A stretch of DNA of 64,000 nt, from positions 165,001 through 229,000 of the forward strand of contig CAJHZI010000695.1 in NCBI GenBank assembly GCA_905160935.1, read 5' to 3'. This DNA comes from Enchytraeus crypticus. Lineage: Eukaryota; Annelida; Clitellata; Enchytraeida; Enchytraeidae. Positions 1 through 64,000 of the stretch are shown here, piece by piece. The notes under the pieces were generated by a model. That model was not told the DNA's origin, made no database searches, and saw only the letters and a program-made list of their open reading frames with translations. How positions within the stretch are numbered: position 1 is the first letter of the stretch; each line of letters begins with the position of its first letter. The position numbers and the translations under genes were made by a program.

Positions 1-9
1 TGTATATAT

Positions 10-67
10 ATAATAGTAATAAAGGTTTAACGTCCGTTTCCTCATACAAGGATGATGTCAGGGACGT

Positions 68-72
<5 letters not shown>
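10..72 (-). mobile_element. LINE-2-type 3' tail fragment
   Basis: A short block reads ATT-rich tail, then AACGTCCGTTTCCTCATACA, then AGGATGATGTCAGGGACGTC. The same block occurs inverted near 12.1 and 46.45 kb and in longer form at 10.3 and 12.4 kb. It looks like the 3' end of a retroelement, here in minus orientation. No coding part is attached. Confidence 0.5.
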
Positions 73-123
<51 letters not shown>

Positions 124-136
124 ATATATATATATA
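73..136. repeat. (TA)n microsatellite
   Basis: Nearly pure alternating TA with one interruption. Confidence 0.95.
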
Positions 137-324
137 ATTTTAATATTCAAATCTCTAGGCAGAAATTGTAGCTTCCCGAAACAATTAAAGTTTCATGTAA
201 CTGCTAGAATATTAGACAGAGTTTTGTGTGTTTTGCTTTACATCAGGCGAAATAATCAAGAATTGTTAATTTGCTACTGAGTTGTTGCAGAGCCAATAAT
301 TGCGTTGCTAAGCGCACAGCATGA

Positions 325-486
325 TAAATTAATTGTACACTGTATAATTAGTTGTACACTGTATGATTAGTTGTACACTGTATAATTAGTTGTACGCTGT
401 AGGATTAGTTGTACACTGTATAATTAGTTGTACACTGTATAATTAGTTGTACACTGTATGATTAGTTGTACACTGTATGATTATTT
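325..486. repeat. 18-bp minisatellite
   Basis: About nine copies of ATTAGTTGTACACTGTAT with single-base variants. No open frame of interest. Confidence 0.9.
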
Positions 487-565
487 ATGCTAAGGGTATC
501 ATATTATAAGAATGATATTGTGATTACTAAGCTCGAAATTGTCATGGACGACAATAGCATTCTAA

Positions 566-632
566 TTGTCGTTATGTTATGTTATGTTAAGTTACGTTTT
601 GTTATGTTATGTTAAGTTATGTTATGTTATAT
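566..632. repeat. GTTAT-rich short tandem repeat
   Basis: Degenerate repeats of GTTATGTTATGTTAAGTTA. Confidence 0.75.
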
Positions 633-734
633 TACAATAAGTACTCTGCAAAACCATATTAGGAAACCAGGCTGTGTATTTATTCCGCAGGCTTTGAGTA
701 GCAGAAATAAAAAAGTCAACAGCTTTCTCGGTGT

Positions 735-897
735 ATCAATCTCTCTCTTAGTGCACTGCCTACTGGCAGGTCCATGGTATATAACGCCTCCACTCTTCTC
801 TATCTTCTGCTTTCCTCTTCACTTACACATATGAGTGGATCTTTCAATCATCTAACATACCTAATCTCGGCCTGCCCCTGATTAGGTATGTTAGATG
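735..897 (+). repeat. Interspersed repeat family D, with snap-back hairpin
   Basis: The block TAGTGCACTGCCTACTGGCA, then GGTCCATGGTATATAACGCC, then a CT-rich stretch and ATATGAGTGGATCTTT recurs at 16.4 kb (close match), 20.86 kb and, shorter, near 28.25, 37.87, 44.36 and 51.5 kb. The copy ends in a perfect 18-bp palindrome: positions 849-866 pair with 880-897 around a 13-nt loop. No protein is encoded. It is probably the 3' part of an unnamed retroelement. Confidence 0.6.
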
Positions 898-1058
898 TAT
901 CAATATGACAGAACATTAAGTTTGAATCTCTGAAACAGGAAATACAATGTAAGCACGTAGATCAATGCGATGTACCCCAGTATTTCTGTTGACATTTTCG
1001 GAAAGTTGATTAAGCACTCGTGAGCTGCACAGCGATGTAATGAGCTCTTCCGAATATT

Positions 1059-1136
1059 GCACTTGTAGTGCCACTAGAGTGTTACCACTGCACTTGTAGT
1101 GTCACTAGAGTGTTACCACTGCACTTGTAGTGCCAC
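1059..1136. repeat. 31-bp direct repeat, about 2.5 copies
   Basis: Unit begins GCACTTGTAGTGCCACTAGA and ends GTGTTACCACT. Confidence 0.85.
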
Positions 1137-1311
1137 TTCCAGTTAGGAGTGTTTCCGTGTAGTCGTGATAGCTTGGAAAAAATGAGTCACAAAACTGTTG
1201 TGTATTTATCTTGATTCTGATTGCTTGGTAACGTCTCTAGTACTCACTACCTGCTTTCACTTGGTATTTATTGTAGATTCCGCAAGATCTTGAGGTGCAA
1301 AGATCTCAGGT

Positions 1312-1352
1312 GTGATATCTAATCCTTACTGAGATTAAGGATTAGATATCAC
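1312..1352. repeat. Perfect 17-bp hairpin
   Basis: GTGATATCTAATCCTTA, a 7-nt loop, then its exact reverse complement. No U-tract or gene context supports a terminator. It looks like a snap-back duplication. Confidence 0.8.
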
Positions 1353-1379
1353 ATTACTATCATGATCATGCTATCATGA

Positions 1380-1535
1380 ATTTGATGATGATGATGATGA
1401 TGATGAAAATGATAATCAGGATGATGATGATGGTGATGGTGGTGGTGATGATGATGATGATGATTATGATGATGCTTAAGATGAGGATGATGATGATTAT
1501 TATGATGATGGTTATTGTCATTATTATTATTATTA

Positions 1536-1581
<46 letters not shown>
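1380..1581. repeat. (ATG)n then (ATT)n microsatellite
   Basis: Imperfect GAT/GGT triplets pass into a pure ATT run ending about 5 bp from the GPCR donor site at 1586. The Met/Ile-rich open frame across it is an artefact of the triplets. Confidence 0.9.
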
Positions 1582-1586
1582 CTCAC

Positions 1587-1782
1587 CTGAAGATGGCTAG
1601 TGTGACTGTGAGCCAGATGGACACTGTGTGTACGACCACACTGAAGCAGGCGTAGACCAGCATGAACCTGGTGGCGCCCAGGCTGTTCCTCTCGGGGGTT
1701 GAACCCGTGCCATACAGCACGTAGAACCTAAGGGCAAAGGGCAGGTACGCCGCCATGGTTAGTCCATCTGATACAGCCAGGC
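1587..1782 (-). CDS. GPCR coding exon 2 (TM2-TM3)
   Basis: On the minus strand, acceptor TTGCGCAG precedes 1782 and donor CAG|GTGAGA follows 1587. 196 nt, entering in phase 1 and leaving in phase 2, fully open. It is clearly GC-richer than its surroundings. Confidence 0.88.
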
Positions 1783-2323
1783 CTGCGCAATGGTGAGTAG
1801 TTAATTAGTTAGAACAGGTGCTAGCTAGAATAGTAGATATTTATTTAGATTAGTTGTTAATTATGCAGTTAATTAGAGAGAGAGAGAGAGAGAGAGTGAG
1901 AGAGAACTATGTTTTATTTCACAAATACACACAAATATGCAAAAATTAGTTAGAACAGGTGTTAGGTTAGTTTGGATAGTAGATAGTTATTGAATGTAGA
2001 TTAAAAGTTAATTAGTTAAAACAGGTGTTAGGTGGGATAGTAGAAAGTTATTTAGATTAGTAGTTAGGCCTAATTAGTTAGAATAGTAGTTAGGTAGTTA
2101 GAATAATAGATAATTAGTTCGAATAATAAATGAAGTTAGTTGATGAGAATAGTAGTTAGTTAGTTAGAACAGGTGTTAGGTAGCTAGAATAGTAGATAAT
2201 TAGATTTAATGACAGTTAGTTGACTAGTAAATAGTAGTTATTTATTAAGAATAGTAGTTAGTTGGAATAGTAGTTATTTAGTTAGAATAGTAGTTAGTTA
2301 GTGAGAATAGTTAGTTACTTGGA

Positions 2324-2361
<38 letters not shown>

Positions 2362-3090
2362 ATAGAATTATTACAGAATCAACTCGACACCTATGCACTG
2401 ACACCAATCAAAAATACACATCGTTTTTAAAATACACTTTGGATTTTAAATCCGATTTAATAAATTTCAATGTGAGAACTTGGATATAAATGGGAGACCA
2501 GCATATTTGTGTTGCTTTAATCTGACATGGCGGAAATACAGTAATAGATTAATAAATTCTTATGTACATCTGAGTGTAGAATCATGCATTTCAGAACAGA
2601 AATGGAGAACACATATAAATACCACTACTTTAAATTGTGATACGATATAAATATATCTTCTAGAGAATTCGTGATCAAATAAAATAATATCAGGCATCAG
2701 AGAGTTCGCATGAAATTAATCCATCGATCAATCAAATATTCAATCATGCACTCAGTAAATCATTCAATTAATCAATCGATCAATCACTGATTCGATTAAA
2801 CAATCAGTCAAGTATTTAATAAATTAATCAATCAAGCACTCCATCAATCAATCAATCATTCAATCAATCCAATCAATATATTACACTGTTTTGATTCAGT
2901 TAAGTATCTACAAACCTGTCAGTATGCAGTTTGTCGCGCTGATCATACTTGGACGAGTTAACACGATGATATTGAGCAGGTTAGCCAAAATACCGAACCC
3001 ACACACGGCAGTGGCCACGTAGCCATGTAGATTGACGTACCACAAGTGGAATACATTCAGTTCTTCTGCGCCTCCATACATGCTCTCCAT
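1587..3090 (-). CDS. Peptide GPCR, FMRFamide/myosuppressin-receptor type (5' two coding exons; partial)
   Basis: Partial gene for a rhodopsin-family (class A) receptor, expected in the plasma membrane. Exon 1 (3090-2916) starts at the first ATG after an acceptor-like AACAG. It encodes a short extracellular N-terminus and TM1, with GILANLLNIIVLTR carrying the conserved N of TM1. Exon 2 (1782-1587) joins in phase 1 to give TM2 (NCILTGLAVSDGLTMAAYLP) and TM3 (CFSVVVHTVSIWLTVTLAIF). The AVSD in TM2 and the HTVSIWLTVTLA run in TM3 are typical of the invertebrate DMSR, sex-peptide-receptor-like and FMRFamide-receptor group; the exact ligand is inferred only to that level. Exon 2 ends in phase 2, just before the DRY-equivalent. 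Later exons must lie left of position 1. Exon 1 is enclosed by the inverted repeat at 2442-2667 and 3314-3543. Confidence 0.88.
1800..2330. repeat. Degenerate TTAGTTAGAATAG-type tandem repeat with (GA)n
   Basis: GPCR intron 1. Many irregular copies of TTAGTTAGAACAGGTGTTAG and shorter derivatives, with GA runs at 1874-1902 and 2331-2359. Confidence 0.75.
2442..2667 (+). repeat. Left arm of long inverted repeat around GPCR exon 1
   Basis: 226 bp that is the reverse complement of 3314-3543 with few mismatches, about 95% identical by eye. It contains no ORF or transposase. It could be a foldback or MITE-like element, or two opposed copies of one element. Confidence 0.88.
2705..2885. repeat. (AATC)n degenerate tetranucleotide repeat
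   Basis: AATCAATC-type repeats with many substitutions, inside the inverted-repeat loop and next to the GPCR donor. Confidence 0.8.
2916..3090 (-). CDS. GPCR coding exon 1 (N-terminus and TM1)
   Basis: The ATG at 3090-3088 opens MESMYGG. A second in-frame ATG (3081-3079) is possible. Donor ACAG|GTTTGT lies at 2916/2915, phase 1. There is no obvious cleaved signal peptide, as usual for this family. Confidence 0.85.
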
Positions 3091-3313
3091 CTCAACCTGT
3101 TCAGTGCTTGGCTTAAATCATCATCTAGTGTTTAACGACAACGTCAGAAGCTCACTGATTTACTTCAAGAGACAAGAATCATAAGAGTTACCTCACAAAG
3201 ATAGGTTCAAGTATATGTCTAGATTTTATTTTTACTAACAGTGGAGGTTTTAATGCGAAGTATAGTTGATAATTCTGATAGATCTTCAATTACTCCTAAC
3301 CTTGTATTTACAG

Positions 3314-3543
3314 TTCTCTAGAAGATATATTTATTTATATCGTATCACGATTTAAAGTAGTGGTATTTATATGTGTTCTCCATTTCTGTTCTGAAATGCA
3401 TGATTCTACACTCAGATGTACATAAGAATTTCCTCATCTATTACTGTATTTCCGCCATGTCAGATTACAGCAACAAAAATATGCTGGTCTCCCATTTATA
3501 TCCAAGTTCTCACATTGAAATTTATTAAATCGGATTTAAAATC
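3314..3543 (-). repeat. Right arm of long inverted repeat around GPCR exon 1
   Basis: Reverse complement of 2442-2667. The 646-bp spacer holds GPCR exon 1. A transcript starting upstream of 3543 could fold into a stem of about 225 bp with the exon in the loop. Confidence 0.88.
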
Positions 3544-3544
3544 T

Positions 3545-5275
3545 TTTCTCCCAGAATCTTTTTGATGCCTATAACATTTTTACTCCTCAAGTCGCTCGTA
3601 TACCCAGAGTAGTTTATTAAGTCCAATATCCAGTGTACTGAGTTTTTATATTGTACAACGCTGATCCCATAGCGAGGAAAATGTAGGAACCATCAAAACG
3701 TCGATAAATTCTAACAGCGTCTATATCAAGACACGCGATGAGTTGAGAGTCCATCGGGGATTAAGATCATTATTAGGCGAGAGATAATCCACGAATATCT
3801 CGAAAATTCAAAATCTTCTGCAAGAATTTCAAATCAGAATACATCCATATACCAGAGAAATTCTCACGCCTTAATGGAACTGATCGATCTGATTTTTATT
3901 GAGTGACATTCCGATGTACGATATTATATTTTAGGGAAACCATTTTAAGATTGGATTCAGCATTTGCGATTATCTTTCAATGGAGACTCTGATTACACTC
4001 AAGCTTTTTAATTCTACTGGAAGCTTTGACGATAGGGTGAAGAGTTAAATCGAATGTCCCAATACGTCGATAGATTGACGAGTGCGATTTCTCCTGTCTG
4101 CGGCGAGATGTCGCTGCGACGACGTCGTTATCTCTGCGAGAACGTGAGCGGTTTACAAATCTATAAGAATTCTTTGCCTTGTAGATTTTAAATCAGAGAT
4201 ATCCAGATCAACCCCGGTGCATCCTAGTGACTACCAATGCATGCATCTTGACACATGTATAAGTATATGTGCCGCAATGAAATTTGAAGTAATCGAAGAC
4301 TAAAATGGTGTTAATACTTCAATTAAGTTTTGCTAATGAAAGAGTCTGTTTTCTTTGAATTTTGGAATTATTGTAGTTACGCGTCAGAAATGTTGCGGTT
4401 TTGATTCTATGAAATACCTGGCAAATAAAACAAATCATCTGTGTCAATATAGCACATAATAAATACATTAAATATATACAATAGATACATGTATAATAGT
4501 GATGCATTGTAGGCTATTACTCTGAATAGTGAAGGCTGACACCTAGTATAAATATGCACCTTGAATCTGTATTTGGCATTAGGCAAAAGCACTAGAAAGA
4601 TAGTAATTGTGTTTCAACTTCTACTTATATATTACAAAATTATACATTATACAGTAATCATATGTATATATTTCAATGTAATTATACACATAAGCTTAAT
4701 GTTTAATATAACCTTTGAGAAATGTAAAGGTTGAAATGTCAATGTTGAGTATAATTATGTTCAGATTAAATGCAACAAAGAGGTATTCTTTATTCTCTCC
4801 ATAGTACATTCTCTCGTCTAATTGTAATTATAATCAAAACCTTAGAATAGAATAAAAGAAGAGTCGTCTTGAATATATAATCTAATTAATCTCCGATGGG
4901 TTAAATATAACATTCGTTCTTTGTTTAACAGAACTCAAAACAGTGACAACATTGTCTACTTCTTCACACACCTCAATCTCTCTCTCCCTAATTGGACTTC
5001 GATATTTTCCTGAAAATCCCGCCTAATTATTTTATCTCCACACACTCGTGCACTCGTGGGAGCTACTGCGATATTTAATTAAGGCCATATTTTTTCTCGT
5101 CCTAAATACCAGACAACCCGAGTGCACTTGCTGGAATTGATCTCTAAGATCTCTTCAGAAAATCTCGGGCTGTTCAATGGCAACGTTACTTTCCTTCAAA
5201 AAACCAGCAGAAACTGATGACGGGTATTAAATGATTGTTCAACTAAATGTTAAAATATGTTACGTCCATTATTTA
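3545..5275. other. No gene recognised
   Basis: AT-rich unique-looking sequence. Short ORFs lack family motifs and coding composition. A GPCR promoter or 5' non-coding exon may lie here, but no site could be fixed. Confidence 0.5.
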
Positions 5276-5281
5276 GAATAC

Positions 5282-5735
5282 AATAAATTATTTTCCCTGA
5301 CAACATCTCTCTCATAAGTACTTATTTTTCCTGACACCCTATCTCTAGTAAGTACTTATTTTCCCTGACACCCTCTCTCTAATAAGTACTTATTTTTCCT
5401 GACACCTTCTCTCTAATAAGTACTTATTTTTCCTGACACCCTATCTCTAGTAAGTACTTATTTTCCCTGACGCCCTATCTCTAATAAGTACTAATTTTCC
5501 CTGACGCCCTATCTCTAATAAGTACTTATTTTTCCTGACACCTTCTCTCTAATAAGTACTTATTTTTCCTGACACCCTATCTCTAGTAAGTACTTATTTT
5601 CCCTGACGCCCTATCTCTAATAAGTACTAATTTTCCCTGACACCCTATCTCTAATAAGTACTTATTTTTCCTGGCTCCTTCTTTCTAATAAGTTCTTATT
5701 TTCCCTGACAGCCTCTCTCTAATAGGTACTAGACC
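5282..5735. repeat. Minisatellite, unit about 36 bp
   Basis: About twelve copies built on CTGACACCCTATCTCTAATA then AGTACTTATTTTCC. Alternating variants (Agt/Aat; T-run length) suggest a higher-order two-unit period. Confidence 0.9.
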
Positions 5736-5884
5736 ATTAGGACATTGTCAAACATGGTTATTCAGAGAATCCTATTCACAGTTGTACAGCGAAAAGGCTT
5801 CAACAGTTACATGTGCCTATACTTACCTAAACGCTTCATAAAACTGTAGTAACTGTCTACCATTAAATTGATCTAATAATAATA

Positions 5885-6095
5885 AAAATAATAACAACAA
5901 TTAGAGTGCTACAGTCGTCAATGACAACTTCGAGCACTACTGAGACAAAATCAAGCCGGCGAGCAAAAAAAGAAGGTCCAAAAACGGTGCAAATTCCAAA
6001 ATCCAGAAATTCAGTCCAAAGTAAAGCGAGTTAAAAAAAAGGTGGTTTAGGCGCAAGTAGCTGCTCCAAACTGAAATTAAAACAGCATCGAGCAC
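5885..6095 (-). mobile_element. LINE-1-type 3' end fragment (same family as the 34.2-36.8 kb LINE)
   Basis: Reads ACAACAATTAGAGTGCTACA, then AATCAAGCCGGCGAGCAAAA, then AACGGTGCAAATTCCAAAAT. This is the reverse complement of the 3' UTR of the LINE ending near 36785. It extends to the counterpart of the GCGCCTAAACCTCC segment beside that LINE's last coding block. 5'-truncated. Confidence 0.85.
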
Positions 6096-6871
6096 TGAAC
6101 TGATATTCGTTGAAATATAAGCACTAGCCGTCTATAAAATATTACCAGTTAACTCTCTGTAACTCGCATTAATACTCTATGAACCATAAACTGCCCGTTT
6201 ATTGGTTTTATATGATCGTCGTATACATACTCGTTCCAGCAGAGTTATTCCAACCCTTCCCCATTATATTCAGTTCCTTTTCAACTAATTTATTGCGTAC
6301 GTGTTACAAGTAAGATTAGACAAAGCGATTTCACTAAAGTCAGGTTAATCTAGGGTTAGTTAAGCAGAATTTTGGTTTAAATTTGCTTTGGATATTTAGT
6401 CCAATATGGCCGTGAGTTCGGTAAATAAACGTATTCATTGTCGACTGATGAGCGTTTTAATTTAGTTACGATCATATAAAGTCATATATAGTATTGTTAC
6501 TGGGCAGAGATGTGATAAGTATAGAGGAATTTGATTAGAAAGAAGGTAATTCCCGAAAATATTCGTATTTAAATAAATACTGAGTTTAATAGATACACGC
6601 ATATTTACAGTTCATTGCATTTTACGCTTACCGCATACAATGGCACAGTAGATTTTATTATTACTCTTACTAACAACGAAAACTTACACAACAGTGTTAT
6701 GGCTGAAATCGGTCTTCGAGACTACTTTACAGAAAGAGTTCAACAATAATAAGCTAAATAAGAAATACATTAATATTTAAATTTATATGTAAAAGTGTCC
6801 GTAACGGAGTAGAACTTTATACCATCAAGTGCTACTCATTCTTGTTTTTATATAGCAATTACAAATAATAA

Positions 6872-7115
6872 AAGTAAACACGCATTATAGTGAAATGATC
6901 AACTGTGTTGATATCTATTACTTTTAAGACCACTTGTTTGAACCGTTAGGCAATTTAGTCCATTTTCCGTATAACCAGTTCAGTGAATGTCCGAGATTTT
7001 ATTCTCAGATCAGCGCGGCTGGGATTCGAACCAACGAAGGTTCAATTAACCTCAGGATCTGTCATTTAAAACTTTTTGGCGTTACCCCTACGCTATTGAG
7101 ACATTCAATTAACAT
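6872..7115 (-). mobile_element. SINE-A, tRNA-like head
   Basis: Minus-strand copy. Read on that strand, the head has TAGCGTAGGGGTAACG (A-box-like) and a GGTTCGAATCCC B box. The body holds GAGTAAAATCTCGGACATTC and AACGGTTCAAACAAGTGGTC, and the tail ATCATTTCACTATAATGCGT. The same layout occurs at 13.3, 23.5, 30.0 and 37.3 kb. Pol III box order and dispersal support a tRNA-derived SINE. Confidence 0.8.
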
Positions 7116-7149
7116 AGATTTCTTTAAGATTTGTACAAGAACAAGATTT

Positions 7150-7245
7150 ATAATAATAATAACAACAATTAGAGTGCTACAATCATCAATGGCAACATCG
7201 AGCACTATTGAGACAAAATCAAGCCGGCGAGCAAAAAGAATTATT
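7150..7245 (-). mobile_element. LINE-1-type 3' tail, short
   Basis: ACAACAATTAGAGTGCTACA to AATCAAGCCGGCGAGCAAAA only, ending abruptly. A 5'-truncated insertion about 40 bp from SINE-A. Confidence 0.8.
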
Positions 7246-7343
7246 CGATATTTAAGCTCCAATCTCTTTCAACATGGTAGGATCGGTTGGGTATTCTACT
7301 GCGGATCACTAGGCGGTACACTCAAATACGGAACTCGCTGTCA

Positions 7344-7622
7344 CTGATAAATCTCTATCTCACTGATAAATCTCTATCTCACTGATAAATCTCTACCTCA
7401 CTGATAAATCTCTATCTCACTGATAAATCTCTATCTCACTGATAAATCTCTATCTCACTGATAAATCTCTATCTCACTGATAAATCTCTATCTCACTGAT
7501 AAATCTCTATCTCACTGATAAATCTCTCACTGATAAATCTCTACCTCACTGATAAATCTTTACCTCACTGATAAATCTCTACCTCACTGATAAATCTCTA
7601 TCTCACTGATAAATCTCTATAG
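7344..7622. repeat. 19-bp minisatellite
   Basis: About 14 copies of ACTGATAAATCTCTATCTC with few changes, so recent. Confidence 0.95.
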
Positions 7623-7705
7623 GAATGAAACTAAAACTCGGCTTTCGTATGTTAGTTTTCATATAAAGTTCTAAAAACTTGAACTGAGAACATTGTAGTA
7701 CTTGA

Positions 7706-8012
7706 TATACTGAGAGAACAACTAGATTTAATGAGAGTACTAGATTTAATGAGAATACTAGATTTAGTACTAGATTTTCATGGGCTCGTCCGTCACTGAC
7801 ATCGCTTTTGAGTGAGGAAACTGACGTTAACCTTAGCTTTTACCAGCTTTTACTGAGATTACTAGATTTACTGAGAGTACTAGATTTACTGAGATTACTA
7901 GATTTACTGAGATTACTAGATTTACTGAGATTACTAGATCTACTGAGAGTACTAGATTTACTGAGATTACTAGATTTACTGAGAGTACTAGATTTACTAA
8001 GAGTAGGCTACT
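7706..8012. repeat. 18-bp minisatellite interrupted by a SINE-B tail
   Basis: Units of TTTACTGAGATTACTAGA occur on both sides of a SINE-B 3' part (7779-7848: CGTCACTGACATCGCTTTTG, then GAGTGAGGAAACTGACGTTA). The array seems to have grown next to or around a SINE insertion. Leu-rich ORFs here are repeat artefacts. Confidence 0.85.
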
Positions 8013-8099
8013 AGATTTATGACAGAATGTTTCTCCGAGAAGTTCAATGGACACCCATTCTGTCGATACATCTTCACGTCCTCTGAATGCTTTCATAAA

Positions 8100-8890
8100 T
8101 CCAATGGAGTGTTTATTGTTCGTAGATGTGAGTTAAGTGCCGGGACTTTTAGGTCTCTATAGGAGTGTAGAAGAAGAGAATGGAACTCGTTCTGCCTATC
8201 TGCCTGTCCTATCGATAAAGACAATGAAAGCATAGCTAGATGTTTATTATCTTCATAAAATACGTCCTGTTTCTTGCATTATCTTAACTATCTATACGGA
8301 GAATGATGAGATAACAAATGATATGCTCATGAGAATATATTATTATGTTATTGATGACTTATTCTACAGGAAACAGTTGTAATGCACCATCAGCATCTGA
8401 AAAACTCAAAACATGGACTCCGCAGGAATAAATGATTAGTTTAGCATAAGAGAACTATCAAATATATTTACATAAATAAATACATACTCTCCTTGCATCA
8501 GTATAACAGTACGCTTAAGTTTAGACAAAAAAGTTGTTTTTAAACGTCTATAATCGTCCCGTTCTGACACTAGTTATACAAATTTCTTCATAATAATAAT
8601 AACAACAATAATAATTATGAAACTTTAATTATTTTAATTATCATACATTGTACCTTAAGTTTTACACACACTCGAGTGATTTAGCACGCATTGTTAGCCC
8701 ATACTAGTGTAATTTAGAAGAAAATCTGCGAATCCTATCAGATTTCAAGTGCGTAAGTTCAACGAATAAAACCTCCACTTCCAATCAATGACATCGATAT
8801 ATCTGAAATTGTACTGATATCTGATCCGCCTCTACAGTAAACTACTAACTACACTTTTCTCATTGCAAGGCTATTATCCAATAGGACTTA
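8100..8890. other. No feature recognised
   Basis: AT-rich sequence without repeats of note or coding signal on either strand. Confidence 0.5.
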
Positions 8891-8894
8891 TTTA

Positions 8895-8966
8895 GTGAGT
8901 ATTGAACCTCGAGTACTGAGCTCATAGCAACCACGCTATCCGATCGATCAGCCACGGCTTCTGTCT
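8895..8966 (-). mobile_element. tRNA-like SINE head
   Basis: On the minus strand, GTGGCTGATCGATCGGATAG resembles an A box, followed about 35 nt on by GAGGTTCAATACTC, close to a B box. Stem pairing is poor, so not a functional tRNA. Confidence 0.45.
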
Positions 8967-9079
8967 CTCATAACTCCTCTGAACTATCTCTTACACAATT
9001 CTCGCATCTTATTCTCCGTCATGCCCGCAGAGATTTGATAAACGACTTCTAGAGGTCGACATAAAGCCAGCACTGAGTG

Positions 9080-9285
9080 CACGAGTAGCGTCGTGTAGAG
9101 CGAGACGACGCGTCTATAGCGTGATGTACAGAGATACGACGCGTGTACAGCGTCGTGTAGTGCGATACGACGCGTCTATAACGTCGTGTAGAGCGAGACG
9201 ACGCGTGTATAGCGTCGTGTAAAGCGAGACGACGCGTGTATAGCGTCGTGTAGAGCGAAACGACGCGTCTGTAGCGTCGATGATA
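9080..9285. repeat. 31-bp CpG-rich minisatellite
   Basis: About 6.5 copies of AGCGTCGTGTAGAGCGAGAC then GACGCGTGTAT. It stands out from its AT-rich surroundings by its density of CG dinucleotides. Confidence 0.92.
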
Positions 9286-10029
9286 ACTGGATCAATCTGA
9301 ATACTAAAGATGAAGTCGTCTAACCAATTATACCTGTTAACCAATTTCATCCGTTAACTAATTCTAAAAATGTAAAATGTTACTACTTAATGTTGCCATT
9401 TAAAATGTTACAAAAATGTTACTATTTAAAACTGAAATTCTCCTTTCTCCAAATTGGTAGAATTTTAATTAGAATGCGAACAAAGAATTTATTAAACAAA
9501 CCGAAAAATTTGTAACGGGGTTCATTGCAGCATCTTTCTGCAATTTTCTCTCCAGTTTTAAGCACAACTAATCTGGTTTGATTCCAAGTAAAAGTTTGGC
9601 CGGAAGTAGGTCGCTTCCGTTTGGCACTACCTGACATTTATTATTGGATTTTAAAATAGGTTAGTTCAGCTAAATTTGTGCCTGCAACCACAAAATAATT
9701 ATCCCTGTAAGCTTCATGCTATGCAAAACAACGAAAGCAATAATAGTGTTACCGTCAGCCGTGACAATGAGACTTCACTGGTACCTTGATAGCCTAGATA
9801 TCTACAGCGATTGCTGGAAAACAAAACATCGTTTGCATACAACAAATGGAGCCAATAATAAATAATTACTTCTATCAATTCGACCATGAACTGGGTCAAT
9901 ATTGTCATCCATGATTGCATTTCATTGTAATTTTTCCACTATTTTCACGATTGTGCATTTAGTTGGTTCTGCATGTTTTTATGACTCATGTCATCATCAT
10001 AACCATATCCTCATCAATCTTAGTTTAAC

Positions 10030-10278
10030 TAGGGTCGGGATATGAATATACCTTCTCCACTCCTCTCTGTCTCATATCATAACATCAGTCCCAATTTTTC
10101 CATTCGTTTTAGAAAAGTGTGTAGCAATTTACTGAGCCTATGCGATCACCATCCGAATGCCCCTTCTGACGTTTATTTGGATCTTAGTGCTTTAGTCGCC
10201 TTCTACGACACGTACAGTCACCTTCTATTCTTCAAACAACCAGGACACAACACGGGGAATTTATGTTCCATATAATAA
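10030..10278 (+). mobile_element. Interspersed repeat family E (retroelement 3' end)
   Basis: GGTCGGGATATGAATATACC, then CATCCGAATGCCCCTTCTGA, then TTTAGTCGCCTTCTACGACA, ending ACACAACACGGGGAA. A second long copy lies at 23.14-23.40 kb and a fragment at 61.34 kb. The ACAC.GGGG end suggests a non-LTR element 3' UTR, but no coding part is present. Confidence 0.6.
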
Positions 10279-10284
10279 TAAAAA

Positions 10285-10560
10285 TTAAAACAAAATATAA
10301 GAAAATGAAAATAAATAAAAGTAATAATAACGGTTCGACATTCATTTCATACAAGGATGATATCAGAGACGTCCCCCATCTCACGTCACTACAAATCGAT
10401 TCACCAAAATGATTCTAAAAAACATGTGCTGAAGAGAAAGTAAAGAGATCCTAAACGGTGCAGGTCCGGTGATAAAATAAAAGTCAAGAAAGATGATATA
10501 AATATATGGTGGGAAGAGATGAGTTTTCGGCCTACTACAGAAAGTGGAAATAGAGTTAAA
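10285..10560 (-). mobile_element. LINE-2-type 3' end
   Basis: Reverse complement of the block at 12370-12615. Shared parts include the ACTTTCTGTAGTAGG end, the ATCACCGGACCTGCACC segment, the CTCTTCAGCACATG segment and the ATGTCGAACC tail followed by ATT repeats. Confidence 0.75.
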
Positions 10561-10911
10561 AGAATATAGTATAGACTATATTCTGTCATATATTTTACTA
10601 TTTACTTATATTACATATTATTATATTATATTATATTATATTACTATTTACTTATAATATTTTACTATTTAATTCAGATACTCGGAATTTCAATTCACAG
10701 AACCTGCGAGAGTAAAGTCCAATAATGAAGCGTTAACCATTGAGCAATTTAGACATGCTTCGAGTTAGCTAAGCTAATGCATCATGAAGAGATCTATGAT
10801 ATCGAAACATTTCTTTGTTCATAGCTATATTTCCACTTGATATATCGCAAATATTACAATAGCTAAAACTTCATCGAAAGATCTCATCAAGAAATTCTAT
10901 TTCTTGACCAT

Positions 10912-11050
10912 TCTCTATCTCACTCAGAGTCCCGCTAAACTGAAGGTCCAAGGAACCATTTTCTCGACTGCTCTCTCTATCTCACTCAGAGTCCCGCTAA
11001 ACTGAAGGTCCAAGGAACCATTTTCTCGACTGCTCTCTCTATCTCGCTCA
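10912..11050. repeat. 64-bp tandem duplication
   Basis: Two near-perfect copies of CTCACTCAGAGTCCCGCTAA, ACTGAAGGTCCAAGGAACCA, TTTTCTCGACTGCTCTCTCT plus a diverged third start. Confidence 0.92.
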
Positions 11051-11059
11051 GAATCTGCT

Positions 11060-12050
11060 ATTCGTAAGGTCCTAGAAATAAATTCCTTCACGTCAATAAA
11101 TAGGCTCCGTGAATTTTTACTAAATAATTTTTATAATCCAGTTCATTTAAATCGGTTTTAATGAATTTGTAATGCCTAATTATGAAGCATTAACATTAAT
11201 TTGATTAGCGTCTTAATCATTCTCTTTACTCATATAGTATGACTGTATGACGTCCCCCACAATTCAGTTATAGTTCCACTTTGCCGCAATGTCGTCATCG
11301 TTCGCTTATGTTTCAATTGTATTTATTTTATAGCACGACAGATTTCTTTGAATTACTCACAGGTGGAATTAAATGAAAGCCCGGGGTGTAGTATAGAGCA
11401 GAACACTTACACAGTTACACTTACACACTTATACTTACACGTCACTATCCCTAGGCAGTATCCTTGTTGTTCTCCGTGGAACTCATTTCCAGTAAACAAC
11501 AGTAATTAATAAAAGTTCTGTCGCTAGATATAGACCATCTGAGAGAGATCTGTCGCTAGAAATAGACCACCTGAGAATTAATGCAATAAAGACGTTAAAA
11601 CAACAAAAGCCTCGCTGAAAATAGCAGTCCAACGCAGAGGTTACTTTCGCTTGTTCCTCCGAGTGTAAAGAAGAAGTGCCACGTAGAAGATATCGACGGT
11701 GGTTTGTTTTAGAAAACAAAAATGAATTTCTGAAAATAAACCTTGTTAATATTGTTAATTGCTTTCCCGGTAATGAATTAAATTTATGTGGTAAGAATCC
11801 GATTGTGTTCTATGCAACATTGCAGAGTTATATTTATCGTCATTCATAATCTAATCAGTCAATAAACGTTAACGAAAGCGGGTGATTACTAGGCCTTTAT
11901 CCCTACGAGATTATACAATGCAAGATTATATCTATTATAAATCTAACCTGAACAAAAGAAGATGAAACATTAGTATACAAATGATTGAAAATGGATGTAC
12001 AGGTACATTTGCTTGTAGGCTGTCAATTAGATAGGGCATCTGTATCCTCC
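11060..12050. other. No gene recognised
   Basis: AT-rich. The 78-codon minus-strand frame at 11719-11483 shows no recognisable motif or coding bias. Confidence 0.45.
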
Positions 12051-12084
12051 TTGATGACCTGGTGTCTCTGTATGTGTGTGTGTA

Positions 12085-12160
12085 TGTCCCTGACGTCCAT
12101 GACATCATCCCTGGATGAGGAAACGGACGTTAAACCTTTATTATTAATATTATTATGTTT
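12085..12160 (+). mobile_element. LINE-2-type 3' tail
   Basis: GTCCCTGACGTCCATGACAT, then ATGAGGAAACGGACGTTAAA, then CCTTTATTATTAATATTATT. Plus-oriented copy of the block at 10-72. Confidence 0.7.
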
Positions 12161-12213
12161 GATTGTTCATGTATGTACGATATGATGTTTCTTAAATAAA
12201 ACATACATACAGT

Positions 12214-12216
<3 letters not shown>

Positions 12217-12306
<90 letters not shown>
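12217..12306. repeat. (CT)n(AT)n compound microsatellite
   Basis: Pure dinucleotide runs. Confidence 0.97.
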
Positions 12307-12312
<6 letters not shown>

Positions 12313-12369
12313 GGCCTACTGTTCAATGTGTGTACAATACGTGTAGTATTTGCTCAATCTAATTGTTGC

Positions 12370-12615
12370 TAATACTATTTACACTTTCTGTAGTAGGTTG
12401 AAAACACATATCACCCCGCCATAGATTTTTTCATCTTGCCTGACTGTTTTTTTATCACCGGACCGGCACCATTTGAGATCTTTTTTCTTTCTCTTCAGCA
12501 CATGCTTTAAAATCGTTTTGGGAAGTCGATTTGTATTGGACAGATGCAGTGATAAGCTCTTTATATCATGATTGCATGATGAAACAGACGTTAAATCTTT
12601 TGTTATTAGTATCAT
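12370..12615 (+). mobile_element. LINE-2-type 3' end, longest plus copy
   Basis: ACTTTCTGTAGTAGGTTGAA, a T-rich stretch, ATCACCGGACCGGCACC, CTCTTCAGCACATGC and GAAACAGACGTTAAATC followed by an ATT-type tail. It aligns over about 240 bp with the inverse of 10285-10560. This is a LINE family separate from the 34-kb element: the layout is parallel, the sequence is not. Confidence 0.75.
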
Positions 12616-12994
12616 TATTATTTCCTCTACTAAAGATTGAACATTTTTCTCTTATATTTGTATTTCGAGATTTCTTTGAAACTTAAATATAAAATACCTA
12701 AACAAAGTTGTACATGCATAAGTTTGCGTACTATACAAGATTGCTTCCAATTCAAATTTCCAATGTGCCAAGCACTAGAACCTCAATTTGTCTCTTCAAG
12801 GATTATTGGCACATTCGAGCTACTATTTCAAATACTCGTATAGTAAAAAGCTTGTAAAAAACTACGTACTATATATAGTGGACGATGAATTGGAGAATGG
12901 AATCGTCAGCAGAACTAATGCGATAGAATTAATTTAATTTACTAATAACTATTATTATACTATTAATCCGTTTCAACAAGGTATTTATTATATA

Positions 12995-13140
12995 TAATAT
13001 AACAACAATTAGAGTGCTACAGTCATCAATGACAACATCGAGCACTATTGAGACAAAATCAAGCCGGCGAGCACAAAGAAGGTCCAAAAACGGTGCAAAT
13101 TCCAAAATCCAGATAATCAGTCCAAAGTTAAGGGAATTAA
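12995..13140 (-). mobile_element. LINE-1-type 3' end fragment
   Basis: Same block as 5885-6095: AACAACAATTAGAGTGCTAC through GGTGCAAATTCCAAAATCCA to CAGTCCAAAGT. Confidence 0.85.
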
Positions 13141-13307
13141 TGTGATATTAACATAAAACACTACGAAAAGTTTCACAAAATTCTACACCCAGTACCTTGG
13201 TGGTACATTATCAGATTAATATCTAATTTCAATAAAAAATATTAATTTGGCGTATAAAATATATTCTATGTTTGCTGTCGTCTAGGACAACATCTAACAT
13301 CAGAATG

Positions 13308-13555
13308 TCTTAATAGCGTAGGGGTAACGTCATGAAGTTTTAAATGACAGATCATGAGGTGAATTGAAACCTCGTGGGTTCGAATCCCAGCCGCGCTGCT
13401 CTGAGAGTAGGCCTAACACCACGGTCATTCACTGGAATGGTTACACGGAAAATGGTCTAAATTGCTTAACGGTTTAAACATGTGGTATTAAAAAGTGATA
13501 GATATCAACACACACAGTTGATCATTTCGCTATAATGCGCGTTTACTTTTTTTAC
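13308..13555 (+). mobile_element. SINE-A, full length, plus strand
   Basis: Head: ATAGCGTAGGGGTAACGTCA (A-box region), then CTCGTGGGTTCGAATCCCAG (B box, GGTTCGAATCC). Body: TTCACTGGAATGGTTACACG, AATTGCTTAACGGTTTAAAC, GATCATTTCGCTATAATGCG, ending in T runs. It is the best-preserved plus-strand copy and gives the family's transcription direction. Confidence 0.85.
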
Positions 13556-13831
13556 TTTTTAACCATAGCTTGAATAACATTGAACAATGTACAGTATATT
13601 ACTTCTATGTAATATACTGCCTGGCTTTATCAAAGCAGTTTCCTTCGCTAGCTAGATTTCAGTTAATCTGCACTGATTTGATGTTTGCAGTTGGTTTTCA
13701 CTCCAATGTACAACATACTTAATACATGTAGACGTTAGAACGATAGCAATATGTATTCTAAAGTTATGTTTGTAGTAGCTCAGTTACTCATCTTTAGCGG
13801 TGCACTAAAAATGTAAAGCTGCTATTCTATT

Positions 13832-13958
13832 TATGGCGATGTCGGTAAGATACTCGATCGCGGATCAGTATGTGCGGGGTTCAAATCCTGGGCTCTCCCG
13901 TCACTGACATCGCTTCTGAGTGAGGAAACTGACGTTAACCTTAGCTTTACTAGCTCTT
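13832..13958 (+). mobile_element. SINE-B, full length
   Basis: Head: GGCGATGTCGGTAAGATACT (A-box region), then GTGCGGGGTTCAAATCCTGG (B box). Tail: CGTCACTGACATCGCTTCTG, then AGTGAGGAAACTGACGTTAA, then CCTTAGCTTTAC. About 125 bp. At least a dozen copies or parts lie in this window. Confidence 0.85.
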
Positions 13959-14111
13959 TATTTATATATACACGTAGAATATTAACTCATTAATATATTA
14001 TATCTAAACATTGACTGTGTCACTATACGCAGACTGTTATACCACTGCTCATATACACTGAAGAGATGATGACTTAGTTTATCTGTCGCTCTAGAAGAGT
14101 ATGCATGCACT

Positions 14112-14282
14112 CCTCTACTTCTCTCTCTCTCTCTCACTCTCTCTCTCTCTCTCTTTCTCTCTAGAGTGTGCATGCACTTCCATGCACACACACTCCGCTA
14201 CTCCTCTCTATCGCTCTCTTCTCTCTCCCTCTCTCATACTCAATCACTCACTCACTCACTACTCACTCACTCACTCACTCAC
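14112..14282. repeat. (CT)n and (CACT)n simple repeats
   Basis: CT run at 14112-14162 flanked by TGCATGCAC on each side; CACT repeats at 14238-14281. Ser/Leu ORFs here are artefacts. Confidence 0.9.
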
Positions 14283-14289
14283 CTGAGAA

Positions 14290-15465
14290 AGGCCGTCAAT
14301 GCAAGGTTGTTTTTTGTAATAAAACATAAAGACTTTCGCTGTCTCCGCATTCCGTGTAGATGTTGTTGAGATAACTATATAATTGCTTGTCAAAAACACA
14401 TTAAACATAATTAACTTACTGTCGTAAGTTTAAGTCGTCTAAGCGTAAGTTATTTTGAAAACGTTTAAGATCACATATTAAGATTTTATGTGTATATAGG
14501 TTGATGAAATTTGACAGCCAGTCATTTGATTTAAATTAGTCAATCATATGATTTACTAAATTTAATGATGAGATGAGATAGTCCATCATTTGACTGAGAT
14601 TCTCATGCATCAACAGAGCTTACCTACCCATCCTTTCAGAGGCTCTGAATGTTGACGAAAGCTTTATGGTGTATCTGTGCAAGCTATCATGCGCTTTCTT
14701 CAAAGTCAATGCTATAGTAACAAACAATAAGGAGAGAGTAAATGGTTTGTAGCGGTTCAAACAAGTGCATCAATTTTCATGTACGGAAACGACACCCATA
14801 GAAACGACGTTAAATTTAATTAGATTTCGATTTAACTGCTAAATACATCACGTAGCCGAGATGACATGTATCACAGACGAAGCCACTTCCGTAGTTTTTC
14901 CAATCGTTTACTTGAGATTTATTGAGAATTGAAGCTCAGCAACTGTTGACATAAATAACATTTATAAATGACAGGACGCGAGAGGCTTCTCTTCAATACG
15001 TGTCAGTCAAAGTATTATCAATCTAGACTTATATGTCAACGGCTTAAAAATAGAAGCACGGCTTATTTGTCAAATTTATTTAATTTAAGTCATCGAAATA
15101 GATTTTCTCGCAAATGAAAGCCAAAAGATTAAGTTTAAAAGGCTTGTTAAGAAGCGAAAGAAATGTAATTTTTTCAATTTCTTTTAATTTCAAAAAATGA
15201 TCTTTATTCACCACAATCTCTTGCTCTAATTTTGTCTTGCTTATTTGTTTCTTTAGCTAGTTCAACTGAAAACTGGTAACGTTTTAAGAGCCAAGCACAG
15301 CAGATGCTAATCAAACTATTGATGACAGTAACATCAACATAGGAATTTTCATACTAGAAATTTCTGTCTATTTAAGATTTATTTTATGCTTCAGTCTGAT
15401 TGATCGATGGAGTCCTCACAAAGCACCACATACTCTGAGTGTGTAAAATGAATCTCGAATTTGAG
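14290..15465. other. No feature recognised
   Basis: AT-rich, no coding frame, no obvious repeat. Confidence 0.5.
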
Positions 15466-15498
15466 GGAATATGAGAGAGATAGAGAGATGGGAGAGAG

Positions 15499-15592
<94 letters not shown>

Positions 15593-15640
15593 GAAAGAAA
15601 GAAAGAAAGAAAGGAAGAAAGAGAGAGAGAGAGAAAGTAA
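15466..15640. repeat. (GA)n / (GAAA)n microsatellite
   Basis: GA-rich run passing into GAAA repeats. The Arg/Glu and Ser/Leu ORFs on the two strands are artefacts. Confidence 0.95.
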
Positions 15641-16143
15641 TAATCTACACCAAGAATTGCTATTAGTGTACCTGTCCATACATAAGTGAAAATATTTTAT
15701 CTTTTAACTTATTTTGACATCAATTTTTTATTGTATTTTATACTCTATTTTATACCTTACATTTAATTTATATCGTTTAGATGCAGCTTTAGCTCACTGG
15801 TACCAGTATAATTCCACAATCTTCAACAATCTCACCAACCTATGCAGCCTTGACTTTAATTATCTTTAAAGGATGATTTAAAAGACGATATTACGAAGCA
15901 ATGGTTATTCTATTTCACAGGATTTTGTTGCAAGCGACATTGAAATGTCTTACTTGTTCTATTTTTGCTCTTCACTTTCAACGTCTCACAGAATCACGAG
16001 CAGAAAAGTTCAGCGTCTCATTCTGTACTTAAACTTCAAAGAGATAATTTAAAGTCTTCATTACTTTAATGCATACCGATATTATACTGTCAGACACGTC
16101 CAACTGAGGAATTATAAAAATTCCCTGTGTGTGTGAGGGAAAG

Positions 16144-16290
<147 letters not shown>

Positions 16291-16382
16291 GGGAGGGACT
16301 AGAAGAAAGAGTGTTCATAACAGGCAGACTCTCACCCTCTCCCTCTCTTTACTCTCTCTATTTATTTCTCTCTCTCTCTCTC

Positions 16383-16530
16383 TCTCTTAGTGCACTGCCA
16401 ACTGGCAATCCATGTTATATAACGCCTCAACTCTTCTCTGTCTCCCGTTTTCCTTTTCATGTCCGCATATGAGTGGATCTTTAATTCATCTAACATTCCT
16501 AATCTCGGTCTGCCTCTGTTTCTTTTTCCT
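16383..16530 (+). repeat. Interspersed repeat family D
   Basis: Long match to the 735-880 copy: TAGTGCACTGCCAACTGGCA, then TATATAACGCCTCAACTCTT, then ATATGAGTGGATCTTTAATT, then TCTAACATTCCTAATCTCGG. It lacks the 18-bp palindrome of the first copy. Confidence 0.65.
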
Positions 16531-17059
16531 TCTATTCTACCTTCTAAAACCTCCTTTATTAAACTGCCTCCCTTATAGAATGTGTCCTATGCAATTCTTC
16601 TTCCTATTTCTTATAGCATTTTCAATTGTCTATCTGCCTATCAGTCAATTGTGTAAAAGGGAGATAATATAGAATTATAGAGAGATGGAAATGGAAATAG
16701 AGCTAAAGAAAGAGAGAGGGAGAATAAGAAAATAAGCTAGAGAAAGGGAGTGTACCATTCATAAATTACATTATTATTATTATGTGATACCTGCCTAATA
16801 TTCTCGAAGGTACTAGTTTAAGCTGTATCTTAGATTTTAGCTTAAACAGTGGTAGGAAAAGGACGTTAAACTAATCATATCTTACTCCTGGCTGTAGGCC
16901 CACTGGCTCTGACAGTGATTTTGCGCCATATTGTTAATTTGTTTCTCAGAAAACAAACAATTAAATAGAGATCAGTGCGCAATGAAAAAACGTGAAATAT
17001 AACAAGTTACTTGAGGTTGTAATTTCCTATAACTGTAAAACGTAACATGATGTTCCACT

Positions 17060-17205
17060 TCTTACCAACTTTTAGGGTGTTTAACGTTAAGGTCGAACCC
17101 CGAAGAGTTTTCATTTCGAGACATCGAACCCGACAATCGCCGTGGTTAACCAAGTGACCGACCAACCAAAGCAGCAGTCAGACTAGACTGATCAGTGAAG
17201 ATCCA
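17060..17205 (-). mobile_element. Possible tRNA-like repeat head
   Basis: On the minus strand TTGGTTGGTCGGTCACTTGG then CGGGTTCGATGTC resembles A and B boxes at tRNA spacing. One copy only, so tentative. Confidence 0.35.
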
Positions 17206-17214
17206 GTTCTTAAT

Positions 17215-17505
17215 AGGGCAGGATTAGCGCACTTGGTTTAGTTGCGCGTCAATTATCGAAGTTAAGCTGCATCGACCTCGGTTATTACTTTGTGGGTGAC
17301 CACCTTGGAAGACCGAGTGTGGGTAAAAGCTTAGGAAGGAAAAAAATCCCAGGGTGATGGAAGATTATTCTTAAATCCGCGTCGGCTGCAATTGATGCGC
17401 CATCAAAAGGCAACGATTACTAATAACCATGGAGAGGAAGGAGGAAAAGGGTCTTAAACAAGCACCTGTGCCTCCCCACCCAGTGTGCCGTTATGTTAAG
17501 TTAAC
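17215..17505 (+). mobile_element. 5S-rRNA-derived SINE (SINE3 type)
   Basis: Positions 17245-17325 match the 3' two thirds of eukaryotic 5S rRNA: ATCGAAGTTAAGCTGCATCG (box A region), CTCGGTTATTACTT, then GTGGGTGACCACCTTGGAAG and ACCGAGTG (box C region). The body continues GGGTGATGGAAGATTATTCT, AATCCGCGTCGGCTGC, GATGCGCCATCAAAAGGCAA, CCATGGAGAGGAAGGAGG. That body recurs inverted at 39548-39680, which shows it is an interspersed element and not a lone 5S pseudogene. The 5S part has several substitutions and a degenerate 5' end. Confidence 0.8.
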
Positions 17506-18699
17506 TTCTTTATGCTAGCCCAACATATTACTTGCCGTTAAATGCTCAGCAGAGGTAGATTGTCGGGATTGGTTTAAGGTATAATAGGCCTATAGGGCTG
17601 ACTTTTAGCTGCAACTAACATATTTAAATACCTAATGTGGCATTACACAGATTTTAATTTTACTTCCGTTGTTTAATTTGCAATCTGTTGTTGTTGTTGA
17701 TAGTGTGTTCAACGTCCTGGTCAGAAGCTGGGGGCTTCTCAAGACGTCTGATAATGTAAAATCTAAATCTAAATGCCTCATTTAATATTCACATTCTTCT
17801 TAAAATTGTGGTGTTATTCCATTAACAGAAAATGAAGAAAATTCTTCACAGAAATGGGCCCGTAGCTGTCGGGCAGTTCTCTGAAGTGACTTCTCTCACC
17901 CACAACAATCCACCTTAAACAATTACCTCAATAACACGTCCGCAACGACGAGGCGAGAAAAATGAAAGAAAATATAACTATCTTTCATTTTTGAGCGTAG
18001 GCGAAAGACAAATGTAATTTTACAGGTGTTAAAATCGATACCTGGAAAATGAGGAACTTCCAAGCAAAGATTGGCTGGTTTGAACAGTGATTAAAATGGG
18101 GGGGGGGGACGAAGGGGAACTGCATTCCCCTAAGCTCACAATTTTCTGAGGTGCGTTTCTTTGATAGAGACCGGTAATAGATATAAGGAGACATGCAACT
18201 ACTTAATAGGGGGCCCAATAAATTTCTGACCGTTCCCCAAGCTCTCAATTATCACTTTAACCACTGGGTTTGAGCGATGCCGGGTCATTTATTGGCGCCA
18301 TGCAGACTTGCAGATTTTTGTGTCTACAACAATAATTAAGTTCTCAGAACAAGATCAAGCGAATCTTATTTTACTGAACCTCTCTCGGCTCATTAGATTT
18401 TAAACCATGCCGCTAGAGTCAGCTGCTCTCAAAACACAGAACTTTCTCAAAGGTCATCATATCGGCAGCTAGGCCTACGATACGTTCGTGTTCATTAGAG
18501 TCCACTGTTTCAATCCCTCCTCACACATTCCCTTCATGGTGTGAGAGAAAACGAACTTTACTTACAGCCAAATAAAGTTTAAAGTTGTCATGACGTGTTG
18601 GAGTGTACTAATACACTAAATTCGCATAAACCCACTCTACTTCTTTAATGTCATCCCGTCAACTGGTTTTCCTGATATTGGTTCTGAGAGATAAATGAA

Positions 18700-18815
18700 T
18701 CCCTACTTTGGCGCCTGTTTGGGTAGAGTCTGCAAGAGACGTCACTCTCACTGACTTTGCCTTATGGCGAAGAACCGGACTTTAAATTCTTATTGATTGA
18801 TTGATTGATACATTC
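18700..18815 (+). mobile_element. LINE-3-type 3' end fragment
   Basis: TTTGGCGCCTGTTTGGGTAG, AGTCTGCAAGAGACGTC, then GACTTTGCCTTATGGCGAAG and a (GATT)n tail. The inverse of the block at 32040-32262. Confidence 0.65.
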
Positions 18816-18935
18816 TGTTCATCCTTTTGAGTTTGATTTTATATAGTATTCGATGTTATCTTGGATGATCACTCTAGTCATGTTGTTGTTGTTGTAATTC
18901 CTCTGTAACCCAAGACACTGAGATACCACTACAGA

Positions 18936-19070
18936 CGAAGGTGTGGTTAACGTGAGATGTGGGTGTGGTTAACGTGAGATGTGGGTGTGGTTAACGTGAG
19001 ATGTGGGTGTGGTTAACGTGAGATGTGGGTGTGGTTAACGTGAGATGTGGGTGTGGTTAACGTGAGATTT
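18936..19070. repeat. 22-bp minisatellite, six copies
   Basis: GTGTGGTTAACGTGAGATGT then GG, almost identical copies. Confidence 0.96.
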
Positions 19071-19355
19071 CAACTACTGTATCAGTTGAGTTTTGGAATG
19101 CAGAAATAATGAAATAGAGACATCGAAACCTGGTGAGACGGTAAATGAAATAATCCCACCTGTCCAACGACTCCAGACTGACTTAACTCTTAGAATCCAT
19201 CTTAATATCCTTCACTTGTCAGTCCGGTAAAAAGACGCATTTAATAGCATAAAAATCTATGATTTTTATTTAATCTGAGGTGAAGAGCTTTCTTTCATTT
19301 TTTGTCGTAGTTTTTCTCTTTATTTTCATGAAAACTGGTAATCATTGTCGGTTAC

Positions 19356-19475
19356 CAGTGCCGATGTGGGTAAGGTACTCGACCGTGGATTAGAATGTGC
19401 GAGGTTCAAATCCTGGGTTTTCCCGTCACTGACATCGCTTTCGAGTGAGGAAACTGACGTTAACATTAGCTTTTT
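19356..19475 (+). mobile_element. SINE-B
   Basis: GATGTGGGTAAGGTACTCGA, GCGAGGTTCAAATCCTGGG, CGTCACTGACATCGCTTTCG, GAGTGAGGAAACTGACGTTA. Confidence 0.8.
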
Positions 19476-19479
19476 GATA

Positions 19480-20850
19480 GCGCATCCGTTGCAACTCGAG
19501 CGAATTTACGAGTAATTACTTTTAATTTTAAAATAAACTTTCTCCAGTTTTATTACGATGATTAAAGACTTTGCTCCCGTCTATTGAATTAGAAATCGTT
19601 TTGATTTATGATTTAGTCAGATTCGGTCTGTAAGGCTTTGGTCAAATTTCTTGTTGATTTCATTTAGTCAAATTCAAAATAAAACTTCTTTCTCCTATTG
19701 GTTATGAATGGGCCTTGTGTAGTCTTTTGACGTTCATAAATCTACACAATTTTGAACAATTTCTCTAGTTTTATTTTACGATTTTTAATATATTTACGAT
19801 ATATTTTACGATATAAAAAAATTCAGAAGTTATAATCTTTTATACGCAGAGCCCAGTTATGAACAAATCTGTTCTTGAATTCAAATTCATTTTATTCTTG
19901 TTAGACGCAGATCAAAAGTTCAAATTTAGCTTTTTTCCCAAATTATTCATGCCCATAACCTTCCATCAATCAGTGTAAAATTAAATGTATACTGAATTTT
20001 TGACAATTCTGAATTATTAATTCATGCAGAGTATTGAACAAATTTACTATGCATTTCAAAAAAGGAATGGACAAACAATTAAATAATATAATAATATATT
20101 AGAACTGAGTTTTATATAAGTTCTGCTGGTCTGTTATATCTCTTCAAACAGTTAGTTTATTCTGCATGATATGTTCAAGAGCTCTAATAAAATACTGGAC
20201 CTGTGGCATATTGATCTTAAGACAGCAAATCATTTGAGAGGCAATATCGCAAAGTTCAGACTACTACAACTTGATCATAAATATTTGCATCGATGTCTAT
20301 TACTAGGCTGTCTGCTCGCATTACGTTGAAGCTGAAGACTAGTTTAGTTCACTGAACTAGGCTTCATTATACAGTCTCTTACATATTAGAGAATACGACA
20401 GTTTTACGTACAGTCTATTCGTCAGTAAATAAATATAAATGTTTAGATACTAAAGTATGACCGATTAAGAGTTAATTTATTTAATTGAATAAAGCATAGC
20501 GAATTAATCAAAATAGATTTGCTGATTGATTTTCCAATCTAACTGATTTATTGATTGATTGATTAATATGCTTTTTCAAATATATTTTATAAGGAGTAGC
20601 TTTTGATTTAATACAAAAATTGAATGACAATGGCATATTCCTGAGTGTGAGGGACATTGCTGTGTGAATTGAAATTTGTGCATTGGACCTGCCATCTAGC
20701 AGATTTTTGAAGATGAGCGACACAGCCAGAGACTTAAACCAGCGACTAATTTATTGATTGATTTACTGATTAATTAATTTGACTTTAAACTGACGACTAA
20801 CTGAATGACTCGTAAATTTTCATATTATTGATTTCTGATTAATTTATTTC
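19480..20850. other. No gene recognised
   Basis: AT-rich sequence; the frame at 20723-20508 has no recognisable motif. It is the 5' flank of the Ig gene, so unseen 5' exons or promoter could lie here. Confidence 0.45.
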
Positions 20851-20854
20851 CCTA

Positions 20855-20935
20855 TTAGTGCACTGCCTATTGGCAGATCCATTCAAATAACGCCTCTACT
20901 CATCTCTATCTTCCGTTTTTCTTTACATTCCTTTT
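20855..20935 (+). repeat. Interspersed repeat family D, short copy
   Basis: TTAGTGCACTGCCTATTGGC, AGATCCATTCAAATAACGCC, then TCTATCTTCCG. Confidence 0.6.
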
Positions 20936-21123
20936 GATATACCATTATTATTGGGGTATTCTACTAAAAATGAGGTGGGCCCCCTATGCCGTCTCCAGCT
21001 TCGATTAACATTTACTGGGCAGGGGCGTCAATCCCTGAGAAAACAATCCTATTTACCAAGTAATCCTATTTTTAATTATTTACAATTTGTTTAATTATTA
21101 GTTGATTAATTGATTTATCACAG

Positions 21124-21349
21124 GTGTAATATTTGTACTAGAAACATGCGGCTTTCTACAGAAGTAGGAGGCGCAATGCTAGTTCAACTTTTGACAGCTG
21201 TCACTCTCACCCAACTGGGCGGGGCCACAGATCAGTTCTACGATAAGAAGGTGGAGTCACTGGGGGTAGTAGAGAGACTATACTGCTCCAATGTGACCGA
21301 GAGCTCCGCCTACCCCAACTCCTCCCAACCAATAGCATGGATGCTACCG
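21124..21349 (+). CDS. Ig-gene exon 1 (5' UTR end, signal peptide, first Ig strands)
   Basis: An acceptor-like TATCACAG ends at 21123, suggesting a 5' non-coding exon upstream. Coding starts at 21146 or, better placed for a signal peptide, at 21176. Donor CTACCG|GTTAGATAAG after 21349, phase 0. Confidence 0.8.
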
Positions 21350-24300
21350 GTTAGATAAGAGTCTAACGAGTAGATAAGAGTCTATCGGTTAGATAAGTGT
21401 CTATCGATTGGATAAGTGTCTATCGATTAGATAACTGTCTATGGGTTAGATAAGAGTCTATCGGTTAGATAAGAGCCTCTTGGTTAGATAAGAGTCTATC
21501 GGTTAGATAAGAGACTATCGGTTAAATAAGAGTCTATCGGTTAGATAATAGTCTATAGGTTAGATAATAGTCTATCGATTAGATAAGTGTCTATCGGATA
21601 GATAAGTGTCTATCGGTCAGATAAGAGTCTATCGGTTAGATAAGAGTCTATCGGTTAGATAAGAGTCTATCGGTTTGATAAGAGTTTATTGATTGGATAA
21701 GAGTCTATCGATTAAATAAGTGTCTATCGGTTAGATAAATGTCTATCGATTAGATAGTGTCTATCGATTAGATAAGTTTCTATCGATTAGATAAGTGTCT
21801 ATCGGTCAGATAGGAGTCTATCGGTTAGATGAGAGTCTATCGGTTAGATAAGAGACTATCGATTAGATAAGAGTCTATCGGTTAGATAAGAGTCTATCGA
21901 TTAGATAAGTGTCTATCGGATAGATAAGAGTCTATCGGTTAAATAAGTGTCTATCGATTAGATAAGTGTCTATCGATTAGATAAGTGTCTATCGGTCAGA
22001 TAAGAGTCTATCGGTTAGATAAGAGTCTATCGGTTAGATAAGAGTCTATCGAGTAGATAAGAGTCTATCGGTTAGATAAGATACTATCGATTAGATAAGA
22101 GTCTATAGGTTAAATAAGAGTCTATCGATTAGATAAGTGTCTATCGGTCAGATAAGAGTCTATCCTTTAGATAAGAGTCTATCGGTTAAATAAGAATCTA
22201 TCGGTTAGATAAGAGTCTATCGGTTAGATAAGAGTCTATGGATTAGATAAGTGTCTATCGGCGAGATAATGATATAAGTGAGATAATGATATAAGTGAGA
22301 TAATGATATAAGTGAGATAATGATATAAGTGAGAGAATGATATCTGTGAGATAACGATATTTATAAGATCTTTACGAGATTAATATTTTTCGAGAAAATA
22401 TATGGGCTGCATTGTTAAGAAAACCACGGAAATATTAGATGTCAGATCTTATATATAAAATATGAGCCATCTTCAACAATTTGCAAAATTTATTGCCTTT
22501 TACACGAATATTAAATTACTAAGTGGTAAATCATTTTAGGGGATTAAATAAATCATTGTACCTCTATTGCGGAGTTAATTTCTGACATTTTTGACTGAGA
22601 TTAACTGCTAAACAATTTAGCTAGCCGTTGTACGTCTTTACCAATCGTTATACGAATTTATCTCCTCTAGAATGCTTTTAATTACTTCCATAAGAAGATG
22701 AGCAAAACGATATGAATGACAAAATTGAAAAAAGACCTACTAGGACTAAGAAATTAAAATAATAAAAGCCATTACTTTGATTAGAAACACATTAAAGAAA
22801 TAGGCTAGTAGTGAATAGAAATGTGCACACTACTTCTTCAAGTTTTAAATTATTAATAATATTCAAGCTGCCTTAAACCAGTTCAAACAATAGTTCCTGT
22901 ATTCTAAACATAACAATTTCGAGTATCCTTTTGATATCTGATCCGAGACATAGATTCTTGATAGGTCTTTGCTAAATATTAAATCTTTTAGACATTCAGT
23001 CAATATCGCATATTAATATGGATATTAATCTTTAGAGCCTATCCCTTGACATTCGATTTCTTTTGTTATACACTGATTTTAAGTTTTAATTCTTTATAGC
23101 TGTATAACAAAGTGCTATTTGGTTCTTAAGTTAATTACGGTCGGGATACGAATAGACCGTCTCGAATCCTCTCTGTCCACATCATATCATCAGCTAATCC
23201 CTATTTGAGACTTTTCAAATCGTTTAGGCTAAAGCAGCCTTATTTGCAGCAATGTGTAGAGCATAGGCGCTCACCAACCGAATGCCCTTTCTGACGTTGG
23301 CATGATCTTTGTGCTTTAGTTGCCATCTACGACACGTGTAGTCACCTGTTGGTCAGTTCTTCAAACAACCCGGCCACTACATGGGGAAAGTGTATATACA
23401 CGTATATGCATAACATTAAATTTCATATAGATCGACATATTTACATATTGATGGACACGCATTAAACACGCATTATAGTGAAATGATCAACTATGTTGAT
23501 ATCTATCACTTTTAAAACCAATGTTTAAACCGTTAGGCAATTTAGACCATATTCCGTATAACCAGTCCAGTGAATGTCCGAGATTTTACTCTCAGATCAT
23601 CGCGGCTGGGATTCGAACCCGCGAGGGTTCAATTCACCTCAGGATCTGTCATTTAAAACTTCATGGCGTTACCCCTACGCTATTTAGACAGTCTGGATTA
23701 TAAACCATATTTCAGAACCTAAGAATAATATACCCGGGTGTATCATCGGTCAAGCACCGGATAGATGACCAGGGCTGGATGCTGGTCATCTACGACGTCC
23801 AGTCCACTGACCTGGGTCTCTATCACTGCGTCATGCTCACCTCAAGTGACCAGCTGTTCCTCGTCAAGCTTGGACTCAACGCCAGGGGTCCCTACCTGGA
23901 GGACTTGTGGGATGTGTACCGCCTCAACACCATCATAGGCCTCTCCAGCGTGGCCGTCTTCCTGTTCATAGCCACAAGCCTCTACCTCGTCTACCAGGTT
24001 CAATGAATAAGATGCTTGATTTGATATATATTTGATTTAGATATAGATTTGATTTAGGCTTGAATGATTGATGAGATTTAAATATCTAATGCATTTATTA
24101 TTTGTTCATTGATATGATTTGGCTGGAGCCAGTGGCGAAGTCGGTAAGATACTCGACCGCGGATCAGTTGATGCGGGTTCAAATCCTGGGCTCGTCCGTC
24201 ACTGACATCGCTTTCGAGTGAGGAAACTGAGGTTAACCTTTGCTTTACCTGCTTTTTTGTTGTTTGCATGATGTGTGTATGTACTGTGATTTCGTTTGTA

Positions 24301-24626
24301 TTTTTTACTTTTTTTAGGTGCAGCCAGATTGGTTCAGAGCCTGTGTGGAGGGGGGAGCAGAGAGTGGAAGTAAGCAGCAGAGAGGAGGTGAGGACATGGG
24401 GCTACAGCAACAACAACAGCAGCAGCAGCAACAACAACAGCAACAACAACAACAACAACATCAAAAGCAACAGCAGCAAAAATCTAATCCCATGTACGAC
24501 AACGCGAATGTACAGCCAGATGTCGAATCTTACTCTAGTTTTACGGTTGAGTTCAGTAAAGAAGATGAGGAGGTGAGTTGGGCAGTAAACGAAGCATTCG
24601 ATGACGATCAGCATACCAGCCTGTAA
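21146..24626 (+). CDS. Single-Ig-domain type I membrane protein with poly-Q/NPxY tail
   Basis: Three coding exons join in phase 0 to give 254 aa (ATG 21176) or 264 aa (ATG 21146). From 21176 the protein opens with a hydrophobic signal-peptide-like stretch (LVQLLTAVTLTQLGG). The Ig fold has Cys in ERLYCSN, core Trp in PIAWMLP and the DLGLYHC motif, with N-glycosylation sites such as NVTES. TM: IIGLSSVAVFLFIATSLYLV. The cytoplasmic tail has about 18 consecutive Gln, an NPMY motif (NPxY endocytic/PTB type), an acidic stretch and a C-terminal HTSL that fits a class I PDZ ligand. Role inferred only as a cell-surface adhesion or recognition molecule; no orthologue is named. Intron 1 holds a 0.9-kb array grown from the donor site. 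Confidence 0.85.
21350..22262. repeat. 19-bp minisatellite made of copies of the Ig-gene exon 1 donor site
   Basis: About 47 tandem copies of GTTAGATAAGAGTCTATCG begin exactly at the splice donor. The real site reads CTACCG|GTTAGATAAGAGT and the units read CTATCG|GTTAGATAAGAGT. Each unit therefore carries a donor-like sequence. Variants (gattaG, ggtcaG, gtgtct) fall in runs, as expected from block duplications. Confidence 0.95.
22262..22352. repeat. 17-bp tandem repeat
   Basis: GAGATAATGATATAAGT, five copies, directly after the 19-bp array. Confidence 0.92.
22370..23130. other. Ig-gene intron 1, no feature recognised
   Basis: AT-rich without coding frame or clear repeat. Confidence 0.5.
23135..23400 (+). 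mobile_element. Interspersed repeat family E, second copy
   Basis: GGTCGGGATACGAATAGACC, then CCGAATGCCCTTTCTGACGT, then TAGTTGCCATCTACGACACG, then ACATGGGGAA. Aligns along its length with 10030-10278 and is about 20 bp longer in the middle. Confidence 0.65.
23462..23693 (-). mobile_element. SINE-A, minus strand
   Basis: ACACGCATTATAGTGAAATG, GTTTAAACCGTTAGGCAATT, GGGATTCGAACCCGCGAGGG, then CGTTACCCCTACGCTATTTA. It ends 22 bp before the exon 2 acceptor. Confidence 0.85.
23716..23997 (+). CDS. Ig-gene exon 2 (second half of Ig fold, stalk, TM)
   Basis: Acceptor TATTTCAG ends at 23715. 282 nt fully open in phase 0. Donor TACCAG|GTTCAA. Holds the DLGLYHC motif and the TM helix. Confidence 0.88.
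24121..24255 (+). mobile_element. SINE-B in Ig-gene intron 2
   Basis: GGCTGGAGCCAGTGGCGAAG, GTCGGTAAGATACTCGACCG, GATGCGGGTTCAAATCCTGG, CGTCACTGACATCGCTTTCG. It ends about 60 bp before the exon 3 acceptor. Confidence 0.85.
24318..24626 (+). CDS. Ig-gene exon 3 (cytoplasmic tail)
   Basis: Acceptor TTTTTAG after a T run. Opens VQPDWFRACVEGG in phase 0 and ends TAA at 24626. A CAA/CAG tract at 24403-24456 gives the poly-Q. The alternative +1 reading (Asn/Ser-rich) is a shadow frame. Confidence 0.85.
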   Translation: MQPDWFRACVEGGAESGSKQQRGGEDMGLQQQQQQQQQQQQQQQQQQHQKQQQQKSNPMYDNANVQPDVESYSSFTVEFSKEDEEVSWAVNEAFDDDQHTSL

Positions 24627-24717
24627 ACCTGAAGTCTTGGTCAATAAGAGATCTGTGACAATCCTGTTCATATAGCTCTGTATAGCTAATACAGAGGTAC
24701 TACAATCCTATACGGTA

Positions 24718-24935
24718 AATTGTAGGGTTTGCTGCTATGCGATTAGCAATCTTATGATTGCTGCTATACGATTAGCAATCTTATGATTGCTGCTATACGA
24801 TTAGCAATCTTATGATTGCTGCTATACGATTAGCAATCTTATGATTGCTGCTATACGATTAGCAATCTTATGACTGCTGCTATACGATTAGCAATCTTAT
24901 GACTGCTAATCGTATAGCAGCAAAACCCTACAATT
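24718..24935. repeat. Inverted-repeat-bounded 29-bp array
   Basis: About six copies of CTGCTATACGATTAGCAATC, TTATGATTG lie between AATTGTAGGGTTTGCTGC at the left and its near-exact reverse complement ending at 24935. The whole unit can fold as a cruciform. Foldback element or snap-back product. Confidence 0.88.
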
Positions 24936-24954
24936 GCGTATTGAAAACTCTTTC

Positions 24955-24989
24955 TTTCTCTCTCTCTCTCTCTCTCTCTACATCTTTCG

Positions 24990-25055
<66 letters not shown>
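24955..25055. repeat. (CT)n microsatellite
   Basis: Almost pure CT run. Confidence 0.97.
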
Positions 25056-25059
<4 letters not shown>

Positions 25060-25261
25060 CTCTCTGTAAGAGCGTCCACACAGCCTATACTGTAGCTATA
25101 TACAGAACTAATGCAAACGTTTCAAAAATTGTTAACACGAAGAATTTGACGGTATTTTTTGCAGATGCTGAGCCTAAATTCCTAGAAAAAATATTTTATT
25201 TTGTGGATTTCCTTATATAGCCTATATCCTACATTGTGAAGTTATAGAGAAGCAAACTTAT

Positions 25262-25385
25262 CATTGTGTCGCCTGTGTCCACTTAGCATCGTGTCGTCTG
25301 TGTCCACTTAGCATTGTGTCGCCAGTGTCCACTTAGCATCGTGTCGCCTGTGTCCACTTAACATCGTGTCGCTTATGTCCACTTA
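25262..25385. repeat. 25-bp minisatellite, five copies
   Basis: TTAGCATCGTGTCGCCTGTG then TCCAC, with few substitutions. Confidence 0.93.
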
Positions 25386-25399
25386 AGCCACTGATATTT

Positions 25400-26050
25400 G
25401 TTGAGTTCAGGTCAATTAATGTGCAAAGCTCGATATGTACAGGGTGCTCAAAAGAAAATGTTCGCACTGTATTTACACAGACCATTGTAAAGTACTGTCG
25501 TAGGCCTACAAGGTGGCCCGTATTATAGCGCCTCTTTATTGATTGAATGCCTACAAAGCGCAAACATTAAATCGGTTGATTTGCCTACAGAAAGGCTGGT
25601 ATCTTGAGTGAGTCAGAGATTGCTGCCTGGTTTATAAGCTAGATCGGCATAATGACCTAACTCAGAGTTAGGAATAGTGCCAACATTAAATTTAACTTAA
25701 TTTAATTTAACATAATTTATTAATTTCTCCTAAAGAAATATCTACGCTATCGATTCATTAATTTATAGAAGTACTGTAAACTAACACTGTCATAGATGCT
25801 CAACATTTTAAATCCGCTGGCAGATGGAGCCTTTTGAAATTTTTATTAGAATTTTTTTGTTTTTGATATCTGAAAGCGAGCGTTCCAGGATGCCTTCTGC
25901 GGTATTTAAATTGTTGAATGTCTACAATAGTAAATTTCTCGTTAGTCTGTGCTGGAAATTAACTTCAAGATTCCATTCTATTAAAATCCGCTCCTTTCAA
26001 TGAGGTAGAACTTTTCTGACGTCGTCTTTTTTCAGTCTAAACGTCAACTC
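25400..26050. other. No gene recognised
   Basis: The minus frame 25563-25333 runs through part of the minisatellite and shows no domain. The segment near 25440 could be a decayed transposon, but nothing decides this. Confidence 0.4.
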
Positions 26051-26364
26051 TGAAGCAACTTATGGTTATTTTTTCTCCCCACGAAACTGATTCTGTCAGT
26101 CAAAATTCGACAACTAGAATCATGGAAGCTCTAACGGCAGAGCACTATGGGCTTCCGTTAAGTTCTGCTAAAACTCTTCTCTATCTAGTAGCGGTTCCTA
26201 CAAGACATATCTTTTTGTTCACAAGAGTCAAATTGTTGAACTCTAACTAAGCAATATATGCTGAACGATTCAAACAATATGTGCTGAATCGCCGCCCGGC
26301 TACTCGAGGTCATCTAAAGGCTTTGAAGAGTTGCTGAAGCAGACTGCATTAAATCCTTGCAAAG

Positions 26365-26560
26365 TCATGGAAAGCCTTTGCAAAGTAAAGAGGTCTCTCG
26401 CTTATCGCCGGTTTGCTCTGCAGTAAGTCTTCCTATGTCATTGATGAAGTCAACTCCATCGGGATTCATCGGGCTCATGGTTTCAATGGCCACCGGAAGA
26501 ACTTCATATCCTAAGGGCAGATCAGCAGCACTACCGGCTGTGACTGAAGTATTAAAATTA
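26365..26560 (-). pseudogene. LINE polyprotein C-terminal fragment
   Basis: The minus frame reads YEVLPVAIETMSPMNPDGVD then FINDIGRLTAEQTGDKRETS. This resembles the VPVAVET...FL..LGRR...TGDPRET block found near the C-terminus of many non-LTR retrotransposon ORF2 proteins. Only this block is present, beside an (AAT)n run at 26562-26582, so it is a truncated relic of a family different from the 34-kb LINE. Confidence 0.6.
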
Positions 26561-26894
26561 TAATAATAATAATAATAATAATAGTAATCAAATAAATTCA
26601 ATACTGTCTGTTTCCGTGGCACTTTATAGCTAATGCGGCTTTCCAGAGTGTAGAGGAAGTATTTTAATCGCTTCCTTTTTAAACTTTAAGTAAATGAAGT
26701 TTCTTTTATCTTATTTTTAGCCCAGGGCCCTTTACAGTCCAGGACAATTAAAAAATATTATAAATATTATTATTATTATTATTATTACAACTATTACTAT
26801 TATATTCTGAATATGTTACCTAAAGGCGAATCCAAGGCCCATATTTCCTCCATTCATCCACTTCCTGTATTTTCTCTACACACGAGTGTCCAGC

Positions 26895-27035
26895 AGTATC
26901 AGTAGTATCAGTAACAGTAGAATCAGTAATAGTAGTATCAGTAACAGTAGTATCAGTAACAGTAGTATCAGTAACAGTAGTATCAGTAACAGTAGTATCA
27001 GTAACAGTAGTATCAGTAACATTAGTATCAATAGT
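26895..27035. repeat. 15-bp minisatellite
   Basis: AGTAACAGTAGTATC, about nine copies. The Ser/Asn/Ile ORF is an artefact. Confidence 0.93.
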
Positions 27036-28211
27036 TTCAGTAGCGTCCTGATCTCAGTCCTTTTTTCAGATAGAAGAGAAAGAATAACAGAAGCCTACAG
27101 AGGCTGCGGTCAATTACGGGAATAAATGTCGCTTCCGTGTTTTAGACTAAACAAATAGAAAGCATTTAGAGGAGAGAGTGAAGTGTAGAGAAGGAAAGAG
27201 AGGAACTGGAATGGGGGGTGAAGATAATGGGCAAATAGCGAGAGAGAGAGAGAGAGAAAATGAGCAAAAGTTATTAAACTATGTTAATTTAGAAGTACGT
27301 AAATGCATACAACAACAAGATTGTAAATAAGGGTATATTGGCTTATAAATGTATATTCTATCTAGTTGACAGCCAGCCACCAAGCACAACAAGCTAACAT
27401 ATAGTTGAACATATTCGATAGACTACAGCGAAACAGAAAGACAGAAAGCCAGACCGAAAGAGAGAGAGAGAGAAAGAAAAGGTGAAAGAGAGATAAAGAG
27501 AGTGTGCGAGAGAGATGGAGTGAGAGAGTGAGCTAAAGAGAGTGAGAGAGAGAGAGAAAGAAGGAGCTAAAGTTTATTTCAACGACGACACCGTATGAAT
27601 GCACAGATAGAACGAAAGATGAGCAAAATGAAAATAAAAACACGAAAAGAAATACACAAAGAAAATGGAAAAAAGCAACATCCAAATTGAAGAGTGGATA
27701 AGTGCAAGTCAATGCACTTATAGCCCATTGGAAAAGTGTGTAAGTGAAAGTCAATGAACCTATAGGAGGAGTGTATAAGTGAAAGTCCAGCTGGTTGAGA
27801 TATAAATGGACTTGACAGTTTACTATAAATCACTACACATTTATTTACTTTTTCTATTATTGTAAATCCACATCAATCTTAGCAGAGAATATTAACAAGG
27901 TCACTGTGTACACAAGTCAATGTCTTAACGTTGTGTCAAACTGAATCTTATGTTCTAACTTAATTTATGACTTGTTTCGTTTACGTAGCTGTCAACAGTG
28001 TAATGCATTTAGATATCGAAAGAGTAAATATTAGTTTCTTTTAAAATTTTACTGCCCAATAAGACCTCTAATGTAACAAGTAATTAAAGGACCAAATGAT
28101 AATTAATCCATCAAACTGAGGAAGTCAACGGAAAACCACCTCAGAAGCCATACTTTTCGCAAGCTATAGGCAACATAAGGCATGGATAAGGCATAGACTT
28201 TGTGAAGGGAT

Positions 28212-28312
28212 TAACTTGTTGATCTAAGGAGTGCTCTTATGGAGCGAGAAAACAGACTTTGAGTATGAATATGTACCTTGAACCTGCCACTTAGCAGTGC
28301 ACTGAAGAAAAA
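28212..28312 (-). repeat. Interspersed repeat family D relative
   Basis: GGAGTGCTCTTATGGAGCGA, then GAATATGTACCTTGAACCTG, then CCACTTAGCAGTGCACTGAA. The last part is the inverse of the family D head. A similar block is at 51445-51535. Confidence 0.5.
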
Positions 28313-28429
28313 GAAGAAGAATGTAACAAGTACTCAGTAGATACATAAAATCGAATGACTGCTACATGATGTACATGCACTAGAGTGAACGTACGGTTAC
28401 TAAATGCGGCTGCCTTATCCTACATGAAA

Positions 28430-28565
28430 AAGGCCGTAAAGCCGATGTTAACGTCAGTTCAATCTTTCGAAAGCGATATTTTCAGTGACGGGAAAGCTCA
28501 GGATTTGAACTAATACATAGTGATCTGAGGTCGGATATCTTACCAACATCGCCACTGGCTCCAGT
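28430..28565 (-). mobile_element. SINE-B, minus strand, diverged
   Basis: CCGATGTTAACGTCAGTTCA, AGTGACGGGAAAGCTCAGGA, TTGAACTAATACATAGTGAT, ATCTTACCAACATCGCCACT, GGCTCCAG. Confidence 0.8.
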
Positions 28566-28854
28566 CAGTGACCAGTCTAAGAAAATTTCCTCATCTTCTA
28601 AACCAGCATTTAAACCAACAGCCCGTATGCAATATTCTGCTCGTACGTTTGTCCTAAACTGCATATAAATCTGTTTTATTTCATTTTCTCGATTTAACGA
28701 AATGTCCACTCTGCATCGCTTGTTAATTCTGACAGAGATTTATGGGGGACTGCTTTCAATTTCTTGAAACTCTGAAATAAATTAATTTACATGTGCATGT
28801 TTACAGGGGACTAGGAAAGATTTCTCGGAGTATAAGTTATTATTAAATAGAAAC

Positions 28855-28942
28855 AGCCTAAAGACAGCCATATGTCAGTCAGTGTCTAAAGACAGTCATT
28901 TATCAGTCAGTGTCTAAAGACAGTCATTTATCAGTCAGTACA
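28855..28942. repeat. 28-bp tandem repeat, three copies
   Basis: CTAAAGACAGTCATTTATCA, GTCAGTGT. Confidence 0.92.
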
Positions 28943-29181
28943 TTTTTATGTCAAACGTAGATCCGACAACCTATTTTCATTACATGAATATAATATTTTA
29001 TGTATTTGTTTAAAATAATTTAAATAATTTTGATTTTTTACTTAATATTAAAAGCATCTTTATTAATATTGGCATGCATAATTTACATTTCATTGAATAT
29101 AAAAGTGTATTTTTGTTTATAATGCCATGAACGATTTTCAATTGCAAAAAACGTGTGTAAGCAATTGATACTGTCCACTGG

Positions 29182-29398
29182 CTTGATCCAGTGGCGATGT
29201 GGCTGGAGCCAGTGGCGGTGTGGCTGGAGCCAGTGGCGATGTGGCTGGAGCCAGTGGCGGTGTGGCTGGAGCCAGTGGCGGTGTCGGTATGATACTCGAA
29301 CGCGGATCAGTATGTGCGGGGTTCAAATCCTGCGCTCACCCGTCACTGACATCGCTTTTGAGTGTGGAAACTGACGTTAACCTTAGCTTTACCTGTTT
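29182..29398 (+). mobile_element. SINE-B with tandemly repeated head
   Basis: Five copies of the 21-bp head TGGCTGGAGCCAGTGGCGGT precede one complete body (GTCGGTATGATACTCGAACG, GTGCGGGGTTCAAATCCTGC, GTCACTGACATCGCTTTTGA, GAAACTGACGTTAACC). In other copies the head occurs once. The repeat has amplified the segment just upstream of the A box. Confidence 0.88.
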
Positions 29399-29944
29399 TT
29401 TACTTGTACGTCAGAATTATACTCTATCAAAACGCGTGCCCCTGCACAGTGCGGATTGCGTATAATAATGACTAGAATCTCCATATAATGAAAGTGATTT
29501 ATGAACTGATTTCTTACCTGGAGGCGACGTTCATGAATAATAGACTCAGCCTTAGGCACTCTGCCACATAATCCAGCTATTTCTGTCGTCTAATTAATTC
29601 ATAATTCCCTCATTAGAGCTAATGTTCTGGAAATAGTCTACACCGATGAACTTACATCATCGAAATAAAAATTATTTACTTAATTAATTAGACAATTTTC
29701 TCTTGCCCTCGATCAGTCTATTTTTCTCTTGTTCTCTCTGCCTAACCGCAGGTCCATAGTAAACGATATTATCTACATGCTATCCACATTACATGACAAT
29801 CAACCAATCAATAGCTGTTTATAAAGGGCTGTTTACCCATTTAACTAAGTTTTATAAGAGATATAAATGGGCAAAATGAAATTAAAATATCTTATGGATA
29901 AAATATCACAAACGTAAAGAAAATCTAGTCCCATATTCCCGTAT

Positions 29945-30190
29945 CATAACATTAACACACATTATAGTGAAATGATCAACTACGTTGATATCTATCACTT
30001 TTAATACCACATGTTAAATCCGTTAGGTAATTTAGTCCATTTTCCGTGTAGCCAGTCCAGTGAATGTCCGAGATTTTACTCTCAGCTCAGCGCGGCTGGG
30101 ATTCGAACCCACGAGGGTTCAATTCACTTTAGGATCTATTATTTGATACTTCACGACGTTATCTGCACCTCTAATCATTCTGTTATTGAG
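29945..30190 (-). mobile_element. SINE-A, minus strand
   Basis: ACACATTATAGTGAAATGAT, AATCCGTTAGGTAATTTAGT, GGGATTCGAACCCACGAGGG, diverged at the far end. Confidence 0.83.
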
Positions 30191-30239
30191 ACATTTAAAA
30201 AAAATTGAAATGAAACCAAAACATGCCTATATAACAGCT

Positions 30240-30240
30240 T

Positions 30241-30306
<66 letters not shown>
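30240..30306. repeat. (GA)n microsatellite
   Basis: GA run with rare AAAG interruptions. Confidence 0.96.
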
Positions 30307-30309
<3 letters not shown>

Positions 30310-30310
<1 letters not shown>

Positions 30311-31370
30311 CACTCTTATGCAAATGTTTCAGCACCTCAATTCAATATTTAGAAAGCCCTTCCGAGAGCCAGCAGTTCACCATGGATTCATTTCTAAGCT
30401 TTTCAGTATCTCTCAGTGGCGCGTTACTCGTTTATCGGTTAATTACAAGCGTTGTAAAAGCATTGTGATGTTAACATGGCTGACCTAGAAAGAACTATAT
30501 GTAATACTTAGCTCAAAGCTAACCTTTACAACAAGTTATATACAGCAGTACAACTACCGCATACAACCAGTAATTGTGCTGATCGTTGAGTATTCTTCTA
30601 CACATACACCTTTATCTCGTTTAGTCGCCTCCAAGCACTTACAGCAGTTACTGATCGCTTGTTGGAGAATCTCCCTCAATTGAAGTAACCTTCAAATAAC
30701 GACATTTCTTAGAAGACAGTTAGAACTGGATTTTTATTGTCCACAAACGCGATTGAATAACTCTGCAGAAAAAGACGATGTCGAGTGAAAATTTCATATA
30801 ATTTATGATAATGTATTTAACTTCGGTTAAAATAATGTAATGTAACTGTTATTCATCTTTGACTTTTCTAAAATCAATTTCTTTCTCCAATATTCTCTTT
30901 TTTCTAACTACCATTATATCTTTCAGTCCCTCTCTTCAATAAATAAGTCACAAGCTATACTATTCTACCTACACGTGATCTACAGCGCTCATTAAAGAGC
31001 ATATCATAGAACAGTTAATTCAGCATAGAAACTAACCCAGCATCTTGCCTTGCAATATGGTATACATATATATAAAATAATCGAACTGTTTTTTGTTAAT
31101 TTATTATTTATATAATAATTTTAACGTTCTCTCGTTGCATCATTCAAGTATCTGCATTGGTGAGCTTTTGCGTAACAATTTGCTATGGTTGGTTTTTTCT
31201 CATTTCCCGGGCCCTACACTTGTATGTATTAACAATGTATCAAAATATTACATAGTAAGCATCATGTTGCAGTTATATCCAAACACAAGAGAATATACTA
31301 ACCGATGACGAGATCTGATATTGTATAAAACTAATCAAATGTAACTCGTCTCCGTAATTCTTTGAATTTC
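30310..31370. other. No feature recognised
   Basis: No coding frame with recognisable motif and no strong repeat. Confidence 0.5.
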
Positions 31371-31377
31371 TTTCTGC

Positions 31378-31622
31378 AATTTCTATCTTTCTTTCTCTCT
31401 CTCTCTTTCTTTTTTTTCTCTCTCTCTCATTCTATCTTTATTTCTCTCTCTCTCTCTTTCTCTCTCTCATTCTATCTGTATTTCATATTTCTCTCTCTCT
31501 TACTCTCTCTCTCTCTCTCTCTCTCTTTCTCTGACTCTCTCTCTCTCTCTCATTCTATCTTTATTTCTCTATCTCTTTCTCTCTCTCATTCTATCTGTAT
31601 TTCATATTTCTCTCTCTCTTAC

Positions 31623-31667
<45 letters not shown>

Positions 31668-31682
31668 CGCTCTCTCATTCAT
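31378..31682. repeat. (CT)n-rich tract with a duplicated segment of about 130 bp
   Basis: CT-rich with recurring CATTCTATCTGTATTTCATA. The Ser/Leu/Phe ORF is an artefact. Confidence 0.93.
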
Positions 31683-32039
31683 TCATCAGCACCTCTAATA
31701 ACGTCAGCTGGGTATCAGGAACCTGGAGCAGGCTTCAGCTCTCTGTCACATTTCATTGCTAATTTAAAAAAATGTAAATCTCTGAAGACAGAAACAGCAA
31801 AAGAGTAAATAGGCGACATCTCGGCTCACGGGTTAAGCGGTTAAGCGACTCTCTGTGAGAAAATGACTCATCGATAGCCAGAAGCGAGTCTGAAGTACCT
31901 CTACTAAAGATCCGCTCAGTGCAGTTACATGCTCGCTCATGAGATCAACCCAATCGATACGTGTTACACGATTGCATTTATAATAATTACATGAATACGT
32001 GTATAATAATTTCACGATTGTTATGCATTTATAATATCA

Positions 32040-32262
32040 ATCAATCAATAAGACTTTAACGCCTGCTCCTCGCTTAAGGCAATGTCAAGGACGTCTCTTG
32101 CAGACTCTATACAAACAGACGCCAAAGCACCACACGATGATGACTGAGTACACAGAGACCTCAAAAGAAAGCGCGATCAAAACAGTGCAAGTCCAACATC
32201 CAATGAAAGCGAGTCAAAATTTAGACCTATGGCGGAGAGAGATGTGGTTTTAGCTTAGTAAC
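32040..32262 (-). mobile_element. LINE-3-type 3' end
   Basis: (AATC) tail, AATAAGACTTTAACGCCTGC, CTTAAGGCAATGTCAAGGAC, GTCTCTTGCAGACTCTATAC, GTGCAAGTCCAACATCCAAT, GAGAGATGTGGTTTTAGC. Its inner layout (GTGCAAG..CCAA, then a GGTTTTAG end) parallels the LINE-1 and LINE-2 tails, so the three are probably related families. Confidence 0.68.
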
Positions 32263-32440
32263 TACATGATTACATGTATAACAATTACATGATTACATGT
32301 AGAACAATTACATGATTACATGTAGAACAATTACATGATTACATGTAGAACAATTACATGATTACATGTAGAACAATTGCATGATTACATGTAGAACAAT
32401 TACATGATTACATGTAGAACAATTACATATTACATGTATT
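32262..32440. repeat. 21-bp minisatellite
   Basis: ATGATTACATGTAGAACAAT, TAC, about eight copies. Confidence 0.94.
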
Positions 32441-32937
32441 GTTACACGAGTTGTCCACGAATAAAACTGGATACTGGTAATACTCTGGAACACTTCTAAG
32501 GATCATGAAATCCTGTGAATCCTCGGTGACTCCAGGATATCGCGTGAGAGTGGACTCTCTAACAGCTCGGTGACAGGTATTTTTGTTCGAGAGTTTTAGG
32601 GAGTTAAAAGCAGGAAACAGAAGCTGTTTGACAGTAATTTACATCGTTATCTGCGCATATTGTCGAGATGAGGAGAGGGTGAGTGGGGAGTGGGCGATGG
32701 TTTCACCTATCTATAATATAACAAAGAACTGAGAGCGTGTTTACGATGATTACCATGATTCACCATGGTTGATTTAACCATGGTTCAACTGTATCTACCA
32801 GACCAGGTTTATTCTCAGTCGTCTCTCACGACACGTGCAGTTAACGGTTTCTCTGTTTTGCAGTGTTTAGAACTTATTAAGATTAAGTTTTTTATTTTTT
32901 GCGAAAAAATTAAATGAAAAATAAAAAGTATTTAGAG

Positions 32938-32939
<2 letters not shown>

Positions 32940-32977
<38 letters not shown>
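32940..32977. repeat. (AT)n microsatellite
   Basis: Pure AT run. Confidence 0.96.
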
Positions 32978-32979
<2 letters not shown>

Positions 32980-33034
32980 TCTCTCTCTCTTTCCATGTAG
33001 AATTGTCTAAGTGCTCTATGCTGGCCTCAACAAA

Positions 33035-33165
33035 AACAACAACAGAATTAGAGTGCTACTGTCGTTCATGACAACACTGAGCACTGTGGTACCAAATTCA
33101 AACCGATGAGCAGAGTGTGGGGTTCAAAACGGTGCAAGCCAAAATCGGGGGTTTCATTCTGAAGA
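33035..33165 (-). mobile_element. LINE-1-type 3' end, old copy
   Basis: ACAACAGAATTAGAGTGCTA, TGACAACACTGAGCACTG, GATGAGCAGAGTGTGGGGTT, ACGGTGCAAGCCAAAATC. Clearly related to 5885-6095 but more diverged. Confidence 0.65.
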
Positions 33166-33227
33166 AGGGTAGCCTACTAGCGGAATGGAGGTTTACGTGT
33201 TGGTCTTAGTTCTTACATAGAGTAGGA

Positions 33228-33355
33228 TATAGAGCGACACATCGAGTGGGGCATAGAGAGGAACATCGAGTAGGACATAGAGCGAGACATCTAGTGGGAC
33301 ATAGAGAGGAACATAGAGTAGGATATGAAGCGAGACATCGAATAGGACATAGAGA
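33228..33355. repeat. GACATAGAG-type minisatellite, unit about 35 bp
   Basis: Alternating GGACATAGAGAGGAACATCG and AGTAGGACATAGAGCGAGAC. Confidence 0.85.
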
Positions 33356-33954
33356 GGAACTTCCCAGTGCTGATAAGAAGTACAAAGATAAAGTCAAAGC
33401 AAAGAGCACATCTGATAGGACAACACGTCATGGGGTTTTTCTGCAAGATGAGTGATGGTGCAGGTGTTTATCCCACCACGACGATGTTGATGACAACATC
33501 GCACAGATAAATCATCCAAAAATTAGATGAAAGATTGGGTTCAACGTCCGCTCATATTGGAACCCCACAGGTGATAACAGAATAACCAGGTCTGAGAATT
33601 GCTACCAGTTAGATGTTTCTCGTGTTGTGTTCGGCAGTTACAGAATATACTAACCGTGAATGAACCTATCGTAAGAGACGACTAAGCAGAGAAATGAAAC
33701 ACCAAAGAGAGAGACAGAGACAGAGAGAGAGAGAGAGAGGAGAGAGAGAGGAGAGAGAGAGAGAGGACTGGTAATATGGACAATTGATTATAAAATTCTA
33801 ATGTTTTAAACATGATGTACATAAACGCAATAGATATCTTCATAGAAACTCATTCATTATAATTTGTGTTTAGTGTTCAATTATTATTAAAATTTAATCA
33901 TCTCGGTCTGTCTGTCTGTCTGTCTATATCATTATAGATATCTTAAATATTATA

Positions 33955-33996
33955 CATGTATATATATATATATATATAAATATAGATATATATATT

Positions 33997-34050
<54 letters not shown>
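33955..34050. repeat. (TA)n microsatellite
   Basis: TA runs on either side of a short TATAAATATAGA spacer. Confidence 0.96.
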
Positions 34051-34053
<3 letters not shown>

Positions 34054-34054
34054 A

Positions 34055-34218
34055 GATACTCGTGGGTTCGAATCCCAGCCGCGCTGATCTGAGAGTAAAG
34101 CTCGAACATTCACTGGACTGGTTATACGAAAAATGGTCTAAATTGCCTAACGGTTTAAACATGTGGTATTAAAAGTGATAGATATCAACACAGTTGATCA
34201 TTTCACTATAATGCGTCT
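34055..34218 (+). mobile_element. SINE-A, 5'-truncated
   Basis: Starts inside the head at ACTCGTGGGTTCGAATCCCA directly after the TA run. It runs through the body to ACTATAATGCGTCTTTACTT and abuts the LINE. Confidence 0.82.
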
Positions 34219-34478
34219 TTACTTTATAGGTTTCAACATGTGAATGTTGCTACTCATATTGACAATCATACACTTGATGTTGTTATTACACCAAGTCTCT
34301 CTGCTATTGATTTTTAAGTGGTACTATTTTATCTCACTCGCCGTCTAACCATTTTCCTGTTGAATTCACTTATAATCGTGTTAAGCCAGATACTATTCAA
34401 AATTCAGCTACTTTTTCATTTAGGTGTGTAAATAACGTTGATCTTGATCTCTTTTGTTCTGATCTTGAAAACTCGACT
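34219..34478 (+). pseudogene. LINE endonuclease C-terminal remnant
   Basis: Frame with HVNVATHIDNHTLDVVITPS, then a break; the continuation (FPVEFTYNRV) is in another frame. Corresponds to the last strands of an APE-type endonuclease. Confidence 0.75.
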
Positions 34479-35306
34479 TTGATCAAGTCTCCTTCTAATG
34501 ATCTTGATGAATTAGTAAAACAGTATAACACTACTCTTTCATCTCTACTTGATACGCATGCACCTCTAACTACCAAGAAGCTTAAGAAATCTAACCCTTG
34601 GTACACCTCTGATCTGAGAAAGCTAAAGGCTGCATGCTGTAGAGCTGAAAGAAAGTGGCGTCATACCCATGCCGATTTTTGGAAAACTGTTTCTAATTTG
34701 CAACACAAGATTTATCGTACTGCTATTGCTAATGCTAAGAAAGAGTACTACTCCTCTTTGGTCAGTAAGGCTGTGACTGTTAAGAGATTATGGAAAACTG
34801 TTAATGATCTTTTACATAGATCTATTTCTCCTGCTCTTCCTTCTACTCCTGTTGAGTCATTTCCTGAACAATTTTCCAGTTACTTTAGTGATAAGATAAG
34901 CAATCTTAGAGCATCTATCTCTCCAGCTCCTAACACTACTCCTCATACTCCAGTACAGACTCATTCCAAGGATGAGCTTTCTAATTTCACTCCAGTTACA
35001 ATTGAAGAGATTACTAAATTAGTTTTAGACTCTCCAGCCAAACATTGTGACTTGGACCCTATCCCAACCTCTCTTTTAAAGAAGTGTATTCACATACTTG
35101 CTCCTGTATTAACATTGATTGTTAATCTCTTTCTCTCTACTGGCATATTTCCTTGCGCTTTTAAGCTTGCGGTTATTACTGCATTGCTTAAAAAGCCCAT
35201 ACTGGATAAGGAATCATTGTCGAATTACAGGCCTATATCTAATCTGTCATACATATCTAAACTCACTGAAAGAATTCTTCAGGGGCTTTCTACTCATCTC
35301 TCTTAA
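34479..35306 (+). pseudogene. LINE ORF2 spacer and RT fingers, fragment 1
   Basis: 275 codons: THAPLTTKKLKKSNPWYT, then RKWRHTHADFW, the pre-RT helix region, then LLKKCIHILAPVLTLIVNLF and LSNYRPISNLSYISKLTERI (RT motif region). Ends at an in-frame TAA where related elements continue. Confidence 0.88.
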
Positions 35307-35371
35307 AATGATCTATTTAATATGCATCAAGCTGCTTATACTAAGCATCGTTCAACTGAAACGGTGCTTCT

Positions 35372-36334
35372 GTGTGCAATTCCATTGTTAATGCCATGTG
35401 CACGCAACGCTTAACTGGATTATGTATGCTTGATCTTTCGGCCGCTTTTGATACCATTGATCACAATATTCTTCTGGAACGTCTTTCTTCCTGGTTCGGT
35501 ATTCGTGTAATTGTTCTTGATTGGTTTTCCTCCTATCTTACGGATCGTTCTTTTAGTGTGAAAGTGATAGAGTACATCTCTTCACCTTCCCACTTAAAGC
35601 ATGGTGTGCCTCAAGGCTCCGTTCTTGGTCCTATCCTCTTCAACCTATATACAACACCCTTGAGCTCACTGATCTCTTCTCATTCCATTAATCATGAACT
35701 ATATGCTGATGACACTCAAATGTACATTTGTTTCACCCCTAACTCCTACTCTGATGCTGAAACCCTCCTGCAACAAAGTTTTCAGTCTATATCCTCTTGG
35801 ATGTCTTCTAATTTTTTGGCACTTAATACATCTAAGACTGAATTCTTGTTGGTTGGGACACCTCAACAGCTTCTGAAGCTGAATGGGAAAACTCCTTCGT
35901 TATCGTCGGATATTACAATAACACCTGTTTCTTCTGTGAGAAATCTCGGTGTCATCCTTGATAAACACCTAACCTTCCACGAACACATAACTAAAACTTC
36001 ACAAGCATGTTTCTTTCACATCCGAGATCTTAGCCGAATACGTCCATATTTGTCACGTGAGGCAGCTGCTACAATTGGTGCTGCCATTGTGCAATCGAAA
36101 TTGGACTACTGCAATTCCCTGTTCTTAAATCTCCCTGGCTGTGAGATTGATCGGTTGCAGTTTGTTCAGAATTCTCTTGTGCGAGCAATTTTTTGTAGTT
36201 CCAGGTACTCACATGTTACGCTCATTTTAAAGTCTTTGCACTGGCTAAAGATTAAAGAGCGAAACATTTACAAAACAGCTTCGTTTACCTATAAGTCCAT
36301 CACCATCCTGGACAAACTTGTATGTCTCACATGA
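35372..36334 (+). pseudogene. LINE reverse transcriptase palm, fragment 2
   Basis: About 320 codons with LDLSAAFDTIDHNILLERL, GVPQGSVLGPILFNLYT and YADDTQMY, then the thumb and LGVILDKHLTFHEHI. Both catalytic Asp of YADD are kept. The frame ends at a shift near 36320. Confidence 0.92.
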
Positions 36335-36639
36335 TTAAAGTGATGCAGCCTGCTGTTACTCGGTCTTCTAAATTAATTACTCTTGTTAGACCTAGCTTAC
36401 CTTCGCGCTCTAAGCTATCTAATCGTTCTTTCCAGCATGCTGCACCGCAGATCTGGAATTCTCTTTCATCTAATCTTCGGAAATCTTCATTTGAAGCACA
36501 TCGGCCTTTGCTTTCCTATGATCAGTTCTATAGGCAGTTGAAGACCTATCTTTTCATCTTTCCATATTTATTTTTCCATCTCTCTTTTCCATCCAGTGTC
36601 CATGAGCAGCGACCTGCGCCTAAACCTCCTTTTCTTTAA
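36322..36639 (+). pseudogene. LINE ORF2 C-terminus, fragment 3
   Basis: Continues in a new frame: RSKLSNRSFQHAAPQIWNSL and YRQLKTYLF, typical of the end of CR1/L2-like ORF2. Stop at 36637-36639. Confidence 0.85.
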
Positions 36640-36785
36640 TTCCCTTCACTATGGACTGATTATCTGGATTTTGGAATTTGCACCGTTTTGGACCTTCTTT
36701 TTGCTCGCCGGCTTGATTTTGTCTCAATAGTGCTCGATGTTGTCATTGATGACAGTAGCACTCTAATTGTTGTTATTATTGTTAT
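36640..36785 (+). other. LINE-1 3' UTR and microsatellite-like tail
   Basis: GGACTGATTATCTGGATTTT, GGAATTTGCACCGTTTTGGA, TTTTTGCTCGCCGGCTTGAT, GATGACAGTAGCACTCTAAT, then TGTTGTTATTATTG. This is the part copied at 5.9, 7.2, 13.0, 33.1, 44.7 and 45.7 kb. Confidence 0.88.
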
Positions 36786-37262
36786 AGATTCATAACTTAC
36801 ACTATCAATGTGAAAGATGGCTCGCTTTGCCTTGTGATCTTCATAACGTCATAACATATTATTTAATTCTTTTATTTACTTTTTCTTTAGCGATATTTCC
36901 ACATTCAAAACAACAAACAGTCGTGAAACCGGAGCGCTTATAAACACATCGCAAACTACAGCAAAACGTTATAACTTGTTAACTCTATAGCGATATCTTC
37001 ATTAGCTTCGAATCACATGATAAACTTTGCTTTAGATTAAATACCTTATGTAAGCAACCTTTAAAGAAAAAGTAAATAAAAATAAATTACAGTCCAATGA
37101 CTATCCATGTTGATATCTAGGCAGCAATCATATATCAACAAGTGATATTTTGTTGAAATCATTCTCGCTTTATTTCTACAACTATTGATTGGCCGGAGCT
37201 TCGCCTCAATGCTACGAAAAAAGATTGTGGTCTGAACATTACCTTATTTCTGTTCTTTGTAA

Positions 37263-37496
37263 AGTAAACACGCATTATAGTGAAGTGATCAACTATGTTG
37301 ATATCTATCACTCTTAATATCACATGTTTAAACCGTTAGGTAATTTAGACCATTTTCAGTGTAACCAGTCCAGTGAATGTCCGAGATTTTACTCTCAGAT
37401 CAGCGCGGCTGGGATTCGAACCCACGAGAGTTCAACTCACCTCAGGAACTGACATTTAAAAGTTGATGACGTTACCACTACGCTATGGAGACATTT
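37263..37496 (-). mobile_element. SINE-A, minus strand, well preserved
   Basis: AAACACGCATTATAGTGAAG, GTTTAAACCGTTAGGTAATT, CAGTCCAGTGAATGTCCGAG, GGGATTCGAACCCACGAGAG, GACGTTACCACTACGCTATG. Confidence 0.86.
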
Positions 37497-37640
<144 letters not shown>

Positions 37641-38155
37641 ATTTTATATTGTATTGGCCTAGTTACCTAATATCTCCACAGAGTGAAGCACAGAAAGTTT
37701 AGTTATCTTTCGATTGATATATTGATTAATTTATAGATTGAGTCCTAATATAATGAACTCTTCTACTTCTAGTGCTGCGTCTAACGGCTGTTCTATGACG
37801 TTTAATCGGATCAACAACTCCAGGAGGAAAATTCAGAAACGTTTCTCAAAATCTCTTTCTCTTTGCGCACTACCTACTGGCAGGTCCAAAATAAATCATA
37901 TAAATGAGCCGTTCAGAATACTCTTATTTCCATCGCGCGAATGAAAATAAATTAATTCTGTCTTCTGAAGAATGAAATGCTAGGTGTTTTGTATTTCTTA
38001 TAATCTGTTCTGAGAGAAACGAATAGACTTAAACCAGGTTTATAAAAAGTATAAAAAAATTATGCACTGCTACAATTTACTATTCTACTGATTAACTGAT
38101 TGATTGTTCTGCCACTGGACTTATGGATTTTTTGACTGATTGATGGTGATTGCAG

Positions 38156-38812
38156 TAACACATAAAATCATGTACTACCAAATCGATCAAATCCCGGCTG
38201 ACTTTTACAGCAAGCTACTAACCTACCACATCAGCATTGCAGTAGTCGAGTTTCTCTTGAAATGGTTTGTGAGAAATTCCGCGTCTGGAAATCCCGGGGA
38301 GGAAATTAACCGATGTCTATATTTAGAATTCATCTCGGCGGTTGCTGGCTACGCCCACATTCTGGGAATCCTCTATATAATAAACCTGATAGGAGCCGGG
38401 CAGTTCATGATCATCATGGTCTTCATATCCATCCTTCCATCCATCGTGTACAGCGATATGGAAGCTGCCTCCAATCCTCTCACCTACTTCTCCGTCAGCT
38501 ACACCAGCCTATGGTGCACACCACTGCTTGGTATTCGGCTGATCGTTCACGTGATAGGCGCCATGGTGGCGCACCTAGTGTTCAGCGCTCTACTAGGCTC
38601 GATGTTGTCATCCTGTATCGACCCAGAGCTGTTCAAGTCTCTGCACTGTGTACCCATACCTCAGAACTCCATCGTTGGCTATGGTTTGGCTCTGGAGTTC
38701 ATTGGAGCCGCCATGGCTGCCTGGGTTAAGTCCTCCTGCATCACGCCGCACATTGATGCATCAGATGCCGTTATTAGAACAGGGCTGACGGTAGCGTCCA
38801 TGGTGATAACAG
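38156..38812 (+). CDS. Aquaporin exon 1 (5' UTR end, TM1-TM5)
   Basis: Acceptor GGTGATTGCAG ends at 38155, so a 5' non-coding exon probably lies upstream. The ATG at 38170 gives MYYQIDQIPADFY. Donor ATAACAG|GTGGGT, phase 1. GC-richer than its flanks. Confidence 0.87.
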
Positions 38813-41800
38813 GTGGGTCTAAACTGTTAAATTAAATCTTCATTAAGTTAATTAAATCTAATTAAATGTAATTAAATATTTTAATGCTTCATTCAATAAA
38901 TTAATAAGATTAATGCTTTAATTTTCAATTTCTTTAATCGAACATTGAGTTAGAATTACTCCTTTAAAAAGTTGGTAAAGGTAATGTTAATGTCAGTTTT
39001 CTCACTCAAAAGCGATGTTAATGACGGGAGAGCACAGGATTTGAACACCGCATATACTGATCCGCGCTTGAATATCTTACCGACACCGCCACTGGCTCCA
39101 TCTATATATAGTATTTAACATAAATTAACATTTTAGTTTCTGATAAAATTATTAAAGTTTTGTGTGTTTGCGTCAAAAAATTCCTCGTGTTTATGTTTAC
39201 TGATGTGATTGTATTTTTAGTTTGCGTGACGGCATGAAACAAATAATACAAATAATAGATTCTTACATTAAAGGCATTATATTTATTATACAACAATAAT
39301 GAAATTAAAGGTGTTACTAATGAAATTTAAATTAAGAAATACAAAACGTATCTACCGAGTTTTTTGACAGCATCAATCAACCTGTATAAAACGATATGCC
39401 TAATTGAATAGTAAGAAATATATATAAATTACTAGAATTGATTTAAGGTGAGTTAATAATGAATTCAGTATTGAGGAATACGTTAATGAATGTGTAACAT
39501 GACCAGATAAACCAATCCAATAATATAACTGCTCACTGGGTCAGGAAGCACAGATGCTAGTTTAATGCCATTTCCTCCTTCCTCTCCATGGTTATTAATA
39601 ATTATTGCCTTTTTGGCGCATCAGTTGCAGCCTGCGCGGATTTAAGAATAACCTTCCATCAACCTGGAATATTTTCCTTCAAAGCTGTCAACACCATCTA
39701 TTGGTATGTCACGTGATCAATCAATCTTGGAGCCGTTAACTCTAACTGTGATGCTTTGATGCCGTTATTTCGATTTAAACAGTTTTTCCATTATTAATTA
39801 ATAAACAAATTTGATAAAAATTCAAAAAGCAAAACAAATATTTGGGCCACTATATCATCCTATCATTTGCAACTTCCCTTGAAGCCCAGTTTCGCTATCT
39901 GATCGGAATAATATTAAACTGTTCGACGTCTTGTTGTTGTTGTTCAGGAGGTCTACAGGTCATCGTGTTATTGTTGTTGTTGCTCAGGAGGTCCACAGGT
40001 CATCGTCTTGTTGTTGTTGTTGTTGTTCAGAAGGTCTGCAGGTCATCGTCTTGTTGTTGTTGCTCAGGAGGTCTACAGGTCATCGTCTTGCTCAACCCAG
40101 TGTTCTCGGTGGGTCAGTTCCTTAGTTGTTCCTCCCAGCACCCTCTTTACAGCCTCGTCGTCTACTGCGCTGCTGCCATCATCGGCTCCATCCTAGGAGC
40201 CACGCTCAGCAGTCTGATGAGCGGCGGCCCCTGCAGCAGCCCCTACTCGGGCTGTCAACCCTGTGCCCCCGATCTCTGCTTTTGCCCGGACGTCGAGCCC
40301 CCCGCTAAGCGCAAGGTCAAGGCGAAGGAATCGAAGGAGAAGGAAGATGAGGAAGATTCTGATTGTATTCCAGATCCCTACTGCTGCCCCAGACCTTGTA
40401 GTCCAGTCAGAGCTCCAGCGTTACCATTTCCCAACAACTGGTTCTCCTGCACAACCCCAAACCCTTGTTGTCCCCCACGCCCCTGTAGCCCACCTAGATG
40501 TCCTCCATACTGCCCTCCTTGTCCTCCTAGACCCGGAAGTCCTATTAGATGCGTGAGGTTCAGCCCATCCACTTGCTGTCCACCACCTCCCTGTCCTCCC
40601 GCCTGCCTCCCTACCTGTCCTCCTCTCTGCCTGCCTCGACCAGGCCTCAGCCCCTTGCGCTGTGCCCCTACCTGCCCTCCTAACCCCGCCTGCTGCCCTC
40701 CTAACCCCGCCTTCTGCCCGAACGTTCGCGCCTGGGTGAAGGAGCGGCTGGTGAACGGCAAGAAGCAGCTCGCCTACGTGTTCGACATACCTCCAGGGGT
40801 GGCCAGAGACGGTCTACGTCTGAGGCACAACGTTAATCTGAACAAAGAGATCAAGGATGAATCAGCTGCAGGGGATCAAGCGAGGTCACTGCTTTCTCAA
40901 GCCGACTCTAAATCAGCCAGTCTAGGCAATTCAGCGAGTCTAGGCAATTCTAAATCAGCCAGTCTGCAAAATTCTAAATCAACGAGTCTAAACAATTCAA
41001 AATCAGCTAGTATGGCCAATTCCAAATCAACGACTCAAACGAATTCTAGATCAGTTGTTACGATCAACAAACCCTCGCAAAGTAAGACCTTGTTCGAGAT
41101 ACCCAAGAGCGGTAACAACCCCTATCAGAGTTTCAAGTCGACGTTCCCTAGTGATCGGCTGGGAGTCAGCCCTAAAGACGCCAACCTCGACAGAAAGGGG
41201 ACTGGGTCTAAGCTTGAGGTCAGGTCCTCTCAGAAAGCTCTGGGCAGTACGACCAACCTTGAGCTACCCATGAATCTGTCCGGGGCCGAGATACCCGTCT
41301 ATAGACTCTCCACCAAAGACACGGCCACAGGTAGGGGTCGTGGTAATGCTGGTAAAGCTAACGTTAACGTCAGTTTCCTACTAGAAAACGATGTCATTGA
41401 CGGGGAAGCCCAGGATTTGAACCCCGCACGTATTGATCGGCGGTCGAGTGTCTTACCGACTTCGCCATTGGCTCCAGCCAATAAAGCTAATGTTAACGTT
41501 AGCTTCCTTTCCGTTAGAAAGCGATGTCAGTGACGGGCGAGCCTAGGATTTGAACCCCGCACATACTAATCCTACCGATTTAATGATTTCTGGTAAATAT
41601 ATAGCAGTAAAATACAGAGAAAGTACGGCTGGTAACGATTAACAAAATTTACTAGCAAAATTTTGAAAATTAATTATTTAGCAATCGTTGATTTTAGTTC
41701 CTTTTTTCAGAAATGTCATGATTATGACGTAGTTTGTTTGGTGTGTGGTATGGATTTATTTGAGGCAAATAAATTAGAAAATCTATCAGCTGAATACACT

Positions 41801-43023
41801 GTATCGTCGTCAGACAATTTAATTCTAAAGTATTCAGTCCTACTAACAAAAGTTGGCCCATATTTAACTTATCCAGTATTTTTAAAACCTGCTGTCGCCC
41901 TTTATTAACTACTTTACTTCCTAGCACGAATGTTGAATTCGATTATGCCAAGGAAGCAATAGAGATTTTGATTAAGTTTTAACAACTTGTAGTCGTTAAA
42001 TTTTTTTAATAAATCATTAACTACTAAATTAATCGTTAATTCGGCAGGCCTGCAAGAAATAGATAGTTTTATTAATATCCACTGTTATACATGTTGTCAT
42101 GTATTTCAGAGCACTTGCTTGCCATGCAGGAGTCTGTGGATTCGAACCCCAGCACGATCAGCTCTAAAGTATTTCAGTCATACCAGTTCTCTGATGTAGG
42201 AAAGGAATTAAAGAAAACTTACTACTGCTGGACAGTTGAAAACTGATTAGCTGAAGCTATGGATGACTGATTGAATGGTTGGTTGATATATTGATCCATT
42301 TATAGATCAATTGATCGCATGGGCAATCGATCAATCGTTCGACCGAGTCACCGATTGATTGGTTGACTTAATGATTGATTAATTAATTGAATAATTGACT
42401 GCTATAGAGCTTGATTGATTGCTTGATTCATTGACTGATTTACTGATTCATTGATTGCTTAATCGAATACTGGATTGTTTTATTGATCGATTGATGGAAT
42501 GGCTGCTTGATTGATTGATTGACTGATTCATTGATTGATTAATCGAGTAATGGATTATTTCATGGACTGATTGATGGATTAATTGATTGGTTGATTGCTT
42601 GTTCGTTTGACTGATTAATTGATTGATTAATCAATTGATTGATTGACTGATCGATCAGGTAGGAAGACGGTCACGAAGATCCCCACGGTGGTGAGCGCTG
42701 ACGGGAGAGCCTCGATCTTCCCCAACGGCCCATCCTTCCTGGAGTCCTCGACGGACCTGGCGGGGGGCCAGTGGGGCAAGAAGACCCGGAGCCAGGGGTC
42801 CCGGGGGTCCAGGGGGTCCCGGGGCAGCAGGGCGTCCAGGAGCAAGAAGGTCCAGCCCAAGTCTTCCCAGTCGTCTTGGGATAAGAAGGAAAGCAACTCA
42901 GAAAGAAAAAACTCGAGACATTCCAGTGTGGGCGGTGGAGGGAGAAGTTCTAGACATTCCACTTCCGCTGGAAGAAAAAACTCGAGACATTCGAGTGGAC
43001 ATCCTGATACTTCGTCTGCTTGA
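38170..43023 (+). CDS. AQP11-like (superaquaporin) channel with long Cys/Pro- and Ser-rich tail
   Basis: Three coding exons join in phase 1 to give 756 aa. Residues 1-260 align with AQP11: YLEFISAVAGYAHILG (TM2), the first pore motif ASNPLTYF (NPL at 102-104 in place of NPA), GIRLIVHVIGAMVAHLV, YGLALEFIGAAMAAWV, the second pore motif LLNPVFSVGQFLSC (NPV at 224-226) and VVYCAAAIIGSILGA (TM6). Cys235 lies nine residues after NPV, the hallmark cysteine of the AQP11/12 subfamily. GG-to-NP spacing equals AQP11, but the usual TGA of loop E is LQVIVLL. Beyond about 262 the tail is unusual for the family: a KRKVKAKESKEKEDEE stretch, some 170 residues of Cys/Pro (CCPPRPCSPPR-type), a diverged NSKSASL repeat, then (GSR)n and RKNSRHSS repeats. 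Family members act in intracellular membranes; a water, glycerol or peroxide substrate is inferred only. Confidence 0.88.
38975..39100 (-). mobile_element. SINE-B in aquaporin intron 1
   Basis: GGTAATGTTAATGTCAGTTT, AATGACGGGAGAGCACAGGA, TTTGAACACCGCATATACTG, ATCTTACCGACACCGCCACT, GGCTCCA. Confidence 0.83.
39548..39680 (-). mobile_element. 5S-SINE body fragment
   Basis: Reverse complement of 17335-17470: CCTTCCTCTCCATGGTTATT, GCGCATCAGTTGCAGCCTGC, GCGGATTTAAGAATAACCTT, CCATCAACCTGG. The 5S-like part is missing, so this copy is 5'-truncated. Confidence 0.8.
39930..40085. repeat. Acceptor-copy array before aquaporin exon 2
   Basis: Four units of 40, 43 and 37 bp spacing, each (TTG)n-CAG|GAGGTCTACAGGTCATCG. 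AGs fall after 39947, 39987, 40030 and 40067; the last is taken as the real acceptor. The first decoy is 120 bp upstream and in frame, so its use would insert 40 residues. Confidence 0.88.
40068..41330 (+). CDS. Aquaporin exon 2 (second pore motif, TM6, Cys/Pro and Ser tail)
   Basis: 1263 nt open in phase 1. The start is chosen by the frame with exon 1 and the AQP11-like GG-to-NP spacing. Residues about 269-437 are dense in C and P (CPPRPGSPIRC type); about 492-544 hold diverged repeats of NSKSASL. Donor GCCACAG|GTAGGG. Confidence 0.85.
41345..41575 (-). mobile_element. Two SINE-B copies in tandem, minus strand
   Basis: The first (41345-41480) and the second, shorter (41481-41575) each read TAACGTTAACGTCAGTTTCC-like, AAGCGATGTCAGTGACGGG-like and GGATTTGAACCCCGCAC. 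They begin only 15 bp after the exon 2 donor. The open frame of exon 2 runs on into them by chance. Confidence 0.86.
42105..42165 (+). mobile_element. tRNA-Gly-like SINE head
   Basis: GAGCACTTGCTTGCCATGCA, GGAGTCTGTGGATTCGAACC, CCAGC. The anticodon-loop region CTTGCCATG fits GCC (Gly), and GGATTCGAACC is a good B box. No proper acceptor stem and a following AT-rich body argue against a functional tRNA. Confidence 0.6.
42240..42658. repeat. (GATT)n degenerate array reaching aquaporin exon 3 acceptor
   Basis: GATTGATT-type repeats for about 400 bp, ending in the acceptor GACTGATCGATCAG itself. Confidence 0.92.
42659..43023 (+). CDS. Aquaporin exon 3 (C-terminal basic/Ser tail)
   Basis: Joins in phase 1 as GRKTVTKIPTVVSADGR. 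Contains four GSR repeats and three RKNSRHSS-like motifs that resemble basophilic kinase sites. TGA at 43021-43023. The antisense ORF is a shadow. Confidence 0.83.
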
Positions 43024-43039
43024 GGATCTCCGCGATCAA

Positions 43040-43350
43040 GCAATGAATCAATGAATGAATGAATCAATCCATCCATCTATCAATCAATCAATCTATCTAT
43101 CAAAAATCAATCAATCAATCCATCAATCTATCAAGCATTCAACCAATCAATCAATCGATCAATCCGTATATCCTTCTATCAATTAATCAATCAATCAATT
43201 AATCCATCCATCTATCAATCGATCCATCCATCCATCTATCAGTTAATCAACCAACCAATCTATCTATCTATCTATCAATTAATTAATCAATCAGTCAATA
43301 TATCAATCAATCAAACAATCAATCAATTAAAAACAATCAAACAAACAAAC
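43040..43350. repeat. (AATC)n degenerate array after aquaporin stop
   Basis: AATCAATC-type repeats, the complementary sense of the (GATT)n array before exon 3. Confidence 0.92.
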
Positions 43351-43359
43351 AATCGATCA

Positions 43360-44340
43360 ACAAAGCTTTCAATGCGATATTCACTTCATACCAGTCAGTA
43401 TTCGGTCCATTACTCGGATATTGTTCATTTCATCGGTAAATTAATTAAAAACAACTACAGCTCAGTTTTTCGATCAAGTAGGTCTACTATAAATGTCACA
43501 TGAAAGACTATATACTGTATAACTTGAGGCAGTTTAAGAAATCAAATTTCACAACCTCTGCCTCGTGTCATACAATTGATCTATCGTTTAAACATGGAAA
43601 TCAGATTCAATGATTATTTTAAAAACTTAATTAGAACTTTATGGAACTCTTCAAAACATTCGATTAGAACTAAAGATTGCTTTTCATTGTGAATATCGTC
43701 AAGTAATACGTTACAATAATACTTTACTAAATTTGTGTGTATCCCCATTTTGCTGCGCATCCATATTCATATTACATTTTCATTCATGCACACTTAGTAT
43801 TGCAGTCGTTTACATAAAATGTGGCTTACCATTAACATTAATTTATTGATTATATTCATTCCCATTTTAGTCAATATAGCTAAAGTGGGGGGAATTGAGA
43901 GGGAAGGGAGGTGGGCACAGGAATTCAATCAATTCCACTATAGCTCTAACTTTTTAGGTGCTTTCCCCTGTTAGGGGCCATACATGTTAGATACTGGGTA
44001 GGCCTATAGGAGATCTGTAATACATTGCAGTGGGCCCGAGAAATTCTAACACTTTCAAAGCTCTCAATTTCCATTTATATCCACTACATTTCAGTGTTAA
44101 ATTCTACAGAGTTGTAATTTCACTAGAACTAGCAGTTACTGAACACTTAATTCCTGAAGCTGTAAGTTATGCTTTTTATAGCTACCACAATATAGACAAT
44201 AGTGTATGGGCCTGTAGGTATTAAATTGTGTATTAAATTTACATGTGGGCATATATTGGTTTACATTAATAATAAACCAGTTACATAAATAAGTTACATA
44301 TAATTTTTTATATGTCTACAAATAGAACTAAGGAACTGCT
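43360..44340. other. Aquaporin 3' flank, no gene recognised
   Basis: AT-rich. No poly(A) signal could be tied to the aquaporin transcript with confidence. Confidence 0.4.
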
Positions 44341-44349
44341 TGCAGCAAA

Positions 44350-44397
44350 CCCTCTCTAATGCACTGTCTAATGGCAGGTCCATGGCATATAACTACA
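44350..44397 (+). repeat. Interspersed repeat family D, short
   Basis: CTAATGCACTGTCTAATGGC, AGGTCCATGGCATATAAC. Confidence 0.55.
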
Positions 44398-44419
44398 GGG
44401 TCATACTGCACGGAAGTCC

Positions 44420-44640
44420 TACAAATTTTACTCTCAGATCAGCGTAAAATCTCGGACATTTTCCGCGTTGCCAGTCCAGTGAATGTCCGAGATTTTACGC
44501 TAATCTGAGCGTAAAATCTCGGACATTCACTGGACTGGCAACACGGAAATGGACTAAATTGTCTAACGGTTTAAACATGTGGTACTAAAAGTGATAGATA
44601 TCAACATAGTAGAACATTTCACTATAATGTGTGTTATTAT
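44420..44640 (+). mobile_element. SINE-A body with inverted duplication
   Basis: A SINE-A body (TTCACTGGACTGGCAACACG, AACGGTTTAAACATGTGGTA, CATTTCACTATAATGTGTGT) is preceded by its own segment in reverse. 44461-44501 pairs with 44508-44548 with one mismatch around a 6-nt loop. The tRNA-like head is absent. Confidence 0.82.
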
Positions 44641-44689
44641 TATTAATATATACATAATTGTATTTGTAACTGTCCACTGTCCAAAAGTC

Positions 44690-44825
44690 TTTGGACTCGT
44701 TTTGTTGATTTTGAAATTTGCATATTTTTCAGACATTTCCCTCGTCCGTTTTGGTTTAGCTCAATAGTACTCGATGTCATTTGACGACACCAATGCTCTA
44801 ATTGTTGGTGATGCTGTTGTTGCAA
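44690..44825 (+). mobile_element. LINE-1-type 3' end, diverged
   Basis: TTTGGACTCGTTTTGTTGAT, then GTCCGTTTTGGTTTAGCTCA, ATAGTACTCGATGTCATTTG, CCAATGCTCTAATTGTTGGT. Confidence 0.65.
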
Positions 44826-44884
44826 TCCATTGTATTAATTTTGCCAAATGTACGAAATTTTTCGTATATAGTGGTAGCCCAATC

Positions 44885-44905
44885 TTCGGCCGCCATTTTG
44901 CCAAT
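44885..44905 (-). promoter_or_regulatory. YY1-like site, candidate RBM25 core promoter
   Basis: GCCGCCATTTTG at 44889-44900 is the reverse complement of a CAAAATGGCGGC YY1-type motif, common near the start sites of housekeeping genes in animals. It lies 0.9 kb upstream of the first coding exon, in an otherwise AT-rich stretch, and a donor-like AAG|GTAATC follows near 44994. The assignment to RBM25 rests on position only. Confidence 0.4.
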
Positions 44906-45639
44906 GAACGATTGTTATAAAATAGAAATGCGATTTTTGTTAGCTAAAATTTAGAGTCAATTTTACCTAATCCCTAATATCTGTTTTTGTAAGGTAATCA
45001 GCTACTACACATATAGCTATATACTGGATACATATCTACTAAATAATATTAGAGTTTAAATGAAAATAGTTATATAGAAATTTAATGTGAAATTTATATG
45101 AAATAATGTTCTTGTTCAATATGATAGATTCTCGGGCTCGCAGTGTTACATGTAGTTTTAGTTTACATTGAGGCGAAATCAGCAATTTTGTTCTAAATTC
45201 TTGTACTTAAACTTCATTATTTTGATTCATCATATTATTAGATCTGATGAGGAATTAATTCTGATTAGATAATCTATTTTGACATATGCCTTTCTTTGAC
45301 TTTGGATCTTGAAGCGAACATTAAAGTATCAAGTAATGTTTCTTTTCTTCGGGTTTAGAATCGGACATTTTCACTGCACGTTAATGTTTACTCTTATGCT
45401 ATTTGGATCATTAAAGTTAAGTTATAACTCTACTATAGCTGCTAATTATTGTATTAGGCCGACCGCACAGAGCTCTGGCTCTTGTATGGTTGCTTATTCC
45501 ATATTGCATGTTTGATTATCTGTCTGCATGAACAGGCCTTTGTTTGTATAATATGGTTGAGATGAACGAATAAACGATATGAAAGAGAATTTTTTGACCG
45601 ATTCATTATTATTAATTATAATTTTGATGTGTATTTCTT

Positions 45640-45807
45640 TGGACTGATTTTCTGGATTTTGTACTGACTTTGGACTGATTTTCTGGATTTTGGAATTTGT
45701 GCCATTTTTAGACCTTCTTTTTGCTCGCTGGCTTGATTTTGTCTCACTAGTGCTCGATGTTGTCACTGATGACTGTAGCACTCTAATTGTTGTTACTTTT
45801 GTTTTAG
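45640..45807 (+). mobile_element. LINE-1-type 3' end reaching the RBM25 exon 1 acceptor
   Basis: GGACTGATTTTCTGGATTTT occurs twice (partial tandem), then TTTTTGCTCGCTGGCTTGAT, GATGACTGTAGCACTCTAAT, TGTTGTTACTTTTGTTTTAG. The T-rich tail of the element runs straight into the AG at 45806-45807 used as acceptor. Confidence 0.8.
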
Positions 45808-45921
45808 GTTATCATTACAACAACGAGAATGTCATATCCTCAGCGACCACCCATGGGCATGGGCATGCCATATGGCTATGCTCCAATGGGTGTCATTCCC
45901 ATGGGCATGCCCATGATGCAG
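45808..45921 (+). CDS. RBM25: RBM25 exon 1 (start codon)
   Basis: Acceptor TTGTTTTAG|GTT; ATG at 45829 opens MSYPQRPPMGMGMPYGYAP. Donor ATGCAG|GTATTT, phase 0. Confidence 0.9.
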
Positions 45922-48900
45922 GTATTTTAAAACTCATAACATTATACATATATTTTTGTATTTATTAAACTAATTTCAAGTTGCAAAATGTATGCTTGCA
46001 AAACGTTTCTCTTAGGGATTAAATATATCACATCATGCATCATTTTAAGGTAGATGTTTTAAAATTGCTATATTCATCAAGTTAGATTATAGGACTCTGC
46101 TGTTGAGTAATCCATTAGATCGTATAGATTACTATTTTACGTCATTGTAAAATATTTTGATAAAATCTCCTGATTCTACAAGCAAAGAGATTCCATCTCT
46201 TAAAATTCTTTAGGTTAAAGCCTAGTTCAGTGGCAGTTACATGACTCTAAAACAAACCAGTGGCAGGGCAACAAACATTGGATTTGAACCCTGCAACTAC
46301 TGATCTACCCACTGATAATCTAGTGACTTGCTACCAGCTTGACAGTGCTGATTTTTTATTATATTTAAGAGTGTGTTCTTTAACTAATTATTTAATTCTC
46401 ATACTGCTATGTGATTATCTCTTATGTTATTGGTCCCTGACATCATCCTTGTATGAGGAAACGGACATTAAACCTTTATTATTATTATGTTCCTATTCAT
46501 GTTATGATTGTTATTAGATGATGCGGCCGGGCATGCAGCCGATGACGGCTCATCCAATGATGCCGGTGGCTATGCCGCGTGCGCCGATGATGTCGGTTCA
46601 GAGACCTCCCACTACGACGACCAGTGAGCCGGCTAAACCCAGCGTTCCACCGGTGCGCTATACAATACTGTTTAATTTAGTGTGACTGATTGAATACCTA
46701 ATGGCACGATACTGATTACCTGAATAAGTACTATCAGCATTTGTTAAAATTGTGTGCTGAATTGTTAATATTCTTATGGTATAAACGAACTTTGCTCTGA
46801 TGGTCAACTTGTTACAGTGTGAGTGCTTCACTTTAGACAAATTTTTCGTGTGATAAATGATGATAAATTAATGATAAATGATTGAGATTGATAAATTAAT
46901 TGTTTTATTTATAAACTGATTGAAAGACATTTTGTTTAATTTGTTATTTTGACTGGAAAACTGATATCTTGATAGATTAAGTGATGGACTGATCAGCTGT
47001 AAGATACATTTTTATATTACTTGATTTAATTGTACTTATGAATAGGTAAAGCATTATTTTAATGATTGATTGATTGACTGATTGATTAATCAGGGTGAGA
47101 AGCCTCCTGTAACTACAGTGTTTGTGGGTAACATCAGTGAAAAGGCTCCTGATGCCATGATCAGACAAATGCTGCAGGTCTGTCAGTCACTTAACATTCT
47201 AATAGAGTAGAAATATCTGCATTAGAACTGTGAACAATATGATCAGACAAATGCTGCAGGTCTGTTAAAGCTGCGTTAGATCTGTAAAAGCTGGTAAAGC
47301 TAAGGTTAACGTCAGTTTCCTCACTCGAAAGCGATGTCAGTGACGGGCGAGCCCAGGATTTGAACCCGTATCAACTGATCCGCGTTAAAATTATATTAGA
47401 TCTGTGAACAATATGATCAGACAAATGTGTTAATGATGGCCATAGTTACTAGTGAGATAATCAAGTGTTTAAACATAACAGTTGCGTAAACTACTGATTA
47501 GTCACAATTTGATATTCTGCAAGCTTGAATCGCTGTGTCAAGTAATGCATAGCTCTGTGCACCTATTTTCGGGTGTTTAAATAGTTGATAAGTTACATCA
47601 CTGATTAAGAAATAATATTCGGACTTTGATTACTAAGTAAGCTGATTGGTTGATCAGCTTGAAGGACAGCGCTGTGATTGGCTGACTGACATAATTTTGG
47701 CGGTTGACCTTGTAATTAATAACCACGCAACATTTTTTATTGAATACCAAAAATTCTGAACACTAGTTTAACCAACATCAGAGGCGTAAATTATCAACTG
47801 ATTAAAGAAAAGTTAGTAAATGCGGGTGTAAGATGTGTAGCTGATATCTGTGAGATGATAAAGTAAACATTAAGTTGAAGACGATAAAATGGACATTAAG
47901 TGGTGTTTTATTGAATTGTATAGTAACAAGATAATGCAGCTCACAGTGCATTGTGTTAAGTTATATTGTGTTGTTACTTTCAGAGATGTGGAAATGTTTT
48001 AAGTTGGAAGAGAGTTCAAGGTGCATCCGGGAAACTACAAGGTATTGACGAATAAGTTGTTATTTTATATGCAGTGTACAATTTTTACCTCACAATGATG
48101 AAGTCAATGATGGTTTTTATTTTTTCTGGTTACACACTTGACTCACAACATCTGTTCAGAGATTCCTTAGTTGTTTATTTTGCAGTTTTCTTTCCTTCAT
48201 TTCACGATTATTAGTAGTCGATATCTTTTGTTAGCACTGAGTGCAGTGGATGCAGATTTAAATTTTTTTACTAATACCCATGTTTTTAAATTAAATTCAG
48301 TCAACACGCGGTCTTCTAAAGTGGTTGATATCCCGAATACTGAGTCCTACTTACTCGCATGTCCTATCAAGTGCGACAGACCTTCCCCTGCGTCCCCCAA
48401 AGAACTGAGATGTCCACTTAGATAATTAAACAGCCTTGATCATTATCATCATCATTAAATGATAAAATTTATATAGCAGTGTCTTTACCCATATATATCT
48501 TGGAGACTACTTTACAGGATACTCATGAACACAAATAAAGTTACACAATATATGCTATAGAATATATAGTTGCTAAATAATATTACAATACTCTGTGGCA
48601 GTGTTATTGTAATACAGATGCAATACTTTGAGGCAGTGTTATGTTGTATTGTTGTATTGTATTACAGTTGCAATACCGTGAGGCAGTGTTATGATGTATT
48701 GTTGTATTGTATTACAGTTGCAATACTTTGAGACAGTGCTATAATGTATTGTTGTATTGTATTACAGTTGCAATACGTTGAGTCAGCAGTGCTATGATGT
48801 ATTGTTGTATTGTATTACAGTTGCAATACCTTGAGACAGTGTTATGATGTATCGTTTTATTGTATTACAGTTGCAATACCTTGAAGCAGTGCTATGATGT

Positions 48901-51900
48901 ATTGATGTATTGTGTTACAGTTGCAATACGTTGAGGCAGCAGTGTTATGATGTATTGTTGTATTGTATTACAGTTGTAATACCTAGAGGCAGCAGTGCTA
49001 TGATGTTTTGATGTATTGTTTTACAGTTGCAATATGTTGAGTCAGCAGTGCTATGATGTATTGTTGTATTGTATTACAGTTGCAATACATTGAGGCAGCA
49101 GTGTTATGATGTGTTGATGTATTTCAGCGTTTGGATTCTGTGAATACGAAGACCCCGAGGCCACACTGAGGTGTATCCGACTACTCAACGAATGGATAAT
49201 CGCAGATAAGAAACTTCTCGTACGATATTCTCTTATACAATAAAATACATGTATATATTTAGTGCTGTGCTGTTTTCTAGTTCTGTTGTCCATCTTGTTG
49301 ACTATATCATTAAAACAGTAATAGGCCAATATTTGTCTATTTATATGTGTCTATACTCTGTAATTTAAAATTGAATGTAGGAAACTTTTTGTGTTTAACA
49401 GGCTATCTTGGGATGTTAATTTTTAACTATTTTTATATACTAATTGGCTCCAATAAAAGACATCGGTCTGTGTATTTAACTTGTTACCTGTTATTTATTT
49501 GTGAGCTGTTATCAGTTAGCTGGTTAGTTCTTAACGGTTAGTTTTATTTGTTAGTTCTATTGATCATAGGTAGAAGTCATCAGTACACAGGTGAGTAATG
49601 GCTGGTGGTGGTAATAGCTGTTAGCCATTGTTAACTGCTAGTTGTTGTTATTTGTTAGTTGCAAGCTTAAGAGAACTTGCCATCAGAAGCCTGATTAAGG
49701 TGTCAGTTGTTATTTGTTGATGTTGTTGCTGCTGCTGGCAGGTTAAGGCATCAGTTGTTGTTTGTTATTGTTGTTTGTGGTAGGGTAAGGTGTCAGTTGC
49801 TATTTGTTGTTGTTGCTGGCAGGTGAAGGTGTCAGTTGCTATTTGTTGTTGTTGTTGCTGGCAGGTGAAGGTGTCAGTTGCTATTTGTTGTTGTTGTTGC
49901 TGGCAGGTGAAGGTATCAGTTGTTGTTGTTGTTGCTGGCAGGTGAAGGTGTCAGTTGTTGTTATTGTTGCTGGCAGGTGAAGGTGTCAGTTGTTATTTGT
50001 TGTTGTTGTTGTTGCTAGCAGGTGAAGGTGTCAGTTGTTTGTTGTTGTTGTTGCTGGCAGGTGAAGGTGTCAGTTGTTATTTGTTGTTGTTGTTGCTGGC
50101 AGGTGAAGGTGGACGCTAAGACAAAGAGCCAGCTGGACGAGCACAAGAAGAAGAAGAAGGAGAAGGAGAAGCCGGAGGGAGAGGAGAAACAGGAGGAGAA
50201 AGAAGAAGAAGAGGAGGAGGCTTTGGATGAGGCGACACAGCGAGAGGATAGAGTAGCTCAGGCAGGGCTTGATGCCATCATGAGAGAGTACGCCAATGAG
50301 CTCAGACGTGAGATACCGGCTCAGCCGCCGGCTGTACCGCCCGTCTCTGGTGCGTGTATCCTACTGTACATCTGTTGGAGTTGATACAGCTCTAAATTAT
50401 AGAATAACAAATAATAAAATGAAACTAGTTATGGGAAATAAATATACTTTAATTAAGCAATATAATAAACATATAGAACAAATAGACACTAAATATAACC
50501 TAGCACAGAGTGATGTCTATGATCTGGCCCAGGACCGGTATCAGTGGAGACAGAAGGTAAAAGAGGCTGCTCTGGTGTCCACAAAGTGACGTTACGCAGA
50601 GAAAAGAAGAAGTTGATACAGGCTTATTGATGTTTTATAGGCCTTTTTATAGGTTTATAGGTTTATTTTATTTTTTGATAAAATAATTTAAGCAAGCGTA
50701 TCAAGATCTGGTATTAGTATTATTTCTGGTATGATATGAGTTCTACTGTATCAAATATTTGTTATATTTTTGTGTAATTAAATTAGCACTGGGCAGATGT
50801 CAGAAACTGTAATGAGTTGAACGTATATGAAAATAAAATACGCCAATTGCGAGTGATCTAGCAATCAGAAATATCGTATTAGTATTGTATTAAATTGATA
50901 AGTATTTATAATATGACGAATTAATGTTTATCATTTATGATCTGTTAATGGAACAGCTAGCGATTCATATTGTAGTTATTGTAGTAGTATTAATAGACTT
51001 GTTGTTGTTGTTGTACTCAGCGGCCGCTACAGACAAGGCTGATGATAAATCCAAGAGTTCATCCAGCAAGCCTGAGGAGTGCAGACGGGTATGTCTACAT
51101 ATCAGTATCTATCATAGTGTAGTTAAAGCTCTAGTGTGACTGACTCGTAAGCAGTAGCCTGTGGATTCAAGACCTCTGCAGTTCTGATTCGTACGTCATC
51201 TCTGCTGGACTCTACGATATGTTTTGCAAGTTTAGCCAGGTAGTCTCTTCTATGTGGATACTGGTACGAGTCTGCTGGTCCAGTCATGGCTTGTTCCAGT
51301 ATTTGAACATTTTGTATCTTACTTATAAAAAGTGCACAGAAGAAATGTCTAAATTTGTGATAGTCAATCTCAGAAGCCACTGCTCCAATGCTGTAGGCTG
51401 TTGTAGAGTGTGAAGATGACAGAACTATTTATGCAGATATTAACTTATTGATCGAGGGTGTGCTCTGTGGAGAGCGATAGGAGGCTGCTAATAGGAATAT
51501 GTACTTTGGACTGGCAGTTATACAAGTAGAGAGAGATTCGTCATTGTACGTGTATCTGGATTGTATTGTCTAGTATACGTCTTGATTGTATTACATGACA
51601 TGTATCTTAGTTGTATTTTATTAGTCATCTTGTCTGTGTTGTGCTGTATTGCCAGTGTATTGTATTTAGATTGTATTGTATTGGTTATCTTGTCTGTGTT
51701 GTACTGTATTGTCATTGTATTGTACCTAGATTGTATTGTACTGGTAATCTTGTCTGTGTTGTACTGTATTGTCATTGTATTGTATCTAGATTGTATTGTA
51801 CTGGTAATCTTGTCTGTGTTGTACTGTATTGTCATTGCATTGTATCTAGATTGTATCAGTATTGTATTGTATCTAGATTGTATTGTACTGGTAATCTTGT

Positions 51901-54900
51901 CTGTGTTGTACTGTATTGTCATTGTATTGTACCTAGATCGTATCAGTATTGTATTGTATCTAGAATGTATTGTACTGGTAATCTTGTCTGTGTTGTACTG
52001 TATTATCATTGTATTGTATCTAGATTGTATCAGTATTGTATTGGTTCTCATCTGTACGTTGTAACGTATCGTCATTGTATTGTATCTGTATTTTAATGCA
52101 GAGGCCGGACAGCATAGTGATAGATGATGATAAGATAGACCCCATACACAGAGAGATCAGGAACTTCAGGGACTCCCATAAGGTATGACGTCCACTTTGA
52201 ACGGTTTATATCCTGTCAATTGTTGACACTTTAAAATATGAATATTGCTATTGCTTGTTTTTGAAAACTTTCTGAGAGTTGTGTAATTTGCAGAATTATT
52301 TCGTTACATTCAGCTTCTAATAGAAATAATCTTATTTTTTAAATGCTGACAACAATATTCATTGTTTAATTCAAAATTGCTGCCAACTTGAACCTTCAGA
52401 AATTTAAATTAGCAGAAGTGATATAGTCTAGAGTGGGTTAACATGCAGAAAATTGTTCATTTGGTGTTGAGTCTAAAAATATTGGATTTTAATATTCAAA
52501 CAGACTTAGCTGAGAGTGATTCGGGCTAAAAAAAACTGCTTTTGTTGGAAATTTGTTTGCAATTAGTTCACTAAATCAAATGTCTGGATTTTTTTATTGG
52601 GGGGGATATTTTTCCCTATTATTTGTTCTTATTTTCTTTTATCGTTTGAAGTAACGTTGTCTTCTATATAAACTTTAAAGAGTATTATAGGAAAGGGGTG
52701 GGGGTTAGTTAAAATAAAGTTTAGTGCATGCAGCGCATTGTTTTTTTATCTGTCTATTTATGAGTCTGGTTTGTGCTAGGCATATAAAGCTGTTGACACT
52801 ACTGATTTGCTGCATTTGATTTGCTGCATTTTGATATCTCGTAAATATAAATTAATTTGCCAGATGACAGCAGATTACACGAGACAAGATAAAGTCTTCA
52901 GGCTTACAGAATGTGTTATGTGATAAAAATTGTATCTTATCCACCGGTGAGCGACATTGAATATGTTGTAGAGTTAGAGGTAATTGCTAAATTAGAGTAA
53001 ATTAAACTTTTAAACTCGATCCAGATATGAGGGGTAAGAAGCTTTTCTACAGTTTTATATTTTATTTTAGGTTTATATTAGAATTTTTATTATTTCTGTA
53101 GTTAATATCATGTAGATTATTTAATATGGCAGATTTATCCAGTCCCTTAGTGATTATTTATTCTACATCTGTTGAATTTTGTAAAACTAAATTTGTACAA
53201 ACATGTAGTTTGTTATTTGGAAAATCACAGTATACTTTTTAATCCTTTTTTGTTCCTTGATAGCTCCTAGTTAATTTCTAATTTATGAAAGCATGTTATT
53301 TTTTCATTAGCTAATTTTTATCCTTAATTTTTTATTCTTTTGTATTTAGAAGTTGTTATATAGTAGTAAATAATATTTACTATCTTCCTGTCACTTGCAA
53401 GAAGACTCTGAGGTTAGTGATTGATATTATGTTCAGGTAATTAATTAGATCACGTGATGATGGGGCATATGTTGTAGGTGAGTATATGTGGTGCACGCAT
53501 GACTGAAGAAACTATTTCCATACGCCAATTCTGAGTTCAATCTAATTTCTTACATTTTTGTGTGAAATGACAGAGCTGTTGAGATAGCTCGGTACAGAGA
53601 TTCAGTTTGATATGGCTAGCTGTTACCATAGCTGTGTTCTAGATGAATGGTCAAGCTGGATTATTGGCTAATCACTATATTTATCTGAATAGAGCAAATG
53701 CTTTGTGAAAGACAGTCATCTATGGAAGTAATGAATATTACTTGTCAATCTAATCCATAGCATTGTTCCAGTCACTTCTTTCTATGGTGTTCCATACGCC
53801 CAACCACCAGTGGGTGATCTTTGCTTTGAGGATGTGACATTATTCATACTATGTAATAGTACAATGGTGTAATAGAATATTTCTTATTGATAGAAAATAT
53901 TAATTCGAGTGTAGAAAGTTCAGTTCTCAACTAATGGAAGTAATGAATGTGGGTTGGAGGGGACGTGAAGATGAAATGGAAGAGATAGATATTATAAAGA
54001 GGTGAAGGACGTGATAACAAGTGAAAGGATAATATGAGGAAGATCTGTTGTCTTTTTACAGCTACATTAAAATCTGCTTTTTTCTTTCCATTTCAGTGAC
54101 AGAAAGAGGCTGTATAAAGCTAAACTGGATGAGTAATTAATCAGATATTTGATATCTTGAATGCTTGTGTGTGAATTTAACGTTCACTTTCTGTCATCAG
54201 ATGAATTGCACTGTCCTTGATTGATCTAAAGGAATTGCTACGAGAGTAAATGAAATATCTATTAGGTTATTATCAGCGGACAGAGATCTGACTAATCTCT
54301 GTCATTAGATCCTCTCATAGGCACATGGCTATGATGTCATAACACTACAGACAGTGTCAGCTCTCTGCGATCATTTGATAGATTTAAAAGGTTGAATTGA
54401 CAAACTCGGTGCTGTGAAGTAGATGTCTATATCTTGCTACTATTTTATCTCCCCACTGCGACATTGTCTATGGATCAGGAACACTAGGTGGAAGTTGTCA
54501 TTATCAGGCTTTTAGTCGGTATTAGTTCCACTGAAAAACTGAGGTTCTAAACTTACATATTCCTCATATTTTCTGTTATTGTTCATTTTAAGTAGAATCT
54601 TTTTGCAAATATAAACTTACATTAAATTAGCGATTTGTTAAAATCTAAAATCTAAGGTTAACGACAGTTTCCTCACTCTAAAGCGATGTCAGTGAGGGGC
54701 GAGCCCAGGATTTGAACCCTGCACATACTGATCTGCTGTCGAGTGTATCTTACCGACGTTGCCACTGGCTCCAGGCAGTTACTATTGATGTTGAATTAAT
54801 GGATCCTCTGATTCAAGAAATTCTCTTATTAGAAGTGCCTAGAATTTATATCTACCTAGAACTTATAAAGAGACATTGATTTAGTGAGTTCAAGTGAGCT

Positions 54901-57900
54901 TTTAGTAGAGACGTTGGTAGTCCCATTGAATTCACCGTGCCCTGAATTCTAGCACGTCGTCATTCAGCGCTTGGCATCTCATCATCTCCCCGTAAACGTC
55001 TCCCCGTAAACGTCCGCTAGGAGTTGAGCTGTGGAGAAGGTTAGTTTTGTTTTGATTGAACTCTTTGAGAGAACTGAGCGAGTGAATTAAGATTGTTGAC
55101 TGTGTGGCTCACTGTCCAGTACTAGTGAATAGATAGTTGGACAGAATTGAATATAATTAACTGTAGTCGTAGATGACTGAGATTTACTCTCAGTTGAGTT
55201 TAAGTATTTTAATCGTGAACGCATGAGTTGTTTTGCCGATGATTCGCCCAGTGTATACTGATTATTTCTGGGTCGTCGACGTTTCATGCGTGCACAACGA
55301 CTGCTCAACGTTGCATCGCAAGAATGCAGAGTGTATGCAACTGTGCCAGTCCTGAGTATATGTTGTGCTGTCTGCTGCTGGTATAGTACACGGTTTACCT
55401 ACCCTCTCGTTTATATCGCTGTATCACAGTGTTTTAAGATAGTTTGTATTGTTTGTTTTTTGTTTGTTTAGGAAGAGGAAGAATCCAGTAGAAGCAGGCA
55501 TGATCGCGAGAGAGACAGAGAGAGGGACAGAGAGAGGGAGCAGGAGAGAGAACGACGCAGGCGGCGCGACGAGGAGAGAGAGAAGGAGAGAGAGAGAGAG
55601 CGGGCTAAAGACAGAGAGGAGCGAGAGAGGAGAGACAGGGAGAAGGAGAGAGAGAGGGAGCAGAGAGAAAGAGAGAGGGAGAAGGAGAGGGAGCAGAGAG
55701 AGAAGGAGAGAGCGGCTCGTGATCTACAGAAGAGCAGATCAAGAACTAGAGAAAGATCAGCCGACAGGTCTGTGCGAGTCTAGTGACAACAACAACAACA
55801 AGTGTCGAGATAGATCTTGATGGAACCTTTCTCAATATTGTCATTTAGCGCGATAAAAACTTCTCATAAATGAAATCCTTACAATGCCAGTTATGAGTGT
55901 ACATAGAGGTATAATGTTTAAACGGCATTAGCTGAATTGCTATTGAGGTATATATGTACGTTAGCTAGATGTATTCTATATTTTGTTATGTTTCTTATTT
56001 TTCAACTCAATTTCTGTATACTTAACTTGCTCTATAGCGTGTTGTTGCAGTCATAGTGTTCAGTAATTGTGTATGTGTATTGTGTCTGTGTATGGTTGTG
56101 TATATGTGTGTGTATATGTGTGTTGTATGTGTATGTGTGTGTATGATGTAGGAGAGAGAGGGAGATGGAAGGAGAGGATGAGGAAGTGTGTATATGTGTG
56201 TGTATATGTGTGTGAGTGATATAGGAAAGAGGAGATGTGTATGTGTATATGTATGTGTATAGGTATGTTGTATGTACATGTATATGTGTGTTTGATGTAG
56301 GAGAGAGGTGATGTGTATATGTAGGCCTATGTGTGTGATGTAGGAGAGAGAAGGAGATGGAAGGAGAGGATGAGGAAGTGTACTGTACATGTATATGGTT
56401 GTGTGTGTGTATGTGTGTGTATGTATGTATGTATGATACAGGAGAGAGAAGGAGATGGAAGGAGAGGATGAGGAAGTGTACTGTACATGTATATGGTTGT
56501 GTGTGTGTATGTGTGTGTATGTATGTATGATACAGGAGAGAGAAGGAGATGGAAGGAGAGGATGAGGAAGTGTACTGTACATGTATATGGTTGTGTATGT
56601 GTGTGTATGTATGTATGATACAGGAGAGAGAAGGAGATGGAAGGAGAGGATGAGGAAGAGGCGATGGAGAGAAGGAGATTGGAGAGAAGACTGAGAGAGA
56701 AAGAGGCAGCCTATCAGGATGTGAGTGTTAAACATCCTCTGTGTATTATAGATGACTCTGTCTCTATTGGGTGGCTTTTGCTTCCATTAGTACAGTAGTG
56801 TATAGTAATTTAAAGAACTATATGCTAGTAATAAATAAAGCAGACACGAAGACCGGTCGCCGGTTATTGCATTGCTATAGAAATGCAAAGAAAGAACTGC
56901 ACTATCTATCTATAAGTATTAGCTCCCTCTATATACAGTGGCTCTTACTATATGTTATAAAACAGCACTTGTATTTTTTGTTATATGTTTGTTTTCTATA
57001 TGTTTCTGTATGTGATATGTTTCTATTTGTTATATAGTTTTTTGTATATGTTTTATGTTAGACTCTGTTAGTACATGTCACCTGTACTATTAGTGAATCT
57101 CTCGCGGTGCTAGTCTCTGTGCACTAACTGACTCTTGCGCTATGCTCTGTGCACTGACTGACTCTTGCGCTATGCTCTGTGCACTGACTGACTCTTGCGC
57201 TATGTTGCGCTATGCTCTGTGCACTGACTGACTCTTGCGCTATGCTCTGTGCACTGACTGACTCTTGCGCTATGCTCTGTGCACTGACTGACTCTTGCGC
57301 TATGCTCTGTGCACTGACTGACTCTTGCGCTATGCTCTGTGCACTGACTGACTCTTGCGCTATGCTCTGTGCACTGACTGACTCTTGCGCTATGCTCTGT
57401 GCACTGACTGACCTCTTGCTGGCATAGCAGTCCAGTGTTCGCGTGACTCGTGTAGCATTCACATTGCCCGTGTGTCGTTATAATTACCTGCTTAGAGTAA
57501 TTATCCTATGACTGGTTGAACCAATGATCCTACTGAACATCATCTATTCATTGTTTGAATTGTTTGCTGCAGCAATTGAAGCGTTGGGAGGCGAGAGAGA
57601 AGAAGAAGGGTAAGGAGTACGAGAAAGAGAGTGAGAGAGAGGAACAGAGAAAGAAGGAGGAAGCGAAGGAGGCACGGAGACTGAAGGAGTTCCTCGATCA
57701 GTATAGTGATGATAGAGATGATGTCAAGTATTACAAGTTAGTAGACGCTATACTGTATCATAAACCTCTAATCTCCTCCTTGCATTAGCTAGGTTTCTCT
57801 GAGAATATTTTGAGCAGAGGCTTCTATATAGTTTCTATCTCTTTCTTTCTTATCTCTATTTTTACCTAATTTATATATAATTTCTATCTATTTCTTTTGT

Positions 57901-58836
57901 ATCTTTGTAGCTATCTAATTTCTATCTAATTCCTATCTATTTCTTTCGTATCTTTGTAGCTATCTAATTTCTATCTATTCTTCTCTTATCTCTGACTGAC
58001 TGACTGACTGATGCTGGCTGGCTGGCTGACGACTGCCTGTGACTGATGACTGACTGATGACTGATTGACTGACTGGATGCTCACTGACTGACTCACTCAC
58101 TCACTCACTAACTGACACGACTGACTGACTGATTGATGACTGACTGACTCGCTGACTGTTACAGGGGCAGTGCGCTGCAGAGACGACTGAACGAGAGAGA
58201 GAAGGAGATGGAGATGGACGAGAGAGACAGGATGAAGGAGAGAGAGGAGCTGGAGGAGATTCGAAAGAGACTCATCGAGGACGGGCATCCTGATCCTGAT
58301 GCTGAGATGGCTAAGGTTCTTCCACGTTGTTAATTGCTTCTATGCTGAGTAGTACAACGTGACATTTACAGTTATAATTATACTGTGCCATAGGAGTTCT
58401 TCTAAAGAGTTCTTCCTAAGAGATCTTGATGTTGTCTTGGATGTGCCGTGAACGCTAGCGATATTTTATGAGAGTAAACTGATGTATTCTCACAGTTTTG
58501 ATGTCTTAGATGATGTACCGTGAAAACTAGCGATATATACTGTGGGTAAAGTGGTGTATTCTCGCAGAGTTGATTGTTTTGGTTGGATAGGTTGAAGCTG
58601 ATGATCTTCTTTATCATATATATTGGTTTGCTTGTGTATCATGCACCAATTGACCGAGAGATTGGTTTATGGACTGATCTTATATTTAACTTTTTGATTG
58701 ATAGATTGACTTATTGGTTGATGGATTGAGTGCTGATAGATTTATGAAATAATTGTTTGTTTGGTTATATTAAACAAAAGTGGAACATCTAAAGCCACAT
58801 TTAACTGATTGATTGATTGATTGATTGATTGTGTAG

Positions 58837-58873
<37 letters not shown>

Positions 58874-61800
58874 CACCTGAGGCCACGTTTAACTGATTGA
58901 TTGATTGATTGATTGATGAGTAGATTGAGAGAGAGAGAGAGGAACACCTGATGCCACGTTTAACGCAGAACGTCTCGTCGCCTGACAGAGACTCCGCCCA
59001 CCACCGCCGTTCTCCCGCCTCTGATCACAGTGACGTCATTCCACTCGACGACGACGACGATGACGTCATATACGACAGAGACGACCGGCAGCCGTTTGAC
59101 GAGAGTGCGTGGAGCACCACACAGGTGCAGCAGATCAGTGCTGCGCCTGATGTCGTAGAGCCATTCCAGAGATCACTAGGGTCTGCCTATTCCTCTCCCA
59201 GGTCACCGGTGCAGCCTTTAACAAGCAGGTAGCTGATTGAGTTCCGCGTGTCGTTTCTAGTTGAATTGATCTCTCACCGGTTTTTTGATAGATGATGATG
59301 ATAATAATACTAATAATAGTAATAATAATAATGGTGCAGCCTTTAACAAGCAGGTAGCCATGGAGCTCTGCGTGTCGTTTCTAGTTGAATTGATCTCCCG
59401 CTGGATTCGTAGTAGATGACGATGATGATGATGATGATGATAATAATAATAATAGTAATAATAATAATTATAATAATAATAATTATAATAATAAGAATAC
59501 AGGTTTAAAGATGACTATAGGTGTGAGACAATGTACGTGAGACAATCTGCACTGGGATCATTTCGGAGCTTTCGTGATTCCATCTTGAAATATTTAATGG
59601 CGCACAGGCATAGTCATTTTGCACTCAAATTAGAAGAATATTTCTGTTCAATTGTCAAACAAATGTTTATATGTAGGAAAATTTTTATTTTCCTACATAT
59701 AAACATTTGTTAATTGTTTATTAATTGTAGGATGTTCTTATGTACTCGTGTGTTTACTGCTGATGTAATCTAAAGTTTAATCTGCTGTAGGTCTACGAAG
59801 GCGACGACAGGTGTGGATAATGGAGTAGACCTAAGCAGTCCTCCTCCTCCGTCTTCTCAAAAGTCTAAACCCGCTCCATCGTTCACCATGTCTGATGACA
59901 GCGTCTCCGGCTTCTCTAACAGTCTAGGAGCCTCAGCGCTGGAGGGCTTACAGGCAGCCTCGGCTCCCACGGCCGTGCCTCCGCCCACTGCTAATACCAC
60001 GGCGTCTAAGTCTAAGCTGGGCTTCAGCGGGCTGAAACTAGGTGAGCAGCTATTGCACAGAGGAAACTCTTGCATCTCTGTAGAATAATTTAGTTTTATA
60101 ATTTTATGTGTTAGTGGAAACAGGCTTAATTCATTGTTACTTAAGGTCGTGGAATGCACGAATAAAGAAAAAAGCTCAATCTAATGATAACATCAGTTTC
60201 CTCACTCGAATGTGATGTTAGTGACGGGCAAGCCCAGGATTTGAACCCCGCATATACTGATCTGCGGTCTAGTATCTTACCGACATCGTCACTGTCTCCA
60301 GCCAATAATACATATTAATAAAGTAATACAGAATACTACATTTATTGTATTTTAAGTTGATTGACACTCGTTAATTAGATATATATTGAGGATTTGAGAC
60401 AGCCTATTCCTTGTTAAACTGAGATTTGAGGCAAGATGATGATGATGATGAGTTAGATACATACAGAAGTATTGACACTCGTTGACTGTGTAGGAGAGGC
60501 GTCACAAGCTCCATCCAGCCCTTCTGAGGCACAGAAACGCAAGAAGCTCTCTGTCGGGGACGTCTTTAACAACGACGATGATGACGACGCGTCAGCGGCC
60601 GCCAAGAAACGCAAGCTGATTCCTATAACCTACTCTGAGGAGGAGAAAGCCGCTCTACAGCCGACTAGTGCCGAGTCAGCGGCTCAGCGGGCAGCCGCTT
60701 TGCTCGTCAATAAGCCGACGAGCGCTGAGACGGCAGCTCAGCGTGCGGCGGCTCTGCTGACTAATAAGCCGACGAGTGCCGAGGAGAAGAGAAAGTGTAT
60801 CAAGAACTTGATAGAGAGGATTCCAACGGCTAAAGAAGAATTGTTCGCTTTTAAACTGGACTGGTCCATGGTTGACACGGTATGTCCCAAGCCCATTCTC
60901 TATTGTTTGCTTTAGTTCAGTAGTAATATACCGTGTATCATGTGCAAAACATACTGTGTGGCAGAAAGAAGATTGTATTAAAAAAATGTATAAGGAAGTT
61001 GATTGAGAGATTCTATAGTATAAAGAGCAGTAGATTTATTTCATCACTGTCTGACTTATCTAGAGATTAAATGAGTGAATATTTTGAGGTAATGAATGAA
61101 TATTTTGAGGTAATGAATGAATATTTTGAGGTAATGAATGAATATTTTGAGGTAATGAGTGAATATTTTGTGGGAAACTCTTGTAACTTGTTTTATTATG
61201 ATATTGAAATCATTAATATATGGACGGACTGTAGTTGGCTAGTTTAATTGATTGATTGTAATGCTGCATCATAGTTTAAGTTGTTTTTTTGTGTTAAATT
61301 TATAAAGTGTTTATTACCTGTGTTGTGTTGTTGAAGAATAGACCAACTGTGGACTGCACGTGTTGTAAAAGGCGACTAGTACTAAGATCTAAACCAGTGC
61401 TAGAAAAGGCATTTGGTTAATGAATGCCAAAGTTTGAGAAGTTGTTACAAAATAAAGTAATCTAGAAGTGTATGTGTGTATATTTTTGTAAAGATAAATA
61501 TTTATAAAAATATAATTTATTATATAATATAATTTAACAGACCTAAGGAAAAAGGTCAATGTTTCTGTGGTTGCATGAAGATATTCAAGTTTTTGTATTT
61601 TGTATACTACAGACACTGATGGACAGAAGGATAAAACCTTGGGTGAACAAGAAGATAGTTGAGTATATAGGAGAAGATGAACCCACTCTATCTGAGTTCA
61701 TATGTAAGAAAGTGATGGCTAACAGTCAGCCTGATCAAATCCTATCTGATATATCTATGGTTTGTAGCTCTAGCAATTTATCTCATATCTATGGTTTGTA

Positions 61801-62268
61801 GCTCTATTGTATCATATCTATATGGTTTATAGCTCTATTTATCTCATATCTATGGTTTGAAGCTCTATTGTATCATATCTATGGTATCTATCTTTATAGC
61901 TCTATTTATCTCATATCTATGGTTTGAAGCTCTATTGTATCATATCTATGGTTTATATCTATACATATATATCTCATATATCTATGGTTTGTAGCTATAA
62001 CTATTTATGTGACTAAAGTTAGATATCTGTACTGTTTGTTACAGGTATTAGACATAGTTTTGTATATCTGTACTGTTTGTTACAGGTATTAGACATAGTT
62101 TTGTATAGTTTTATATCTGTACTGTTTGTTGCAGGTATTAGACATAGTTTTGTATATCTGTACTGTTCGTTACAGGTATTAGACGAGGAAGCAGAAGTGT
62201 TTGTGGTTAAGATGTGGAGGTTACTGATATACGAGACGGAGGCCAAGAAGCTGGGGCTAGTTAAATAA
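45829..62268 (+). CDS. RBM25: RNA-binding protein 25 (RBM25), 17 coding exons, 915 aa
   Basis: Orthologue of RBM25 (yeast Snu71-related), a U1-snRNP-associated nuclear splicing factor known to affect 5' splice-site choice. All 17 exons join in phase. Order: Met/Pro/Gly-rich N-terminus (1-76); RRM (about 84-160) with RNP2 VFVGNI and RNP1 KLQAFGFCEY; Lys/Glu-rich linker; EALDEATQREDRV; RE/RD-rich low-complexity stretch (287-384); KLRE-like RRLREKEAAYQ; FLDQYSDDRDDVKYY; GSALQRRLNEREKEME; HPDPDAEMAK; an Asp-rich, less conserved middle; a KKRKL nuclear signal; EEKRKCIKNLIERIPTAKEE; and the PWI domain (RRIKPWVNKKIVEYIGEDEP to KMWRLLIYETEAKKLGLVK). The domain's namesake reads PWV here. An 18-aa repeat (PTSAE.AAQRAAALL.NK, two copies plus PTSAE, 764-804) is an insertion relative to the vertebrate protein. 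At least one 5' UTR exon lies upstream. Confidence 0.96.
46255..46340 (-). mobile_element. tRNA-like SINE head, diverged
   Basis: CAGTGGCAGGGCAACAAACA, TTGGATTTGAACCCTGCAAC, TACTGATCTACCCACTG. Resembles the inverse of a SINE-B head. Confidence 0.5.
46430..46492 (+). mobile_element. LINE-2-type 3' tail
   Basis: GTCCCTGACATCATCCTTGT, ATGAGGAAACGGACATTAAA, CCTTTATTATTATTATG. It ends about 25 bp before the exon 2 acceptor. Confidence 0.72.
46518..46652 (+). CDS. RBM25: RBM25 exon 2 (Met/Pro-rich)
   Basis: Acceptor GTTATTAG; MMRPGMQPMTAHPMMPV to AKPSVPP. Donor CCG|GTGCGC (a weak one), phase 0. Confidence 0.9.
47094..47177 (+). CDS. RBM25: RBM25 exon 3 (RRM start, RNP2)
   Basis: GEKPPVTTVFVGNISEKAP to MIRQMLQ. 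Donor CTGCAG|GTCTGT, phase 0. Confidence 0.95.
47155..47428. repeat. Copies of RBM25 exon 3 end and donor
   Basis: ATGATCAGACAAATGCTGCA|GGTCTGT is repeated in full near 47240-47266 and, without the last bases, at 47413-47430. The extra copies carry an AACAAT lead. A SINE-B sits between them. Confidence 0.85.
47286..47390 (-). mobile_element. SINE-B in RBM25 intron 3
   Basis: AAAGCTAAGGTTAACGTCAG, TTTCCTCACTCGAAAGCGAT, AGTGACGGGCGAGCCCAGGA, TTTGAACCCGTATCAACTGA. Confidence 0.85.
47984..48041 (+). CDS. RBM25: RBM25 exon 4 (RRM)
   Basis: RCGNVLSWKRVQGASGKLQ. Acceptor TTACTTTCAG; donor CAAG|GTATTG, phase 1. Confidence 0.95.
48590..49127. repeat. Minisatellite (about 50-bp unit) with acceptor-like ends, before RBM25 exon 5
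   Basis: About ten units of GTATTGTATTACAG, TTGCAATACCTTGAGGCAG, TGTTATGATGTATTGTT. Each has a T-rich stretch and TTACAG. The last unit ends in the real acceptor GATGTATTTCAG at 49127. Confidence 0.92.
49128..49219 (+). CDS. RBM25: RBM25 exon 5 (RRM, RNP1)
   Basis: AFGFCEYEDPEATLRCIRLL to DKKLL. Donor CTTCTC|GTACGA, phase 0. Confidence 0.94.
49715..50112. repeat. Acceptor-copy array before RBM25 exon 6 (unit about 41 bp)
   Basis: Nine or so units of (TTG)nTTGCTGGCAG|GTGAAGGTGTCAGTTGTTAT precede the real TTGCTGGCAG|GTGAAGGTGGACGC at 50102/50103. Each unit carries a near-perfect copy of the acceptor and the first 9-10 exon bases. Confidence 0.95.
50103..50349 (+). CDS. RBM25: RBM25 exon 6 (RRM end, Lys/Glu-rich linker)
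   Basis: VKVDAKTKSQLDEHKKKK, a K/E run, EALDEATQREDRVAQAGLD, REYANELRREIP. Donor TCTG|GTGCGT, phase 1. Confidence 0.93.
50360..51000. other. RBM25 intron 6, no feature recognised
   Basis: AT-rich; the small frame at 50500-50589 has no recognisable family and is not in phase with the gene. Confidence 0.45.
51021..51088 (+). CDS. RBM25: RBM25 exon 7
   Basis: AAATDKADDKSKSSSSKPEE CRR. Acceptor TTGTACTCAG; donor ACGG|GTATGT, phase 0. Low complexity; supported by phase and sites. Confidence 0.82.
51445..51535 (-). repeat. Interspersed repeat family D relative
   Basis: GGGTGTGCTCTGTGGAGAGC, AATATGTACTTTGGACTGGC, AGTTATACAAGTAGAGAG; matches 28212-28312. Confidence 0.45.
51560..52090. repeat. Minisatellite, about 60-bp unit, before RBM25 exon 8
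   Basis: TTGTACTGGTAATCTTGTCT, GTGTTGTACTGTATTGTCAT, TGTATTGTATCTAGATTGTA, seven or eight units, ending a few bases before the acceptor TTTTAATGCAG. Long Cys/Leu/Tyr ORFs on both strands are artefacts of a unit near a multiple of three. Confidence 0.94.
52102..52182 (+). CDS. RBM25: RBM25 exon 8
   Basis: RPDSIVIDDDKIDPIHREIR NFRDSHK, matching the vertebrate REISKFRDTHK. Donor AAG|GTATGA, phase 0. Confidence 0.95.
52183..53760. other. RBM25 intron 8, first part, no feature recognised
   Basis: AT-rich with no repeat or coding signal of note. Confidence 0.5.
53761..53875 (+). pseudogene. Carboxylesterase/cholinesterase-like coding fragment
   Basis: The frame at 53774-53836 reads TSFYGVPYAQPPVGDLCFED V. 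This matches the strongly conserved N-terminal F.GIPYA.PPVG.LRF block of carboxylesterase-family (alpha/beta hydrolase) proteins, including cholinesterases and neuroligins. An AG acceptor-like CATTGTTCCAG precedes it. The usual Arg of LRF is Cys. The frame stops about 15 codons later (TAA near 53871) and no catalytic serine motif was found nearby. It is most likely a relic exon within RBM25 intron 8, on the same strand. Confidence 0.72.
53880..54645. other. RBM25 intron 8, middle, no feature recognised
   Basis: Searched by eye for further carboxylesterase blocks (GESAG, Glu and His motifs) on both strands; none seen. Confidence 0.45.
54650..54775 (-). mobile_element. SINE-B in RBM25 intron 8
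   Basis: AAGGTTAACGACAGTTTCCT, AGTGAGGGGCGAGCCCAGGA, TTTGAACCCTGCACATACTG, TACCGACGTTGCCACTGGCT. Confidence 0.85.
55472..55767 (+). CDS. RBM25: RBM25 exon 9 (RE/RD-rich)
   Basis: EEEESSRSRHDRERDRERD, continuing as Arg/Glu-rich sequence to KSRSRTRERSADR. Expected to be disordered and nuclear-speckle directing. Donor GACAG|GTCTGT, phase 2. The frame used differs from the longest open frame over this stretch; phase with exons 8 and 10 decides it. Confidence 0.93.
56040..56623. repeat. GT-rich array with four copies of the RBM25 exon 10 start
   Basis: Copies of AG|GAGAGAGAAGGAGATGGAAG and GAGAGGATGAGGAAG follow AGs at about 56151, 56343, 56441 and 56534 before the real acceptor at 56623. Spacings of 98, 93 and 89 bp separate the last three copies and the real site. 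Each copy is followed by GTGTACTGTACATG and a (GT)n(GTAT)n stretch, not by the rest of the exon. Confidence 0.93.
56624..56720 (+). CDS. RBM25: RBM25 exon 10
   Basis: REKEMEGEDEEEAMERRRLE RRLREKEAAYQD, matching vertebrate EDEEDAYERRKLERKLREKEAAYQ in layout. Donor GAT|GTGAGT, phase 0. Confidence 0.95.
57117..57415. repeat. 30-bp minisatellite
   Basis: About ten copies of CTGACTGACTCTTGCGCTAT, GCTCTGTGCA, nearly identical. Since 30 is a multiple of three, both strands are open; not coding. Confidence 0.96.
57573..57736 (+). CDS. RBM25: RBM25 exon 11
   Basis: QLKRWEAREKKKGKEYEKES to FLDQYSDDRDDVKYY. Acceptor TTTGCTGCAG; donor ACAA|GTTAGT, phase 2. Confidence 0.95.
57990..58160. repeat. (GACT)n degenerate array before RBM25 exon 12
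   Basis: GACTGACTGATGACTGACTG-type repeats running up to the acceptor CTGACTGTTACAG. Confidence 0.9.
58165..58315 (+). CDS. RBM25: RBM25 exon 12
   Basis: KGSALQRRLNEREKEMEMDE to GHPDPDAEMAK. Donor TAAG|GTTCTT, phase 0. Confidence 0.95.
58775..58923. repeat. Copies of RBM25 exon 13 start with acceptor
   Basis: GTAG|ATTGAGAGAGAG...GGAACACCTGAGGCCACGTTTAAC occurs at 58838-58892, after (GATT)n, as a copy of the real start at 58924. A more decayed copy (GGAACATCTAAAGCCACATT TAAC) is at 58781-58805. Confidence 0.88.
58924..59228 (+). CDS. RBM25: RBM25 exon 13 (Asp-rich middle)
   Basis: IEREREEHLMPRLTQNVSS, then IPLDDDDDDVIYDRDDRQPF to RSPVQPLTSR. Poorly conserved against vertebrates; supported by phase and sites. 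Donor AGCAG|GTAGCT, phase 2. Confidence 0.88.
59205..59470. repeat. Duplication (about 124 bp) of RBM25 exon 13 end and donor, with (ATG)n/(AAT)n
   Basis: GGTGCAGCCTTTAACAAGCA|GGTAGC, GTGTCGTTTCTAGTTGAATT and the following ATG/AAT repeats recur at 59334 onward, giving a second perfect copy of the donor. Confidence 0.93.
59658..59711. repeat. Perfect 24-bp hairpin in RBM25 intron 13
   Basis: AACAAATGTTTATATGTAGG AAAA, a 6-nt loop TTTTTA, then the exact reverse complement. Too AT-rich and too short in stem to call a microRNA. Confidence 0.85.
59791..60041 (+). CDS. RBM25: RBM25 exon 14
   Basis: STKATTGVDNGVDLSSPPPP to KSKLGFSGLKL, the counterpart of vertebrate KIGLSLKLG. Donor CTAG|GTGAGC, phase 1. 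Confidence 0.92.
60170..60303 (-). mobile_element. SINE-B in RBM25 intron 14
   Basis: AATGATAACATCAGTTTCCT, AGTGACGGGCAAGCCCAGGA, TTTGAACCCCGCATATACTG, ATCTTACCGACATCGTCACT. Confidence 0.85.
60494..60879 (+). CDS. RBM25: RBM25 exon 15 (NLS, 18-aa repeat, PWI start)
   Basis: Acceptor GACTGTGTAG. LSVGDVFNNDDDDDA, KKRKLIPITYSEEEK, two PTSAE.AAQRAAALL.NK repeats (60661-60714, 60715-60768) and a third start, then EEKRKCIKNLIERIPTAKEE LFAFKLDWSMVDT. Donor ACG|GTATGT, phase 0. Confidence 0.95.
60661..60783 (+). repeat. 54-bp coding repeat in RBM25
   Basis: Two full units and 15 bp of a third, in frame. The two full units differ at several bases, so it is not very recent. Confidence 0.93.
61078..61170. 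repeat. 21-bp tandem repeat, about four copies
   Basis: GAATATTTTGAGGTAATGAA T; each unit holds GAGGTAATG, a donor-like string. Confidence 0.92.
61338..61396 (-). mobile_element. Repeat family E fragment
   Basis: GACTGCACGTGTTGTAAAAG, GCGACTAGTACTAAGATC is the inverse of GATCTTAGTGCTTTAGTCGC-like sequence at 10.19 and 23.31 kb. Confidence 0.55.
61613..61759 (+). CDS. RBM25: RBM25 exon 16 (PWI domain)
   Basis: TLMDRRIKPWVNKKIVEYIG to SQPDQILSDISM. Donor ATCTATG|GTTTGTA, phase 0. Confidence 0.96.
61748..61998. repeat. Array of RBM25 exon 16 donor copies
   Basis: Units of TCATATCTATG|GTTTGTAGCTCTATT (variants GTTTGAAG, GTTTATAG, GTATCTAT), about eight, begin at the donor itself: the real site reads ATATATCTATG|GTTTGTAGCTC. 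Confidence 0.94.
62020..62175. repeat. Acceptor-copy array before RBM25 exon 17
   Basis: TATCTGTACTGTTTGTTACA G|GTATTAGACATAGTTTTG occurs three times, with AGs at about 62045, 62084 and 62135, before the real CGTTACAG|GTATTAGACGAGGAAG at 62175. Each carries the acceptor and the first 10 exon bases. Confidence 0.95.
62176..62268 (+). CDS. RBM25: RBM25 exon 17 (PWI C-terminus, stop)
   Basis: VLDEEAEVFVVKMWRLLIYE TEAKKLGLVK then TAA. Almost identical to the vertebrate C-terminus. Confidence 0.97.
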   Translation, partial: VLDEEAEVFVVKMWRLLIYETEAKKLGLVK

Positions 62269-62502
62269 CCATTGACTCTGTTTGACTGATGAGAGCTTTA
62301 GAGCTCTTATAAAAGAAGAAATTTAGAATAATTATAATAACTGCGATGATATATAATTGGATCTTGTTAAGTGATGTATCGTGTGTATTCAATAGAAATG
62401 TGCTCAGAATACGGCATCTTCTGTTAGATGTTTTACTCATTTCATGCAGGGCATGTTGAAGAGTTTGGTATAAGCTTAGAGCTCTGCCCTATTCCTCTTT
62501 AA

Positions 62503-62512
62503 AATAAATAAA
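62503..62512 (+). terminator. Candidate RBM25 poly(A) signal
   Basis: Overlapping AATAAA at 62503 and 62507, about 235 bp after the stop. They are the first such hexamers downstream. Confidence 0.6.
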
Positions 62513-62519
62513 ATATTTA

Positions 62520-64000
62520 TTTCACCAATTGTTGGATGATACGTTATGCGTCAATGTAGTCACATATGTTGCAGCAGAAAATTTTGTCAAGTCTTAGACG
62601 CCAAGTTCAGAATGTGATGCATTAAATATATTGGTTCATTCATTCGTCGTGATGTATCTTGTGGTATGGTCCTGTCGGGTGCATTTTTTATTTTTTCACT
62701 CAAAGAATTTACGCTGGACGGGGTTAGGATTTGAATCCAGAATGTTCTGAATCACTGGCAGAATCCAGTAGCTGTTGTATTGTAGTTTTTGCTCAGTCTA
62801 TTGTCTAAACACATCTATGCTGTGGAAGCGTTGACGTGGCTCCCTCATCTGTGAATTGATGTGGAAAGCCTAGAATAGAAATGCCTTGTTTAATGTCTGA
62901 TCGTGTGGATGAGAATTTAATGTAAACCGACCAGTGCAATCCTCAATCTCTGCTCTCTAAGTCATGCTTTTCACTTACAGGTTGTGGAAATGTTGATTAA
63001 GTATCGATATGAAACAAGACATATTGCTATGAAGTCGTTTGCTGCAAGTATCATGAATTGTGTATAGTAGACATAAAGATCTTAAGTTATGCAGACATTT
63101 TACTGTGAAACCCATAATTCAATTAATTCTCTGTAATTATTTTGTTTAAAACAACCAACATGTTACAAGTATACAATTGCTAATTTGACTAAGACAGTTA
63201 ATAAGTTTTTAACGAATTACAGGAATAATTTTCTTTTCGTATGCATTCATTCGCATGCATAGAAATCATAAATTGTAATACAGTAACTTAACAATTAATT
63301 GTAAGAGTATAAAGACTGGGTGGGTTGATATATATGTAGAGAGCTTTACACATGGCATTGTGTACCAGTACCGGTGCTAAAGTGCTGCTAATAGTCTACA
63401 AATAAAATATTGCATTCTCTATTCAAATATCCACAACATTAAGCATTCACTAACATAACTAAGCTAAATACAGGCAATGAAAAGTAACATTGCGGTTTAG
63501 TACCGCTTTTTTGTGTAGAGGTTTTAAGAAAAAACTACTTTAAATCCAAGCAGATCTACAAAGCTTAAAGAGATGAAAATCTACAAACAAAACTACAGAA
63601 ATAGAAGAAAACACAGAAAAACGACTTCATCAGCGTAATATAGGGAAATAACATTTACCATACTTATCTCATCTGAATATGTCTTATAAAGCATTTATTT
63701 AATACTGATATTCAATCTGATCGCACAGGATAAAACTCATCAATAATGAATAGAATGTATAGGCAGTTTTGATTTAGCTTCAATTAATTTCATCACAAAA
63801 GAAAATAAAATACTCTATCATTATAGATAGTTCAGAGTTGTGAATTTCATGTACCGGAATGAATTACAAGTCTTAAATGTAAATCAAAGTGAATAAGGGA
63901 AGACTGGCATTATTTTCAACTACAGCAAAAAGGAAGACCACTTCGTAAACAATACAACTGATACAATAATTCAGTACTGACCATTAAGGCATAAATGTTG
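62520..64000. other. No gene recognised
   Basis: AT-rich 3' flank of RBM25. Apart from a SINE-like piece at 62670-62790 nothing is recognised. Confidence 0.5.
62670..62790 (-). mobile_element. tRNA-like SINE, diverged
   Basis: GGGTTAGGATTTGAATCCAG is a B box in reverse; the A-box region CTGGCAGAATCCAGTAGC lies at tRNA spacing. Not one of the A or B families as far as can be seen. Confidence 0.5.

Follow-up and report, generated by a model that had tools for sequence, protein, structure and literature searches.

Tandem arrays at splice junctions in an RBM25-containing window and in a sample of conserved genes

Tandem repeat arrays were found to end near splice junctions more often than expected by chance in a sample of conserved genes. 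Around 306 junctions, 55 exon-facing array ends lay in a zone, chosen after the distribution of ends had been viewed, that runs from 60 nt inside the exon to 40 nt into the intron (-60..+40), compared to 22.9 ends expected when the arrays were rotated within each locus (P = 0.0001). The explanation that we favor, with modest confidence, is that the arrays are 'mirages', that is, junction-biased tandem duplications that are tolerated since the exon-side copy alone is spliced. Such duplications, with units mostly of 20-120 bp and a segment that lies across or right beside the exon-intron border, occur in many genes of this genome. The spliceosome would pick the exon-most copy and the remaining copies would count as intron, leaving the protein unchanged, and border-crossing duplications would for that reason be tolerated, unlike duplications within an exon. 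Less surely, tandem duplications may also arise more often at borders.

Array ends around junctions of the genome sample

Sample loci were found through Pfam profile searches for conserved exons of the RRM, myosin head and CCT chaperonin groups, and 60 of the 144 planned regions were fetched, the choice being blind to their repeats. Exon ends were called around the Pfam matches by scripts working on DNA alone, and further high-scoring exons were taken from a small gene finder, which at the same threshold returned 151 exons in the real loci compared to one exon in simulated sequence of equal length. For neighboring exons matched by one profile, the number of residues across the join agreed exactly with expectation in 12 of 16 cases. 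The de-duplicated set held 52 locus-strands with 153 exons, 306 junctions, 258,523 bases and 202 arrays; it represents 258 kb of the 524 Mb of one assembly of 802 contigs, in gene groups picked for their conserved domains. Arrays covered approximately 11% of the non-exon DNA in these loci. Expected values were obtained from 10,000 rotations of the arrays within each locus.

When the two sides of the exon were considered separately, 31 ends were found at acceptors and 24 at donors compared to 11.4 and 11.6 expected, respectively. The initial annotation had proposed that array ends, set against a randomized control, would lie close to splice junctions and had asked whether donor and acceptor sides differ; over the 258,523 bases of the sample the excess at junctions was borne out, and both sides were enriched with acceptors in the lead. 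In the CCT genes 30 array ends were found at junctions compared to 10.1 expected, and the corresponding amounts were 12 and 6.5 in the myosin genes (P = 0.023) and 13 and 6.3 in the RRM genes (P = 0.012). Taken singly, the myosin acceptors and donors (P = 0.09 and 0.11, respectively) and the RRM donors (P = 0.09) did not reach significance. Gene class or expression may matter, as the excess was threefold in the CCT genes and approximately twofold in the myosin and RRM genes.

The excess was confined to the vicinity of the junctions. At pseudo-junctions placed 150, 300, 450 and 600 nt deeper in the intron there were 22, 15, 24 and 19 ends, respectively, compared to 21.5-22.6 expected, and no excess was observed. 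As the zone was narrowed from -100..+100 to -40..+40, -20..+20 and -10..+10, the ratio of observed to expected ends climbed from 1.7 to 2.6, 3.1 and 3.5, respectively. The sharpest excess was found 0-19 nt short of acceptors (17 ends compared to 2.4 expected) and 20-40 nt past donors (11 compared to 2.7). When only the 127 junctions backed by edges of Pfam matches were used, 20 ends were found compared to 9.1 expected (P = 0.0015).

Array cover gave a similar picture in zones that had been fixed before the array ends were viewed, at 316 junctions prior to de-duplication. Intron cover was 0.168, 0.196 and 0.161 at 11-50, 51-100 and 101-200 nt from the junctions, respectively, compared to 0.115-0.116 expected (P of 0.001 or less), and 0.103 at 201-400 nt compared to 0.116 expected. 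This increase was clear for acceptors, and donors were raised at 51-100 nt only. On the acceptor side, the proportion of 28-mers that had a local copy was approximately 0.01 at 40-60 nt inside the exon (0.007 at 60 nt), 0.118 at the junction and 0.163 at 50 nt into the intron, and then 0.055-0.088 at 300-600 nt; the donor series ran 0.072, 0.161 and then 0.059-0.088 at 200-600 nt.

Repeat units at the junctions of the window

The window is the whole 64,000-nucleotide stretch of DNA that was analyzed, and it corresponds to bases 165001-229000 of contig 599. The RBM25 gene occupies 45808..62268 on the + strand, and the 17 exons used, once joined, gave an uninterrupted reading frame of 915 residues in which RRM and PWI domains were recognized. 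Junction arrays had been assigned to three genes, of Ig, aquaporin and RBM25 type. The last of these identities held, no Pfam or PDB match to support the aquaporin label was found for the aquaporin-like gene, and the Ig label of the Ig-like gene drew just a sub-threshold match.

The 28-mer around each junction was searched for copies at most 700 nt away. All nine junctions that had been named as certain were found to have a local copy at 20-28 of 28 bases, one of them low-complexity, which upholds the earlier claim that the repeat units include the adjoining real splice site. All of these features lie on the + strand. In the Ig-like gene, a 19-bp array of 49 copies (21344..22269) has in its first unit the exon 1 donor, between 21349 and 21350, together with the last few exon bases (copy 21/28). 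In the aquaporin-like gene, a 37-43-bp array (39931..40088) includes the exon 2 acceptor (exon start 40068) and approximately 20 exon bases (27/28). The remaining seven junctions belong to RBM25. The exon 3 donor, between 47177 and 47178, is duplicated (47157..47275) with an intronic copy 82 nt downstream (21/28). A 42-bp array of 10 copies (49697..50111) includes the exon 6 acceptor (exon start 50103) and 9 exon bases (24/28), and the acceptors in three of its copies score 11.6-11.9 compared to 11.8 for the real site. A 94-bp array of 3.4 copies (56342..56658) includes the exon 10 acceptor (exon start 56624) and 35 exon bases (28/28); each upstream unit carries an acceptor, 34 exon-like bases and then a GT, and the gene finder read these units as a run of small pseudo-exons. 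At exon 13, the acceptor (exon start 58924) lies in a two-copy duplication with approximate limits of 58796..58970 and has its low-complexity copy 87 nt upstream (21/28), and the donor, between 59228 and 59229, lies with 21 exon bases in a 124-bp duplication (59208..59454; 20/28). The exon 16 donor, between 61759 and 61760, is included in a 29/67-bp array (61751..61996; 25/28), and the exon 17 acceptor (exon start 62176) in a 41-bp array of 3.8 copies (62023..62184) together with 9 exon bases (23/28). Annotation is affected as well, since a single junction in such loci can offer several splice sites of equal quality.

Three further RBM25 arrays, also on the + strand, stop short of an acceptor. 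A 51/153-bp array (48605..49123) ends 4 nt before the exon 5 acceptor (exon start 49128). This junction had been listed as a probable member of the set, and that assignment failed, as its best copy matched 17/28 and the junction is uncopied. The junction was likewise uncopied at exon 8 (exon start 52102), where a 60-87-bp array passing into TGTAT repeats (51601..52092) ends 9 nt before the acceptor. A (CTGA)n tract (57992..58158) of branch-point-like repeats ends 6 nt before the exon 12 acceptor (exon start 58165). TTGA/CTGA microsatellites at acceptors (loci L004-L063 of the sample and window acceptors such as that at 58165) look like tandem branch points.

Other repeats were also observed in the window. 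A coding exon of RBM25 carries an in-frame exonic array with a 54-bp repeat of AAQRAAALL type (60659-60783). By eye, a short interspersed tRNA-like repeat with a GGTTCAAATCC box recurs at 19340-19470, 24127-24240, 29179-29380, 41340-41560 and 60190-60300, and at 29179 its head appears expanded into a 21-bp array. Remnants of a LINE-like reverse-transcriptase frame, with frame breaks, were recognized by eye from the open reading frames at 34311-36639. The coding strand of RBM25 has a strong skew of G over C (window 44000-64000, up to 0.30), from which stretches of the window's other + strand genes differ. The mean skew of G over C by gene group was 0.08, 0.07 and 0.02 in the CCT, RRM and myosin genes, respectively.

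Arrays across the junction and competing explanations

In the sample, 23 of 306 junctions were found inside arrays compared to 33.3 expected by rotation, and the amounts by group were 14/118 in CCT, 5/108 in myosin and 4/80 in RRM genes. A link of the CCT surplus with germline expression is possible. Since junctions inside arrays fell below the rotation value, the initial annotation overstates the case in describing the arrays as seeded on splice sites. This deficit means that exons are kept clear of arrays, in line with selection. When arrays were placed under a null that allowed 102 nt of exon intrusion, 25 straddled junctions were counted compared to 23.0 expected (P = 0.34), and with 60 nt allowed P was 0.028, both before de-duplication.

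Straddling arrays numbered 22 at the 306 junctions, at donors and acceptors both, with units of 18-122 bp. They intrude 7-102 nt into the exon, which contradicts the earlier statement that arrays start exactly at exon edges. The intrusion was one unit or less in 19 of the 22, and the remaining three reach 92-102 nt into the exon. Exons with no more than a single unit are to be expected where splicing uses the exon-most copy and leaves the others in the intron. The straddling arrays do not have the form of coding tandem repeats (exonic minisatellites), in which the array lies in an exon and the protein is altered.

Copies were compared in 19 arrays with 34 extra copies. AG was kept in 17 of 18 acceptor copies and GT in 11 of 16 donor copies. 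The mismatch to the real copy was 0.154 (intron part) and 0.093 (exon part) for acceptors, and the corresponding values for donors were 0.174 and 0.077. Such a difference, 15-17% compared to 8-9%, is expected if selection holds the real exon copy alone. Sorted by spacing, the 34 extra copies were distributed over the three reading frames as 13, 12 and 9, showing no preference. Judged from their sequence, the extra copies look neutral. It had been proposed earlier that selection permits growth on the intron side only while the exon pins one end. The limit of one unit of intrusion, the approximately twofold greater divergence of the intron part and the absence of a frame preference agree with this; however, tolerance alone predicts no excess at junctions, yet one was observed.

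A bias in the birth of duplications at borders is the likelier because the excess exceeds what tolerance would give, also in near-identical arrays with long units (8 ends compared to 2.5 expected). Candidate physical causes are transcription-linked breakage, a chromatin edge and the repetitive make-up of the acceptor region. As a tentative extension, which we think more probably wrong than right, borders in this lineage might be hot spots at which long-unit tandem duplications are born through a DNA mark left by transcription or packaging, such that introns would steadily lengthen from their edges and many exons would keep renewable spare splice sites. If so, the spare sites would be raw material for new exons or introns. 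Strand skew, taken as a proxy for germline transcription, gave a weak and non-significant result (rho = 0.24, P = 0.08).

The rival explanations overlap, and their likelihoods are not mutually exclusive. The one that survives best, although we consider it unlikely, is that duplications are born evenly and that repeats at selected borders stay recognizable or escape deletion. Similarity would last longer there, as the exon part of the extra copies is approximately half as diverged as the intron part, and near-identical arrays (match of at least 95%) of any unit length were not significantly enriched at acceptors (4 ends compared to 2.1, P = 0.16) or donors (4 compared to 2.2, P = 0.18) before de-duplication. 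In contrast, when the unit was also required to be at least 30 bp (18 arrays), near-identical arrays were enriched 3.2-fold (P = 0.001). Furthermore, the largest excess was found in arrays that by TRF limits merely abut the junction, where a constrained copy is lacking (22 ends at 0-19 nt compared to 5.0), though some of these units carry exon-start sequence. Several arrays (for example L008 p78, L008 p61 and L021 p162) seemingly stop just before the acceptor and yet have a unit with exon-start sequence, and the ends given by TRF therefore underrate straddling. Longer recognizability at constrained borders possibly contributes part of the effect.

Somewhat less probable is the explanation that the make-up of the 3' splice region is responsible, with low-complexity T- and TG-rich sequence and TTGA/CTGA repeats at the branch point and polypyrimidine tract slipping and seeding arrays. 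Branch-point-like YTGAY motifs were approximately fourfold denser at 11-30 nt before acceptors and nearly twofold denser at 61-200 nt compared to 201-400 nt, their density was not raised after donors, and GATT/GACT runs were present in several abutting units. However, the excess survived the removal of microsatellite-like units (43 ends compared to 16.4 expected), the donors are enriched too, and the excess was greatest for the longest units, at 1.6-, 2.8- and 4.4-fold for units of 10-29, 30-59 and at least 60 bp, respectively. Units of at least 60 bp gave 17 junction ends from 30 arrays compared to 3.8 expected, with 12 at acceptors and 5 at donors compared to 1.9 and 2.0, respectively. Arrays shorter than 100 bp were not significantly enriched (16 ends compared to 11.2, P = 0.09).

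Chance, in which minisatellites fall anywhere outside coding sequence in an array-rich genome and some of them meet junctions, is improbable for the sample, but the window alone would be compatible with it. TRF arrays covered 24% of the RBM25 introns (unit of at least 10 bp, score 80) or 26% (unit of at least 7 bp, score 50), and 5 of 33 RBM25 junctions lie inside them. Copies matching at least 20 of 28 bases were found for 7 of the 33 junction 28-mers (one low-complexity) compared to 24% of 1,582 non-low-complexity 28-mers taken from the same introns at least 60 nt from any junction. When arrays were rotated within the region, with the stop codon included among the donors, 7 array ends lay near RBM25 junctions compared to 4.4 expected (P = 0.12), with 5 at acceptors compared to 2.2 (P = 0.047) and 2 at donors compared to 2.2. 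The window by itself thus holds junction arrays that are not clearly above chance, and the case cannot rest on the examples first noticed there. The low number of sample junctions inside arrays and the null with 102 nt of intrusion also favor chance. The 2.4-fold excess of array ends at the 306 junctions and the four pseudo-junction depths with no excess argue against it. The proposal that minisatellites meet junctions beyond chance accordingly stands on the genome sample and does not stand on the window alone.

Selection for spare splice signals, in which extra acceptors, donors and branch points make splicing more robust, is very unlikely. AG or GT was kept in most extra copies, and many of these score like the real site. 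Nevertheless, junctions with and without arrays score much alike in a plain comparison, at 6.07 (n = 29) and 5.85 (n = 129) for acceptors and 5.56 (n = 14) and 5.13 (n = 144) for donors, respectively, and the divergence of the intron parts and the lack of frame preference speak against such selection. The reverse flow of splicing intermediates into the gene by RNA-mediated copying, raised in the initial annotation and otherwise without support beyond the presence of splice junctions in the units, is scarcely credible, as the units are contiguous, unspliced exon-intron DNA at donors and acceptors alike, and an unsystematic look at the first 64 bases of each inspected unit revealed neither a spliced join nor poly-A.

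Two further candidates were rejected. Dilution by interspersed repeats is too small, since repeats shared between contigs, of which many-copy families only are detectable, cover 7-10% at up to 50 nt from junctions and 10-18% deeper. If arrays grew until they met an exon barrier, the zone at 41-100 nt should be empty, yet 17 ends were found there compared to 14.9 expected.

Comparison with known systems

The splice-donor minisatellite of IFI6/G1P3 resembles the present arrays in consisting of tandem copies with splice sites. The same likeness holds for the human introns derived from tandem arrays reported by Zhuo et al. (2007), as cited in an excerpt of PMC3087553. In the excerpted text of a study of human segmental duplications, minisatellite expansion of variable internal tandem repeats at exon-intron boundaries can alter gene structure (PMC2812944); those repeats are in recent paralogues and half are coding, whereas the arrays described here are found mainly within the introns of conserved genes.

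Boundary-spanning duplications have already been suggested to give rise to new introns. According to part of the report on potato RdRp, an intron can be created by duplication across the boundary (PMC4974935). In the model of Rogers for intron gain by tandem duplication, as in potato RdRp, a segment crossing the border supplies a branch site, a polypyrimidine tract and a 3' splice site (PMC4974935, in part), as the units found here could. In potato a new intron was made, whereas here the extra copies sit in existing introns. An excess that is measurable over many genes of an animal far from lancelets would make the mechanism testable, namely where duplications arise, persist and become real splice sites, and it gives a route to study intron growth and the origin of spare splice sites.

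The closest resemblance is to the amphioxus 'mirages', which in the portions of the papers drawn on here are described as minisatellite-like tandem duplications across the exon-intron boundary in Adh3 and the globins BflGb6 and BflGb9, with TnC also cited and duplications in PGBD5 likened to them (PMC3087553, PMC3902484). These portions place them at donors and acceptors of several unrelated genes, with units of 10 to about 160 bp and AG or GT in many copies (PMC3087553, PMC3902484). The excerpted text of the amphioxus huntingtin paper (PMC2206037) yielded nothing on boundary repeats. As in those descriptions, the boundary here lies inside the unit, both 5' and 3' borders are affected, AG and GT are mostly kept, and the units (18-122 bp in the straddling arrays of the sample and 19-124 bp in the window) fall within the 10-160 bp range. 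The present arrays differ in belonging to another lineage, with mitochondrial code 5 and the order ND3-ND2-COX1-COX2, which resembles that of chitons, cephalopods and phoronids and which we take not to be the lancelet order; the animal is probably a mollusc or a close lophotrochozoan. COX1-like fragments with internal TGA and other stops were seen on long contigs (C361, C424, C796, C373 and C166 of G000) and are probably nuclear mitochondrial DNA copies. The present arrays differ from the mirages also in that normal splicing and somatic instability are reported for the mirages in the text drawn on, whereas the present arrays are known from the DNA of one assembly, and in that a statistical excess at junctions was measured here. 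No published enrichment of arrays at splice junctions was found in titles and abstract openings, most subscription journals lying outside the search. Boundary duplications were known gene by gene in lancelets, and what is added here is another lineage and a quantitative excess.
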